Assembly (NCBI GenBank): GCA_022414725.1
Contig: CM039464.1
Span: 21,393,707 to 21,457,706 of the forward strand
Length of the DNA stretch: 64,000 bases
Source of the DNA: Microglena sp. YARC
Taxonomy: Eukaryota; Chlorophyta; Chlorophyceae; Chlamydomonadales; Chlamydomonadaceae
Reading direction: 5' to 3'
Part shown: piece after piece, positions 1 through 64,000 of the stretch
How the letters are laid out: the number at the start of each line of letters is the position of its first letter
Numbering within the stretch: position 1 is the first letter of the stretch
Notes under the pieces: generated by a model
Databases searched by the model: none
Told to the model about the DNA's origin: nothing
Seen by the model: only the letters and a program-made list of their open reading frames with translations
Made by a program: the position numbers and the translations under genes

Positions 1-903
1 CAGGCGTAGAGACGAGGTCAGAAGCCTGAACCTTGAGGCACTCAATTGGAAGTAAAACCAGAGACCAGGCGTAGAGACGAGGTCAGAAGCCTGAACCTTG
101 AGGCACTCAATTGGAAGTAAAACCAGAGACCAGGCGTAGAGACGAGGTCAGAAGCCTGAACCTTGAGGCACTCAATTGGAAGTAAAACCAGAGACCAGGC
201 GTAGAGACGAGGTCAGAAGCCTGAACCTTGAGGCACTCAATTGGAAGAAAAACCAGAGACCAGGCGTAGAGACGAGGTCAGAAGCCTGAACCTTGAGGCA
301 CTCAATTGGAAGTAAAACCAGAGACCAGGCGTAGAGACGAGGTCAGAAGCCTGAACCTTGAGGCACTCAATTGGAAGTAAAACCAGAGACCAGGCGTAGA
401 GACGAGGTCAGAAGCCTGAACCTTGAGGCACTCAATTGGAAGTAAAACCAGAGACCAGGCGTAGAGACGAGGTAAGAAACCTGAACCTTGAGGCACTCAA
501 TTGGAAGTAAAACCAGAGACCATTCGTAGAGAAGAGGTCAGAGGCCTGACACTTGAGGCACTCAATTAGAAGTAAAACCAGAGACCAGGCATAGAGAAGA
601 GGTCAGAAGCCTGACACTCATGGCACTCAATTGGAAGTTAAACCAGGGACCAGTTGTAGAGAAGACGTCAGAAGCCTGAACCTTAAGGCACTCAATTGGA
701 AGTAAAACCAGAGACCAGGCGTAGAGACGAGGTCAGAAGCCTGAACCTTGAGGCACTCAATTGGAAGTAAAACCAGAGACCAGGCGTAGAGGCGAGGTAA
801 GAAACCTGAAACTTGAGGCAATCAATTGGAAGTAAAACCAGAGACCAGTCATAGAGAAGAGGTCAGAAGCCTGACACTTACGGCACTCAATTGGAAGTAA
901 AAA
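1..903. repeat. 65-bp tandem repeat array, about 14 copies
   Basis: The unit begins caggcgtagagacgagg and restarts every 65 bases. The first eight copies are nearly identical and later ones diverge. 65 is not a multiple of three, so the short minus-strand reading frames over it are artefacts. It probably lies in an intron of gene A, whose next exon is not inside the window. Confidence 0.95.
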
Positions 904-1017
904 CAGAGAACCTACCATTGTATAGAGAACAGTATTATAAGCAGCCTCAATATTATGGAGGCAGCTTACGAAGTACGCGCAGTTTACGGACAGAGTACGC
1001 GTGAGAGACACGGCCAT

Positions 1018-1110
1018 ATGATGCTAGTCCCCAATGACAGCCAAGGGTAAGGGCAGGGGTGGGGTTAAGGGTAGGGGCAGTCCCAGTCCCTAGTCCCCAA
1101 TGACAGCAAA
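1018..1110. repeat. short duplicated G-rich segment
   Basis: The phrase ctagtccccaatgacagc occurs twice here, about 65 bases apart, around a ggttaagggtaggggcag stretch. No gene is visible between 904 and 1138. Confidence 0.5.
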
Positions 1111-1138
1111 GCCCATACCAATGTTTCATTTTTGGGTT

Positions 1139-1309
1139 ACGCAGAGCAGCTTCTAGGCAGCTCTTTTCCCCGACCTTGGGCCAAACCTTGAGCTAGCTAG
1201 TGTGTTTGAAAGTTGACATTATGGGCTTTTCAATGCAACTGAAAGCGTTGGGCTAGACCCAGAGGCTGGCTGGTGGAGCTGGCTGAAAGCTGCCATGCGC
1301 AGCCCACAA
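1139..1309. mobile_element. long-TIR MITE (family MITE-3), copy 1
   Basis: It starts with a gggttacgcagagcagcttc type arm and ends with the complementary gctgccatgcgcagccc arm. Related copies lie near 7118-7303, 19077-19265, 40303-40480, 41270-41442 and 58929-59115. Each opens with a GGCTAC-AGCAGCTTCTAGGCAGCT arm and closes with its inverted repeat. No transposase is present, so it is non-autonomous. Confidence 0.7.
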
Positions 1310-1364
1310 ATTAAACAAACTTAAACGTAAACACAAACTTAAACAAAAAGTGACCCGCACCGAC

Positions 1365-4300
1365 CAAGATAGCGAAGGTGAAGAGCGACATGACGTGGAT
1401 TAGGTTGAGAACCCAGACACTCCGAAGGGTACCATCGGTGGTGCAGTCCATTCCGGGCACATTGTTGAGGGTGAAGTATGACTTGCCCAGGGCGTCAGAC
1501 CAGGTTGTGCCAGCAACAATGCGGTACGCAGCACCACCCACGAAGGTAGCAATGGTTCCGATGCCAAGAACAGCCCTGCAATTTATTAAGGGGTATTAAG
1601 ATATAAATGTATAATTAATTAATTAATGAGTATTAAGTTATTAAGGGGTATAGTTGGGTCAAGATAAATACACAAATAAATAAATAAATAAATAAATAAA
1701 TTAATTAATTAATTAATAAATAAATAATACGCCATGTTACGAGGCGTGAGGTTGAGGAGACCAGCCTGGTAGCCTTCACTGGGGCCTACCACGAAAGATA
1801 AGCTCTTCTTCAACTTGAATTTGGTTGCAGGGCCCCAGCAGGGTTGTTTTGGGGCACTCCGAAATCTGCATCTGCGACTAGCATGTACGGATAGTTTTTA
1901 CAGAGGGAGAGGATTGTTTTCAAGTACACCTTATTACGAGGCGTGAGGTTGAGGGGGCCAGATCGTTTGCTTTCACTGGGGCCAACCACTTATGGGGTTA
2001 AGATATAAAGGTACTAAAACGTTTATATGGTTGGCTTTTATGGGCACAGCCCATAAGACAATAGCTAAAGCTATGCGCAGGGTGTGTGAACATTGTTGCT
2101 TACAAGACAGTTTGGCTGCTTCGATCCTTTGCTCTCATGGCTGGGTTATATGATTCTCATTGATAAAGTGATATAGGTAGCGACCGGTTTATTACATGAT
2201 GTCGGCAAAGGTCAGTATGATATCATACAAATTGCATCATTGATATTGTATATGAATGGTAAATTTAGCCTCGTCAGACCGCCGGCATCATATGATATCA
2301 TGTTGCCCTTCCCTAGATGTAGGGCACAAGCCACATTACATGCCTGATGCATGCAATTGGCAGGGATCAGATAGTTTACACCCATAAGCATCTATGGGAT
2401 GCTTAGTTTTTGAAAAGAGCGTTAGGAGTGAAACAATCAACACGTGCAATGTGCAATGTGCAATGTGCAACACTCAATATGTGCAATGTGCATCAACCTA
2501 CAACTTTGTAAGAGGCAAGGCAGTTGCCCATGTACTACTCGTAGCTGAATTCAGTAAAAAAACACAAAATTGAAGTAGCAATTTTGAACTTTTGAAACAT
2601 GTGACGTTCACAAACCCTGAGCAAGCAAGGCAAAGTGAAATGACAAGAAAAAGTAATCAGGGGACATTCAAGCTACCAATTTGACCTCCAGCATTGGAGC
2701 CCCAGAGACTGTTGATAGCCTACTACGACCTATGCCCCCCTTCGTTCAATTATAGGGTAACACTGTTTTTCTTTTTGCGTGATGTTTTGCAAATTGAGCA
2801 ACTCGGTGTGATCCCAGTGCGATGCGCTGCCCCACGAACCCCACGGAGCACGCGGGGGGATGGTAGGGGGGGTTGGGGGGGCATTTCTGTCTAGTTTGGC
2901 CAGACCCATGCATTGCCAAGCAGCGAAGGAATGAGGACCCGCTGTCGGAAGAAAAGGGGGAAAAAGGGGAAGCGGACTAACCAGTGCTTGCCAGTTTAGG
3001 GTTTAGGGTTTAGGGTTTACTCACCAGAGCTTTCCAGTGGTCGGGAGACTGAATACCTGCACAGTGACAATTGTAAAAACTATCAGTACAAGTGCAAGCC
3101 TTGGGCTCCATAGATGAAGGTTTGGTGTCTGCGCTGATGAATTGAAGTTTGAATGCTTGAAAATAGTTTTTTCGTTTGTTGAACAATTTCGAGTTGGCCT
3201 GTGATAGCTTCTTCAGTCATTACTTTTTGGCTCTTGTGTAAGATGACATGTTACACAAGAGTTGCCATGCTAAATGTTATACCATGTAAACCATGATGGT
3301 ATATCAACCACATGGACACCTTGGATAGTCAAGTCTGATAAATGGGTGAGTGTGAGAAATACGTGTGCGTGAAAACTATGTGTGTGTGAGTACTACGTGT
3401 GCGAGAAAACATGTAATCCAACTATGCTTGTCAGCCACAGGAGAACAGTGTCTTTGCAGATGGGGCACACTAATCGTGACTAATTCCCTGCAATCTTTTC
3501 TCAACGACCCATTGGGTACAGATGCATAACAATGGTTAAACAATATTGTCTCTGTGCGGCTACCTCTCCCACATTCACAGTCTTGTGCATGCTAGCGTTG
3601 TTAAATATATGTTACATCTAGGTTAAATCTCGTTGTTAAATCTAAGTTAAATCTCGTTGTTAAATCTAGGATAAATCTAGGTTAAATCTAAAGCGTTGTT
3701 AGATCTAGGTTAAATCTAGGTTAAATTTCAGCCGCCCTCGTTCTTCACTCCATTGCCAATGAGTGATAGTTCCGCCTCACGTCGGTCCATCGTGTTGATC
3801 TCTTTCTCTCTCTCTAAGGCTGCCACCATCTAATGATAATCAACAAGCATGCAACATGGGTGATAGGTCAATGACCTGAACAAAGCCACCAGGAGATCAC
3901 TCCAGCTACTCTGAACACAGGTCCATGACCTGACCACAGGTCCATAACCTGACCACAGGTCCATAACCTGACCACAGGTCCATGACCTGACCACAGGTCC
4001 ATAACCTGACCACAGGTCCATGACCTGACCACAGGTCCATAACCTGACCACAGGTCCATGACCTGACCACAGGTCCATAACCTGAACAAAGCCCAGCTTT
4101 CAGTTGATCCCACCACCCACATGCATAGCTCACATGCCACCATCTAATGATAATCAACAAGCATGCAACATGGGCGACAGGTCAATGTTGCAATATGCAT
4201 GCAATACACAATATACATGCAATATGGACGACAGGTCAATGACCAAGCCTAACTTTCAGTTGAACCCACAACTGTATGCATCGCTCACATGACACCATCT

Positions 4301-5905
4301 AATGATAATCAACAAGCATTTGTCATGGACCTGTCGTCCATGTTGCAATAAGCAATGTACAACTTGGACGACAGGTCCATGACCTGAACAAAGCCCAGCT
4401 TTCAGTTAAACCCAGCACCCATATGCATAGCTCACATGCCACCCATGTGACATCTAATAATTGAAACCCCCCTCTCTATGCTTAAGCCATGCACCAAGCC
4501 ATTCACGGTTGTTTGGGGTTGGAGAATTGGCTGTCACAAATTCGTGGTACGTCAAGTACATGAGAATTGGCTGTAACAAATTCATGGTACGTCAAGTACA
4601 TGAGAATTGGCTGTAACAAATTCATGGTACGTCAAGTACATGAGAATTGGCTGTAACAAATTCACGGTACGTCAAGTACATGAGAATTGGCTGTAACAAA
4701 TTCATGGTACGTCAAGTACATGAGAATTGGCTGTAACAAATTCATGGTACGTCAAGTACATGAGAATTGACTTGGGGCCCCCGTCAGTGAAACGATTGTT
4801 TGGGGTTCACTTCATCAATGCTATTTCTTTTCAGCCCTTCCCATCACAGTTGGGCAAGTCCCTCTAGCCTATTTGGCCTACCCCTGGACATACCTACCTA
4901 CCTACATACATACATGCATAAATACACACATACGTACATACATACACACATACATACAAGGTTCAGTTTCACACAAACCTTGTATCATGCCCAGCATCCA
5001 TCTGCCTAGACCAGGAACATAGCACCTCCTGCTTCCCAAAGGTTTAGTGTGTCACCCATGACTACCAAAATAAACTTACCATACCCCGGCTATACCTAGG
5101 GACCGGCATGTCATATGTTGTAGACCAAAGGCGGGTATGATATCATATAAAAGCATACAAATTGCATCATATGATGTATATAAATTGTAACTTTGGCCTA
5201 GTCAGACTGCCCGCATCATATGACATCATATGATGACATGATATTGCCTATCGCTAGTTATACCCTATTAATTGATTGAACTTCATCATTGGATGCCTCC
5301 AACCTCCAACCAGTGGAAAAATGTGGCTGCATCTGATAGATGAACACATGAAGTACACAACAAAGAAGTGAGGGCAATAATTATATAACACAAAGGCACA
5401 CAAATCACTCCACTGCTGAGTTGCATACGTCTTAAGTTACCTGCAGCATGCGGTATTTAGCGATCTCCAGCACACTCCCAGTAAACCATTCAGTGAATGG
5501 TGCAAAGACTTCAGCAATAGAAGTGGTGACGGTTGAAGCCAAAGATTTCCACAGCAAGCTTTGGCTCACAAAGAAAGTGAGGGGTATCAGAAGGAGCAGA
5601 AGTGCCTTGGTGGCTGGGTCAGCAGAGTTGAAGAAAGTTTTGATCCTTTCAATTGTTTTGAGGATAACGCTGTCATTGAAGTTTTCATCATTTAAGCTGC
5701 CCCCTTCAACTGATGGGTCATCACTGCTGCTGGCCGCTGTCCTGCCTGATTCCCATTTGGCCTCATGCTTGAAGGAAGAGGACTGGAAAGGGAGCTTGTG
5801 CTGCTGCCTGGCGGGGATGCTACGGATGGGGCGAGTGCTGATAGTAGGCGCGTATTTGGCAGCCAGCAATAGCCTCCCGACACCGGGAAGCGATACCGAC
5901 AACAT
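1365..5905 (-). CDS. Gene A: plastid-envelope ion channel of the CASTOR/POLLUX (PEC1/PEC2) type, 5' part only
   Basis: Three exons can be assembled on the minus strand: 5905-5441 (465 nt), 3056-3025 (32 nt) and 1575-1365 (211 nt). All have GT-AG edges and consistent phases 0, 2, 0. The first encodes an Arg/Ser-rich, transit-like N terminus, then a hydrophobic segment (about residues 98-117, ALLLLLIPLTFFVSQSLLW), ending in AKYRMLQ. The micro-exon gives VFSLPTTGKLW. The third gives a membrane segment, the pore-region motif SYFTLNNVPGMDCTTD and a second hydrophobic stretch, HVMSLFTFAIL. The exon sizes and phases of the last two match gene B exactly. Plant PEC1/PEC2 are DMI1-related channels of the plastid envelope that affect K+ and Ca2+; that role here is by homology. 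The RCK exons must lie left of the window. The start is the first Met of the open frame and faces gene B head to head. Confidence 0.8.
1735..1995 (-). repeat. two copies of a short dispersed repeat (CR family)
   Basis: Segments at about 1735-1795 and 1925-1990 share ttacgaggcgtgaggttgag and end near cactggggcc-accac. Further copies occur at 35640-35705 and 51125-51190 (same strand) and at 43930-44000, 58490-58560 and 59515-59590 (opposite strand). Several are followed by A/T-rich simple repeats, as retroposon tails are. Confidence 0.7.
2173..2316 (+). mobile_element. palindromic ATATCATATGAT MITE (family MITE-1), diverged copy
   Basis: This is a degenerate copy of a family of about 150-170 bp. 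It begins (T)AGGGACCGGCATATCATATG, carries the internal phrases accaaaggcgagtatgata and agcctagtcagactgccgg, and ends cgttccctA. The TIR is short (TAGGGA) and the body is full of ATCATATGAT palindromes. Better copies lie at 5096, 14321, 25676, 26299 and 30167. Confidence 0.7.
2997..3018 (+). repeat. interstitial telomere-type repeat (TTTAGGG)n
   Basis: About three full TTTAGGG units sit 7 bases inside the donor (ACTCAC on the plus strand) of gene A's 32-nt micro-exon. TTTAGGG is the plant and green-algal telomere unit. Single or double units also occur near 28204, 46488 and 60308. Confidence 0.85.
3600..3730. repeat. ttaaatctagg short tandem repeat
   Basis: Irregular repeats of gttaaatctaggttaaatct lie inside gene A's intron 1. 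There is no coding signal. Confidence 0.7.
3818..4460. repeat. threefold segmental repeat with an inner 19-bp satellite
   Basis: The phrase ccatctaatgataatcaac recurs at about 3826, 4140 and 4296, each time followed by aacatggg/gacaggtcaatg and a cttcagttga-cccacacc block. Inside the first copy, the 19-mer ccataacctgaccacaggt (alternating with ccatgacc...) is repeated about ten times (3915-4085). The array is open in all three minus frames because 19 is not divisible by three, so those frames are not genes. Confidence 0.9.
4522..4770 (+). repeat. 40-bp tandem array derived from a channel-gene exon
   Basis: Six copies plus a partial of a 40-mer that starts gagaattggctgt. Read from gtcaagtacatgag through ggctgtaacaaattcatggt, it matches the end of gene B's exon 27066-27150 together with its donor GT, apart from a short internal gap. 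It lies on the plus strand inside an intron of gene A, so it is antisense to its host gene. Confidence 0.85.
4771..4960 (+). mobile_element. LINE 3'-tail fragment with catac microsatellite
   Basis: It contains the block gggcccccgtcagtgaaacg, then agcccttcc, ttgggcaagtccct and tagcctatttggcctacccc, and ends in a (catac/ctac)n run. The same block forms the 3' end of the LINE remnant at 10700-11345. This is therefore a 5'-truncated LINE copy or a SINE borrowing its tail. Other copies: 31130-31330, 48240-48375 and 59190-59500 (plus); 18567-18632, 33755-33870, 42402-42476 and 57268-57375 (minus). Confidence 0.75.
5096..5264 (+). mobile_element. MITE-1 copy
   Basis: It begins tagggaccggcatgtcatatg and ends near ttgcctatcgcta. 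It contains aaaggcgggtatgatatcat and cctagtcagactgcccgc. It lies in gene A's intron 1. Confidence 0.75.
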
Positions 5906-6570
5906 ATGGTATGTATCTTGCTACAGTTGCAGTTAGTGCCAGTCTCGGGTTCAACGCTCACTTTTGCAGATTTTACAGACCAGGAAGCTAGCAGGTCTGG
6001 CTGAACTCGGCCCCTTCACAATAGGACGATGGATTCACGTGATGGAACGCACAGCGCTTGAAAAGTATCGTGCGTCCGCACGGCACACATATTGGTTGAT
6101 GACTCTGAAACTTAGGTACGGAAGCCCCTTATTCTGCCGGTCCTGAGTATGGGGTTTTCAAACAAGAATCGCGATCTGGCAATCACGTGTGCGCTCTTTC
6201 CCTCTAGCTTGAAGTTGGTTTCCCTAGCGCGTTATCATCGAACTGATTCCATAGCCAAGATACTGATTGACCAACTCCTGCTTTCTTGAAGGTGGCTACT
6301 ATTTCGCCTATCATTTGTATCGATCGCTGTCTCTTCAAAGTCCTAACATATCCGTCCTTCGCCGAGTGAAATCTTCTCCCATCCCATCTTCGCCCCCTGA
6401 GCGCTGCATGTGTTGCAATGCTCTCCTCCTCAACTCACTTATTCTAACCCAGGATTCAAATGCCCGATAGTTCGGTTTCATCGCTTACTGATTTTGGCCT
6501 GGGTTTGCCGTCTGCTCCACCAGGCCAACAGCTGCAAGTGTAACGGCGAGAGTTCAAATAGAACAGTGAG
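5906..6570. promoter_or_regulatory. head-to-head intergenic region, presumed bidirectional promoter of genes A and B
   Basis: This is the 665 bases between the two divergent first ATGs. I see no clear TATA box or named element. The role is inferred only from the divergent arrangement of two paralogs. The small frames inside it show no conserved features. Confidence 0.55.
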
Positions 6571-9500
6571 ATGATCGCTGCCCGCCATCTAGCCGGGTGT
6601 AGTTGCCTGCCAGCTCTCAGGCTGGCTGCACCAAAGCTCCCATCAGGGAATCCTGCCTTCGCTGGTGTGCCCAAGCCTAAGCTGCTGCACACCAGCATGC
6701 AAGCTAGCACCTCCAGGCCCAAAGTAGTGGTAGCAGCTAGCAGTGATGATGATGCAGAACCAGCTCCCATGGCTGGCAACCCATTTGCGGCCATGTCTGA
6801 ACTTTGGGAGAAGGCCAACACCAAGACTCGAATCATGGTGGCCTGTGCCATCCCTGCAGCCTGGATCATCACAACATCTGCACTGTGGGCCTCAATGATG
6901 AAATTCATTGGGGATATCCTGTGGCCTGTAGTTGGCCCTGTTCTTTCTCCCGTCACAACTTATATCTCCGAAAACATATTGGATGTTGCACAGTACAGAA
7001 TGTTGCAGGTATGAAATGTATGGCATGCAACATCATTGTTTTATTATCATAATTGTGGCGCACTATAAGCATACACGTGTCGGGTCCTATCTACCTTGTT
7101 TGCTTGTAGTCTTTTTTTCTTTCCAGCTACTAGCAGCAGCTTCTGGGCAGCTCCCTGAGCGAGCCGCTGTGCTTAGCCTCACCAATTCAGCAGCGGTAGA
7201 AAGCTTCAAGGTGCACTAGGTTGCTTTAGGTTTGGCTGATTAGTCAGCCAGGGGAGCTGCCTGGAAGCTGATGCTTGCAGCCAAACATGAAAACAGTGTG
7301 TGCTTGTTTAGGTTTTCGGACTTCCCTAAATTATGGGTAGTAAAGCCTTCCTATTAAAGGGGGCAGAGCCCAAAACTTGTATGGGCGGTTCTGCCACCTA
7401 TATATTAATTATACAAACTTAAACTAACACATGCAGTCTTTTGTTTCAGTTGTGAAAGGAATTTCACCCCAGGAGGTGGGTCTTCCGACACAAACCGAGG
7501 ATTCAGTCCGAATGGTATTGCCACTCCTACAAAAGAGTAGGCGCACCTGGCTATAATCTGATTTCCCTATAGTGTTTGCACCTATTTTCAGTGCTTCCAG
7601 ATAGCCCTATGAAGCATGGCAGCCACTGTGGTATCTATCTAGCTTGGAAACATTTTCTTAGGAGCTGACCTGGCCTGCATTCATCATAGCGGTAATGTTC
7701 AGGACGACAAAGACAATCAGGGACTTCGGCCCGAGCATCTTCGTGGGCACGGGGGTGCCTTCCTTTTCTGCGTGTTTCAAACATTCTTCCCACCCGATTG
7801 CCCCCTTGCCTGATCAAATTGCAAAGCTACAAGCGGCAGCTATTTTTGGAAGCCTTGGTGCCTGTGTGGGGGGGGAGGGGAGTTTGTTTTGTGTGTGTTG
7901 GGGGGGGGGGGGGGGGGGGGGGGTACTTCCTCGCGAGCATCTTCGTGGGCACGGGCCTCGGCGCTGGGCAGTCGCAGAACATGAGCAACCTCCGGCAGAT
8001 CATGGATGCCGTCTGGCCATAACTGATGCCTGTTTAAGGAATGACTTAGTGGTGCTGATGTGAATTGGATCGATTGAAACCTTTTGTATATGTAGCCTTA
8101 GCATTCAACCAACTTCAGGCCTTCTGGGGGGTGAGTGGTGAGTAAGTTTGTTCCCTGGGTATCGCACGGCGGGGAGTTGAAATTGGATGGCGGTGAGGAC
8201 TGAGCAGCCCAGAGTGGGTGGGGGAGGAACAAGGTTGGCCTTGTCAAGGCTACATGCAGGATAGGCATTGTTTTTTATTTCAGATTTATCTAGGCAAGGT
8301 TGTGTAGCTAGGTGGGCTACTCGAGCCTGATTTCAGAAAAGTTGAGTAGCCCACCGGATTTTGTAGTGTGCGGCATGAAGTGCCACCCCTTTATAGTTAT
8401 CCCCTTTATAATGAACCCTGGGTGGCTACTTTATCCCCATTCAACGAATGGCTCAATGGCAGAGCTCCTTGAAAGACGTAGGTGCCAGGTTCAAATCCGC
8501 AGGGGTGCGCTTAAGTGTTCGTGGTCGCTGTCAACCGCCATGGTAGGTTTGTCCAGGTAAAGTAGCAGCCCGTTCCCTACCGCCGTAATACGGGGCTCCC
8601 TTAATACCACGCCCCACCAGGCGTCATCATTACTTTTAACTCTGGGGAGCCTATATTGGCATCGTTTTAACAAGAGGCCTGTTCCTTCTTGCAGGTCTTC
8701 AGCTTACCTACTACTGGAAAGCTTTGGTGAGTTTCAATCATAATTGGTTCGATCATAATAGGTTTTTTCCGTCCCAGAATGAGGGTCTTCTGGTAGCGAT
8801 CAGGAAATTGGTGTCTTCCAAGGTTGGGCTCCTGGTATCGATTTGGGTTGGCAGCCCGAAGGGCTTGCCCGGGAGGTTTGTGGGCGGGTTCGAGTCTCGT
8901 GGCAGCGGAAGGTTTGGCCAAAACAGGGTCCCAGATAGCGATCGTAAAGTGGTAGTGGAAAAAAAACTATAAATTGGTCGGTCTGTGAATGCAGGATGTA
9001 TCTTCCATGCTTATTAGGAGGAGCCTGTAACCAAATCAGGCATGAGGCAGTGCAGCCACTACAAATGGTCCTGTTTTTAAGTTTTCACTCCAATGTGGTT
9101 CAATCTGATGGCGCAGTAAGATTAACATGCAGCATGTCTACTCCATGTATGAGCCGTGTACTGAAAAGCAGCCCTACCATTTTTTCCCGCTATATATAGC
9201 GATCGCTAGTTTTGACCCCGTTTTAGCGAAATTATCTCTAAAAAAAAATTGCCCTAAATGGCCCTAAAAAGCTACAAAAGCTATGAAAATCTATTCAGCA
9301 CTTAAACGCTGTCCCTGGAGGAGGCCTAAAACCATAAAGCTAGAAAAATCCACTTTCAGATTTGAAAAATATCAGTGCTCCGTGTATGGGCCGCTATTGA
9401 AAAGCAGCCGTAACAAACAAAGCGGTATCTGCCTGAGGTGCAAACACTCCTACACACATATATGTTGGTAACCCTCAAACTGTGTTCACTACACAGGGCT

Positions 9501-9989
9501 GTCTACTCCATGCATGGGGCGCAACTGAAAAGCAGCCGTAACAAGCAACATGCTATCGGCCTGCGTTGCAAACACTCTTACACTAATATATGTTGGTAAC
9601 CCTCAAACTGTGATCATTACATAGTGCATGTCTACTCCATGTATGGGCCGCTACTGAAAAGCAGCCGGAACAAGAAAAATTGGATTCTGCCTGAGGTGCA
9701 AACACTCTTACACTAATATATGCAATTACTCTTACACTAATATATGTTGGTTACCCTCAAACTGTGTTCATTACATAGGGCTGTCTTTGCTGTTGGAGCT
9801 CCTGTGGTGTTCCTTGGTGGATGGGCATACCGTCTGGTGACGGGCGAGAGTTGGGGAGATTCTGTTGCCAAGTCGTACTTCACCCTCAACAATGTGCCGG
9901 GCATGGACTGCACAACAGATGAGAACCCCATGGGTGGGTTCGTGCTCAACTGTATACACATCTTCTCACTCTTCACGTTCGCTATTCTG
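6571..9989 (+). CDS. Gene B exons 1-3: transit peptide, membrane segments and pore
   Basis: Exon 1 (6571-7008, 146 codons) begins MIAARHLAGCSCLPALRL and is rich in Ala/Ser/Lys with almost no acids at first, as chloroplast transit peptides are. A hydrophobic segment, VACAIPAAWIITTSALW, follows, and the exon ends DVAQYRMLQ. Exon 2 (8695-8726) is a 32-nt micro-exon, VFSLPTTGKLW. Exon 3 (9779-9989, 211 nt) holds AVFAVGAPVVFLGGWAYRL, the pore-region SYFTLNNVPGMDCTTD and the last membrane helix IFSLFTFAIL. Gene A has the same micro-exon and third exon at the same lengths and phases. In CASTOR the pore loop reads ADSGNHA, so the filter residues differ here. That suggests different ion preference but does not prove it. 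Confidence 0.85.
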
Positions 9990-10130
9990 GTGAGTCTTTC
10001 TCTGGTGGTCTTTCTCTGGTGCAACTAAATTTTCCATTTTTTCCCAGATGCAACTCAATTTTGTATTTGTTTCATTCACTTCAGTACAGCATGCCACCTT
10101 GCTTGCACGAGTCTGTTCAAATCCCCCCCC

Positions 10131-10186
<56 letters not shown>

Positions 10187-11321
10187 CACCCACATATCAA
10201 GAAGAAAATCCCACACCCACCCACACACACACCCTCACCCACATATCGAGCAAATCCCACCCACCCGCCCAACCACCCAATTAACCCCCCGACACCTGTC
10301 ATGAAGCAAATCCCCCCCACCCCCCCACCCACCTATCATGAAGCAAATCCTCCCCCAAACACACACACACACCTCACCCACATATCATGGAGCAAATCCC
10401 ACCCACCCACCAACTTAACCCACCCACCTACCTATGAAGAAGCAATTCTCACCCACCGACCCACTTACCCCCCCACCCACCTAGCATGAAGCAGATCCTC
10501 CCTCCCACACACACACCCTCACCCGCATATCATGGAGCAAATCCCACCCACCCAACAACCTACCCCCCCTCACACACCTATCATGAAGCAAATCCCACCC
10601 ACCCACCAACCTAACCACACACACACCTATCATGCAGCAAATCCCAGCAGCTTCACATACACATACCCTATAGAGAAATGACCAAGTGGGTCAACGTCTT
10701 CTTTGAAATTTGAAAACCATTTGAAATTTGAAAACATATTTTAAATGTCTACTTTTTGTCGTGCCCTTTTACGACATCTCATTATTTATTTAAACAATAG
10801 GGATGATATTAAATGCATAGCAAGACTACGTCTTCGAGCTCACAACTTAAATGTCGAATCAGAAAGGACTACCTCTCGTTCTGGTAGAATTTGCAGGTGC
10901 TGCGATATGATGGTTGACGGTAGAAGAGTAGTCGAATATGAAATGCATTTCATATTAGAATGTCCGTTATTCGCTGAGGATAGAAGAATATTTGTTGAGA
11001 AAATTAACATTGAACCTGAATTTGTGGATAAAAACTCCAGTATAAAGCTGGTCATGAATCCTGATTCCCTTGAAGGATGGAAATACTTAATTCAATTAAA
11101 AAAAATGCGATAATAATCTGACAATTAAATTATCATCCCAGCTGAGATGATGATTTAATAATATTGTTGAATTAAATTATCACTGTAGCACGAACTCAGG
11201 GCCCCCGTCGGTTGAACGATTGTTTGGGGTTCAGTTCATCAGTGCTCTTTTCTTTTTAAGCCCTTCCTATACGGTTGGGCAAGTCCCTTAAGCCTATTTG
11301 GCCAACCCCTGGACTGTAACA

Positions 11322-11352
<31 letters not shown>

Positions 11353-13609
11353 TGGAGTGCAGAGTGAGAGGCAGAGTGAGAAATTTAGGATATGATAAGA
11401 GCAAGTTTGTTATCGCCCTGTAACAGTCAACATGTAGCTGAGACCCCACTGTTACATTGGTTACACCAGGGGAAGTGCCGCGATACCTAAGGGTTCGGCG
11501 TCGACCGAGGCCATGGGCCCACGCCACCTGCGCATGAACCCGTGACATGGGCCGGTTGCGTCAAGTTGATAAGGGTGGTCAGGTTGTTTTGTGCGAGTGT
11601 CAGGTTGTTTTATTTAATTTTTTGCGGAGCCCCCCCTTCTGGGGGGCGGGAGCCCCCAGTGTTACCCATTTGTCCGTCCGACCATCCATCCATCTGACCG
11701 TGATGAAGTCCGACACGTCAGCCAATGGCCTAGTAACTAACTCGCTTCCGTTGCCACCTGTCGCTCCCTCGCGATCACTCTCCGCCATTTTTAGCGTCGC
11801 AGGCGACGCTGCATAGAACTTGTCCCACTGTATAGGTTGGTAGCTCCCACAATTAGCTCCCATGCACGCGTACTAATAGTACCCCTTCTTATGCTGTCGT
11901 CCTTATGTTCTCCTTATGCAGTCGTCCTATCCTTATTTTAACCTCACGTTGTCCTTTATTGTCCTTAACTGTCCTTATTGTCCTTAACTGTCCTTAATTG
12001 CCCTTAATTGCCCTTAATTGTCCTTAATTGTCCTTAATGATCCTTAACAGTACCCATATGTATGTTGTCGTCCTTATGCTGTCGTCCTGTTGGCCTTAAC
12101 AGTCCTTAGGAATCTTTAATAGTCCTTACTAATCTTTATTAGTGCCCATCCTTGTGTTGTCGTCGTTATATTAACCTTACCTTGTCCTGCCATATAGGTG
12201 GGTATCTTGACCGATGACATTGGAAGTGCTGTGGAGGAGGTGCAAAGCGGGAATTTCGCCGTTCCTGAGCAGAACCACACTGTTCTGATTGGATGGAACA
12301 AGCAAACCATCCCTGTTCTTCAGCAGGTGGGTCTGAAGCACTATTCCCTGCTGTAACTGTGTCTCTAAACGTGGGTTTCACCACCACCACTCACCTCCTC
12401 TCTGCCCCCACCAAGACCCACCACGACCCACCACCACCCACCTCCTCTCTGTCCCTACCACGACCCACCACCACCCACCTCCTCTCTAATATAAAACTGT
12501 TGTCACCAGATTGTTACATTGTTGTCACCAGACAGTAAGACGCGGGATTAAATGGCAGCCAAGGTGAAGATCCTTCTTTCGCATGCAGCTGATCAAACCA
12601 CAACTATTTATGGACCGGCATATCATATGATGTTGACGAAAGGCGAGTATAATATCATATGATATCATACACATTGGATCATATGATATTGTATGAAAAT
12701 GGTGACTTTGGCCTGGTCAGACTGATCATATGATATTATATATAAATGGTGACTTTGGCCTGGTCAGACTGATCATATGATATTATATATAAATGGTGAC
12801 TTTGGCCTGGTCAGACTGATCATATGATATCATATATAAATGGTGACTTTGGCCTGGTCAGACTGATCATATGATATCATATATAAATGGTGACTTTGGC
12901 CTAGTCAGACTGATCATATGATATTGTATATAAATGGTGACTTTGGCCTAGTCAGACTGATCATATGATGACATGATATCATATTGCTGTTCCCTACTAC
13001 TATGGTATAAAATTCTTCTCCCTCATCAAACATGCATGCCCACACAAACTTGCGTGCACACACAAGAATGCACACACGCAGAGTAATATTTATTGCTCAC
13101 ACCTCTTCTCCCTCATCAAACATGCGTGCCCGCACCAACATGCAGAACCATGCACGGGCGCAGAGCTACATTATTGCTTACACCTTTTCTCCCTCATCAA
13201 ACATACATGCGTGCCCACACATACATGAACATCCATGCACGCACGCAGAGCTACAACTATTGTCTACACCTCATCTCCCTCGTTAAACATGCGTGCCCAC
13301 ACAAAGATGCACATCCATGCACGCGTGCAGAGCTACATTTAATACTTGCGCCTCTTCTATCTCATCAAACATGCGTGCCCACACAAACATACACACCCCT
13401 GATGTAATGGGGTTTTTTGCTTTGTGGGTGCTTTTTCTTTTTGTTAAAAGCACAGAGTCTGATACACCCTTGCGGTGTCAAGTAATTTTTAACATGTAAT
13501 GTAATCCATGCACGTGCACAGAGCTATGTTTATTGCTTACACCTCTTCTCCCTCGTCAAACACACTTGGGGACAAGAAGCACACTTTATGCACACACACG
13601 CGCACACAC

Positions 13610-13657
<48 letters not shown>

Positions 13658-13880
13658 ACACACACATACACACACACAGCAGCAGACACTTGCCAACATA
13701 TCCGTAGTATTCACAAATTTTCACCAAGACCAGGTACAAGCATTGTTCTCTGACCAAAGCATGCACAACCTGCAATCAATCAATCAATTAATCAATCAAC
13801 CAACAAATCAATAAATCAATCGATCAATCAATCAATCAATCAATCAATCAATTAATCAATCAACCAAGAAATCAATTAAC

Positions 13881-13924
<44 letters not shown>

Positions 13925-16900
13925 TGTGACCCCCTCTGCCTGCCCCCCTACCACCCCACTCAAGCAGATTATGAAACAGATCAAAAGCAACCCCAACGGC
14001 GTGTTCACGGAGCCTGTCCTCATCCTGGCCAAGAGGGACAAGGCTGACATGGACGACGAGCTGATGGAGGAGTTTGGCGAGAAGGTTGTCGGAAAGACGA
14101 TTCTGACTAGAAATGTGAGAGCCTCGGATTGTTAAACTTGGTTACATACCTTCAGCCAGCAATTTGGCTGCTCAAATAGTTGGACTGCAGCGCAGCAGAC
14201 GTTGGGGTTGTGTGTTGGTGCAGTGTCTGATGATGCAGGGAATATTACATTACATTGTCATGGAATGTTGCATTAAGTAAGAATGCATGGGATATTACAT
14301 TACATTATCACTTATCGTTAGGGACCGGCATATCATATAATATTGACCAAAGGCGAGTATGCTATCATATGAAATCATACAAATCGGATCATATGATAAT
14401 GTATATAAATGGTAGCTTTAGCTATGTCAGACTGCCGGCATCATATTGTATAATGTGATGATATGATGATATGATATCATATTGCCGTTCCCTACGGACA
14501 CAAGAGCAAGGATGTGCCCCCCCCCACAAACACAAGCACAAGCACAAACACACACAAACACACACATATATACACACATAAATACTCCCCACCTACACAC
14601 ACACAAAACACCAACATATATACGCGCACACATTCCCCCCCACACACACCCCCACACGCAAACACGAACACATATATGCACACATACCCCCCCACACACA
14701 CCACCACCACCACACCCACACACCACACACGCAAACACACACATAAATGCATACACATACCCCCACCCCCCACACACACGCAAACACACACACATATATG
14801 CATACACATACCCACCACCACCACACACACACACAAATACATAAACACACACACACCACACGCACGTCCCCCATTAGGGCTATGCGCTGCGCAAGCATTA
14901 TTTGGAGTGTTTGGCGGCCAGCAAGGCACGCACCATCATGTGGATGCACCCAACACACACACATATATATGCACACACATCCCACCCCACCCCACCCCAC
15001 CCCCCGTCCCCCATTAGGGCCATGCGCTGCACAAGCATGATTTGGAGCGTGTTGTTGCCAGCAAGGCTCGCACCATCATGTGGGTGCACCCAAGACACAT
15101 ATATACTCACACACCCTCACCCACCCACACCCTCACCCACACACACACCCTCACCCACACACACCCTCACCCCACCCCATCCCACCCCCACCCCACCCCC
15201 ATTAGGGCCATGCGCTGCGCCAGCATGATATGGAGCGTGTGGCTGCCAGCAAGGCACGCACCATCATGTGGATGCAACCCGACCATACATACATGAAAGA
15301 GCTTGTAAATGCCAACAGTGAGGAGCTAGAGGACATTGGCGAGGGCGCTGATTCCTCAGGAAAGCAATTCCTGCCGTACAACCCGCGCCTAGTGTCATCC
15401 CTGGCCACCATCCAGACTCTAGGATTGAAAGAGAGTGCACCCCAAAACCTAGTGCTACAGTCTAGGTGAGGTTTACAGGAGGGGAAATAGTGGGGTGTAG
15501 TCGAATCAGAGGTGTGTAGGGCGTGAGTTGTGGACCGGGTTTTCTGTGTGTGTGTTGGGGGGGGGGGGGGGGGGGGGGGGGGCAGGCCATTGTCCTTCGT
15601 TTCGTGGTTCCTTTGATTGCTGATATGTGCAGCAAACTTTAGGAAGGGTTTAAAAAAAGCTCCTCGGCAGTACAAATATGTTTGCCTGAAGAAAATGTAA
15701 AGGAGAATAAGTATGAGATACATTTTTTCCTTTCATTTTTTAAAAACATTTCTAGTTATTTCTTTCATTTTTTCATCAGAGGTTGGCAAGAGGGCGCATA
15801 GCTGCATGAGGAGCATGAACAAGAAGAACGTGTTATAGCCACTTAGCAGATGATTTGGATTTGGGTTTGTGAAACCCAAGTAGTTCGTAGTTCGCACCTC
15901 GAACTTCAGAATTTGGCCTGAGAATTCATGTCATTATAGCCCGAGAATCAAGAATTGTGAGAATCCTTTGAAAATGTCTGGAAAAGTGGAGGTGCAGACT
16001 ACAATAACTGAATAACTGATAACCCGGATCCAGCTCTGAAGCTTGTCATAATAACTGAATAACGCCCACGCATGTGCTAATGTACTAACTGTGCAGGGAC
16101 ATGGCTCTGAACCCGGATCCAGCTCTGAAAGTTGTCCTAAACCGCTTCAACAGACAGGAGCGCAAGTATACCATCACGCAGGTACATCAACTTGAACTTG
16201 AATTTGAACTTGGTAACATGGCTTAAAGCGTTAATAGCAATTACCATCACGCAGGTACTTGAACTTGTATGATGTTATACTTTTACGCAGAACAAAGTTA
16301 TAACTTGTGCCATCACGCAAGTATAGTATAATTTAAAGTATACTAAGTTAAAGTATACTATCAAGCAGGTACTTCAACTTCAGCTTGAACTTGGTAATAT
16401 GTTTTTTAAACAAACGTGAAAAACATGAGATGCACTTGAGTGATGGTATGTTATGTTACTGTCCAAGAAAGCGAGCAGCCTTTATAGCAATTCAGGGGAT
16501 GATTTGGGAGTTTGGTTTTGAAAAATGTCGGACTTTGGACTTCGTATCTCAAAATTAGCCCTGAATTCTGAGAATTGTGTGAGATTTGGCCTGAGAACAA
16601 GTACAGAGCCTGACCTCTGAGCCCAATTCATCCCCTGGATTACTATAAGGCTGCCCGCCGTCTTGGACAGTAACATAGCATACCATGATCTCCCGTTTCG
16701 ACGATTGGCTCAATGGTTGAGTTCGTTGAAATCAGGCAGAAGGTGCGGGGTTCGAATCCCTACAGGTGCGCCTTAGTGTTCGCAGCCGCTGTCAACCGCC
16801 ATGGTAGCACTGTCCAGGTAAAATAGCACCCTGTTTTCTACCGCCGTAAGACAGGGCTCCCTTAATCCGACGCCTCACCAGGCGTTATCATTACTCAACA

Positions 16901-19900
16901 GGCATACCATCACTCAAGTGTGCATCTCATGTTCGTCACATATTTTTAATGTACGGACTTACTTGGTGTCTGTTGGCTGGGGCAGCTTTCTTGCATCTGA
17001 GTCTGTAAAGTGGTGAGTTTTTGTCCCTCTTGTGTGGTCGGTGTTGTTGTTGTTGTGTGGCACTTGTTGTTGTTGTCGTTGTTGTTGTGTGGTCCGTGTT
17101 GTTGTTGTTGTTGTGTGGTCCGTGTTGTTGTTGTTGTTGTGTGGTCCTTGTTTTGAGGTCATAACTATGCTGCATGTGAACTTGAACTTGATCTTGGTTA
17201 AATAGCTTCAGCCAGAAATTTGGCTGCTCTCCGTCTTCTGAGTGAAAATAAATTTACCAGGAGCAAATGTAAACGTGAACAATTTGTTTTCTCGCGCTGC
17301 ATGTGGGTCTCCCTGGCACCTGTCCTGACCACTTGGCATGTTTGTTGCGTTATGTAGTCCTTGAGCAGTGAACATAAATTCACCAGGAAAATGTAAACGT
17401 GATTTCTTCTTCTTATTACGCTGCATGTAGGTCTCCCTAGCACCTGTCCTGGCCACTTGGCATGTTTGTTGCGATGATGATGATGATGATGATGGTGATC
17501 ACATTCTTCCTGCTGCCCTACTGGACTCCAAATGTGCCCTTGGCTTAACGGAGTCAAGGGAACACGTATGAACATCATGCACACAGAAGAAAAGAAAAAG
17601 AAAAACAAATGTGTTATGTAGGTGCCTGGCATGAGGAGTCTGACGGAGGTCATGGCTCAGTGTGGTCTTTGTTGTGTGATCAGCAGGATACTTCCATTGA
17701 CCAAATTGGCCAGCGCTTTAGCTCACTTGAAAAAAACAAAACTGCGCTTTGTAGTGCAAAAAGCGCAAAGATTGCTTGCTGCGCCCACAGGGGGTCGCAA
17801 AAAAACTGCACGAAACGCGCAGTGGGGCTCAAAAAGGCAGCGTGTCAGCACGCAAAAGCGCGCGCTTGGAAGTACCCTGGTGGTCAGAGCTATGCTGCAT
17901 GTGAACTTGAACTTGATCTTGGTTAAATAGCTTCAGCCAGCAATTTGGCTGCTCGCTGTCTTCTACGCAGTAAACATAAATTTAGCAGGAAAAGTTTATT
18001 CTTCCGCTGCCTGTGGGCTATCTCTATCACCTTTCCTGACCACTTGGCATGTTTGTTGCGTTATGTAGGTGACTGACATGAGGAGTCTGACAGAGGTCAT
18101 GGCTCAGTGCGCCTCACAACCCGGACTGGCTGATGTTTTCGAGGCGGTAAGTTGTTCGCTGCCCTCAATGTAATTGCATGTAAAGCTGTTGCCCAAGATG
18201 GCCTCCTTTGAGTACACAGGTATGCAAGGGTGCAGTGGTGGTGGTGGTGGTGGTGGTTACCGCCCTCAATGTAGGAGAGGCTCGACGGTCACACCAGTCA
18301 CACTGGAAGAACCATTTAACCCTATAGTTGGAGCCTGAGCCTCTGCAACTGTGTATTATCGCCCTCAATGTAGCAGCGCCCCCACTGTTACACTGGTGAG
18401 ACCGGGGGAGGTGCCGCAATACCTCAGGGTTTGGCGTCGACCGAGGCCTTGGGCCCACGCCACCTGCGCATGAACCCGCGACATGGGCCGGTCACCAAAG
18501 GTTGATGAGGGCAGTCAGGCTGCGTTCCTTGGGGCTTGCTGTGTGGGTGTGCGTGTATGTGTATGCTGTTACAGTCCAGGGGTAGGCCAAGTAGGCTAAA
18601 GAGACTTGCCCGACCGTGATAGGAAGGACTGTGTGAAAGCTAGCTTCAAGGGGTCGTGCAGGTTTTATCTGTATTTGTATAAACTGTGAAGGATAAGGCT
18701 CAGTGGAAGAAATGAATTGTGTATTGAAACCGCTGCCATGGGCACATTTTAAAGGAGGAGGAGCCCAGTCCTCCAAATTTTCAGTTAGGCGATCAATTTT
18801 TCCTGAGAATGGGGCTATAATGGCACGATTCGTTGCTATGTTTTGAGCTACTTTTCAGGTCATTCTGAGCACCTCATTTAGGGGTGGGTGGGTGGGTGGG
18901 TGGGGTGGGGGAGGTCAATGAACTATGTGTTGAAACCACTGTCATGGACAGTGCTGATAACTTATATTGCTGGCACTCAGTGCTGATAAGTTATCATACA
19001 TCAATCCCACTCCGTGCTGATGCACATTTAAATGTGGTCACGGGTAAAATAACACGAACGCGCACAACTGAAACCATAGCTTTCCTTTTCGGCTACGAGC
19101 AGCACCTTCTATGCATCTCCCCTGGCTTGCTTCCCAGCTACTCGTAAGGGAGGTGGTGCCCCTGAAATCTGGCAGAATCAGCTTCCCAGTATTGTTTATG
19201 GGGCTTATCCCAGTGGCTGGCTCAGGAAGCTGCCTAGAAGCTGCTCCTCATAGCCGGAAAAAGCTATGATTTAACACAATGCACTGCGCAAGAGATGGGC
19301 ACAGGAGTTCCTTGTTTTTCTATCTGGTGGCTTGGAATCTCACTCGTGCTTCTGTGTGCCCATGATTTCAGCAGTTTGAGCCCAGACACAGGAAGTTGCT
19401 TTTTCACTATCTTGGGGGTTGAAATCTCACTCGTGTTTGCCTGTCCATGGTTGCAGCTGTTTGAGTGCAGCCACAGGAAGTTGCTCTTTTGCTATCTAGT
19501 GGCTTGGAATCTCAATTTTGATTCCCTGCCCATGATTGCAGCTGTTTGGGCACAGACACAGGAAGCACCTTTTCGCTATCTTATGGGTTGAAATCTCACT
19601 CGTGCTTGCCTGCTCATGATTGCAGCTGTTTGGGCGCAGATACTGGATTTTTTTTACTGCTATCTTGTAGGTTGGAATCTCACTCATGCTTGTTTTCCCA
19701 TAATTGCAGCTGTTTGGGCACAGACACAGGAAGCACCTTTTTGCTATCTTATGGGTTGATTTCTCACTCGTGCTTGCCTGCTCATGATTGCAGCTGTTTG
19801 GGCACAGATACTGGATTTTTTTTCTGCTATCTTGTAGGTTGGAATCTCACTCATGCTTGATTTTCCATGGCTGCAGCTGTTTGGGCGAAGACACAGAAAG

Positions 19901-21537
19901 CACCTTTTTTACCATCCGAAGGCTTGGAATCTTACTCGTGCTTGCGTGTCCATGATTTCAGCTGTTTGAGCGCAGACACAGGAAGCACCTTTTTTGCTAT
20001 CTTATAGGTTGGAATCCCACTTGTGCTTGCATATCCATAATTGGAGCTGTTTGAACCCAGACACAGGAAGTTGCTGTTTTGCTATTTTACCGGTTGGAAT
20101 CTTACTCGTGCTTCCATGTCCATGATTACAGCTGTTTGGGCAAAGACACAGGAAGCACCTTTAATGCTATCTTATGGTTCAAATCTCACTCGTGCTTGCG
20201 TGCCCATGATCGCAGCTGTTTGAGCGCAGTGCAGACAAGAGCCCGGAGTTTAAGCTCGTTCCCGTTGGCCACATGGCAGGTTGGACCTTCGGTGAGGTAC
20301 GCATCAGCTTCCCTGGCCATACTGCTGTCTTCGGTACTCTCGTTTCTGGACTGAATCCACCTGACGAGTACATCATGGGTAGGTGATGATTGTGTTGATT
20401 TAGCCCGTTTCGGTGATACAAGTGGTCGAGTGGTACACCAAATCGCTTAAACGACAAAGGGTTGGGGGTTCGATTCCCCCTACGGCGACCCTTAGCGTTG
20501 CAGGTCGTTGTCAACCGCGATGGTAGCTTGTCCAGTCGAGGTGGTAGACCGTTCTCTGCCCGCGTACGACGGGTTCCCTTAACACCACGCCCCACCAGGT
20601 GTTATCATCAGCTTCCCTGGTCAGACTGCTGTCTTGGGTACTCTGGTGTCTGGACTGAACCCACCTGACTTGCACATCATGGGTAGGTGATGATTGTGGG
20701 GGTGGGTGCAGATGAGTGTAGGTGGGTGGTTGTGGGAGTGGGTGGTCATGGGTAGGTGATGATTGTGGGGGTGGGTGGGTATGAGTGTAGGTGGGTGGTT
20801 GTGAGAGGGTGTTTATGTATGTAGGCTGGTGGTTAGTTGGTTGTGGGAGTAGGTGGGCATGTAGGTAGTTTGTTGGTTGTGGGAGTGGGTGGGTATGTAG
20901 GCAGTTGGTTGGTTGGCTGTGGGAGTGGGTGGGTATATAGGTAGGCTGGTAGTTGTTTGGTTATGGGAGTGGGTGGTTATGTAGGTAGTTGGTTGGTTGG
21001 CTATTGGAGTGGGTAGGTATATAGGTAGGCTGGTAGTTGTTTGGTTCTGGGAGTGGGTGGTTATGTAGGTAGTTGGTTGGTTGGCTATTGGAGTGGGTGG
21101 GTATATAGGTAGGCTGGTAGTTGTTTGGCTGTGGGAGTGGGTGGGTATATAGGTAGGCTGGTAGTTGTTTGGTTGTGGGAGTGGGTGGTTATGTAGGTAG
21201 TTGGTTGGTTGGCTATTGGAGTGGGTGGGTATATAGGTAGGCTGGTAGTTGTTTGGCTGTGGGAGTGGGTGGGTATGTGAGTAGTTGGTTGGTTGGCTGT
21301 GCGAGTGGGTGGGTATATAGGTAGGCTGGTAGTTGGTTGGTTGTTGGAGTGGGTGGGTATATAGGTAGGCTGGTAGTTGGTTGGTTGGCTGTGGGAGTGG
21401 GTGGGTATGTAGGTACATGGTTGATTTATTGGTTGGTTGTCAGGCCCTCTCAACTGCCTGCGGGCAGGTTCAGCTCCACCTTAAGCATTAGCAGTGGGTT
21501 GGTGAGTGGGTGATGATCGTGGGAGTGGGTGGGTAGG

Positions 21538-21583
<46 letters not shown>

Positions 21584-21659
21584 ATTGATTGGTTGATTTA
21601 TTGATTGATTGATTGGTTGAGTGATTGATTGATTGATTGGTTGATTGGTTGATTGATTA

Positions 21660-21692
<33 letters not shown>

Positions 21693-21732
21693 TTGATTGA
21701 TTGATTGATTGGTTGGTTGATTGATTTCTTGG

Positions 21733-21767
<35 letters not shown>

Positions 21768-21806
21768 GCTGGTTGATTGATTGGTTGGTTGATTGATCGA
21801 TCGATC

Positions 21807-21840
<34 letters not shown>

Positions 21841-24800
21841 TTGATTGATTGATTTAGGTGTTGGAGTGGGTGGAGGGAGTTTAGGGTTAAGGAGTTGTGG
21901 GAGTGGGTTGAGGGACTTTAGGGTTTCGGAGTTGCGGGAGTGGGTAGAGTGAGAGTTGACCTGCTTCTTGATTGGTGCACAATTGCACGACAAGTCATTT
22001 TTAGTTTTGGTGAGATAGTGTATTGACCTGGCTTACTCTAGCTCATCAAGTATTTTGGTTGCGGAAGAACTGATTGCAATTTTCTCCCACTTGTCTCAGA
22101 GGCGCATGACAAGGTGATTGTGTTGTCATTGGAAGACGTGAACAAGGGCATCAATGCTTCAAGGCAGCCCCAGGCCAAGGTAGGTCTGGCACACTCCTAG
22201 ACTATGTCACTTTAAGAATGAAGAGTCGGGGGTTCGACTCCCCCTTTGGTTGCTCTTGGCGTTGCAGGTCGTCGTCAACCGCGATGGTAGCTTGTCCAGT
22301 TGAGGTTGGAGACCGCTCCCCCCCCGCGTACGACGGGCTCCCTTAACACCACGCCCCACCAGGCGTTATCATTATCTGGCACACTCCATATTTCCCAGAA
22401 AAACCCTTCTTCCCGCTAGTGCAATACCTTGAATGCGTCAGCTCAACTGTTTGGCGTTTCCGCCGACCTTGGTGCTTGCGCACAGACCGAGATCGGAGGC
22501 CGCCTGGTGAACATGAGACTCGGAGCTAACATTTGACAGCGTGGCCGCCAGGACGCCTCAAACCGGAACGGTACATACCGTCCAGGTCTGGGCTGGGCCA
22601 AAACATGAATTACCTGGACTGGGCCAAAACATAAAATAATCCGTAAAATCGAAAAGACCTCTGATTGGTCTCATTTTTCGTGCATCAAATTCTAAAAAAC
22701 ATAGCCAATCTACGCATATGCATCTCATAACAGTACAGGCTCGTTCAATACTACTTAAAAATCAACAACCCTTCAAAATGTCCCTTTTCCGTTACTTTGT
22801 AGTCAACACTGCCACAACATCTATCAATTCAATACAATTCAAGTACATTAAATTTAATTAAATTCGAATTAATACAATTCAAATCAATTAAATGCATTCA
22901 ATTCAAGTAAATGCATTTTAATGTGATTAAATTATATTAAATTGAATTACAACAACACAACATAAAAGCAAATTAAATTAATGTAAATTCATAAATTTGA
23001 TCATTTCATTCGGGATGCGCCTCCAGGCGCTGTTAATAGAGAATGTTCAATGTTAATAAATAGCAAACCTTCTATAAATAAATAAATAAATAAAAAATAG
23101 CAAATAAATGGCAAATAAATAATCATCCTTCTATATGTAAATAATAAATAGCAAATAAATAGGAAACCTTATCTATATAAATAAATAAATAGCAAACCTT
23201 CTATATATGCGTGGATACATGTGTTGAGAGCTTATTTATGGATCCCTCACTGTCTGTTCACAACAGCCAAACCATTCTCCTCTCCACCCACATGCCCAAC
23301 CCCGTGGCACCCCACCCACTTCGTGCCACACCCCGGCGCACCTCACCCTCCCTTTCCAGTTTGAGCTACCTGAGCATGAACGGGTCAAGCGAAGCATCCC
23401 TCCATGCCCCTTGCTCCTCTCCACCCTCCCCATGCCCCACCCCACAGCACCCCACCCACTCTGTTCCTCGCCCTCCCTTTCCAGCCTGTGGTACCAGCAT
23501 ACGAGTGTGTCAAGCGCATCATCCCTCTACGCCCCTTGCTCCTCTCCACCCTCCCCATGCCCCACCCCACGGCACCCCACCTACTCCGTTCCTCGCCCTC
23601 CCTTTCCAGCCTGTGGTACCAGCATACGAGCGTGTCAAGCGCATCATCCCTCCATGGCGCTTGCCCCTCTCCTCTCTCTCCATGCCCCACCCCACGCCCC
23701 ACCCCACCACTCCTCACCCTCTCTTTCCAGCCTGTGGTACCAGCATACGAGTGTGTCAAGCGCATCATCCCTCCACGCCCCTTCCTCCTCTCCACCCTCC
23801 CCATGCCCCACCCCACGGCACCCCACCCACTCCGTTCCTCGCCCTCCCTTTCCAGCCTGTGGTGCCAGCATACGAGTGTGTCAAGCGCATCATCCCTCCA
23901 CGCCGCTTGCCCCTCTCCACCCTCCCCATGCCCCACCCCACGGCACCCCACCAACTCCGTTCCTCGCCCTCCCTTTCCAGCCTGTGGTACCAGCATACGA
24001 GCGTGTCAAGCGCATCATCCCTCCACGCCGCTTGCCCCTCTCTCTCCTCTCCATGCCCCACCCCACCACTCCTCACCCTCTCTTTCCAGCCTGTGGTACC
24101 AGCATACGAGTGTGTCAAGCGCATTATCCCTCGACGCCACTTGCTCCTCTCCACCCTCTCCATGCCCCACGCCACTTTACACGCCATTCTGCACTACACT
24201 CTACACGCCACTCTAAACTACACGCCACTTTACACGCCACTCTACACTACACTCTACGCGCCACTCTTAACTACACGCCACTTTACACGCCACTCTACAC
24301 TGCACTCTACACACCACTCTAAACTACACGCCACTTTACACGCCACTCTACACACCGCTATAAACTACACGCCACTTTACACGCCACTTTACACGCAACT
24401 CTACACTACACTCTAAACTACACGCCACTTTACACGCCACTTTACACGCCATTCTACACTACACTCTACACGCCACTCTAAACTACACGCCACTTTACAC
24501 GCCATTCTACACTACACTCTACACGCCACTCTAAACTACACGCCACTCTACGCTACACTCTACACGCCGCTCTACACGCACTCTACATGCCACTTTCTCC
24601 ATTTCACCCTCTCCATGCCCCACAGCACCACACCCACTCCGTGCCTCACCCACCGCACCTCACCCTCCCTTTCCAGCCTGTGCTACCAGCATACGAGCGT
24701 GTCAAGCGCATCATCTCCCCACGACACTTCGTGGTCCTAGCCCATGGTGGAGACCCCACTCTCCAGATCCAGGCCATGCAGGAGAGTGTGGACCAAGAGT

Positions 24801-25296
24801 CCAAGGTCGCATCGACTATTACAGTGCTGACAAAGTACGAGGGGGTGGTGGTTGGGTGCAGTTTGTGGTGGGCGGAGTGTGTGTGTGTGGTGTGGTGGGG
24901 GCATGGAAAGGGTGGGGAGGGGAAAGTGTGGACCAAGAGTCCAAGGTCGCATCGACTATTACAGTGCTGACAAAGTACGAGGGGGTGGTGGTTGGGTGCA
25001 GTTTGTGGTGGGCGGAGTGTGTGTGTGGTGGGGTGGGGCATGGAAAGGGTGGGGAGGGGAAAGTGTGGACCAAGAGTCCAAGGTCGCATCGACTATTACG
25101 GTGCTGACATAGTACGAGGGGGTCGTGGTTGGGTGCAGTTTGTGGTGGGCGGAGTGTGTGTGTGTGGTGGGGTGGGGGCATGGAAAGGGTGGGCAGGGGC
25201 ATGGGAAGTGTGGACCAAGAGTCCAAGGTCGCATCGACCATTGCAGTTTTGACAAAGTACGAGGGGTTTGGTGGTGGGGCGCGCTATGTGTGTTGT

Positions 25297-25336
<40 letters not shown>

Positions 25337-28300
25337 ACATGGAGAGCGTGGGGAGGGCATGGTTTGACCGGGGGGAGGGAGGGGGGGGGGGGGGGGGTAT
25401 GAAGAGAGGGCATGGTGTGACTGGAGGGGGGGGGGGGGGGGGGGGCACAAGAGCTCTGTCTACCATGAGCATTCCATAATGTAGTTTGAAACGAAAGGCG
25501 CTGGGTAGCGTAGTGCTGGTCATTTCCATGGGATGTTACGAGCAGGGCAATAAAGGTTCTGCCACAGTGCTTCAAGAGTATGAGAGGGGCATCCCACCCT
25601 CCACATCACCAGAAGCGTGTTCAATTACATGCAACAATGCATTTTTTGTCTGGACCAATGCATATATTTTATTCTAGGGACCGGCATATCAAATGATGTT
25701 GACCAAAGGCGAGTATGATATCATGTGGTATCTTACAAATTGAATTGAATCTTATGATATCATATATGAGCGGAACGTGTGGTCTTGCTAGACCGCCGTC
25801 ATAATATGATATCATATGATATCATATTGCCATTCCCTACGTCTAAATATGACTTACTCCACCACATGTCGTCTACTTACTGCATGGGAGGATCCTTTTA
25901 CCCTGAGGTAGGTTCCTCTCATTAATCTGGAGGTCAGATACAAAATGAATCTGTCATGTCTCATGAATCTAGAGGACGGACGGAACATGAATCTGTCATG
26001 TCTCATGAATGTAGAGGACGGACGGAACATGAATCTGTCATGTCTCATGAATCTAGAGGACAGACGGAACATGAATCTGTCATGTCTCATGAATGTAGAG
26101 GACGGACGAAACATGAATCTGTCATGTCTCATGAATCTAGAGGACGGACGGAACATGAATCTGTCATGTCTCATTAATGTAGAGGACGGACGGAACATGA
26201 ATCTGTCATGTCTCATGAATGTAGAGGACGGACGAAACATGAATCTGTCATGTCTCATGAATCTGGAGGACAGACAAAAAATGTTTGAGAAGTATGTTAG
26301 GACCGGCATATCATATGATGTTGACCAAAGGCAAGTATCATATCATACAAATTGCATCATCTAATATTGTATATAAATGGTAACTTAAGCCTAGTCAGAC
26401 TGCCGGCATCACACGATATCGCATGATATCATACTGCCTTTCCCTAGAACTAGGTGACGTCTGACGCCAACCTCACGCTCACTTCTACTAGTATAAAATT
26501 CACTTCTACTTCTCACGCTCACTTCTACTAGTATAAAATTCACTTCTGCTTCTCACGCTCACTTCTACTAGTATAAAATCCACTTCTACTTCTCACGCTC
26601 ACTTCTACTTGTATAAAATTCCCTAGAACTAGGTGATGTCTGACGCCAACCTCACGTTCACTTCTACTAGTATAAAATCCTTGTAAGTACAACACAGAGA
26701 CTTGTTATTGAATGTTGTGTGCATCAGCTCTTGCTCTTGTGTATGAAAAACTGACTATAATGTGAGAACTAGGTGATGTCTGACCCCAACATCACACTCA
26801 CCTTGAATGATGAATCTTAAACTTGGTTACATAGCTTCATCCAGTAATTTGGCTGCTCGCCGTCTCCGATAGTAAAAATATATATTCACCTCACCTCACC
26901 TCACCTCACCTCACCTCACCTCACCTCACACTCACCTTGAATGGTGAATCTTGACCTTGGTTACATAGCTTCAGCCAGCAATTTGGCTGCTCGCCGTCTT
27001 CGACATTACAAATAATTGTTCATCTCACCTCACCTTACCTCGAATGATGAATCTCTTGACTGCAGTGAACCTTTCCTCAGTGGACCTCGTGGAACTAAGA
27101 AAGTCAGGGTCAAGTACATGAGCGGTGACCTTGGCTGTCACAAATTAATGGTATGTTATGATGGAAAGGATCTCCTGGGCGGCAACGCACATCGCTTGTA
27201 ACAATGTGGATGTAGCAATACCATGCATATAGCAATAATATGGATATAGCAGTACCATGCATATAGTTTTACTAAGTGAGGCTCGTTCCTCCAAAGTTGC
27301 CAGATATTTTCTGGTGGTGATGTAACTTGTCACACCATGCAAGATAATAGAAGCATACATGCAGCATGTATTTTCTGTCCGCTGTTTGCCTCTGCCTCGG
27401 TCACTATCCATGCGACCTTCACACAGCCCTGTCAGTCAATGACATTTTAGATATTGATGTACCACATACATGCAGCTTGTATTTTGTGTCCGCGGTTTGC
27501 CTCTGCCTCGCTTGCTATTCGTGCAACCTTAGCCCGGCCCTGTCAGTCAATGGCATTTTAGATATTGATGTACCGCATACATGCAGACAGACAGACAGAC
27601 AGGCAGATGACCTACTCACTACAACGCCCTGACCCATGAACTTGAAATTGAACTTGGTTACACCGCCCTGACCCACGGAACCAATTCCACCAACGCAGTT
27701 GAAGTCAGGATTGGATAGTGCGGACAGCGTGGTCAGTGTGGTGGTAGGGGGGGGGGGGGGTCAAGGTTTTATGGCAAGGGGCCAAACCCTAAACTCTAAA
27801 CTGGTGGTGGTGTGTAGGTGGGGGGTCTAGGGGGTTTCCCTCAGCATTCTATCACCAAGCCCTTGTCTTGCAACCTCACATACACATACTCATGCATGCA
27901 TGCAGTTGAAGGCAGGAGTAGATACTGCAGACAGCGTGTCATGCATCTTATGTCTGAGCATGACCCGGCTGAGCGATGCCCAGGTGCGTGGAAATGAGGC
28001 CCAAGATGACTTAAACCTAGTTTGCTAGCACTCTACCTACAGAGGGAGAGGAGGGGTAGGGGGGGGGCATTAGCCGTGATGCAAACTGAGTGCATTTGGT
28101 GTTGTATTTTGTGATGTAGTGTGTGTGGGGGGGGGGAGGGGGGGGGGAGATGGTTGGTGGCGGTGGCATTTGCTCTGACGCAAGTGAGAGCAGTTGGTGT
28201 TTTAGGGTTTAGGGCAAGGGGTCGGGGGTTCCAGGCAAGGGGGCAAAACCCTAAACTTGGTGGTGGTGATTTGGTGGTAGGGGGAAGGGGGGGGTAAAGG

Positions 28301-29253
28301 TGTTTCCCCTCCGCATTCTTCCCGGGCTTGTCTTGGTCCAACAATGGCCTGTCGATGACAATGTAATGTGATGAGATGTACCTTGCTAGCATGACGTGAA
28401 GGTTCTGCACCAGGTTGTTCAACGCATGCAAATGCAGTTGGCGTGTTGGTGGTGTGTGTGTGTGTGTGTTTTGGGGGGGGGGGGGGGGTCAAGGGTGTTC
28501 CCCTCCGCTTTCTATCACCAAGCCCTCGGCTTGCAACCTACCATACACATACATGCATGCATTTCACTTGAGATTGTTGTGGAATGGGCTTGTCTTGGTC
28601 CAACAATGGCCTGCCGGTGAAAATGTAATGTAATTTAATTAGATGTAACTTGCTAGCATGACGTGAAGGTTGTGCACCAGGGTTTTACAAAACGCGGCAT
28701 CTTGCAGGGGCCCGTTGTGTCCCAAAGATCAGGGATTTTTTTCCGCTATATATTGCGATAAAAGCTATAAAATGCTGTATAAAGCACTAAAACGCTGTCC
28801 CTGGAGGAGGCCTATAGCCATACAGCTAAAACAACCACTTTCAGATTTATAAAAAAAAATCACTGACGCACATCCAGTTGGTCAATTGCCTTCTTGGAGT
28901 GTCTGTTGCGTCTCAGTTGCAGATCTTGGGGTCCCCTCTGGACAACCCTGTTGCAGACCTTCTGTACTTTTTTTTACTGACTTGATTCTGTCGCTGTTTC
29001 CAGCTCCCCTCTCATGAAGTGGATAATTTCCAGTAGGTCAATTGCCTTCTTGGAGGGTCCGTTGCATCTCACATGCAGATGTTGGAACTGGGTACATCTG
29101 AAATTGCCAGATCTTGGGTCCTCTTGAAAAAAGCCTGGTCTACACTAAGCTGTAGTTCTGTGTTCTTGGGAAGCAACGTGAATCAGTAAATAAGCTGGCC
29201 ACGAGAACGGTGCAGAGCCTGGTGCACCCTTCGCAGAGCCTGGTGCACCATTC

Positions 29254-29284
<31 letters not shown>

Positions 29285-31887
29285 TGGTTTGGTTTTCTCT
29301 TGGTCACCCTAGCCCTAACTATGTCGTAAACCCTGCCTCCGGCCTCTCCCGTTACACTACGCCAGTTCTCCGCTTAACTTGCGATGCGACTTGGACTTAT
29401 CTCCTTTCAAGCATGCTCACCCCTGGCGTGTCCTTCTGTGTGTGCAGTTGTATGGGCCACCACCACCACCACCACCACCGCCACCGCCATAAACAGCTAT
29501 CAGGACATGTTGTTGCCCCCCCCTACCCCTCTCCCCCCACCACCATAAACAACAACATCAGCACCAATAGCAACAATAATGCTGCCACCACCACTACCAC
29601 CACCACCACCATAACAGCTCTCCACCCCAGGTGTGTCCCTCCGTGTGTGCAGGCGCTGGCCACAGTGGTCATGCTCCAAGGCTTGTTGAAAGAGTCCAAG
29701 GCAGAGCGCCAGCACTCACTTGGGGTTATCTGCTGTGTTAACGATAGGGAGACAAGGTCTGTTCTGAAGCACGTAAGTACTTGCGCATGTAGCTTGGAGG
29801 GTGACACTTACTATGTCTGCCACTGTGCCTTTCCCCAGCTGCGGCGTACGGGAGGGTCCCCTTAACACCACGCCCCTCCAGGCGTTATCTTCATTTTTTT
29901 TACTTGCGCATGTAGCCTCTGTCAATGCTGTTTATGGGCCAGCAATGGCCTGTCCATGACAATGTACTGTAATGTACTGTAATGTAATGTAATGTAATGG
30001 GGGCATGATATTTCTAGATCAGCCTTGATAAGGCCCCTGCCAAACATACAAATATAAATGACAAAACAAATGTTCTTGTAAACATGGATCTAAAGCCTTA
30101 TCAAGGCCCTGATAGTATAAAAGTCTTATCAAGTCTATGTGCTGGTAACTCCCCTGGTCAAACATTTGTAGGGACCGGCATATCATATAATATTGACCGA
30201 AGGCGAGTGTGATATCATATGATATCATACAAATTGCAACATATGATATTGTACATAAATAATAACTTTAGCCTAGTCAGACTGCTGACATGATATCATG
30301 TTACCGTTCCCTACACATTTTTGATGCTGTCTTCGCTGTACCGCTCTGTACATGTCAATAACACAACCTCGTGCTTTTTATCGACAATGATTTGGCTCGC
30401 TTTCTCTTTTTTCATCCTGCACACAGCTGCACCTGCATACAACTGCATCTGCATCCTTTACCTTCAACCTTCACCTGTACACAGCTCACCTTCATCCTTC
30501 ATCATTCATCCTTCACCTTCATCATTCATCACCTTCTCCTGCATCCTTCACCTGCATCCAGCTCACCTGCATCATTCACCTTCATCCTGCATACAGCTCA
30601 CGGGATCAACCTCGTACTCGGGTAGAGGCAACCGCCTCCATGTCGACTGCATAGAGCCCGACAAACTTCTCAGTGGAATCTTGACTCAGGTTGCCTCTCT
30701 CCCAGCACTACAAGCAGTGTTTGCCGACATCTTCGACGCCGACGGCAATGGTGTGTATGTAGGGAATGGCAATATGGAAATTGAACATCTAGTACGAGCT
30801 GCCACAGGACGTGAGATTGAGGGAACCCTCCGTTTGCATGCATGTGTACATACTGGAATGGCAATACGATACCATATGATGCCGGCAGTCTGATTAGGCT
30901 TAAGGTCCCATTTAAAATAATACCATATGATGCAATTTGTATGATATCATACTCGCTTTTGGTCAACATCATATGATATGCCCGTCCCTCTATGTGAATG
31001 TGAATGCGTCCTCTTGCTCTTTTTGGCATTGTCGTAAAATATAGTAGACTTTTATAATAAACTTTAAAAAATAGGATTTATCTGAGTCAGGAATCTCAAT
31101 CAGAGCCACCCCACCCTGGCTGGGGTATAGAGAGGTTCAGGGGGTTGGGGTTCAGTTCATAAATGCTTTTTCTTTTTAGCCCTTCCTATCACGGTTGGGC
31201 AAGTCCCTTTAGCATACCCCTGGACTGTAACATACAAACATACATACACACATACACACATACATACATGTACACATACATACATACATACATACATACA
31301 TACATACATACATACATACATACATACTAGAGGGGTTCCAATAACATGAGGGTATGGGGCAACTGTCTGATTGCAATGCCTATATGGTAGATGTGCTTGC
31401 TGTGCCTTGATGCCTTGCTTCCTGGGAGAGGTCCATGCGTGTTAGCTTATTCTGTTTTGTCCAGGCATGTTGGTGCTCGTCAGCTCTTTGTCTTAGTGCC
31501 TGTGCAGGAAGTACATATATATGTACGTATGTACATCCATTGTATGTGTGTATACATATGTACATCCATTGTATGTGTGTGTGTACATATGTACATCCAT
31601 TGTATGTGTGTGTGTACATATGTACATCCATTGTATGTAGGGGGCGGCAAGTATATCTATATTGCCCAAACATATAGATCTATATAGATCTATATATAGC
31701 AAATAGATATATTTGGTATATCTACAACATATGCAGTTACATCAGATAGCCACCGTAAAATCCAGTCGAAGTGCCTGCAATATGATATAGTGCCCTATGC
31801 CATAATTGTAAAACCAGATTTGATTTTTGTAAGGTGCCCTATGCCGATTTTCAAAAATCCAGCTTCGCCTATGTAGATCTATATAAT

Positions 31888-31926
<39 letters not shown>

Positions 31927-33347
31927 ACTAGTACGGTAGCCCGTGGCCACCGGCCACACAGACACACATCACCCCTACCCCAATCATAATAGGGTGCCCG
32001 TGGGCTGGGTTACAGAATGGGCTACACATATGTCCTCACCTCCACCCCTCTCATAAACACAGTCATCATGTTTCCCCCACTTCAAATCCTGACGCATCTG
32101 CCCCCCCCCCTCCCCAGCACTAACAACTACCCACACACTAATCCCTCCCCATGCATCCCCCCCCCCCTCCCACACACACACAGTCCCCACTCTGCCCAAA
32201 CCTCGACCCAGGCCCAATCTCAAATTTGCCTCACCCCTTTACCCGCCAACACACACGCACTTCCCTGCTTCTCCGTTCCCATTAATCTGATCTTCTCTCG
32301 GCCACTTTAGCAGATGGGTTTAACAGAAGCGATTATGATGTTTCCAGCTGAGTTCGAAATCGCGCAGACGTTTGGACGTTTCGTTAGACGACGCGGAAAT
32401 GCGAAGACTTTTGGAAATTGCAAACGAACGTCTGCGCAGTTTCAGACTCAGCTTGAAAGATCGGAATTGCGCGAGAGCAAAGGTGCTTACCTGTAGCTTC
32501 CTCTTCGCGCATAGATACCTGGTTGGGCGTGCAAGCTGTTTCCCGAAAAGGCCTTCGCTCGGTCAACTCTGTCACGCACTCGCTACAGCTCAGCGCGAAA
32601 ATAACCTTATCGTTGCAGGGTGTGAGTCGTGTGGGGTGGGGGGGAAGCTCTTGAAGAGGTATTGCACGCGGTGCAAGGAGCACGCAGCAAGAAGGAAGTC
32701 GGACGTCGGAAGAACGTCACAGGGTTGCAGGGACTTAGATCGTGCAGAGATACCATGAGCCGCGCCAGTGTCTTAGCTCGCAGCAAGATGAATGTATCAA
32801 TAGAGCCTGCAGAAAGGCTGGAGAATGGAAGTGAACTACCTCCAATCACGAATCAGGCGATGTGATAGCGAATCAGGCGATGTGATAGCATAATGCGACG
32901 ACGAATGTAATGCTGAGATGAAGAAAGAAGTGCGCATGCGTGAGCCAAGTGAAAGTCAAGGGCCAGCCGAATCATGAGCCGAAGTGAAAGTTCTGGAGCA
33001 TGAGCCGCAGCCCGCAGGTCGCTCCGTGAAGCAATACACTGAAAACTATTATTCCGAGCGCCATGCAAAGCGATCTGAGGGTCAGCAAATGACCTCCGAG
33101 GAGAGGATCTCCTCACTCATTTCATTGCAATTCATTGCAGTCACAGTATGGGAGGCAGTAGTGGACATGAAATGAGCGCGCGCGCATAGCTTAGCTGTTT
33201 CGGCAATTGAAATCGCTGGGCGAAGACTCGGGTGTACGGAAAGTCGGTTGCAAGTCGGTTACACTTCGCACGCCCATGGCACGTGGGTACGCGATGATGA
33301 CACCACCACGACCACGACCGCGACCACGACCACGACCATGATTTCTT

Positions 33348-33385
<38 letters not shown>

Positions 33386-34175
33386 TCTATGCCTCTCCCT
33401 AATTGTATGTGTGTATGTACATATTAACATCCATTGTATGTGTGTGTACATATGTACATCCGTTGTATGTGTGTGTACGTATGTACATCCATTGTATGTG
33501 TGTGTACATATGTACATTCATTGTATATGTGTGTGCATATGTACATCTATTGTATGTGTGTGTACATATGTACGTCTATTGTATATGTGTGTACATATGT
33601 ACATCCATAATGAGCCCGTACACAATGGTCAGCAGACGGCTAGGACAGGTATAATCAAGGGGAGGACCTCAGGAAGTACTAATCTTTGTTAGGCTCACGT
33701 TGCACTGCTCACTCTGTATTGCTCTGCCTATTCAAATGTGTCTGTACATGCATGTATTTTACAGTCCAGGGGTAGGCCAAATTGGGATGTATTCAACCGT
33801 AACAGGAAGGGCTAAAAAGAAAAGGCATTGATGAGCTGTACCTCAATCAATCGTTTTACGGACAGGGACCCTGAGTTTGTGCTCCTGTGGTGATTTAATT
33901 ATACAATTATAATTTAATCATCTTCTCACATAATGAGGGATGATAATTTGATTGTGCAAATCTTGTCGCAATTTTTAATGCAATGTAGAAGTTATTTCCA
34001 TTCCGTGTGACCGTGGTGGAGCATTGAACACGATCGGGGGCAAAGCACTTGATCATAGAAGTTAACTGACCTCGCTCTGAATCCAAACACGGTATCATCA
34101 TCATCATCATCATGGAAAAATTGTATCATCATTATCATCACCATGGGAAATGGTATCATCATCATCATCATCATT

Positions 34176-34242
<67 letters not shown>

Positions 34243-36063
34243 TGCATTGAAAGATGTTTGGGGGGTCGCTCTGAGGAGGCACAAGCACCAGTGTATGCCG
34301 ATTGTTCATGCTTGCCGAGTTCAACCTAACTCAGCTCTTTAAGTTCCCAACCCAAGTTGTTGCCTCATGCGTGCCGTGTAGAGATCTCCGCCAAAGTTAC
34401 AATTTATACGCAATATCATATGATGCAATTTGTATAATATCATGTGGTATCATACTCGCCTTTGGTCTACATCATATGATATGCCGGTCCCTACTCATTT
34501 GTGCCATGTAGAGATCTACGCCAAGCCCCTGGAGCACTATTCAGGTCTGACTGCGCGCCAGGAAACTGGCTGGGATGTGATTACTGAGATCGTGCGGGCT
34601 GAAGGAGACCTCCTAATTGGCTACGTGGACAGGTGGGTGTTGTTATGCTTTCTGTGTTGTCATACGCATAGTATGGGCGTGTGCACTCGCACGCACGTGC
34701 CCGCTAGCTGTCCGTATGTCCTACCGTAGTGACAGGCCCACGCTAAGACATAACCTGTTTACGTTGACCATCTATACGGGCCCCTGCGCCCACAGTGTTA
34801 CCAAGTTATCTACACATGGTGATGTAGGGGATGCCAAAATTAAATTACCCTGTCGCTCACAATTAAACTAACGACGAAGAATTCGAATTCCGGATCCCAC
34901 ACTGCCTGGTTTCGATAGTTAGTGCGCTCTAGTTGACGGCTCTCGATATGGATGTATTCCTGGTGCTCGTGGGAGTGGTTGGCGGTGGCGGAATCGTTGA
35001 CATGTGGAAAGCTGATAGGTGCGTATTTGGGGGCAGCGGCGAGTTGTTGCATGGTCAAGGCCTTGAATACTAGAGCAATGTTAGGTGTTGCATGTTACAT
35101 GGGTGTAAGGCATGTGGCTACCACCCCATGACATGTCACACTAGATCCTAGGGGATTCTCTATGCGTATGGAATGTTCATGGGTGTGTAGGTTTGTGGGT
35201 GTGGGTAGTAATTCATGCATATTACATGGCCACAAAAGCATGGCTTGTCAGATGCCTTGGTATGTCTTCATGCCCAGATAGGACTCACCATGCCACCTGT
35301 AGATAATGTAAATCAAGACAAGCGTCCATGGGTCACATGGGATGGGTTCCCGTTCTGGTCCTATTTTGAGGTGTTACGACATTTGTGTGTAATTAATTCA
35401 TTAGAGAGGGAGAGGAGCCTTCTTGATTTGGATAGGGAGGGGGTCAGGCATGTGCACATGGCACATAGACATGCATTGCATCCATGCTTGGTGTTATGTT
35501 TCATACACCAAATGAATGTAAACAATCAGCGTAAGGGGTAAGTTAATGTCGGGTCCCCCTACTGTTTATAAATAGTATATATAAACATATGTGTTGTTTA
35601 TAAATATATATACAATATTTGGTGTTTGTAAATATATATAAGACGCCTTATTACGAGGCGTGAGATTGGGGGGGCAGCCCGTTTGTTTACACTGGGGCCA
35701 ACCACCAAGGGTGCTGTTTACTACACACTGGGATGCTATTGTTTGCACTCACACTTTGCACTGCTAGCATACTTGTACTTGAGCTTGGCCACATGGCTCC
35801 AGCCAGCAATTTTGCTGCCCGCCTTCTTTGGCAGCAATATTTAAAACAAATATAAGCTTCTTCTGCTGACATCCTGTCCAATCTGCATGATCAATCCCTT
35901 GCCCCTTGGCATGCTAGGTGTAGGTAGGGCTGCCCTCACCCAACCCCGCATCCTGTGTAACTGCTGCAGGGATGAGCAAGTTCATCTAGGTGTACCCAGA
36001 TCCAGCAAGATTACACTCAAATCGGGGGATCGATTGGTGGTGCTGGCTGAGGACATGTTTTAA
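6571..36063 (+). CDS. Gene B: complete plastid-envelope ion channel of the CASTOR/POLLUX (PEC1/PEC2) type, 17 exons
   Basis: Exons: 6571-7008, 8695-8726, 9779-9989, 12198-12326, 13968-14114, 15206-15465, 16097-16181, 18069-18146, 20216-20378, 22100-22179, 24677-24834, 27066-27150, 27906-27983, 29653-29772, 30597-30750, 34512-34632, 35970-36063. All junctions are GT-AG and the phases chain without a break to TAA, giving 810 residues, about the length I recall for plant PEC proteins. The order is transit-like N terminus, membrane and pore part, then two RCK/NAD-type halves, as in DMI1/CASTOR/POLLUX. Plant PEC channels sit in the plastid envelope and influence stromal K+ and Ca2+; that function is by homology. 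Introns reach 3.8 kb and are packed with mobile elements and with tandem copies of splice-site segments. The start is the first Met of an open frame matching gene A's first exon. Exon choice among duplicated copies rests on phase and length only. Confidence 0.85.
7118..7303 (+). mobile_element. MITE-3 copy in gene B intron 1
   Basis: The left arm reads ctactagcagcagcttctgg and the right arm ggagctgcctggaagctgat, which are imperfect inverted repeats of each other and match the MITE-3 family. Confidence 0.65.
7735..7956 (+). repeat. duplicated 21-mer around a G homopolymer
   Basis: gagcatcttcgtgggcacgg occurs at about 7735 and 7936 on either side of a G run of 26 bases (7898-7923). A hydrophobic open stretch precedes it at about 7662-7740, but exon phases show that the gene does not need it. 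Confidence 0.7.
8441..8640 (+). mobile_element. tRNA-headed SINE (family SINE-I), copy 1
   Basis: The head contains an A-box-like atggctcaatggcagagctc and a B-box-like aggttcaaatcc. The body contains gtcaaccgccatggtagg and the tail ccacgccccaccaggcgtca. Other copies: 16689-16905, 20400-20600, 22196-22372, a fragment at 29846-29896, and 36286-36485 on the minus strand. Confidence 0.8.
9177..9379 (+). mobile_element. hAT-like MITE (family MITE-2), copy 1
   Basis: It contains tttttcccgctatatatagcg, gttttgaccccgttttagcg, ctgtccctggaggaggccta and ccactttcagatttgaaaa. The best copy is 60245-60449; a third lies at 28724-28868. Confidence 0.7.
9375..9790 (+). repeat. tandem copies of the acceptor region of gene B exon 3
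   Basis: Units of about 130 bp share ccgctactgaaaagcagccg, gaggtgcaaacactctta and ccctcaaactgtgttcatta. Two upstream copies end cactacacag|GGCTGTCT (about 9497) and cattacatag|tgcatgtct (about 9620), mirroring the true acceptor cattacatag|GGCTGTCT at 9778. The first decoy even includes the start of the exon. An older partial copy lies at about 9130-9165. Confidence 0.85.
10120..10660 (+). repeat. (CA)n microsatellite and CA/CCCA-rich degenerate tandem repeat
   Basis: A pure CA run (10133-10183) grades into repeats of a unit like catatcatggagcaaatccc separated by cccaccca. Frames through it are compositional artefacts. It occupies intron 3 of gene B. Confidence 0.9.
10700..11350 (+). mobile_element. 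5'-truncated LINE with CCHC C terminus, 3' UTR and atac tail
   Basis: A 122-codon frame at 10745-11113 contains ARLRLRAHNLN, a CCHC-type motif (CRCC, then HFILEC, i.e. C-x2-C and H-x4-C) and ECPLF, then MNPDSLEGWKYL before the stop. This is the C-terminal signature of LINE ORF2 proteins. The 3' UTR continues through cagggcccccgtcggttgaa and cctatttggccaacccctgg and ends in (catac/atac)n at 11315-11350. The reverse transcriptase is missing, so the copy is dead on arrival. A second, more decayed copy with the matching MNSDSLRGWKPF end is at about 47990-48375. Confidence 0.8.
11440..11555 (-). repeat. dispersed repeat of about 115 bp, copy 1
   Basis: It shares gttcggcgtcgaccgaggcc and ccacgccacctgcgcatgaa with 18372-18492. 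The two copies differ by roughly one base in ten. Function is unknown. Confidence 0.7.
11613..11825 (+). repeat. dispersed repeat starting gcggagccccccttc (PR family)
   Basis: A G/C hairpin (ggagccccccctt / gggggcgggagcccccag) is followed by tttgtccgtccgacc, actaactcgcttccgttgcc, ccacctgtcg and agcgtcgcaggcgacgctgc. Copies: 50290-50555 and 57610-57825, and a partial at 41024-41165. Length is about 200-265 bp. The class is uncertain. Confidence 0.75.
11880..12180 (+). repeat. gtccttaa-type degenerate repeat
   Basis: Many variants of ccttaattgtccttaa and ttatgttgtcgtcct occupy the end of gene B's intron 3, up to the acceptor at 12197. Confidence 0.75.
12198..22179 (+). CDS. Gene B exons 4-10: first RCK-type half
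   Basis: The sequence runs VGILTDDIGSAVEEV (end of pore helix and linker), NHTVLIGWNKQTIPVL, EPVLILAKRDKADMDDELM, SKARTIMWM, MRSLTEVMAQCASQPGLADV, GEVRISFPG and HDKVIVLSLEDVN. In order, these correspond to the CASTOR stretches LGLVSDAISEKV, NHTLILGWSDKLGSLL, VVVVLAERDKEEMEMDI, SKARAIIVLA, VIGRLMIQCALQPGL, KDILISFP and DEVLVIAEDD. That fixes exon order and frame. Exons 5 and 6 meet inside TRN|GHAL, and exon 7 ends KYTITQ. Exon 6 has two extra upstream copies (see 14878-15465). Confidence 0.85.
12608..12998 (+). mobile_element. MITE-1 with internal tandem expansion
   Basis: It starts accggcatatcatatgatg and ends ttgctgttccctac. Its middle (tgactttggcctggtcagac plus a gatcatatgatatt palindrome) is repeated about six times, so the copy is some 390 bp rather than 160. 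Confidence 0.8.
13020..13400 (+). repeat. tandem repeat of about 85 bp (ctcatcaaacatgcgtgccc), five copies
   Basis: Copies share tctccctcatcaaacatgcg, cacgcagagctac and ttgcttacacctctt. A further copy follows at about 13506-13560, after an inserted element. Confidence 0.8.
13392..13503 (-). mobile_element. fragment of a retroposon of about 290 bp (R290), minus strand
   Basis: It contains cctgatgtaatggggttttt and cacagagtctgatacaccct, the reverse complement of the start of the elements at 37365-37645 and 56195-56500. It ends in atgtaatgtaat, the family's simple tail. It has landed inside the preceding tandem array. Confidence 0.75.
13590..13922 (+). repeat. (CA)n followed by (CAAT)n microsatellites
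   Basis: A CA run lies at about 13595-13678. An aatcaatcaatc run with few interruptions lies at 13772-13922. Both sit just upstream of exon 5's acceptor (13967). Confidence 0.95.
14321..14496 (+). mobile_element. MITE-1 copy
   Basis: It starts ttagggaccggcatatcata and ends tgccgttccctac. The body holds gaccaaaggcgagtatgcta and gtcagactgccggcatcata. It lies just downstream of exon 5. Confidence 0.85.
14515..14870 (+). repeat. CA/CCCA-rich simple repeat before the exon 6 copies
   Basis: Low-complexity cacacacaaacacac and cccccacacacac sequence. All long frames here on both strands come from it. Confidence 0.9.
14878..15465 (+). CDS. Gene B exon 6, present as three tandem copies (two partial, one functional)
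   Basis: Three acceptors of the form ccattag|GGC lie at 14877, 15017 and 15205. Each is followed by the same open stretch: GYALRKHYLECL, GHALHKHDLERV or GHALRQHDMERV, then SKARTIMW. Only the third continues as MQPDHTYMKELVNANSEEL to a donor at 15465|gtgagg with the phase exon 7 needs. Copies 1 and 2 run into CA repeat after about 75 bases and have no good donor. They could be mis-spliced, but I see no way for them to replace copy 3. SKAR is the conserved CASTOR motif after the first RCK sheet. Confidence 0.75.
15540..15583 (+). repeat. G homopolymer
   Basis: A run of about 27 G after a tgtgtgtg stretch, just past exon 6. Its length is likely uncertain in the assembly. Confidence 0.9.
16018..16380 (+). 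repeat. partial copies of exon 7: one upstream body copy, three downstream donor copies
   Basis: aacccggatccagctctgaa occurs at about 16022 and again inside exon 7 (16097-16181). The exon end plus donor, ccatcacgcag|gtac, recurs at about 16243, 16312 (cacgcaagtat) and 16358 (atcaagcag|gtactt), with the intron bases ttgaacttg following each time. Confidence 0.8.
16412..16944. mobile_element. foldback (long inverted repeat) element with a nested SINE
   Basis: The left arm (about 16412-16510) reads acatgagatgcacttgagtg, atggtatgttatgttactgt and ccaagaaagcgagcagcc, then caggggatgatttgg. The right arm is its reverse complement: ccaattcatcccctgg, aaggctgcccgccgtcttgg and acagtaacatagcataccat (16622-16688), resuming at cactcaagtgtgcatctcat (16915-16944). 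A SINE-I copy splits the right arm and duplicates gcataccat. The arms are roughly 100 bp with few mismatches and no coding capacity. The core caggggatgatttgg...catcccctg also occurs alone at 61413-61580 and partly at 15848-15990. Confidence 0.8.
16689..16905 (+). mobile_element. SINE-I copy with gcataccat target duplication
   Basis: Head: gacgattggctcaatggttg and B box gggttcgaatccc. Body: gctgtcaaccgccatggtag. Tail: cgcctcaccaggcgttatca. The 9-base repeat gcataccat flanks it at about 16678-16686 and 16906-16914. Confidence 0.85.
17035..17160 (+). repeat. (GTT)n microsatellite with gtgtggtccgt spacers
   Basis: Runs of gttgttgttg are separated by tgtgtggtccgt. No coding signal. Confidence 0.95.
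17176..18068 (+). repeat. repeated acceptor units ahead of gene B exon 8
   Basis: The block ccacttggcatgtttgttgc plus gttatgtag occurs at about 17328-17356, 17453-17473 (partial), a short form at 17611-17620, and at the true site 18040-18068. The copy at 17621 is followed by part of the exon itself (atgaggagtctgacggaggt, catggctcagtg), which a hAT MITE then interrupts. The short gaacttg hairpin element occurs twice (17177-17250 and 17896-17975). Confidence 0.8.
17684..17879 (-). mobile_element. hAT-type MITE (195-bp family), copy 1
   Basis: The terminal inverted repeats are CAGGATACTTCCA and TGGAAGTACCCTG. The flanking 8-bp target duplication is gtgatcag/gtggtcag (17676-17683, 17880-17887; one mismatch). 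The interior is rich in GCGC blocks (aaagcgcaaag, gaaacgcgcagtgg). Eight-base duplications and CAGGG ends are typical of hAT. Copy 2 is 59240-59434 in the opposite orientation. Confidence 0.9.
18372..18492 (-). repeat. dispersed repeat of about 115 bp, copy 2, and minus-strand LINE tail at 18567-18632
   Basis: It matches 11440-11555 (gtcgaccgaggccttgggcc, cacctgcgcatgaacccg). The phrase cgccctcaatgtag occurs three times between 18160 and 18375. Downstream, ttacagtccaggggtaggcc is the reverse complement of the LINE 3' tail. Confidence 0.65.
19077..19265 (+). mobile_element. MITE-3 copy
   Basis: The left arm cttttcggctacgagcagca and right arm ctagaagctgctcctcatag are inverted repeats. Upstream, 18884-18915 is a gggtgggtggg run. 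Confidence 0.75.
19310..20220 (+). repeat. 84-bp array of about ten decoy acceptors ahead of gene B exon 9
   Basis: Each unit reads ttggaatctcactcgtgctt, then a catgattgcag acceptor, then ctgtttgagcgcag, the first bases of exon 9. Acceptor-like junctions fall at about 19371, 19455, 19541, 19623, 19709, 19793, 19876, 19959, 20043 (ggag, broken), 20129 and the true one at 20215. Only the last runs into exon 9 (TGCAGACAAGAGCCC). Short reading frames over the array are by-products. Confidence 0.9.
20400..20600 (+). mobile_element. SINE-I copy
   Basis: A-box region gtggtcgagtggtacacc; B box ggttcgattcccc; body cgttgtcaaccgcgatggta; tail ccacgccccaccaggtgtta. It sits between exon 9 and a partial copy of exon 9. 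Confidence 0.85.
20600..20775 (+). repeat. tandem copy of the 3' end of exon 9 with its donor
   Basis: catcagcttccctggtcaga through cacatcatgg|gtaggtgatgattgtg repeats 20306-20395 with about ten substitutions. The donor phrase catgggtaggtgatgattgt then recurs once more at about 20747. Confidence 0.85.
20780..21430 (+). repeat. tandem repeat of about 60 bp (gggtatataggtaggctggt)
   Basis: Alternating units of ggtagttgtttggctgtggg and agtgggtgggtatataggta. A 201-codon minus-strand frame over it is pure repeat. Confidence 0.9.
21535..21857 (+). repeat. (GATT)n microsatellite
   Basis: About 320 bases of gattgattg with ggttgatt interruptions. It is the same motif, in reverse complement, as the (CAAT)n at 13772-13922. 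Confidence 0.95.
22183..22386 (+). mobile_element. 5'-truncated SINE-I with 13-bp target duplication
   Basis: tctggcacactcc occurs at 22184-22196 and 22374-22386. Between them lie the B box gggttcgactccc, body gtcgtcaaccgcgatggtag and tail ccacgccccaccaggcgtta. It inserted 4 bases inside the donor side of exon 10 (ends 22179). Confidence 0.9.
22620..23205. other. A/T-rich intron sequence without recognisable features
   Basis: Short attcaatt- and aaataaata-type simple repeats. No exon, element or RNA gene seen. Confidence 0.6.
23340..24175 (+). repeat. array of about 120 bp with seven decoy acceptors ahead of gene B exon 11
   Basis: Each unit has ctccctttccag, then CCTGTGGTACCAGCATACGA, then gtgtcaagcgcatcatccct and a ccaccctccccatgcccc filler. 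Acceptors fall near 23359, 23487, 23609, 23731, 23857, 23979 and 24090; the true one is 24676. Each copy carries about 45 exon bases (PVVPAYERVKRIIP). Long proline-rich frames on both strands are by-products. Confidence 0.9.
24176..24595 (+). repeat. ctacacgccacttta tandem repeat
   Basis: Some 25 imperfect copies of cacgccactttacacgccac and actctacactacactctaca lie between the decoy array and exon 11. Confidence 0.9.
24677..36063 (+). CDS. Gene B exons 11-17: second RCK-type half and C terminus
   Basis: The order is PVLPAYERVKRIISPRHFVV, LTNEPFLSGPRGTKKVRV, DLGCHKLM, LKAGVDTADSVSCILCL, ALATVVMLQGLLKESKAERQ, CIEPDKLLSGILTQVASL, FADIFDADGNEIYAKPLEHY, DLLIGYVDR, KSGDRLVVLAEDMF and stop. These follow the CASTOR order MFNEVPEKERERKL, LPLETFDSILIL, SLATLLLIRDIQ, VLSNELVSMALAM, LEELFAEEGNEM, EFYLFDQEE and IVIGYRL. 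The final KSGDRLVVLAED is a typical RCK_C ending. All seven exons chain in phase. Intron 15 (27984-29652) and intron 16 (30751-34511) hold most of the inserted elements. Confidence 0.85.
24785..25270 (+). repeat. array of about 140 bp repeating the 3' end and donor of exon 11
   Basis: gtgtggaccaagagtccaag, gtcgcatcgactattacagt and gctgacaaa|gtacgagg occur at the true donor (24834) and then near 24974, 25113 (ataGTACGAGG) and 25256. Fillers such as gtttgtggtgggcggagtgt are repeated with them. Confidence 0.9.
25295..25450 (+). repeat. three long G homopolymers
   Basis: Runs of G at about 25298-25335, 25381-25397 and 25426-25445. They are assembly-sensitive. Confidence 0.9.
25676..25842 (+). 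mobile_element. MITE-1 copy
   Basis: Starts ctagggaccggcatatcaaa, ends tgccattccctac. Confidence 0.85.
25930..26285 (+). repeat. 42-bp minisatellite, about eight copies
   Basis: Unit acatgaatctgtcatgtctcatgaat-(c/g)tagaggacggacgga. Alternating ctag/gtag variants suggest an 84-bp higher-order unit. The 42-base period keeps every frame open, giving repeated MNLSCLMNLEDGRN, but nothing else suggests a protein. Confidence 0.9.
26299..26446 (+). mobile_element. MITE-1 copy
   Basis: Starts ttaggaccggcatatcatat, ends ctgcctttccctag. It abuts the minisatellite. A short cacttctactagtataaaat tandem repeat follows (26470-26690). Confidence 0.85.
26815..27005 (+). repeat. two gaacttgg hairpin elements flanking a (cctca)n run
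   Basis: Elements at about 26817-26875 and 26942-27003 contain ggttacatagcttcagccag, caatttggctgctcgccgtc. A (cacct)n array lies between them. AGCCA...TGGCT forms a small stem. Confidence 0.75.
27354..27585 (+). repeat. 110-bp direct duplication
   Basis: catgcagcatgtattttctg... and catgcagcttgtattttgtg... both continue through tttgcctctgcctcg, cctgtcagtcaatg and attttagatattgatgtacc. Confidence 0.85.
27690..27735 (+). repeat. partial copy of the acceptor and start of exon 13
   Basis: acgcag|ttgaagtcaggattggatag, then gcggacagcgtg, resembles the true atgcag|TTGAAGGCAGGAGTAGATAC at 27905/27906. Confidence 0.8.
28030..28570 (+). repeat. G-rich repeated intron segments
   Basis: gcatgacgtgaaggttctgc / gcatgacgtgaaggttgtgc (28389, 28657), tatcaccaagccctcggctt-type and caacaatggcctgtcgatga-type blocks recur two or three times between 27725 and 29960, together with G runs. 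No exon is supported here. Confidence 0.65.
28724..28868 (+). mobile_element. MITE-2 copy
   Basis: Starts cagggatttttttccgctat; contains ctgtccctggaggaggccta; ends aaaaaaatcactg. Confidence 0.75.
29250..29283 (+). repeat. C homopolymer
   Basis: About 29 consecutive C after ggtgcaccattcgc. Confidence 0.95.
29415..29660 (+). repeat. duplicated acceptor region of exon 14
   Basis: cacccctggcgtgtccttctgtgtgtgcag (decoy acceptor at about 29448) is repeated as cacccc-aggtgtgtccctccgtgtgtgcag at the true site (29652). A (cca/acc)n and aacaacaa stretch separates them. Confidence 0.85.
30167..30316 (+). mobile_element. MITE-1 copy
   Basis: TAGGGACCGGCATATCATAT ... ACCGTTCCCTA, flanked by acatttg and acattttt, a possible target duplication of about 6 bases. 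Confidence 0.85.
30410..30600 (+). repeat. repeated acceptor-like units ahead of exon 15
   Basis: cctgcacacag|ctgc (about 30424), cctgtacacag|ctcacc (30483), cctgcatccag|ctcacc (30560) and the true cctgcatacag|CTCACGGG (30596) recur within ttcatccttcacc filler. Confidence 0.75.
30758..30994 (-). mobile_element. MITE-1, reverse orientation, carrying an extra segment
   Basis: It runs from tagggaatggcaatatgg to gatatgcccgtccctc, flanked by tatg. It includes gagctgccacaggacgtgag, attgagggaaccctcc and gcatgcatgtgtacatactg, which also occurs outside any MITE at 36087-36155, so it may be a captured or nested repeat. Confidence 0.75.
31130..31330 (+). mobile_element. LINE 3'-tail copy with long (catac)n
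   Basis: ttcagggggttggggttcag, cctatcacggttgggcaagt and cccctggactgtaacatac, then about 90 bases of atacatac. Confidence 0.8.
31515..31645 (+). repeat. 27-bp minisatellite, first block
   Basis: Unit gtacatccattgtatgtgtgtgtacatat, four copies. The same unit forms a second block at 33403-33610. Confidence 0.85.
31860..31985 (+). repeat. (TA)n microsatellite
   Basis: tatatatatata with short interruptions (31880-31922). Nothing coding. Confidence 0.9.
32340..32459. other. 120-base inverted repeat (hairpin) in intron 16
   Basis: The arm agctgagttcgaaatcgcgc, agacgtt (32346-32372) is complementary, with about five mismatches, to aacgtctgcgcagtttcaga, ctcagct (32427-32453); pairing extends a few bases outward. 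The loop is about 54 bases and itself partly paired. It could be a small-RNA-like precursor, a small foldback or a chance remnant of an element. Confidence 0.6.
32372..32758 (+). CDS. unrecognised 128-codon frame nested in a gene B intron
   Basis: The frame starts MDVSLDDAEMRRLLEIANER and has a cysteine cluster later (ESCGVGG, RYCTRCKEH). The surroundings (32300-33290) are richer in GC and CG than the flanking introns, and 33176-33188 is a gcgcgcgcgc run. I do not recognise it. It may be part of a captured gene or mobile element. No splice-supported link to gene B exists. Confidence 0.25.
   Translation: MDVSLDDAEMRRLLEIANERLRSFRLSLKDRNCARAKVLTCSFLFAHRYLVGRASCFPKRPSLGQLCHALATAQRENNLIVAGCESCGVGGKLLKRYCTRCKEHAARRKSDVGRTSQGCRDLDRAEIP
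33403..33610 (+). repeat. 27-bp minisatellite, second block
   Basis: About seven copies of gtacatccattgtatgtgtgtgtacatat, identical in type to 31515-31645. A (TA)n/(GA)n run precedes it (33345-33385). Confidence 0.85.
33755..33910 (-). mobile_element. LINE 3'-tail copy, minus strand
   Basis: tacagtccaggggtaggcca, ggaagggctaaaaagaaaag and caatcgttttacggac are the reverse complement of the family tail. The flanking ttaattatacaattataatt may extend it into the LINE 3' UTR. Confidence 0.75.
34093..34240 (+). repeat. (ATC)n microsatellite
   Basis: atcatcatc runs with a few cacc/ttat interruptions. Confidence 0.97.
34360..34511 (-). mobile_element. MITE-1 (34396-34493) between a decoy and the true acceptor of exon 16
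   Basis: cgtgccgtgtag|agatctccgccaa at about 34366-34391 repeats the true tgtgccatgtag|AGATCTACGCCAA at 34500-34523. The MITE, reverse orientation, ending gatatgccggtccctac, lies between them. Confidence 0.8.
35566..35705 (-). repeat. CR-family copy with ataaatatat tail
   Basis: ccttattacgaggcgtgaga and actggggccaaccacc, preceded by a tataaatatatata run (its tail in reverse orientation). A hairpin gaacttgg-like element follows at 35767-35840. Confidence 0.7.
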
Positions 36064-36285
36064 GCGAAAATGGAAATCGGAAATTAGTAAGAGCTGCCAC
36101 AGGACGTGAGATTGAGGGAACCCTCCCATTTGCATGCATGTGTACATACTGGAGAGTGGGTATCATGTTAGGTTTATTTGGTTTCGCAGACCCTCAGCGC
36201 CTGAGCTTGGACTATATGTCGTAAGCGATAAAAGCGCACAAGGCTTGTGATGGTGATTGAAACTTCCGGATTCAAGATAAAAGTA
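36064..36285. other. 3' flank of gene B
   Basis: Starts just after the TAA. It contains a 65-base repeat (agctgccacaggacgtgaga, ttgagggaaccctcc) shared with 30797-30860. No clear polyadenylation signal is identified. Confidence 0.4.
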
Positions 36286-36485
36286 ATGAGAACGCCTGGT
36301 GGGGCGTGGTATCAAGGGAGCCCCGTCTACGGCAGTAGAGTGCTAGCTGCTACTTTACCTGTGCAAAGCTACCATGGCGGTTGACAGCGACCGCGAACAC
36401 TAAAGCGCGCCTGTAGGGATTCGAACCCAGCACCTTCATCGGTTCAACGAGCTCAACCGTTGTACCATTCGCCGAAACGGGATTG
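36286..36485 (-). mobile_element. SINE-I, minus strand
   Basis: gaacgcctggtggggcgtgg (reverse tail), taccatggcggttgacagcg (body), gggattcgaaccc (B box) and caaccgttgtaccattcg (head). Short direct repeats cggattca flank it (about 36265 and 36491). Confidence 0.85.
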
Positions 36486-36687
36486 CTTCACGGATTCATA
36501 TTGAGGATCTCTTTGTTCTGACATGAACATGCATATGCAATTGGGATGATGGACGACGACAGGATAACTTATCTTTCTATTTGAACATCTGGCGTCGTGT
36601 TCATATTCCCCTTTTGCTTGTGCCACTGGATGGATTTGGGGCAGCCAAACTGTACTTGGTTTGTGATGCTCAATCTGACGGTGAAGG

Positions 36688-36752
36688 CGCTATAACTTGG
36701 TTACATAGATCCAGCCAGCCATTTGGCTGCTCTCCGTCTTCGGCAGTAAAAA
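36688..36752 (+). repeat. hairpin element of the gaacttgg family
   Basis: acttggttacatagatccag, ccagccatttggctgctctc, cgtcttcggcagtaaa. Other copies: 38098-38155, 38404-38475 and 38798-38858. Confidence 0.7.
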
Positions 36753-36935
36753 GAATTACCAGGGATGACCAGGTTGGGGTGCTATGCTACAATACATTGT
36801 ATTATTCATCACCCTTTGGGTGGCTTGTATCATACATTAGAAGAAAAATGTTACAAGGTTCTATCCGCCAGGTTTGGCGTCTAACCGTCTGCACATTGCA
36901 GCCAACAATTACCCCCGTGCGAGAACCACGGTAAC

Positions 36936-37030
36936 CAGGGACTTAGTGGACTTGTCTTAGCGCGGATTCGAACTGGGGACTCCTCCGTTTGTGGTGACCA
37001 TTCTAACCCGTACACCACTCGGGAGGACCA
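36936..37030 (-). repeat. second type of tRNA-like sequence (possible SINE head)
   Basis: On the minus strand cccgagtggtgtacgggtta (A-box-like) and cagttcgaatccgcgc (B-box-like) are correctly spaced, but the acceptor stem does not pair, so it is not a functional tRNA gene. Just upstream, 36870-36935 carries no other signal. Confidence 0.5.
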
Positions 37031-37364
37031 TACATTAATAGGATCAAGAGGAAGCTCTTAAATAGGGGTCTTCTGTTCATTCAGGAAATGTAGTTTTTGG
37101 TGATGGATGTGTCTGCCAGGGTTGTTCAGGACGCTGCGTACTCCGTCACAGACGCAAAGTCGAAGGGTCCGTGTTCCAGGACCCAACGTGGGGAGGGTCC
37201 GTTGACCAGAAGGAAGGGTCCATTGCGTCGCAGGACGCAGGCTATACAATTACTTGCGTCTTAGGCAGCAGAGCTGGGGGTCCTCCTGAAGTACCCTTGT
37301 GTCTACCTCTCTCTTTGTGTCTGGCCTTTTGGCATAGGAGTCGGGGACGGAATATCATATTAAA

Positions 37365-37645
37365 TTACATTACATGTTAAAGTCTACTTGACACCGCGAG
37401 GGGGTATGAGACTCTGTGCTTTAAACAAAAAGAAAAAGCACCCACAAAGCAAAAAACCCCATTACATCAGGGGTGTGTCGAGGACAAACAAACCAAACTC
37501 CCAACCACCGTTTTGGTGGCGTAGGTATTAAACCCCCTAGAGCAGGACCCAGATCTCAGCCACTTACAGTGGCGGAGGTAAGAAGCTAACAAATGAGAAG
37601 TCACAAGAAGAAGAAAAGGGGATAATAAATTACGGTGCCACTAAG
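37365..37645 (+). mobile_element. R290 retroposon copy
   Basis: attacatgttaaagtctact, gacaccgcgagggggtatga, ccattacatcaggggtgtgt and ggtgccactaagcagtccag. Nearly the same sequence lies at 56195-56500 and a reversed fragment at 13392-13503. One end carries tacattacatg simple repeats. Class unknown; probably a non-LTR-mobilised short element. Confidence 0.8.
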
Positions 37646-37656
37646 CAGTCCAGGGC

Positions 37657-37783
37657 CTGTCTGATATGATGTTGACCAAAGGCAATTATGGTATCATATG
37701 ATTTAATACTGTCATATGCTAAATGGTAACTTTAGCCTAGTCAGACTGCCGGCATCATTTCATATCATATTGGCGTTTTCTAC
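37657..37783 (+). mobile_element. MITE-1, partial
   Basis: atatgatgttgaccaaaggc ... gtcagactgccggcatcatt ... gcgttttctac. The left TIR is degraded. Confidence 0.75.
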
Positions 37784-38579
37784 ATAGGAGGCTTAACCTC
37801 TCAGTGATGCGAATCAGTCGTCTCTCCAAGGTGATTGCTAAGGACAGATGGGTTGGATTGTCATGTCTTTTTTCAGCCAACTCTGAGCTGCTCGCTGTCT
37901 TCCATTGCCGAATCCTCCGTCCAACACCCACGGAATCCAGGGGATGTAAGATAATTAGACAGTATAAAGCCTTGTACGAGCTTACCAAGTTAAGGAGGGA
38001 TGGTCCATTGTTTTGACAGCCCAGGCATGTGCTCGACAGGTCAACCAAGTTAAATACTTCATTGGTGTTTCACACGGAACTTTGACTAATGGGTGTAAAC
38101 TTGAACTTGTTTGCATGGCTTCAGCCTTTCAGGCTGGTCGCCATCTTCGGCAGAAAGACAATAACTCTTGGATATTGGGATGCACGGTTATCAATCATGA
38201 TTATTGGATTGCGAACAACCAGGTTCACATAGTCGTAACCACCTGTAGGCACTCCTGTTAGTAGTCATGCACTTCTCTCAACTTCCAAAACGGATAATTA
38301 AACCATGAATCCATGTCACCATGACCTCTTGATTGATCAATCCTATAACTGATGTTCATTGGTGAGCAGATCCCTTCAGCAGGTCAGTCTTATGTTCTAA
38401 CCCCCAACTTGAACTTGGTTACATGGCTTCACGCTCCAGCCAGCAATTTGGCTGCTCGCTGTCTTCGGCAGTGAAATTAACAATTCAAAGCTGAGCATTT
38501 TATTATACAAATATGCTTTCCTTTGAATTACTAATGAATTCGGTATGATATCTTCATGTAGTCATAACTCGTGGATAAA

Positions 38580-38635
38580 CATTGTGGGTGGGTGGGTGGG
38601 TGGGTGGGTGGTGGTGGGGAGGGGGGGGGGGCTAA
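38580..38635 (+). repeat. (GGGT)n and G run
   Basis: gtgggtgggtgggtgggtgg followed by gggaggggggggggg. Confidence 0.95.
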
Positions 38636-38783
38636 CTGGATTGCTGCAAAGCATTCTGTTCCGTGGAACCAAGGCTGCTACACCTACGGCGTAGGCTGGT
38701 CAATCAAGTAATGGGTGGGGTTACCGAGCCCAAAGATCAAAAGCATGCTCGCCGTCATCCGCCCCCTCCAAAAGTCACTAATG

Positions 38784-38872
38784 TATATGGAGGTACTTGA
38801 ACTTGAACTTCGTTACATAGCTTCAGCCAGCAATTTGGCTGCTCGCTGCCTTCGGCAATATGGAGGTACTTC
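38784..38872 (+). mobile_element. retroposon-like hairpin element of about 60 bp with 14-bp target duplication
   Basis: atatggaggtactt occurs at 38784-38797 and again at 38859-38872, directly flanking a single copy of the gaacttgaacttcgttacat / agcttcagccagcaatttgg / ctgctcgctgccttcggca element. Removing the element and one duplicate restores a continuous sequence. Confidence 0.85.
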
Positions 38873-39861
38873 GCCATTTGTTGAGGAAGTCCTTGCCACA
38901 GCTGATTCTGCACAACTGGACTGACGGTTGCAACGAACCATGTGGCCGATGAGCAAGGGAATAGAAAGGAAGCAGGCCAGAATATCGCGTCTTAGACTGC
39001 GAGCGGTAACGAAGTCATGGAAAGCGTAGCAAGTGCTCGCTTTCGGCTACGTCCAATTTGCATCAGATCCTGGCTATCTCCCATAATTATCTGTAAATCT
39101 CCATCCGTCAACGAGCTGGAGTTCGGTTGCTTAAAATCCCAGCTGCTCAATATTGCAGCGCCACCTGTCGTTCTGGCGGGCGCCGCATCCGCGGATGCAT
39201 CCGCCAGGAAGCTGCGCACATTCCAGCTTCTCGACCTCCTCGCCAACCTGGCAGTCGCGTACGTGCGCGGGCCAGGTAGGCGCGGACGCGGACACTGACA
39301 CGGCGCACGCATCGGCAGGCACCATCCCCGCTGTGCGCACATGTGCTGGTTTGGCGAAGGGCGAGCAATCGGGTACTACTAAGCGCGAACATAGTTGGCA
39401 TTCCCTGGCGTCGTTCCACCCTGGGTGTCCAAGGTGTGCACTGAAGCGAGTATGCGTCCTTCAGGGATAAGTGGGGAGGAAAGGGTACCCAAAGCTGAGA
39501 GCTGAGGGTGTCGTGCACGCTGTCGTTGTATGGTAGGGCTGGGTGTCAACAGGCAAGATCATAGACACGCTTGCGTGAATGAGAGGAAGCGCTTGCCTGC
39601 GCCGACCAGGGGATTATCCACAGTGATGATTTTGAAGGACGTTCTCGCGCGCTGTCCAGCTGTGTTGCTGTCGGTCTGGTAGCACGACCAAGTTCGAGTT
39701 ATAGCCTGTCCTGTACTGCAGGGGGGCCTTCTCGTGAAGCTGGAAGCTGACCAGAAAGGGTGGAAGCGGGATCCGGCCGACAGTGTAAGTAGTCCCGATA
39801 GGTGGAGTAGCGCGCTGATACATAGTGAGCCGATGGAGCGCACCTGACAACTTTTCCTGCC
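38873..39861. other. upstream region of the matrix-protein gene
   Basis: It is GC-richer than the repeats around it and contains overlapping open frames on both strands (for example 39017-39298 plus, 39342-38992 minus). None has a recognisable domain or supported splice sites. It probably holds the promoter and 5' UTR of the gene starting at 39862. Confidence 0.4.
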
Positions 39862-42800
39862 ATGTTTTTGCTCCTTCTACCTCTAGCGCTAGGTTTATTC
39901 CAACCTCAAGTCGAAGCGAGCCCGGCTCCGGGCGTCGTCACATGGTGCAACTACACGGAACCAAGTTACGAACCAGACACGCTGAATCGCAGCTCGTATG
40001 GCCCGCATGGAGCTTGGGCATGCGTAGGTGAGCTGGATGTGAACGCATACTACCTCGATGCGTACAAGAAGTGCCCCTGGGTTGGATGAAGGATGGCGGA
40101 TTTTCGGGGGTCGACCAAACGCAAGGGGGTCGAATTAGGAGGGGGGGCTTAGCCCGAACATCATAGACATTTCTGATGAGAAAGATAAGAATAATACTTA
40201 TAACATGAATTATATTTAGACGAAGGTTTGTAAGGAAATCAAAACTACTTTTTAAATGTTTCCCCTTTCTAACTTGTCAAGCACCTGGGGGAAGTCAGTG
40301 TTTTTCTTCTCGGGCTACCAGCAGCAGCTTCTAGGCATCTCTCCGACTCATCCACTGGGCTCTGCACCGACATTTAAACAGGGTAAATAGCTGATGACGG
40401 CAGCGTCCTGGTGCAGTAGACTGCGTTATGTTTGGCTGGATAGGGAGGCAGGGGAGCTTCCTAGAAGCTGCGGCTCGTAGCTGAACAAATATATTCTGGG
40501 GGAAGTATCATTTATAACGGCTCTATGTGACTCACGTTAGGAGATGAAGGCCTGAACATAGCACATGCACATCGCGATTCATCTCATATAACCGTAATAC
40601 CACAGGCTGACAGCACTTTGTATGTTCAACTTATTTTGCAGGACCGTACGGAAACAAGCCTCTTCCTAAAAACCCAGACTATTCAGGTTGCGCTGTAAGT
40701 CTGAAAGCTTTTTTTCTTTTTTGGGGAATATGTTCATCTCAGGAAGTGGGACGGCGTACGCAAACCAGCTCCACCGAAGACTCAAAAAGAAAGGTGGAGA
40801 AACAAATATTGTGATGAGGCAATGGACACCAGGGAATGGCAATGGCGACATAGATGTGTGCACCTGACTCCTTGCTAGCTACTACCAAACGAATATACAG
40901 TATCTCTCAAAAGCCTAACCCTGGAAACAAGCAGGCAGGGTTTATTCCTTGGGCTATGCGTGGAAGCTTCCATCTAGCTCCTTTAGTCAACGGGTCAATA
41001 TCACAGGCTCCAAGTTCAGTGTTTTTCGCTTTAGCCCCCTCTGGACCCCCCAGGGGTCCCGGGGCTGAAGCCCCAAGTTCCCCCCGTGTCTCTCTCCGCA
41101 GTCTGTCCGTCCATCTATCCATCTCTCTATCCGTCTGTCCGACAGCTGTCCAGGCGTTTGAACGATTCCGACCACCTCCGCACCCGCAATTTTTGCTCAT
41201 AGTTGGAGTGCGCATAACTAGAGTTATCAGCATCGCAACGGGTCAAAATCACAGGCTCCAAGTTCAGTGTTTTTCTTTTTGGCTACCAGCACCAGCTTCT
41301 AGGCAGCTTCCTGGAAGAAGAAAAGCTGTTCAAGTTCACGGGAATGCCTGTCCTGTCGGCTTTCAGATGCACTAGCTAGCTTCGGGTTTGGCCCAATGAC
41401 AGGGAAAAGGAGCTGTCTAGAAGCTGCTAAAAACAAACAGTGGAAGCAGATGAGACAACTGGTGTACTGCTTGTACATATGCAACTATTGACAACCAATC
41501 TCACTTAGTGAAATGCGGGTGTAGTGATGCAGAAGTGTGATGGGATGATAGTGCGCATGTTCATTGTGTGGTCATAGGGTAGAGCCCAATGTTGGTCACT
41601 CTTCCATGCTTTTGATGTGTTGCTGGTCACTCTTCCATGCTTTTGATGTAATGCCTATCCTCCCCACCCTCAATCACACAATTCAACCTACTGTTGCAGA
41701 CTGTGGATTCGTGGGGTTCTGATGTAAGCCAGTGTGCCGTGCCAGGATACAGACCCATGGGTCCCCTTGCTGACCCCAGCAACACTACCATCCAGCGTGG
41801 CTTCCCAGCCACCTTCGACCGAAGGGATGCTTGCAACCAGAATGTTTACACGAACCCTCTAGTGGACAAGGAGGGAAAGGTTTATGGATCTGTGGATATT
41901 TTCAAGGATTATGACGACAACTTGTACATCACCTCCACCCTGTATGCCTTGACAGACTGGAGTGCAGTAGGCCAGGTAATGTACCCACTGACCCTTATAT
42001 GCATGGTACACACATTTGGGCGCATGGAAACTGGGCTAGTGTAATCATGATGCATAAAGCAGCACTTAATCTGCGCTTCAGTATTGTTGTAGACGCAGTC
42101 CTGATATATACATCTTTTGTCAAGTTCATCAATGGATTTTACAATGGTATATTTACGGATGTCACAATGGTATATTTATGGATGTTACAATGGTATATTT
42201 ATGGATGTCACAATGGTATATTTATGGATGTTACAATGGTATATTTATGGATGTTACAATGGTATATTTATGGATGTTACAATGGTATATTTATGGATGT
42301 TACAATGGTATATGTATATTTATGGATATTACAATGGTATGATTAGCTACACAAGTGTGCCATTCTATCAAGAGTTGCATCCATCACATGTCTGTATATT
42401 ACAGTCCAGGGTTAGAGGCCAAATAGGCTAAAGGGACTTGCCCAACCGTGACAGGAAGGGCTAAAAAGAAAGAGCTTTAGAAAGCGTCCCCTTCACCCAC
42501 TATTGTCCTCGTTCCCCTTGACCCACTATTGTCTCCATTCCCCTTCACCCACCATTGTCCTCATTCCCCTTCACCCTATATTGTCCTCATTCTTGCAGTG
42601 GCTACACTCCCAGCCCCCCCAGCCAAGCATTTACGACAACTCCATGACACCTCTGGATACCCCAGCTGCCGGCACGGTCTATGTCTCTGATGCCTTTGAC
42701 CCAAGCCTCCCAGCAGCCTACAACAACCAGCTCATCCCTGGGCCAACCAGCAGGTTTTGGTCCTGCTGGACGTACAAAGTAAAGCTGAAACAGACCTGTA

Positions 42801-45800
42801 ATCCAACCAATTCAGCCCACTGGGTAACTGGACCAAATGCCACAGGAACAGGCTGCAAACAGAAGCTGCCAGGATCCATTGATCCTCTATTCCAGAATTT
42901 GGCCCAGCCTAGCACGAGCAACCTGTTTGTGCACCTGAAGTTCAGCATTGTCCGCATGGATTTGAATAGAGCGGATAGCACATACGGCTACCAGTGTGGT
43001 CAGCCAGCCGCAGCAATATGCATCAGTAGGTTTACCAGGCAGTGGTGTGATTGACCTATACAATTTACCAAATGGGCAAGTATCTCTCGACAAAGAGTGC
43101 TCATCCATCAACCAACGACCCCCCAGCCCCCACTTCCACCCTCCCCCCCACCTTTACCCTCTTCCCTTCTCCACCACCTCTCCCTCCGTCTCCCCCCTCC
43201 CCCCCTGGACCTCCCCCCTTCCCCCCTCCCTCCCCTCCCCCCCTGCTCCCCCCACCACGCTTATTTACTCCACATTTTACTTTAACACCACGGGTCGCAA
43301 CTTCGACTCTAGAAGTGACTGTGCTACCATGGACATGCTTATGGGCACCTATCTCAGAGGGCGTGCATTCGTCCAAGTAGGATGTGAGATCTCGACAGCA
43401 AGTGCCGGATTCAGTGCACTCTACTATAAACTGCGTTTCACGCAACCTTCTGATCGGGACTTTCTGTACTACTCCATCACTTCCGCCCCGTTTTGGCAGG
43501 ACGTCTTGTTCCCCCAATTAGCTCCTGGCTGTGGTTTCTTTGCCACGTACACCCAGACTTCTGGAAACACTTTGTTCAAGGATCCTAACTTTGTTGACGT
43601 CCCATCCACGCTGCCCTTCCAAGACTCTATCGACACCAGCAACCCATACTACACGGTATGCTCAAACTACTTAGCTCCCAACGCTTCTATCCCAGAGTCA
43701 AGCCTGGATGGCTACCCCTCTGGTATATTTGGATGGGCACCACCGCAGCAGCCATCTGTCATCCAGCCATTTACTGTGGGCAGCACAGGGAGTTTAGCTG
43801 GCACACAGAATCTAGGAATCAACACGGCCAGTGGCTATGGCCCCTATGCTCCTTACATCACCCTTTGCTCCCAGGTATGATTGTTGCACTGTTTGTGGTG
43901 TCATATGCAATATGTGTAGTAACCACAATTTAGTGGTTGACCTCAGTGCAAGCAAATGGGCTGGCCCCCTCAACCTCACGCCTCGCAATAAGGCGTATCA
44001 TTTATTTATATATTTATTTATATATTTATTTCTTTATTTATGTATTTATGTATTTATGTATGTATGTATTTATTTATTTATTCATTTATTTATTTATTCA
44101 TTTATTTATTTATTTATTTATTTATTTATTTGTTTGTTTGTTTATTTATTTATTTATTTATTTGCTTATTTATTTATTTATTTATTTGTTTGATTGTTTG
44201 TTTGTTTGTTTGTTTGTTTATTTATTTATTTATTTATTTATTTATTAGTAGACACAGCATTAACCATATCACTACAAAAGAAGTAAGCCCACTTGAAACT
44301 TGTTCTCATCCCATCACATTAATCACACACAAAAGCTGTATAACTAGGGTTCTCAAGGGAGAATTTTGAATTGCAGCAGTAGGCCAGCTAAGCACAACAC
44401 TTGTTTGATTCCTTGTGCAGGTGTTAGCTGTCCCCGCCTGTCCGCCCCACCGCCGGCCCCCTCTCCCCCGCCCCCACCTCCCTTTCCCCCTGCACCCCCG
44501 TCACCTCCCCCATCCCCCAGACCTCCTGCCCCCCTCCTTCACCATCACCACCAGCCCCCCCTCCCCTCCCCCCCTCTCCTCCTCCCAGCCCAAGACCCCC
44601 TCCACCCCCTCCACCAGTATGCACCATCCTCTTCACCATGTACAAGGTGCATTCACAATTGTCATCTCCTTTTGATCCAACTCTCGACCCCGCACGGATG
44701 GAGACAAATCTTAACCTCTTGTACTCCTCGGATCATGTACGGCCTGCGTATGGTCTACCAGATCTGTTTGCAACCACTGGAGTGCCAACCCAGTCAATGA
44801 TGCAAGCCATAGCTCTTGTGTTCAGTGACCAGGACATGATGAATTTTGTGCAGACGTACACCTCATCAAGCAATGCACTCCGTGTGCTGGCTAATGGTTT
44901 CTACCTCTCCTGCACAGACTTCATCCGCACCGATTTTTATGGTTGCAGCTCTATCGACCCCATCATCTTTAGTGGCCTGGCTGACTCACCCCCCCACAGC
45001 ACAGTCAATCCTGCCTGGGTGCTCCAGTCCTCCCCTCTCCCTCCGCCCCCGCCCCACCTCCCCCATTCCCTCCTCCACGTCCCGAACCAAAACAAAGTCC
45101 ACCTCCAAGTCCACCCCCTCCTACCCCTCCTCCTCCCTCCCCTCCTTCTCCACCTCCAAGCCCACCCCCTCCTACCCCTCCACCTCCCAGCCCACCCCCT
45201 CCTACCCCTCCTCCTCCCTCCCCTCTTCCTCCACCTCCAAGCCCACCCCCTCCTACCCCTCCTCCTCCCTCCCCTCCTCCTCCACCTCCAAGTCCCCCCT
45301 CCTACCCCTCCTCCTCCTCCCCTCCTCCTCCATCTCCAAGCCCACCCCCTCCTACCCCTCCACCTCCAAGCAAATTTGTGCTCACCATTAACGGGTCTGG
45401 CACCTCTTGTTCCCAGAGGTTTTATGCGTACACTCTCATTCAGCTCATCATCAGTGCAGGGCTTCAGCCAAGCCTCATCAACGACAATTATGCGCTTGCG
45501 TGCACTGCTTTAGGGTCTAAGGTTTTTGTCACAGCCACTTTTCAAGACAACGATTGGGCCGTGTCTATGTTCAACTTCATGGTCTCTCCAGATCGCACTG
45601 CTATGTCTACTTATGTCAACACAGCTGGTGTCCCATGTGGCTCCTCCATCACCATGGAAGTGGACGGAGCTCTCTCCCCATTCTCGCTCTTCCAGTGCAA
45701 CAAAGGCCCATTTGCAAACATAATTAGCTTGCCTGCATTGTGTTGTGCACCAGCTATACCTACTCCCTCCCCTCCCCATCACCCCCTCCCCCATCTCCTC

Positions 45801-46329
45801 CCCGATCACCATCTCCTCTGTCACCCACGCCCCAACTCCACTTTCCCCCCGAAGAAGCCCACCGCCCCCACGTCTACCAAGCCCTCCACCTCCCCCTTCG
45901 CCAGTGAGAGGCTATCAGATCTTCATCACCACTCCAATTACTGGCCATGTGGACGTGGATACAGTTGAGGCTTATCAGTGCCCCACTCTGGAAGCAGCCA
46001 TTCAGCAAGCCCTCTTATACAGGGGCTTAGATGCCTTTGAGGCCTATCCTCCCTCAAATTCTCTTAATGGGTGTTCAGTCATCACCAAGAAGGGTGGAAG
46101 CATGTACTACAAGGTGCTGCTAAGAGTAACAGAAGAGAATTGGGATTATTTGAAGAGTCCTGTAGGTATTGGGAATGACCACTTTGTCGCCAATGCAAGA
46201 GTCATGTGCGAGAGCACTATCAGCTTTGCAGACGGACAGGGTAACACGCAGCTAAAAATGAGCAGTCAGACCATATGGGCGCTATCAACAGCATCCCCAT
46301 TATGCAAGCGGGATGTATATGACCCTTAG
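39862..46329 (+). CDS. secreted multi-domain hydroxyproline-rich (pherophorin-like) matrix glycoprotein
   Basis: The start MFLLLLPLALGLFQPQVEAS is a clear signal peptide. Supported exons: 39862-40027, 40642-40694, 41700-41975, 42599-43874, then 44421-46329. The first junctions chain in phase (ACV-G-PYGNKPLPKNPDYSGCA-TVDSWGSDVSQC). Several Cys-containing globular stretches (about 42600-43100, 43270-43874, 44620-45000, 45375-45745, 45905-46329) alternate with Pro/Ser linkers such as SPPPSPPPPTPPPPS. That architecture is typical of volvocine cell-wall and matrix glycoproteins whose linkers become hydroxyproline-arabinosylated. I do not recognise the globular domains. N-glycosylation sequons are present (NYT, NRS, NTT). 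The reading frame changes within or next to the C-rich linkers (see findings), so the CDS is either broken or mis-assembled. Stop after CKRDVYDP at 46327-46329. Confidence 0.7.
40303..40480 (+). mobile_element. MITE-3 copy in intron 1
   Basis: gggctaccagcagcagcttc ... cctagaagctgcggctcgta, inverted arms. It begins after gtcagtgtttttc. Confidence 0.75.
41024..41442 (+). mobile_element. partial PR repeat (41024-41165) and MITE-3 (41270-41442) in intron 2
   Basis: caggggtcccggggctgaag and tgtccgtccatctatccatc match the PR family in part. ttggctaccagcaccagctt ... gagctgtctagaagctgcta are MITE-3 arms. Both PR and MITE-3 are preceded by ggctccaagttcagtgtttt, a local 30-base duplication. Confidence 0.7.
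42125..42350 (+). repeat. 23-bp minisatellite, about nine copies
   Basis: Unit acaatggtatatttatggatgtt/c. It is open in all frames and has no coding meaning. It lies in intron 3 of the matrix gene. Confidence 0.95.
42402..42476 (-). mobile_element. LINE 3'-tail fragment, minus strand
   Basis: acagtccagggttagaggcc, aaataggctaaagggacttg and ggaagggctaaaaagaaag. Confidence 0.8.
42485..42598 (+). repeat. 28-bp pyrimidine-rich repeat before an acceptor
   Basis: Four copies of ccccttcacccactattgtcctcatt lead into ttcttgcag|TGG at 42598, extending the polypyrimidine tract of exon 4. Confidence 0.85.
43925..44250 (+). repeat. CR-family copy with a (TTTA)n tail of 250 bases
   Basis: gtgcaagcaaatgggctggc, cccctcaacctcacgcctcg and caataaggcgta, then ttatttatttat to 44247. 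The long pure tail next to the element is retroposon-like. Confidence 0.85.
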
Positions 46330-47040
46330 CTTGCATGCAATCCTTTGCATATTTTCTACTTAGCCTATAACTCATTCTAGGGTATACGTGTATGACAAGT
46401 CTGTATCAGGTTCAATTAAGACAGATCGAAAACCTAGCCCGGCTACAAAGCATACAAGATTCTCAACCACTGCAACGGCGGGGGGGCTTTTAGGGTTTAG
46501 GGTTTTAACCACTGCAACCAGGGGGGTGGGGTGGGGGGGCTAGCTAAGATAAGATAGCATAGAGGATAATGAGCAGGCAGCGTAACTCCATCCACAGTTG
46601 TGTACCCTTACTATGTACCTGATCAGCTACATACCTGCAATGTGATATAATGATAGCTTCAGTAGACATTCGTGTTTTTTATTTAATCTGCCTGCAGTCA
46701 TATTGATTAGGCTTGGCTAACAGCGATGCAAGCCCAGGGGCACTGCCTCAGTAGGTGTAGATCAAGTGGGGATAGCAGGCATTCGCCAGAAAGCTGCTCC
46801 ATAACTCATATTGCCTCCCCCAGGGAGGGGGAGAAGCAGCATAGCTTTAGCTATTGCCCCTATGAGGGTTATGGGATTTGCCCATACACCAACACCAAGA
46901 GAGTATGAGGATGGAAGTATTACTATGACTCCATTTGGCTATGGCTTTCTAACTCAGGGGGCTATGGCTTGAATAGTTGGGTCACCCAACTTTATAGGCA
47001 GAGCCTGTTTAAATATTTAATATTTAGACATTTAAATCGT
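46330..47040. other. 3' flank of the matrix gene, no gene seen
   Basis: A G run with tttagggtttagggtttta lies at about 46480-46506. Nothing else is recognisable. Confidence 0.4.
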
Positions 47041-47049
47041 TCAAGGGGG

Positions 47050-47760
47050 TGCGTTGATGTCCTTCAGCGGGAGCAGCATATTCCTGCACCATTGTGTACT
47101 GCAACAATGTCCCTCAGTGGAAGCAGTACATTCCTGCACCACTGTGCACTGCAACAATGTCCCTCAATGGGAGCAGTACATTCCTGCACCACTGTGCACT
47201 GCAACAATGTCCCTCAATGGGAGCAGTACATTCCTGCACCACTGTGCACTGCAACAATGTCCCTCAATGGGAGCAGTACATTCCTGCACCACTGTGCACT
47301 GCAACAATGTCCCTCAATGGGAGCAGTACATTCCTGTACCACTGTGCACTGCAACAATGTCCCTCAATGGGAGCAGTACATTCCTGCACCACTGTGCACT
47401 GCAACAATGTCCCTCAATGGGAGCAGTACATTCCTGCACCACTGTGCACTGCAACAATGTCCCTCAATGGGAGCAGTACATTCCTGCACCACTGTGTACT
47501 GCAACAATATCCCTCAATGGGAGAAGTGCATTCCTGCACCACTGTGCACTGCAACAATGTCCCTCGATGGGAGCAGTACATTCCTGCACCACTGTGCACT
47601 GCAACAATATCCCTCAATGGGAGAAGTGCATTCCTGCACCACTGTGCACTGCAACAATGTCCCTCAATGGGAGAAGTGCATTCCTGCACCACTGTGCACT
47701 GCAACAATATCCCTCAATGGGAGAAGTGCATTCCTGCAGTACAATATCCCTCAATAGGAG
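47050..47760 (+). repeat. 50-bp minisatellite, about 14 copies
   Basis: Unit ctgcaccactgtgcactgca, acaatgtccctcaatgggag, cagtacattc. Some copies carry gagaagtgca or aatatccc variants in blocks. 50 is not divisible by three, so the roughly 270-codon frames present in all three phases are artefacts. Confidence 0.95.
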
Positions 47761-47989
47761 CAGTCATCTCTGTGGAGGACGTTATTTCAACAGCATTCAT
47801 GTTTTCATTATATGCTGGCGCTCATTTTTATCGCCGCGTATTTCATTATTGTTTCATTAATTTAAACCATTTCAGCCATCTTGGATGTGTGGTCTCAATC
47901 TAGAACTATACTTGCGCACCCCTATTAGATGTTATTGCATAACCACATACAAACACTACACATCGATCTTCATAGTGCAGATCACTTTT

Positions 47990-48375
47990 CATTCCATGCA
48001 TTTTAACTAGAACAAATGGATTTGTTTTAGAACTGGAATTGTGTGATGGAATGTCCTTAGTACTCTGAGGAGAGGAATGGGTTTTATGAGAAATCAGGAA
48101 TTGAGTGCGATTGTCTATGACTTTAATATGAGAATGTCAATGAACTCTGACTCATTAAGAGGATGGAAACCTTTTGTTACATGCTGTTACATGTATTTAT
48201 AAATGTGACAGGAAACGTGAAGTTAAATTATGTCCATAGCACGAACTCCGGAGCCCCGTCTTTTACGGTGTGTTGGGCTTTAGTTCACTACTGCTTGTTT
48301 TTTTCTTCCTGTTGTAAGGTTGGGCAAGTGCCTTTAGCCTATTTAGCTACACCTGGAATGCAAAAATACATACAT
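47990..48375 (+). mobile_element. decayed 5'-truncated LINE copy
   Basis: A frame ending NSDSLRGWKPF matches NPDSLEGWKYL of the 10.7-kb LINE. Downstream agcacgaactccggagcccc, gttgggcaagtgcctttagc and acatacat match its 3' UTR and tail. Confidence 0.75.
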
Positions 48376-48704
48376 ATGGACAGACAACTTTGGCATTAAT
48401 ATCTTTGCATTATTGCTACCCTGCCTGGATACCATGTGTAATGATCAGGACTCGGTCTATTAGCTCCTTGCCCTTGTGATGTTATCAGGTGCGCAGATAC
48501 TATGCAACCGCCACCCTTGTAGACAGAAGTTTACTTCATGTATGTTAGTAGCTGGGTAGTTGCTGTCCTCAGGCAGGAGCATACGGTAACCACAGGGCAT
48601 TTGTGCATATTTATCTAATCGTGTGATGCTATGGTCAGTAACTGCTAATTTCTTGGATTATTCCAGCCATGTGGTTGGCTGGTATCTAGAGCGAGGAAAC
48701 ACAG

Positions 48705-48735
48705 GATTTGCCCTTGACAGACACAAGGGCAAATC
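48705..48735. other. perfect 12-bp inverted repeat
   Basis: gatttgcccttg - acagaca - caagggcaaatc, a 7-base loop. The surroundings show no gene or poly-T, so I do not call it a terminator. Confidence 0.7.
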
Positions 48736-48835
48736 ACACACTGTCCTTCCCCAGTCCTTCCCCACCCTATTGGTCGACCCCCAGGGGCTAAGACATACGC
48801 GATGCGTACCTGTACGCGACGTTTTTTCTCCTTCG

Positions 48836-50225
48836 ATTCCCCCCCCCCCCCCCCCCCCCGAAAAAGCCGGTCAAATTAGCCGGTTGAACTGACCTCCCTC
48901 ACAGCTAAGGGACCCGTGTTCGATTCTCACAGGGGATGGATACGGATGAGTCGCATTCCATGAACGGGAGGGGGGTCGCCTTACCTCGGAGGGTACTTAT
49001 TCGCGTACGGATCTCAGGTTTGCGGACTGTGCACGCGGTGTTTTCATTTGTCGTTTCTCTCCTGTCCTGTGGACTCAATCTAGGGACCTGGCGCATGTCT
49101 ACGATTTCCCCTGGGAAAATTCGCATCTCAGTGCCTCTCGCAGCTCATTGCAGCAGCTCATTGTGCTTGACAAGGCAATCTGCTGTTTCGCACAAGTACC
49201 TGCAGGTTGCGCAGTAGCAACTGTAGCCTCGGGAGTTGCTGCACCTGCCTCCATGGAACTTCCGGGAGTCAGTGAGCTATTAACTTCTTTAGCCTTACAG
49301 GCCAGTAGGCCACCAAGTTTAATAGTTATGCCATTTGCACAAGCGTTACAAAGTCAAGCAGAATGCATTATGCAATAACTAATGTGTAACCAATGAAATA
49401 TTGGCGCGTAATATGTGCCAAACTGCCAATATTATACTGATATATTATATTAATTCTTGACCCCTCAAATACTAAATTGTACGGATGAGATCATATGTTC
49501 GCCAAGATATTTTATGCCAACGCCCGCAGCTAGCGCTCATACCCATAGTGTGGGGCTTGAATATTTCCCTAGGCCCCCCCAATAGTTCTTAAGCGGCGCA
49601 GGTTTGTCTTGGATCTCGATTTACATTACGACGACAAGGCCATAAATGGCACGCAACCTGCGAACGATCTCCAACATGAAATCGGTGACCACGGCGCGCT
49701 TATTCCATTAGCTCGGTAAATATGGAGACGGAGACTGTACCTCGCAGCGGCCGTCGATTGGGTCTTCACTTGGCGTGGCCATCGCTCGGGACTACGTCCA
49801 CCTAACAAGGGATCTAACCTGGTGAGGGGGCCCTGGACCTAACCCACGACAGGGTCGAGTCACTCCTGGAGGGCAGCTTCTCTTGAGCGGGTCCCAGAAA
49901 TCCACCCTCGCACTTTTAGGCGCAGCCCTCCCGCCCGCCACCACCAGATTGGAACTGCTTGTCTACTTATTGGTCCGGGAAGCTGGGTGGCAGCTAAACT
50001 CGGCCCCGCTTCGGCGGGTCCAAATACTCGCGCAAACGCTCAATATCCAAACATTATCGCAGAGCACCACACCACTCGGCCTATACATCAAACACAGAAG
50101 CTACCTATCATCCACAACCATTCTCTCGTGACTTCAATCGGCAGGAGCTTCACGCCCACTCACCTCGTCGCAACAAAGCTGCCCCTCTCTTCCCTTCTCC
50201 TCCGTAAGTCCCCGAGACGGATACA
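48836..50225. other. unassigned intergenic sequence after a C run
   Basis: A C homopolymer (48840-48859) is followed by a tRNA-like head fragment (cccgtgttcgattctcac) at about 48909-48930. GC-rich unique sequence follows, with a 74-codon Ala/Leu-rich frame (49148-49378) and an 82-codon frame (49883-50131). Neither has a known motif. They could be 5' exons of the VWA gene or element debris. Confidence 0.35.
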
Positions 50226-50289
50226 TGGTGGAATGTGTCATGAAATCATCTAGCCGCATGAAAACATTATCATCTACCACGGACGACCT

Positions 50290-50555
50290 GTGTTTTTGGC
50301 GGAGCCCCCTCTTCAAGGGGGCGGGAGCCCCCAGGGTTACCCCCCGGGTTACCCATTTGTCCGTCCGTCCGACCGACCGACCGACCGACCGACCGACCGA
50401 CCGACCAGCGACCATCCGACCATCCGCATCCGTCTGACCGAGACGAAGCCTGACATGCCAGCCAACGGTCTCGTAACTAACTCGCTTCCGTTGCCACCTG
50501 TCGAACACTCTTCGCCAATTTTAGCGTCGCATGCGACGCTGCATGGGACTTGCAC
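50290..50555 (+). repeat. PR-family copy with expanded gaccgacc run
   Basis: tttggcggagccccctcttc, then (gacc)n at 50371-50405, then ctaactcgcttccgttgcca and agcgtcgcatgcgacgctgc. A LINE-tail fragment follows (50560-50625). Confidence 0.8.
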
Positions 50556-50699
50556 GATTTAATCTTGATTACTCGAGGCTGGACAAGTCACTTAAGCCTA
50601 TTTGGCCACCCCTGGAATGTCACCTACACCACCTCAGTTCAATAAATGTGACTTCAGACATGAATTCCAAGAGTAGCTCATCTATATCAACCCTACCTT

Positions 50700-50975
50700 T
50701 GAAGTCCCCCCCCCATCGTCCAAAAGCTGCTCAACTCATTTCATCCTGCCTTCTACCCACACACATACACATCCACCCGCACCCACATAACACGCCCCCA
50801 CCCCACCCCACTGACACCACCCCTCCGCCCCCCTGCGCCTCCCTCCCACACCCCAGACACCACACACCTCGCCCCCCCTTCTATACCAAGATCTTCTCAA
50901 TCAAATCCTCCCTGCAAGCTGCATCCATCCCCTCACCTGCCCCCCCCCCACCCACCCACCCACCCCCGCCTTCCC
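50700..50975 (+). repeat. C/CA-rich low-complexity sequence
   Basis: ccacaccc/ccccaccc blocks up to the acceptor of the VWA gene's first visible exon (50981). Confidence 0.85.
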
Positions 50976-50992
50976 CAACAGGCCCGATTAAG

Positions 50993-52303
50993 ATGAAGAC
51001 TGGAGAGAAGATCCCTGCACCTGGCTCTGGCAAGGACCAATTGGGCCCCATGTTTCGCGTCCTCATCAACCTGGATATCACAGGCAAGTCTTCATACAGT
51101 ATAATATAAATAAATATGTAAATATCAAGCCTTATTACGAGGCGTGAGGTTGGGGGGCCTGCCAGTTTGCTTTTACTAGGACCAACCACCATTATTTTTG
51201 CTACTGTCTAATCTGCATGTTTGGCTCCCTGGTTGGGTATCGCATGAGGGGACTTGGCATTGAAAGACGGTGAGCAGCCCAGAGTTGGCTGAATACATTT
51301 GAACAATCCAATCCAATCCAATTTAATTAAATCCAATCTATAGAATCCAATCCAATCCAATATCACAGGCAGCATGTCTAACGAGATCGAGGGTGTGAAG
51401 GTCATGGTGGCTCAGTTCGTGACCTTCCTTGAGACCATGAGCGTGCCCCTCCTATTCGCCATCGTCACCTTCACTGAGGACAGCCAGGGATGCTATGTGT
51501 CACTCAACGAGTTTTCCTCCTTCCAGGACACCCTGGCCTTTGTGGGCAGCATCAAGCTATGCCAACCTCCTGACCAACCTTTGGTCAGTGCAAACGGAGA
51601 AGATGGTGATGAGAATCAGAAGGCTGCTCTGCACCGCCTGATTGACCTGGACCCCCTTCCCACTGTCGGTTTCCTCATCACAGATGCCCTTCCCCACTTG
51701 GGAGCCAACAACATGCAGGGGACTACAGCTAGGAAGGAGCTGAGTTGGCTCCAGAACCGTGGCGTAGATTCTGATACAGCTAGGGACTTCTTCCGTGTCT
51801 TGGGCCTGGTCAAGGAGCATTTCCAGAATCTGCTGGTCATGAACTGTGTGATCTACAACCATGTGCCTGGGAACAATGTGTATGGTAGTGTGGCTCAGGA
51901 GACGGGTGGGATGCTGATGATACCCAGGAGTCGTACTGCAGACGTACTGGCAGAGGGAATGCTGCAGGTTGTGAAGACCGTGCTGAATCAGCTAGAGGGG
52001 GTCAGCAGTGAGGAAGTGACTGAGCTGGCTGGCTTTGATCTCTTTGACCTGAGCGGGCTGTCCCATAGGCAGACAGAGGCAGACCCCGCAGGTCTAATGT
52101 CCTTGGGGGACAACAGCACCATCTTCCAGATTGCCATGGAGCGCACTACTGAAGGTAAGCTAGCCTCACACAGTGATTGAACTACACAACGTGAGTTAGT
52201 ATACCGTTGTAGAACTAACATGATGAGGCATGCTCATAAGTCCCCCTTGACTCCGTCAAGCCGCAAGCACATTTGGAGTTCAGTAGGGCACCGGGTAAAA
52301 TGT

Positions 52304-52368
<65 letters not shown>

Positions 52369-55300
52369 CCATCACCATCATCATCACCATACATCACCAT
52401 CATCATCACCATACATCACCATCATCATCATGCTATGAGCTCATAGTGTATACTAGTTGGAACCAAGTTAGGCAACCCGCTTGGGTGGGTGTGCAGGGCT
52501 GGTGGATGCTCCACTCGGATGGTGTCTTTTTAAGCCCATGTGTCTGCATGAATGAGTGCCACAGTCAATAGGTCAAGTAAGCAAAGAAGACCCGATATCA
52601 AACAATGAAGATCCATTCTACATGAATAGAAGGGCTTGCACACCTGGCCTGCAAATGTGTAAAATGTTGAACCCTAGGATGGCTCCATTTAACCCTAGGA
52701 GGGCTCCATTTAACCCTAGGAAGGCTCCATTTAACCCTAGGAGGGCTCTTATAAACCCTAGGAGGACCCCATTTAACCGTAGGAGGGCCCCTTAAACCCT
52801 AAGAGGGCTCCAACAAACCCTAGGAGGGCTTAATTAAAAGAAAGACCATACTAATTCACTGGCAATTTGCTGCATGCAGTGTGCGGCCGCAAGTGGAGCA
52901 AGCGAGCAGTGGGAATGAGTGAGCCAGCAGATCAGCTTGAGTTTGTTTGGCAGGCTGCGCGCTATATTGTCCTACGGGGAGATCCCACCATCCCCGTCGA
53001 GACCACAGATGCTGACCTGGCATCCTTGCTGGCGCTCCATGAGCGTATCACCTCCAAGCTGAAGCCTGAGATCCGTGGCCACTTCAGCTTTGGGGAAGCA
53101 GATATTGAGCACCTGGCTGAGCTGGCAGCCAGTGCCAGGCTGGCGAGCGCGGTTGAGTCACCCACCACAAGTGTGATCTCCCTCGAGACTGTGGGGGATG
53201 CGCTGGCAGACGATGCTGACTGGGAGGATTGGCTTGCCACCGTGATGCGCATCCTCATGGGCTTCCCCATGAAGCTACAGCTGCCCTTGGATAGGAATGG
53301 CGCGCCTGACTTTGCTGACGCATGGTGAGTGGAATGAGCCTGTATGTCTGTGAGCTTTTGTTTAACTTTATTTCAGTCATGTGCTGCTGATGATGCTTGG
53401 TGAGTGGTATGAGCCTGTATGCTTGTCAGCTTTTGTTTGACTTTATTTCAGTCATGTGCTGCTGCTGCTGATGATTATGGTGAAATTTTCCTGGTGCCCT
53501 ACTGGACTCCAAATGTGCCCGCTGCCTGCCAGTCAAGGGGGACTTGTGAACATCATGGTTTAACATCATGGTACAGCTGTAGCGCAGGGGGATTGGAACT
53601 TGATCAAGAGAGGCAACATGCATGAATGTAGCTTTACATTTTACTGCTAACACCAACACCAGCCGAACTGCATCTGCTCACACAACCCATGCCCCCCTCT
53701 ACACCCATACCCATACCTACCCTTTCTCACCCTGGCTTACGCCCCCTCATCTCTCTCTCACCCCTGTTCCAAACACCACATGAGAAGATCCATACATGCT
53801 TGATTCATGAACCATAACCCTGCTCCCTTGGCAACCCAACACCTGCTAGCCTGCTGTTCATCTCCCCCTCCTTTTGTCCCACCACACCCACCCTAACACG
53901 CTTGTGTGTCACACCCTTGCCCAGGTCTGCCGTCTCTCTGGCCCTGGGCTGCGACAAGATGAGCTCTGCAGACTTCTTGCGCATGTTGGGAGACAACCCT
54001 ACAGCTGTGGGACCCACAGACCGAGAGGAGCACAACGCTTTTCTTCTGACTGCTGAGCCAAAGGACTCATTGGCCTTGTTGATTTTCAAGGTCGCCAGTG
54101 GGACTCAGGTGCTCAACTACATCACTGGAATCCTGATGGGCGCCAAGGGCTTCCTTCCAAACCTCCATTGTGGAATCACCTCTAGCAGCTTGGTGCGCCT
54201 GGTGCACTCAGAGTCGGCCCTGACAGAGTTCCAGTGGGGCCAGGCGGAGCAGCTAGTTCATACGCTGCGTCTCGTCCACCGTTGCCCTGCCAAGAGCCTA
54301 GCTCACAAGCTGAAGCATGAGGGTTTGGCTAACCCGGCTGACCCCCTCTCCAAGCTCGTGGCTGTGGCCGTCAGGCTGGCACCAGGGACAGATCAGCAGA
54401 AGTCTGTACTACAGCTTGTCCTGCACGAGTGGGTGGCTATCATGCTACAGAAGCACTACGGCAAGCAGACACCCGAAAATGACGAGAAGTACATCGACTC
54501 GCTGATGCAGTACATCCCCTTGGAGGCACTGCTTCCTGGAAGTGAGAGGGAGATCCAACCTACTAGCGAGCTGCATGTGCTGGAGCTTGAGGAAAAGGCG
54601 ATTGTCGAGAAGTTGGCAACTAGTTGGGAGGAGGCATGCCTCCAGCGCTTGCACCACGGAGTCCCTGGGTCTGACATACCCCCCCACTGTGTGATGGCAC
54701 GCTTTGAGCAGGCCGCAAACCGAATGCTGCGTCTGTTGATGCCAAACGAGGGAGCAGGAGCTGTTGAGGTGTCAACTGTGTGGCCCCAGTGGCAGGTAGG
54801 AGTGCTCCAGGCCATCCTGCTGAGATATCGTGGGGCTAGGTACAAGTGCCTGGGGCCTGTGGATGGCACCCTTTCTGAGCTGGGGTGGGAGCGAGTGGAA
54901 GTTCCCAGCTTGGGGGCCTTGGTCGTGGAGCGCATGCAACAGGCAGCTGCCAAGAAGCTGCAAAGCTACAGACAGGAAAGGCTGGCACATGCAACAGAAT
55001 GCCTCCTGTCAGCGGCAGCGGCAGCTGTTGTGAGCGCTGGCTCTGAGGACGGAGTGGTTGAGGTGCTGCAGGGCATGTACATGGAAACCTCAGGTGTCCA
55101 TGTTCTCCAGACACGCCCTGGGCAGCTTCCCATTGGACCTGTGGCTCGAGTGGTTGATGTGGTCGGCAGGCTAGACAGGAGCAACGTACCGCACATCCTT
55201 GAGCGCCTGGGGGACAAGCCCCTGAAGCAGGAGGTCCTCCGTGGCCTGGTCCTGGGAGGCTGGACTACATTGCCCCCCCAAGCTCTGAGGAGCTCCTCGG

Positions 55301-55677
55301 TGGTGTGGAACGCATGTGCTGCCTATCCTGATATGTTGGAAGTGCTGATGTCGGCATCCAAGTGCGCACGCACCAGTGGATGCAACAGGCATGGGCACTC
55401 GGCAGAGCTGAACTACCCAGGCCCATGCGGATGGAGGTTGGAGTACCAGGAGCAGAGGCTAGTTAACGTGCCCCTCAAGCCCCTTGTAAAGACATATTTG
55501 ACCCAGATGCAGCGCTTCACTGAAATGTCAAAGAGGGCACGGAGCATGTGTGGTGTGTCGGAGAAGGCGGACGAGGTGGAGGCGGTGCTGAGGGATTATC
55601 AAGATGCGAACCGCCTGGGGCATGCCCAAGGCCGGGTGGAGGCGATCTTGGGCTGTGAATTGTCGGCTGTGGAGTAG
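50993..55677 (+). CDS. von Willebrand factor A domain protein, about 1024 residues, four exons
   Basis: Exons 50982-51083 (ATG at 50993), 51369-52154, 52880-53324 and 53925-55677 chain in phase to TAG. The VWA domain occupies about residues 20-220. The metal-ion site reads D-I-T-G-S-M across the first junction (LINL-DITGSM-SNEIEGVK), a DxTxS form of the usual DxSxS, followed later by VGFLITDALPHLG. The remaining roughly 700 residues are mostly helical and Leu/Ala/Glu-rich, with a Cys-containing stretch near the C terminus (KCARTSGCNRHGHS, then YPGPCGWRLEYQEQRLVNV). I know no family name for it. No signal peptide or membrane segment is seen, so it is probably intracellular. The N terminus may be longer, since the first exon starts at an acceptor-like ccccaacag upstream of the ATG. 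Intron 1 is unusual (see findings). Confidence 0.85.
51075..51371 (+). other. 285-bp intron flanked by a 12-bp direct repeat; GC-AG type
   Basis: atatcacaggca occurs at 51075-51086 and 51360-51371, spanning both splice sites. The splice is CACAG|gcaagt ... atcacag|GCAGC, a GC-AG intron. The interior has a CR-family copy (51125-51190) and a 3' (aatcc)n tract (51300-51360). Confidence 0.85.
52300..52435 (+). repeat. (ATC)n microsatellite
   Basis: catcatcatc with acatcaccat interruptions in intron 2 of the VWA gene. Confidence 0.97.
52665..52835 (+). repeat. 20-bp repeat aaccctaggagggctccatt
   Basis: About eight copies with single-base changes. It resembles a degenerate CCCTA-type sequence but is not a telomere repeat. 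Confidence 0.9.
53320..53475 (+). repeat. 78-bp tandem duplication spanning the donor of VWA exon 3
   Basis: gacgcatg|gtgagtggaatgagcctg and gatgcttg|gtgagtggtatgagcctg are followed by the same agcttttgtttaactttatt, tcagtcatgtgctgctg. Confidence 0.85.
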
Positions 55678-56190
55678 ATGTTGAAGCCAACCCACATGCG
55701 CATGTGTGTGTTGATGTGTGTGCATTTATGTGTGTGTGTTTCAGTCCGGAACAGCCAGATCGGCTAGTGGATAGCCAGATAGGCTAGTAGGACCTCCCCA
55801 CGATTGATTGATAAATTGTCATTGGAGGGTGATTTGCAAAACCCAAGAATTAGCTTGGGGCCTACTGCCCAACATATCGCTCCTTAAGATAATGGTGGAG
55901 GGATGAAAGAAATGTACCTACATAGTTATGATAGTACAGAGAGGCTGAACCATTTGCTGCAGGTCTTATGGTCAGGCAGCAGACAGACTTGAATGTTTTA
56001 GATAGTTGTATATAATGCAGTTTATTTGGGCACAGCCAGATAGCCAAATGGGACTCGCCTCCTCGAATGTACAGTAGGAGTGGGACCTTGTATACCACAT
56101 AGTAACCACAATCTTGTGCGTTGCTTCGTTTTTTCAAGCTCCAGGGTGGGTCATTGATTTCCCCCAGTCCGTCATTATTTATTTATTTGT
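55678..56190. other. 3' flank of the VWA gene
   Basis: A gtgtgtg stretch and a minus-strand LINE-tail-like gatagccagataggctagta. No gene seen. Confidence 0.4.
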
Positions 56191-56194
56191 TTGT

Positions 56195-56500
56195 TTTGTA
56201 TTACATTACATTACATTACATGTTAAAGTCTACTTGACACCGCGAGGGTGTATGAGACTCTGTGCTTTAAACAAAAAGAAAAAGCACCCACAAAGCAAAA
56301 AACCCCATTACATCAGGGGTGTGTCGAGGACAAACAAACCAAACTCCCAACCACCGTTTTGGTGGCGTAGGTATTAAACCCCTTAGAGCCGGACCCAGAT
56401 CTCAACCACTTACAGTGGCGGAGGTAAGAAGCTGACAAATGAGAAGTCACAAGAAGAAGAAAAAAAGGGATGATAAATTACGGTGCCACTAAGCAGTCCA
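56195..56500 (+). mobile_element. R290 retroposon copy
   Basis: (acatt)n then gttaaagtctacttgacacc, accaccgttttggtggcgta and gtgccactaagcagtccagg. It differs from 37365-37645 at only about ten positions, so both insertions are recent. Confidence 0.85.
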
Positions 56501-56639
56501 GGGTTTCCTGTCTTGCTCTTCTACAAGTAGAAAGATAGTCGGCTAGGTTGCTCCAAAAAGACTTAGTGCCATTTCCATTCATAAAGGTTCTGAATGTGGA
56601 ATCGCAGAATTCCACATTCCATACGGTTAAGTTGGTATC

Positions 56640-56800
56640 CTCATGGACATGCCTATAAATATCTGTAAACAGCTTCTGGTAGCGGAGGCGAATATCATTA
56701 TGTCGGAGGCGAATATCATTGTATGTATGGGAAGTATTCCCCTAGTTAGCGGAGGCGAATATCATTGTATGTATGGGAAGTATTCCCCTAGTCTTTCGTT
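56640..56800 (+). repeat. short tandem duplication gcggaggcgaatatcattgt
   Basis: Two full and two partial copies of gcgaatatcattgtatgtat, gggaagtattcccctag. The rest of 56500-57260 shows no gene. Confidence 0.8.
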
Positions 56801-57267
56801 TTGTCCCCTCTTGGCCACCATGTTGCCCTTAGTATTGCGACTGCAGCAGATATTGCATATCCCTCGTTGTGTTTATATATGACTGACCTGATAGCAAGTA
56901 AATAAGTAATGGAATTTGTAAATCCTGTTATTTTTGACAAAATCGATAAATTCTCTGTGTGGGCCCGCGCAAGGAGATGAACCATCCTTTAGAGTGGTAA
57001 TCCTTTCATCAAACAAATTCCCTAATTTTGCCGTTCTAAGCCGTCTGCACCCCCAAACGGAAAAATTCTCTCTCCATCTCAATGGTCGTGTCTCTAGTTT
57101 GATTCCTATTTTTATTTTTACTAGATTGTTTGTTTGTTTTCTAGGTTTGTGCCTCAAAAACCCCCATGCTTCCTGTTATACAATTGGATGGTAGGCAGGC
57201 TGTGCTGGTCCTGTTTCGGCACTGATTTGATGAGTTTGTGTAACGAACCCTCTCTCTCTGTGTCCAG

Positions 57268-57375
57268 GGGCAGGCCAAATAGGCTAAAGGGACTTGCCCA
57301 ACCGTGACAGGAAGTGCTACAAAGAAAAAGCATTGATGAACAGAATCCCAAACAATCGTTTCACCGATGCGGGCC
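57268..57375 (-). mobile_element. LINE 3'-tail, minus strand
   Basis: gtccaggggcaggccaaata, acttgcccaaccgtgacagg and caatcgtttcaccgatgcgg. Confidence 0.8.
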
Positions 57376-57609
57376 CATACATTGTGATTAAATCATCATC
57401 CCATATGGAATGACAATTGAATTGTAGGTACTAGGCTCCCACTCTCCCGGACCCCGTTTTATTGAGGTAATGTGAAAAAGGAGCTCATATGCAGTCAATT
57501 TGTTTGTTCCCAGGCCTTTTAGGTAGCTACTAGAAGGTACCACAGGCTCTTGAGGTCGATATGTCAACATGTGTTAGCCTGCTTCAACCCTTCATTATGG
57601 TAGATGATT

Positions 57610-57825
57610 TTTTTGGCGGAGCCCCCCCTTCTGGGTTTGGGAGCCCCCAGGGTTACCCCATTGTCCGTTTGTGAGACCAACCGAACGACCGACTGACCGA
57701 AAAATTGAAGCCTGACACTTCAGCCACCTGTCCTAACCAACTGGATTCGGTCAGCTCCATCGCTGCCACCTGTCGTTCTGTTGCCAACACACTCAGCCAA
57801 ATTTCGCTGCACAGAACTTGTCAAG
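57610..57825 (+). repeat. PR-family copy
   Basis: tttttggcggagcccccct, gggagcccccagggttaccc and ctgccacctgtcgttctg. At 58015-58200 a 60-base block (tgccattgccatagaatagc) is repeated three times. Confidence 0.75.
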
Positions 57826-58754
57826 GCCGAAAGCACCATAGGACTTGTCAAAGCCAAAAGCACAATCCAATACCAATATGAATTTTGAAAGCACGACTTT
57901 ATCAAACTCTCCATGTGTTACTGCAGATAACAACGTTACAACAATTGATCACGTCAACTGGATACAAGGTCTAACACTTCATTATCAATGGGGAGTCCAG
58001 GAGCTTTTTTTGTTTAACGGTTATACATGCCATTGCCATAGAATAGCAGTAGGTTACTAAACTATTTGTGTGTGTACCGGTTATAACTTGTACATGCCAT
58101 TGCCATAGAATAGCAGTAGGTTACTAAACTGTTTTGTGTGTGTGTACCGGTTATAACTTATAAGTGCCATTGCCATAGAATAGCAGTGGGTAACTAATCG
58201 TCTCCCTGTCCACAGGCAGTTTTGACAGCCTGTACATGGCTGCCGGACATTTTAATCAGATTGATCTCTTCTTCCTTTTCCACTAGCTGTCCATCGCTTC
58301 AAGACGACATGGACATGGCTCCGTCATAACGACATGGACGGGGTGCTCAGCTGCTACTCCAAGCCATTTGATGTGCTCACTCATCGCCCCAAACCTCATC
58401 CACAGCCTGGTGACGTTTTAGTCGCACCTGCAATTCAGATAAGTCAAACATCCCACACCACATAAGTACAAAACAATAGCAAACCCTACTGGTTGGGGGC
58501 CCAGTGCAAGCAAACGGGCTGCCCCCCTCAACCTCACACCTCATTTATTTTATTTTACAAAAAAGAAGAAGACGATGACTAGCAAGACAATGATCGACTT
58601 GTCATCTTCACGCCTCTGCTTTGGGAAGGGTCAACTCAAGCGCCTCATACCCACCTACCTACCCACTTACCTACCTACCCACCCACCTACCCACTTACCC
58701 ACCTACCCACCTACCTACCCACTTACCTACTTACCCACCCACCTACCCACCCAG

Positions 58755-58860
58755 ATCCAATGCCATCCCTGATGTAAGCGGGTGGAGCCAGCAAGAGAAG
58801 CTTCTATTGCTGGAGGGCCTTGAGATGTTTGGTGACAACTGGGCAGAGGTGGCAGAGCAC
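58755..58860 (+). CDS. orphan SWI3/SMARCC-type SANT exon
   Basis: The exon, with acceptor cacccag at 58754 and donor gtgatg at 58861, encodes SNAIPDVSGWSQQEKLLLLE, GLEMFGDNWAEVAEHV. The spacing LLLLEgLEMfgDNW without an extra residue fits the SANT domain of SWI3/SMARCC chromatin-remodelling subunits better than ADA2. The expected next exon (GTK-x-KAQC...) is not found before the convergent gene begins at 60.7 kb. Candidate upstream exons at 58204-58240 and 58288-58430 (frame VHRFKTTWTWLRHNDMDG) are weak. It is a gene fragment, or a gene whose other exons I cannot see. The donor segment gtgatgcatgtgatgg is tandemly repeated. Confidence 0.6.
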
Positions 58861-58928
58861 GTGATGCATGTGATGGTACACATGTGATGCATGTGATGGA
58901 ACACATTCGATAAAAAAGCCAGCACTGT

Positions 58929-59115
58929 TTCGTTTTGGGGCTACCTGTTGCAGCTTCTTGGCAGCTCCATTCACCCACCCTTGGGCCAAACCTGAAGCTA
59001 GCAAGTGCGTCTGAAAGCTGGCACGACAGGAATCCCAATGCAGCCGTAATCTGTGGGTTTGACTTGGTTGCTGGCTGATGGAGCTGGGTGGAAGCTGCTA
59101 CGCGTAGCCCACAAA
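58929..59115 (+). mobile_element. MITE-3 copy
   Basis: gtttcgttttggggctacct, gttgcagcttcttggcagct ... ggtggaagctgctacgcgta. Close in sequence to copy 1139-1309. Confidence 0.8.
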
Positions 59116-59189
59116 TGAAGCAGTGCATGGCAGAATTGTACAATTAAATCATCTCCGCAGCACTCAGGGATTTCCATTGGTAAAATGAT

Positions 59190-59500
59190 ATGTTGGGGGC
59201 CAGTTCATCAGTGCTTGTTTTCGCTTTAGCCCCTCGTGATCAGGGTACTTCCAAGCGCGCACTTTTGCGCGGTGGCGCGCTGCCTTTTTGAGCCCCACTG
59301 CGCGTTTCGCGCAGTTTTTTGAAACCCCATGTGGGCGCAGGAAGCAATTTTTGCGCTTTTTGCACTTCTAAGCGCAGTTTTATTCTTTCAAGTGCGCTAT
59401 AGCGCTGGCCAATTTGGTCAATGGAAGTACCCTGCTCGTGATATCGAGGTTGTGCAAGTCCCTTGAGCCTATTTGGCTACCCCTGGAATGGAACATACAT
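59190..59500 (+). mobile_element. LINE 3'-tail copy interrupted by a hAT MITE
   Basis: gggggccagttcatcagtgc, then the MITE (59240-59434), then ttgtgcaagtcccttgagcc and tatttggctacccctgg. Confidence 0.85.
59240..59434 (+). mobile_element. hAT-type MITE, copy 2, with perfect 8-bp target duplication
   Basis: TIRs CAGGGTACTTCCA / TGGAAGTACCCTG. Target duplication CTCGTGAT at 59232-59239 and 59435-59442. 195 bp, GCGC-rich interior, same family as 17684-17879 but opposite orientation. No transposase in the window. Confidence 0.95.
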
Positions 59501-59509
59501 ATACTCATG

Positions 59510-59790
59510 GCCAAGGATTGGTGGTTGGCCCCAGTGCAAGCAATCGGGTTGGCCCCCTCAACCTCACGCCTCGTAATAAGGCATACTATTTATATAATTC
59601 ATGGCCAAGGCTGTGCCCCACAGTTAATTTGGACTAACATAGACAGGTCCAACTTAGCCGCACAAGACAGGTCCAGTTCAGCAGTAAATTTGGACTAACA
59701 TGGACAGGTCCAACTTAGCCGCACAAGACAGGTCCAGTTCAGCAGTAAATTTGGACTAGCATGGACAGGTCCAACTTAGCCGCATGCTAT
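59510..59790 (+). repeat. CR-family copy and a 59-bp tandem repeat
   Basis: CR copy at 59515-59590 (cccctcaacctcacgcctcg). Then three copies of taatttggactaacatagac, aggtccaacttagccgcaca (59635-59785). At 59860-59975 a ttggatagtcaaaggttgga repeat follows. Confidence 0.85.
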
Positions 59791-60244
59791 AACAGGACAG
59801 CATAACAAAAGCTGCTGTACAGAATACATTATAAATCAAAGAGGGAAATTGTTCTGCTCATGTTTGGATAGTCAAAGGTTGGATAGCCATGTTGTCCTGT
59901 TTCGTTTGGATAGTCATCTTTGGATAGTCAAAGGTTGGATAGCTAAGTCGTGTTTGGATATCCAAGTTGTCCCTGTTGCACACCCAGCTCCTAAGGGTCC
60001 GCGTCAATATACAGACCCCACAAGCAAAGGCTCTACAATCTTGAACTGCACTAGTATACTCATTCGCCCACCCACCCTGATCTACCTCGTGAAACGCATC
60101 CACAAACTCACCAACATTTAAACAAGATATGCCACCTCAACAAATAGTTGCGCTACTGCCACCACACCATATCCATTCCCTCATCCCCAAAACCCCCACC
60201 AACCCACCCTACTCAACCCGAGCCAGCCCAAACCCATCCTGCCC

Positions 60245-60449
60245 CAGGGATTTTCTTTTCCGCTATGTATAGCGATCGCTCGTTTTGACCCTGTTTTGGC
60301 GAAATTATCACTATAGGGTTTAGGGTTGTAAACATTCAAGTTTTTTTTCCTTAACAAAGCTATAAAAGGCCATAAAAAGCTGTCCCTGGAGGAGGCTTAA
60401 AACCAAAAAGCTAGGAAAACCCACTTTCAGATTTGAAAATAAATCCCTG
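60245..60449 (+). mobile_element. MITE-2, best copy
   Basis: Ends CAGGGATTTTC and AAATCCCTG. Flanked by cctgccc on both sides (7-8 bp). Contains ccgctatgtatagcgatcgc, ctgtccctggaggaggctta and ccactttcagatttgaaaat. hAT-like by TIR and duplication length. Length 205 bp. Confidence 0.85.
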
Positions 60450-60497
60450 CCTGCCCCCCACCCTCATCCCAACCCGCATTCCCACTTCCACCACTCA

Positions 60498-60585
60498 CAT
60501 CCTTGGCCTCTTTGCGTTTTGCCGCCTGTTTCTGTTCTGCCGCCTTATCTCTCAGCCCTGGTAGGCCCAGGGCATGACCCAGCCC
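60498..60585 (-). repeat. copy of the 3' end and donor of the 60719-60858 exon
   Basis: The last 85 exon bases (frame HALGLPGLRDKAAEQKQAAK) and the ccaccactcac donor flank are duplicated 220 bases downstream, in transcription sense, of the full exon. C-rich filler between them is also repeated. Confidence 0.85.
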
Positions 60586-60718
60586 AAACCCACCCTGCCC
60601 CCCACCCTCATCCCCAACACCCCCACTCCCCCACCCACCCCTGCTCAACCCGACCCAGCCCCAACCAACCCTGCCCCCCACCCTCATCCCAAGCCACATT
60701 CCCACTTCCACCACTCAC

Positions 60719-61042
60719 ATCCTTGGCCTCTTTCCGTTTTGCCGCCAGTTTCTGTTCTGCCGCCTTATCTCTCAGCCCTGGTAGGCCCAGGGCATGACTC
60801 AGCAAGCGCCTGGCCACGGCTGCTGTGGTTGCTGGACGCACACGAGGGGGAAGAAGCTCTGAAGCCAAGCAGGTGAGGCAAGGGGTTAGCAATGGGGAAG
60901 AACCATTATTGCACATAGCTGAATGACGGAGGGAGTGAACATTTTTTTTCTCCGTGCCACGCGTCGCTAATTTAGTGATTCGGTGCCACCCTAGTGTGAC
61001 GAGCTGCCCCCCGAACTCTGCAGAGGGCGAAGCGCGGAGCCT

Positions 61043-61086
<44 letters not shown>

Positions 61087-62474
61087 GGTTCTGACTAGTT
61101 TAGCCAAACACATGCGTCACCATGCAGAAGAAAAAAATCAGTGGGAGTGAAACATTAATGTGGTGATGGATGAGGAAAAGGGAAGCCCAACAGGTTCATG
61201 TGCCATTGGTATGTTGTACAAATATCATCTGTGAGATATGCATGATCTTTGTAGCATTCGACATATGCGACATGTGCAATCCATTATGCATTTATATGCC
61301 TGCACAATTATATCTTGATGTGCCGTGTGTTTGATAAACCATGTGCAAACAGAGAAGAGTCCCAATGCTGCAGATTGCTATGCCGGATGCATGACAATTG
61401 ATTTAGAACCATCCAGGGGATGATTTGGATTTGGGTCTCGTAGTTCGTTGTTCGTACCTCCACTTTTTCAGGCATTCTCAGAGTTCTCGATTCTCAGGCA
61501 AACAATTCAGAATTCTCAGGCAAATTCTAAATTTGGGGTATGAAGTACGAACTGTTTCGAAAACCCAAATCCAAATCATCCACTGAGTTGCCATAATGAT
61601 GTCGTCATTGTTTCCACATAAGGTCCTGAGTGCACTATTAAAACAGAAGGAGCTAGTCACGAATATTTTCCTTTCCAGGGTTATTTCGAAGAACAGGAGC
61701 CGGTGCCTTATGTAGCACCATGGTGCTCCAACTAGCCTTCTGGGTGCTAGTAGCAGCTTTTTTGCCCCCCAGAAGCACCCCCTAAAGGCTCCTACGTAGC
61801 ACCCCCAAAACACCAAGGCACGGAAGGTAGCACTTGCGCTACAGTAAGTAGCACCATAAAGACATAAATAAATAAATATGGAAATAAATATATAAATATG
61901 GAAATAAATATATAAATAAATAAATAGTATACATACAATAAATAAACAAGTAGCACCATAAATACAAGTTATGCTCGTTCGTGTTTACCTTATGGTTTAC
62001 CCATTACTCTTTGTTGTGCCTGCTACCCGTGATTTCCTTTACCTGAGTCCACGATGTAATACTCGTTTCCTTACAACATCTCATATTTCCAGTAGCTAAA
62101 AGAGCTCTGTGCAACATATTACGACTAGTAGCACCATACAAAATGCTGTAACTTTATCTCACCAATGTCAATGCTAAGCTTGGCCGACTAGTAGCACCAC
62201 AAATAAATTGCTGTAACCTTCTCTCACTTATGGCAGTGCTAAGCTTGGCCGACTAATAGCACCGTACTTAAAAGGCTGTAACCATCTCTCACCAATGTCA
62301 GTGCTAAGCTTGGCTGACTAGTAGCACCATACATAAAATGCTGCAACCTTCTATCACTAATGTCAGTGCTAAGCTTGGCGGCTTCAGATGCCTCAGTCTG
62401 CTGTGGTGGAGTCCTACATCGAAAGGATTACACTGGGTGTTGGAGTACGCTACTCAACACCATCATTTGCCCCC

Positions 62475-62505
<31 letters not shown>

Positions 62506-63385
62506 ACACAGTAACCTTCTCTCACCAATGTCAGTGCTGAGCTTGGCGGCTTCAGATGCCACAGTCTGCTGTGGTGGAGTCCTACACCGAAAGGATTACA
62601 CTGGGTGTTGGAGTACGCTACTCACCACCATCATTATCCACCCACCCACCCACCCACCCACAGTAACCTTCTCTCACCAATGTCAGTGCTAAGCTTGGCG
62701 GCTGCAGATGCCTCAGACTGCTGTGGTTGAGTCCTACATCGAAAGGGTTGCACTGGGTGTTGGAGTACGCTACTCACCACCATCATTATCCACCCACCCA
62801 CCCACCCACCCACAGTAACCTTCTCTCACCAATGTCAGTGCTAAGCTTGGCGGCTGCAGATGCCTCAGACTGCTGTGGTTGAGTCCTACATCGAAAGGGT
62901 TGCACTGCGTGTTGGAGTACGCTACTCACCACCATCATTATCCCACCCACCCACCCACCAACAGTAACCTTCTCTCACCAATGTCAGTGCTAAGCTTGGC
63001 GGCTGCAGATGCCTCAGACTGCTGTGGTTGAGTCCTACATCGAAAGGGTTGCACTGCGTGTTGGAGTACGCTACTCCCCACCATCATTATCCACCCACCC
63101 ACCCACCCACCACAGTAACCTTCTCTCACCAATGTCAGTGCTAAGCTTGGCGGCTGCAGATGCCTCAGACTGCTGTGGTTGAGTCCTACATCGAAAGGGT
63201 TGCACTGCGTGTTGGAGTACGCTACTCCCCACCATCATAACCCCCCCCCCCCCCCCCCCCCCCCCCCGCCCACACCCACAGTAACCTTCTCTCACCAATG
63301 TCAGTGCTGAGCTTGGCGGCTTCAGATGCCTCAGACCATGGACGAAGGTTGAATTCATGTTGATCAATCTTCAGCAATGCTGTTG
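60719..63385 (-). CDS. part of a gene for an R3HCC1L-like coiled-coil protein (two exons visible)
   Basis: Minus-strand exons 63385-63296 and 60858-60719 join in phase 1 to give KIDQHEFNLRPWSEASEAAK, LSTDIELLPPRVRPATTAAV, ARRLLSHALGLPGLRDKAAE and QKLAAKRKEAKD. The pattern RPxT(S/T)xxVARRLhxxALG followed by a Lys/Glu/Ala coiled coil resembles the C-terminal part of R3HCC1L-type proteins. I am not certain of the family, and function is not established here. The upstream and downstream exons are not identified. The first exon's 3' part with its donor is copied at least nine times in the following intron, and its acceptor-side intron is repeated about four times (63400-63680). Confidence 0.5.
61040..61090 (+). 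repeat. (TG)n microsatellite
   Basis: gtgtgtgtgtgt, about 19 units. Confidence 0.97.
61413..61580. mobile_element. MITE with caggggatgatttgg ends
   Basis: caggggatgatttggatttg at the left and caaatccaaatcatccactg at the right form a 20-base TIR. The interior has tcgtagttcgttgttcgtac and attctcaggcaaattc. It is the inner core of the foldback element at 16412-16944. Confidence 0.8.
61690..61850 (+). repeat. sequence rich in tagcacc repeats
   Basis: tgtagcaccatggtgctcca and gctcctacgtagcaccccca. The phrase agtagcaccat(a) recurs through 62330 (61950, 62130, 62190, 62320). aaataaataaat runs lie at 61864-61925. Confidence 0.65.
62150..63295 (-). repeat. array of about ten exon-end/donor copies, 65-150 bp units
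   Basis: Read on the plus strand, each unit has ccttctctcac|caatgtcagtgctaagcttg, i.e. donor plus exon end on the minus strand. Units lie near 62156, 62223, 62296, 62353, 62523, 62674, 62825, 62974 and 63124, before the true one at 63295. The longer units also contain tgctgtggttgagtcctaca, cgaaagggttgcactgcgtg and ttggagtacgctactc plus (ccca)n. C homopolymers occur at 62470-62490 and 63241-63267. Confidence 0.9.
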
Positions 63386-63394
63386 CTGCGTTTT

Positions 63395-63690
63395 GGCAGT
63401 TCATGCAAATCTTAGTGCTAAGGATGGGGGGTTAGGCTTGGGTTGGGGATTAGGAAATATGTTTTGGCAGTTCGTGCAAATCTAAGTGCTAAGAATGGGG
63501 GGTTAGGCTTGTGTTGGGGATGAGAAAATATGTTATGGCAGTTCGTACAAATCGTAGTGGTTAGGATGGGGGGATGGGCTTGGGTTGGGGATGAGAAATA
63601 TTTTTTGGCAGTTCATGCAAATCTTAGTGCTAAGGATGGGGGGTTAGGCTTGGGTTGGGGACGAGAAATTATGTTTCAGGCTGTACCAAT
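63395..63690 (-). repeat. 77-bp tandem repeat of acceptor-side intron sequence
   Basis: Four copies of ttttggcagttcatgcaaat, cttagtgctaaggatggggg, gttaggcttgggttggg. The first overlaps the acceptor of exon 63296-63385. Confidence 0.85.
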
Positions 63691-63829
63691 CCTGGGTACA
63701 AATGTGAGTGGGACGAGTGACTGCTCGAGTGACATTGCAAGGAGTATTGAAAGAGAGTGACATTGCAAAGCGTCTTGGAACTCTCCTTGACGGGGGCTGC
63801 TTGCAATAGGCGCAGTGCTCACCCATATA

Positions 63830-64000
63830 TTCATGCCACAGCTGCATGAATATATGTATGCATACATATTTGTATGCTTTCATACATGTGTGTTTTAATA
63901 TATCAAAGCATGAATATACGTATGCATTCATATATGTATGCATGCCTACATGTACACATGAATACATGTATGCAGAAATAAATGTATGCATTAATACATG
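63830..64000 (+). repeat. atacatgtatgcat-type repeat at the window edge
   Basis: tgaatatatgtatgcataca and related palindromic units. No coding signal. Confidence 0.85.

Follow-up and report, generated by a model that had tools for sequence, protein, structure and literature searches.

Tandem duplications in introns of a likely green alga cross splice junctions and are densest on the acceptor side

Tandem repeats across exon-intron boundaries have been described in amphioxus as mirages, in Adh3, globin, PGBD5 and troponin C genes; the accessible parts of these reports place them in a handful of chordate genes and describe no genome-wide count (PMC3087553, PMC3902484). According to the same parts, normal splicing is undisturbed, as checked by RT-PCR, and the repeats show length polymorphism, including somatic polymorphism (PMC3087553, PMC3902484). 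A preliminary description of the DNA analysed here had stated that no named system of this kind was known, which is wrong as regards the structure. As far as the amphioxus accounts are accessible, the present repeats resemble mirages in that they span acceptor or donor junctions and leave the extra copies in the intron, duplication affects 5′ as well as 3′ boundaries (here 27 of 66 acceptors and 19 of 66 donors), many copies retain AG or GT, and internal units are homogenised with the boundary unit excluded (here exon 11 and, partly, exon 9 of the gene called gene B below). Measured against the same partial accounts they differ in that 19 of the 25 genes sampled here, in a likely green alga, carry at least one duplicated junction, and in that a density was measured and an acceptor-side focus found; furthermore, the amphioxus work included RT-PCR of splicing, whereas the present observations come from DNA sequence. 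That the host is not a cephalochordate is a difference of taxon, not of structure. With the exception of a case in potato, no junction-spanning arrays outside amphioxus were recognised in a search of open-licence literature for algal reports, judged mostly by titles and the openings of abstracts. What is new is the host, which is likely an alga, together with the density of the copies and their focus on the acceptor side; the structure itself had already been named.

Intron gain by tandem duplication likewise crosses an intron-exon boundary, but yields a new intron, whereas introns are lengthened here. Both ends of such a new intron derive from the two copies; the VWA intron at 51084-51368, which has a 12-nt direct repeat at its two ends, may be a case of this kind. 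Ordinary intronic minisatellites share growth in blocks and divergence of units, but in the present case the unit often includes an exon edge and intron sequence on the acceptor side is over-represented. Introner elements are dispersed copies at many loci, with repeats tied to splice sites. The link to splice sites is common to both, whereas the array for which we searched the assembly is local to one junction.

The window, i.e. the whole analysed stretch of 64,000 nucleotides, contains gene B, a CASTOR/POLLUX-like ion channel gene (6571-36063, plus strand), which was built as 17 exons and 16 GT-AG introns with an unbroken joined frame. Its locus is also represented by the EukProt protein P0001, for which Pfam Castor_Poll_mid and PDB CASTOR were matched. 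Among named organisms, Volvox, Chlamydomonas and Tetradesmus provide the best relatives of gene B and of a VWA gene in the window; further down the list for the VWA gene come oomycetes and brown or yellow-brown algae. Junctions outside these two genes were placed by family hits plus splice-site scores, and those of a pherophorin-like gene by frame and splice sites. A further exon presumably belongs to an R3HCC1L-like gene; the 37 residues tested gave no Pfam match.

A strict test was applied to the exon edges of the window. It accepted a copy if it lay within 1.5 kb, had an ungapped score of at least 18 and agreed, on both sides of the junction, at 6 or more of 8 positions. Junction-spanning tandem copies were present at 12 of the 50 window exon edges, and none of 625 positions in first-order Markov sequence passed. 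Gene B accounts for 7 of 16 acceptors (exons 3, 6, 8, 9, 11, 15 and 16; that of exon 4 is borderline with a score of 15) and 3 of 16 donors (exons 7, 9 and 11). One of seven VWA edges passed (exon 4 donor), as did the only R3HCC1L-like edge, a donor with eight copies, and none of the eight pherophorin-like and two SANT edges. All 20 acceptor copies of this set carry AG and all 16 donor copies GT. With an earlier, looser test, 16 of the 25 acceptors and 6 of the 25 donors had scored high; it was replaced because it also counted edges with a match on one side only, simple repeats among them.

The preliminary description had named upstream copies at ten exons of gene B and downstream copies at three. 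All three donors and seven of the ten acceptors were confirmed. Among the others, the upstream copy of exon 7 begins, as read from the sequence, inside the exon, that of exon 13 (copy and exon together 27699-27983, plus strand) consists of the exon start and a few intron bases and failed the strict criterion on the intron side, and before exon 14 the copied part is the intron end only. Its claim for VWA exon 3 came down to a 12-nt direct repeat, ATATCACAGGCA, common to both ends of the intron at 51084-51368, and at the SANT exon the repeats adjoin the junctions without spanning them by the strict rule. The claim for the R3HCC1L-like exons held at the one edge tested, a donor.

All arrays passing the test lie on the plus strand apart from the last one given here. 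Single acceptor copies precede exon 3 (9779-9989; copy junction 9497, together 9497-9989), exon 8 (18069-18146; 17622, 17622-18146), exon 15 (30597-30750; 30562, 30562-30750) and exon 16 (34512-34632; 34382, 34382-34632); the short copy of exon 15 is the weakest of the set, with 66% identity. Exon 6 (15206-15465) has two acceptor copies (junctions 14878 and 15018, together 14878-15465) and exon 7 (16097-16181) two donor copies (junctions 16255 and 16369, together 16097-16392). Upstream of exon 9 (20216-20378) eight acceptor copies follow a period of about 84-85 bp (19300-20378), and two donor copies lie downstream (junctions 20683 and 20752, within 20379-20807). Exon 11 (24677-24834) is preceded by six acceptor copies in an array of about 125-bp units at 23341-24175 (together 23341-24834) and followed by three donor copies (junctions 24975, 25112 and 25257, within 24835-25279). 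VWA exon 4 (52880-53324) has one donor copy (junction 53400) with a 75-bp unit (52880-53464). On the minus strand, the R3HCC1L-like exon end with its donor (junction 63295/63296) is accompanied by eight downstream donor copies (62122-63400). TRF also detected the acceptor arrays of exons 9 and 11, the donor arrays of exon 11 and the R3HCC1L-like exon, and the VWA repeat.

Internal homogenisation was assessed in two arrays, those of exons 9 and 11, and both have a block structure. Four internal units of the exon 11 array are 0.93-0.97 alike, and the exon-joined copy is only 0.71-0.75 alike to all six array units. The exon 9 array fits partly: units two apart are 0.95 alike, neighbouring units 0.77. 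Multi-unit periods match better in TRF (371 bp at 92%, 125 bp at 86%).

The genome sample comprised 66 introns of 25 genes. Beyond the window it was drawn from 14 of some 35 kinesin clusters (122 of 325 candidates scored) and from 11 CCT clusters, the clusters having been delimited by visual inspection; the CCT clusters G6 and G8 and the kinesin cluster K19 contributed no counted intron, and the SANT and R3HCC1L-like edges stand outside the 66 introns. Copies were found at 46 of the 132 edges and at none after local shuffling. The claim of the preliminary description that introns grow by tandem duplication including junction segments is borne out in unrelated genes on several contigs. Unresolved introns (14 CCT, 3 kinesin) are outside the count, and introns with weak splice scores (1 CCT, 2 kinesin) were dropped beforehand; one of these, the second intron of K2, has copies at both ends. 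Partial copies in K9, K17 and K26 were already visible in the hit list before selection; leaving out these clusters and the window, 16 acceptors and 13 donors of 38 are duplicated. Intron interiors are duplicated at 0.453 of positions, or 0.193 when weighted by one over copy number. Exon interiors were least duplicated (0.082 raw versus 0.333 in window introns), where the control outside modelled genes consists of four stretches only, one possibly within an intron of gene A.

The raw distance profile has no peak at the acceptor or donor edge. On the acceptor side it reads 0.58, 0.49, 0.45, 0.54, 0.50, 0.50 and 0.48, with 0.41 at the edge and 0.38, 0.39 and 0.28 in the exon; on the donor side it reads 0.54, 0.43, 0.36, 0.38, 0.37, 0.32 and 0.29, with 0.29 at the edge and 0.23, 0.19 and 0.21 in the exon. 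The expectation from raw fractions is 29.0 of 66, and 27 acceptors and 19 donors were observed. These raw figures hide a focus because copies of the junction unit fill the adjoining intron. We therefore also used an array-collapsed profile, which walks away from the junction and skips copies of bases already passed. By this measure and for copies of all ages, 28 acceptors are duplicated versus 16.0 expected (ratio 1.75, P 0.0001, gene bootstrap 1.21-2.38), and 20 donors versus 17.1 (P 0.21, bootstrap 0.79-1.57), which is no clear excess. Without K9, K17, K26 and the window the figures are 19 versus 12.5 for acceptors and 14 versus 12.7 for donors. On the acceptor side the collapsed density peaks at 0.55 at 8-40 bases inside the intron and is 0.21 at 150-250 bases; it is 0.42 at the edge itself and, within the exon, declines from 0.40 to 0.27 at a depth of 40-60 bases. 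Across 65 introns the near-acceptor part is duplicated at 0.516 versus 0.248 far from it (P below 0.0001). The view that repeats favour junctions is partly supported for acceptors, with the maximum inside the intron and not at the junction, and is not supported for donors. An initial reading of junctions as ordinary intron positions was given up in view of this acceptor-side focus, and as acceptor edges lie 1.75-fold above their own introns, the duplication process is not blind to position.

Other ways of counting gave further estimates. Weighting by copies yielded 46 edges versus 32.3 expected (ratio 1.42, 1.10-1.70), and 18 versus 14.8 for recent copies (1.22, 0.81-1.58). Counting by repeat family gave 29 acceptors and 20 donors versus 8.8 expected each (recent 11 and 7 versus 4.3), an expectation that is probably too low as unit length is bounded by the smallest offset. 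Among copies at least 90% identical, 11 acceptors compare with 5.6 expected (ratio 1.97, P 0.01, bootstrap 0.96-3.10), and near and far intron with 0.170 and 0.092 (P 0.36); these copies may or may not share the acceptor excess. Next to conserved signals at the 3′ ends of introns, old duplications could just stay recognisable for a longer time. Conservation of exons that keeps old copies visible was rejected as the whole cause, since the near-acceptor excess persists with exons excluded from the search (0.512 near, 0.224 far, 66 introns) and the intron focus is unchanged. Pyrimidine tracts were not supported as a seed: far from acceptors, pyrimidine-rich sequence is duplicated hardly more than other sequence (0.166 versus 0.143).

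We favour, at a probability of about 60%, a general local tandem duplication of introns that is densest near acceptors and spills over exon edges without being aimed at junctions. Duplication fills the introns, at its highest density within some 80 bases upstream of acceptors; slippage or unequal exchange is the likely general process, not directed at splice junctions as such. Where a duplication reaches from the intron slightly into the exon, the intact exon-joined junction would stay and the spare copy would come to lie on the intron side. As one intact junction is always left joined to the exon, such duplications are likely tolerated; a duplication confined to exon sequence alters the protein and is probably eliminated. 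Arrays would grow in blocks and homogenise internally with the exon-joined copy held apart, and the exon-joined site is predicted to stay the one used. The excess just upstream of acceptors is itself of interest. A structure known from amphioxus genes would extend to a far distant lineage, at one third of the sampled junctions, and would offer a natural test of spliceosome choice among near-identical neighbouring sites as well as a means by which introns lengthen and perhaps arise anew.

It is possible, if distinctly less probable, that segments around splice sites, and chiefly around acceptors, are favoured in duplication or retention as a result of splicing, transcription or selection, a reading that comes near to the preliminary description. 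The acceptor excess, the near-acceptor density, the counts by family and the AG or GT in all 36 strict window copies agree with this, but donors show no clear excess, the density peak lies away from the junction, and recent copies do not differ significantly between near and far intron. The preliminary description had suggested that copies are tolerated as each brings its own splice signal and keeps the exon in frame. With read-through, all 20 acceptor copies of gene B give stops or a frameshift, and AG and GT are preserved no better than surrounding bases (mean per edge 0.78 for 26 acceptors and 0.80 for 18 donors, with anchors outside the junction), so that this idea is not supported. We hold as doubtful a bolder form, in which introns expand genome-wide by duplication that is focused on their 3′ ends and coupled to transcription or splicing, about one third of junctions stand beside decoys, and the spliceosome must choose the exon-joined site by some rule under which nearby copies of equal quality are passed over.

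Repeats introduced or expanded during assembly are a very improbable source. Small indels between exon 13 of the window and P0001 point to some base errors or allelic differences, but many copies differ by at least 20%, unit sizes are many, relationships are block-like and the pattern recurs on several contigs; moreover, P0001, whose exon 13 derives from differing sequence, still includes a portion of the second copy at exon 6. Just as little weight falls on inserted, introner-like mobile elements carrying splice sites. The 12-nt direct repeat of the VWA intron resembles a target-site duplication, but the neighbouring exon edge is part of the array units, and the exon 11 array, the one for which 568 Mb were searched, matched itself, its own exon and a single 60-bp stretch at 80%, in a search that skips very common words; dispersed near-identical copies of the introner type were not found for it. 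A function of the copies as alternative exons or as regulated alternative splice sites is improbable as well. In the P0001 gene model, coding sequence takes in some of the second copy at exon 6, but P0002, an 827-residue protein of a relative on a contig of 2560 bases and thus likely derived from a transcript, has no such insertion; read-through from the acceptor copies in gene B runs into stops or a frameshift, and splice dinucleotides in copies show no extra constraint. For annotation, the public model of gene B is a warning, as part of a copy was read as coding sequence.

The window (C3:21393707-21457706) belongs to an assembly of 568 Mb in 2390 contigs. Gene B (6571..36063, + strand) consists of 17 exons, which are stop-free when joined, and 16 introns, all of them GT-AG. 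It encodes a CASTOR/POLLUX-like channel: the EukProt protein P0001, which derives from this locus, has matches to Pfam Castor_Poll_mid and to solved CASTOR structures. A green-algal host is likely, because gene B and the VWA gene have their closest named relatives in Volvox, Chlamydomonas and Tetradesmus. The SANT exon matches Pfam Myb_DNA-binding; no Pfam match was obtained for the VWA exon or from the tested pieces of the genes labelled pherophorin-like and R3HCC1L-like. P0001 is a public gene model in which a portion of an exon 6 copy (15018-15083) is treated as coding and gene B is joined to the pherophorin-like gene downstream of it (39886-40086). Exon 13 shows small indels relative to P0001 (27906-27983), which shift and then restore the frame and reflect an allelic difference or an assembly error.

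Junction copies were scored by a strict test, requiring 6 or more of 8 bases to match on each side of the junction, an ungapped score of 18 and a copy within 1.5 kb. Such copies are present at 12 of the 50 exon edges in the window, and 0 of 625 positions in first-order Markov sequence passed. In gene B the acceptors of exons 3, 6, 8, 9, 11, 15 and 16 and the donors of exons 7, 9 and 11 are duplicated, as are the donors of VWA exon 4 and the R3HCC1L-like exon (- strand). The preliminary description had reported junction-spanning copies at most exons of four genes. The kind of structure was correctly recognised, as were most of the gene B cases, all three donors among them, and the R3HCC1L-like exon; elsewhere the description was somewhat generous. 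The upstream sides of exons 7, 13 and 14, VWA exon 3 and the SANT exon failed the strict test, the repeats at these places adjoining the junction or overlapping it only in part.

Whole-assembly family searches yielded 64 matches for chaperonin (CCT) exons and 128 for kinesin exons. The pattern is already visible in these matches: among pairs chosen by eye, 7/7 partial matches sharing the end of a fuller match lie downstream of it and 4/4 sharing its start lie upstream. For counting, 11 CCT and 14 kinesin clusters, with junctions placed by family positions and splice-site scores, were pooled with 23 modelled window introns. Duplicated junctions occur in 19 of 25 genes, at 27 acceptors and 19 donors of the 66 introns. 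If the window and three kinesin genes whose copies had been noticed before retrieval are left out, 16 acceptors and 13 donors of 38 introns are duplicated. Compared with shuffled sequence, as had been proposed, the sampled introns have 46/132 duplicated edges versus 0/132 in local shuffles.

Intron interiors are themselves repetitive, with 0.453 of positions having a local copy (0.193 if weighted by 1/copy number). The raw distance profile stays even as far as the acceptor, without a peak at the acceptor or donor edge, but it counts every copy of an array and hence cannot settle whether the junction is the focus. An array-collapsed measure moves outward from the junction, omitting bases that copy sequence already passed, and draws its expectation from the remainder of the same introns. 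By this measure 28/66 acceptor edges are duplicated versus 16.0 expected (ratio 1.75, gene bootstrap 1.21-2.38, P 0.0001), and 20/66 donor edges versus 17.1 (ratio 1.17, gene bootstrap 0.79-1.57, P 0.21). On the intron side of acceptors duplication is densest at 8-40 bases (0.55), with 0.42 at 40-80 and 0.21 at 150-250 bases; the edge itself reaches 0.42 and the exon 0.40, 0.38 and 0.27 moving inwards. The claimed focus on junctions therefore holds only in part, for acceptors, where its centre lies within the intron; for donors it is not clear. A cruder repeat-family count gave 29 acceptors and 20 donors versus 8.8 expected each, an expectation that we think is too low. The signal is weaker for copies at least 90% identical: 11 acceptors were found versus 5.6 expected (P 0.01, bootstrap 0.96-3.10), with no significant difference between near and far intron (0.170 vs 0.092, P 0.36).

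Near acceptors (8-60 bases) 0.516 of the intron is duplicated versus 0.248 beyond 120 bases (65 introns, P < 0.0001). Chance matching of biased sequence is ruled out as the cause by shuffles, which gave 0.04 and 0.01. Exon conservation is not the sole cause, as the excess persists when exons are excluded from the search (0.512 vs 0.224). Pyrimidine content is not the cause either, since far from acceptors pyrimidine-rich and mixed sequence hardly differ (0.166 vs 0.143). Old copies may stay recognisable longer beside conserved true 3′ intron signals, selection may act more strongly against extra donors than against extra acceptors, or the duplication process may be tied to splicing or transcription. 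Raw fractions also differ between the two intron ends (0.528 before acceptors vs 0.338 after donors, 59 introns, P 0.0009; 0.536 vs 0.372 at 80-300 bases, 49 introns, P 0.013), which is probably the same effect, uncollapsed. Outside modelled genes the raw duplicated fraction is 0.145, versus 0.333 in window introns; this might hint at a link to transcription, from four stretches only (1700-5400, 36300-39700, 46500-50700 and 55800-58000).

In the likely mechanism, units some tens to hundreds of bases long are duplicated in place. Any duplication that overlaps an exon edge necessarily puts the extra copy towards the intron and keeps an intact junction attached to the exon, and this geometry accounts for the direction of the copies originally noticed; splicing is predicted to use the exon-joined site. 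In the exon 11 array four internal units are 0.93-0.97 alike and the boundary unit is 0.71-0.75 alike to all six; in the exon 9 array the units at 19625 and 19793 are 0.95 alike. In both arrays examined the units have grown in blocks and become homogenised internally, while the copy attached to the exon stands apart, a pattern consistent with slippage and unequal exchange. The exon 11 array has a single short match outside its own locus in an assembly-wide search that skips very common words, arguing against a mobile-element origin.

The preliminary description named no known system that does this genome-wide. The structure itself has a name: boundary-spanning tandem repeats of amphioxus, first in Adh3 and globin genes, are called "mirages", and there the internal units are homogenised, the boundary units are excluded and RT-PCR suggested undisturbed splicing (PMC3087553); mirages were described again in amphioxus PGBD5 (PMC3902484). 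In potato, a new intron was produced by tandem duplication across a boundary (PMC4974935). The present arrays share all structural features of mirages tested here and belong with them by structure; they differ in host, density and measurement against the intron background.

In the strict window set, AG or GT is kept in 36/36 copies. With anchors set outside the junction, retention is about equal to that of flanking bases, so there is no sign of special preservation or removal of the copied AG/GT. In a raw comparison it is somewhat higher at junction copies than at other intronic dinucleotides in copies (AG 0.78 vs 0.69; GT 0.80 vs 0.61). The suggestion that any of the copies could serve with the exon kept in frame is unsupported, because each of the 20 upstream acceptor copies in gene B, read through into the exon, leads to stops or a frameshift.

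In a VWA-gene intron at 51068-51384 the donor is GC and both ends carry the 12-nt direct repeat ATATCACAGGCA, as expected if the intron arose by duplication or insertion. A 40-bp tandem array at 4522-4769 is similar to the last part of gene B exon 12 together with the donor of this exon (77% over 48 columns). It lies 22 kb from that exon on the same strand, near a head-to-head CASTOR-like exon (5436-5920, - strand), and is possibly the junction array of another paralogue.
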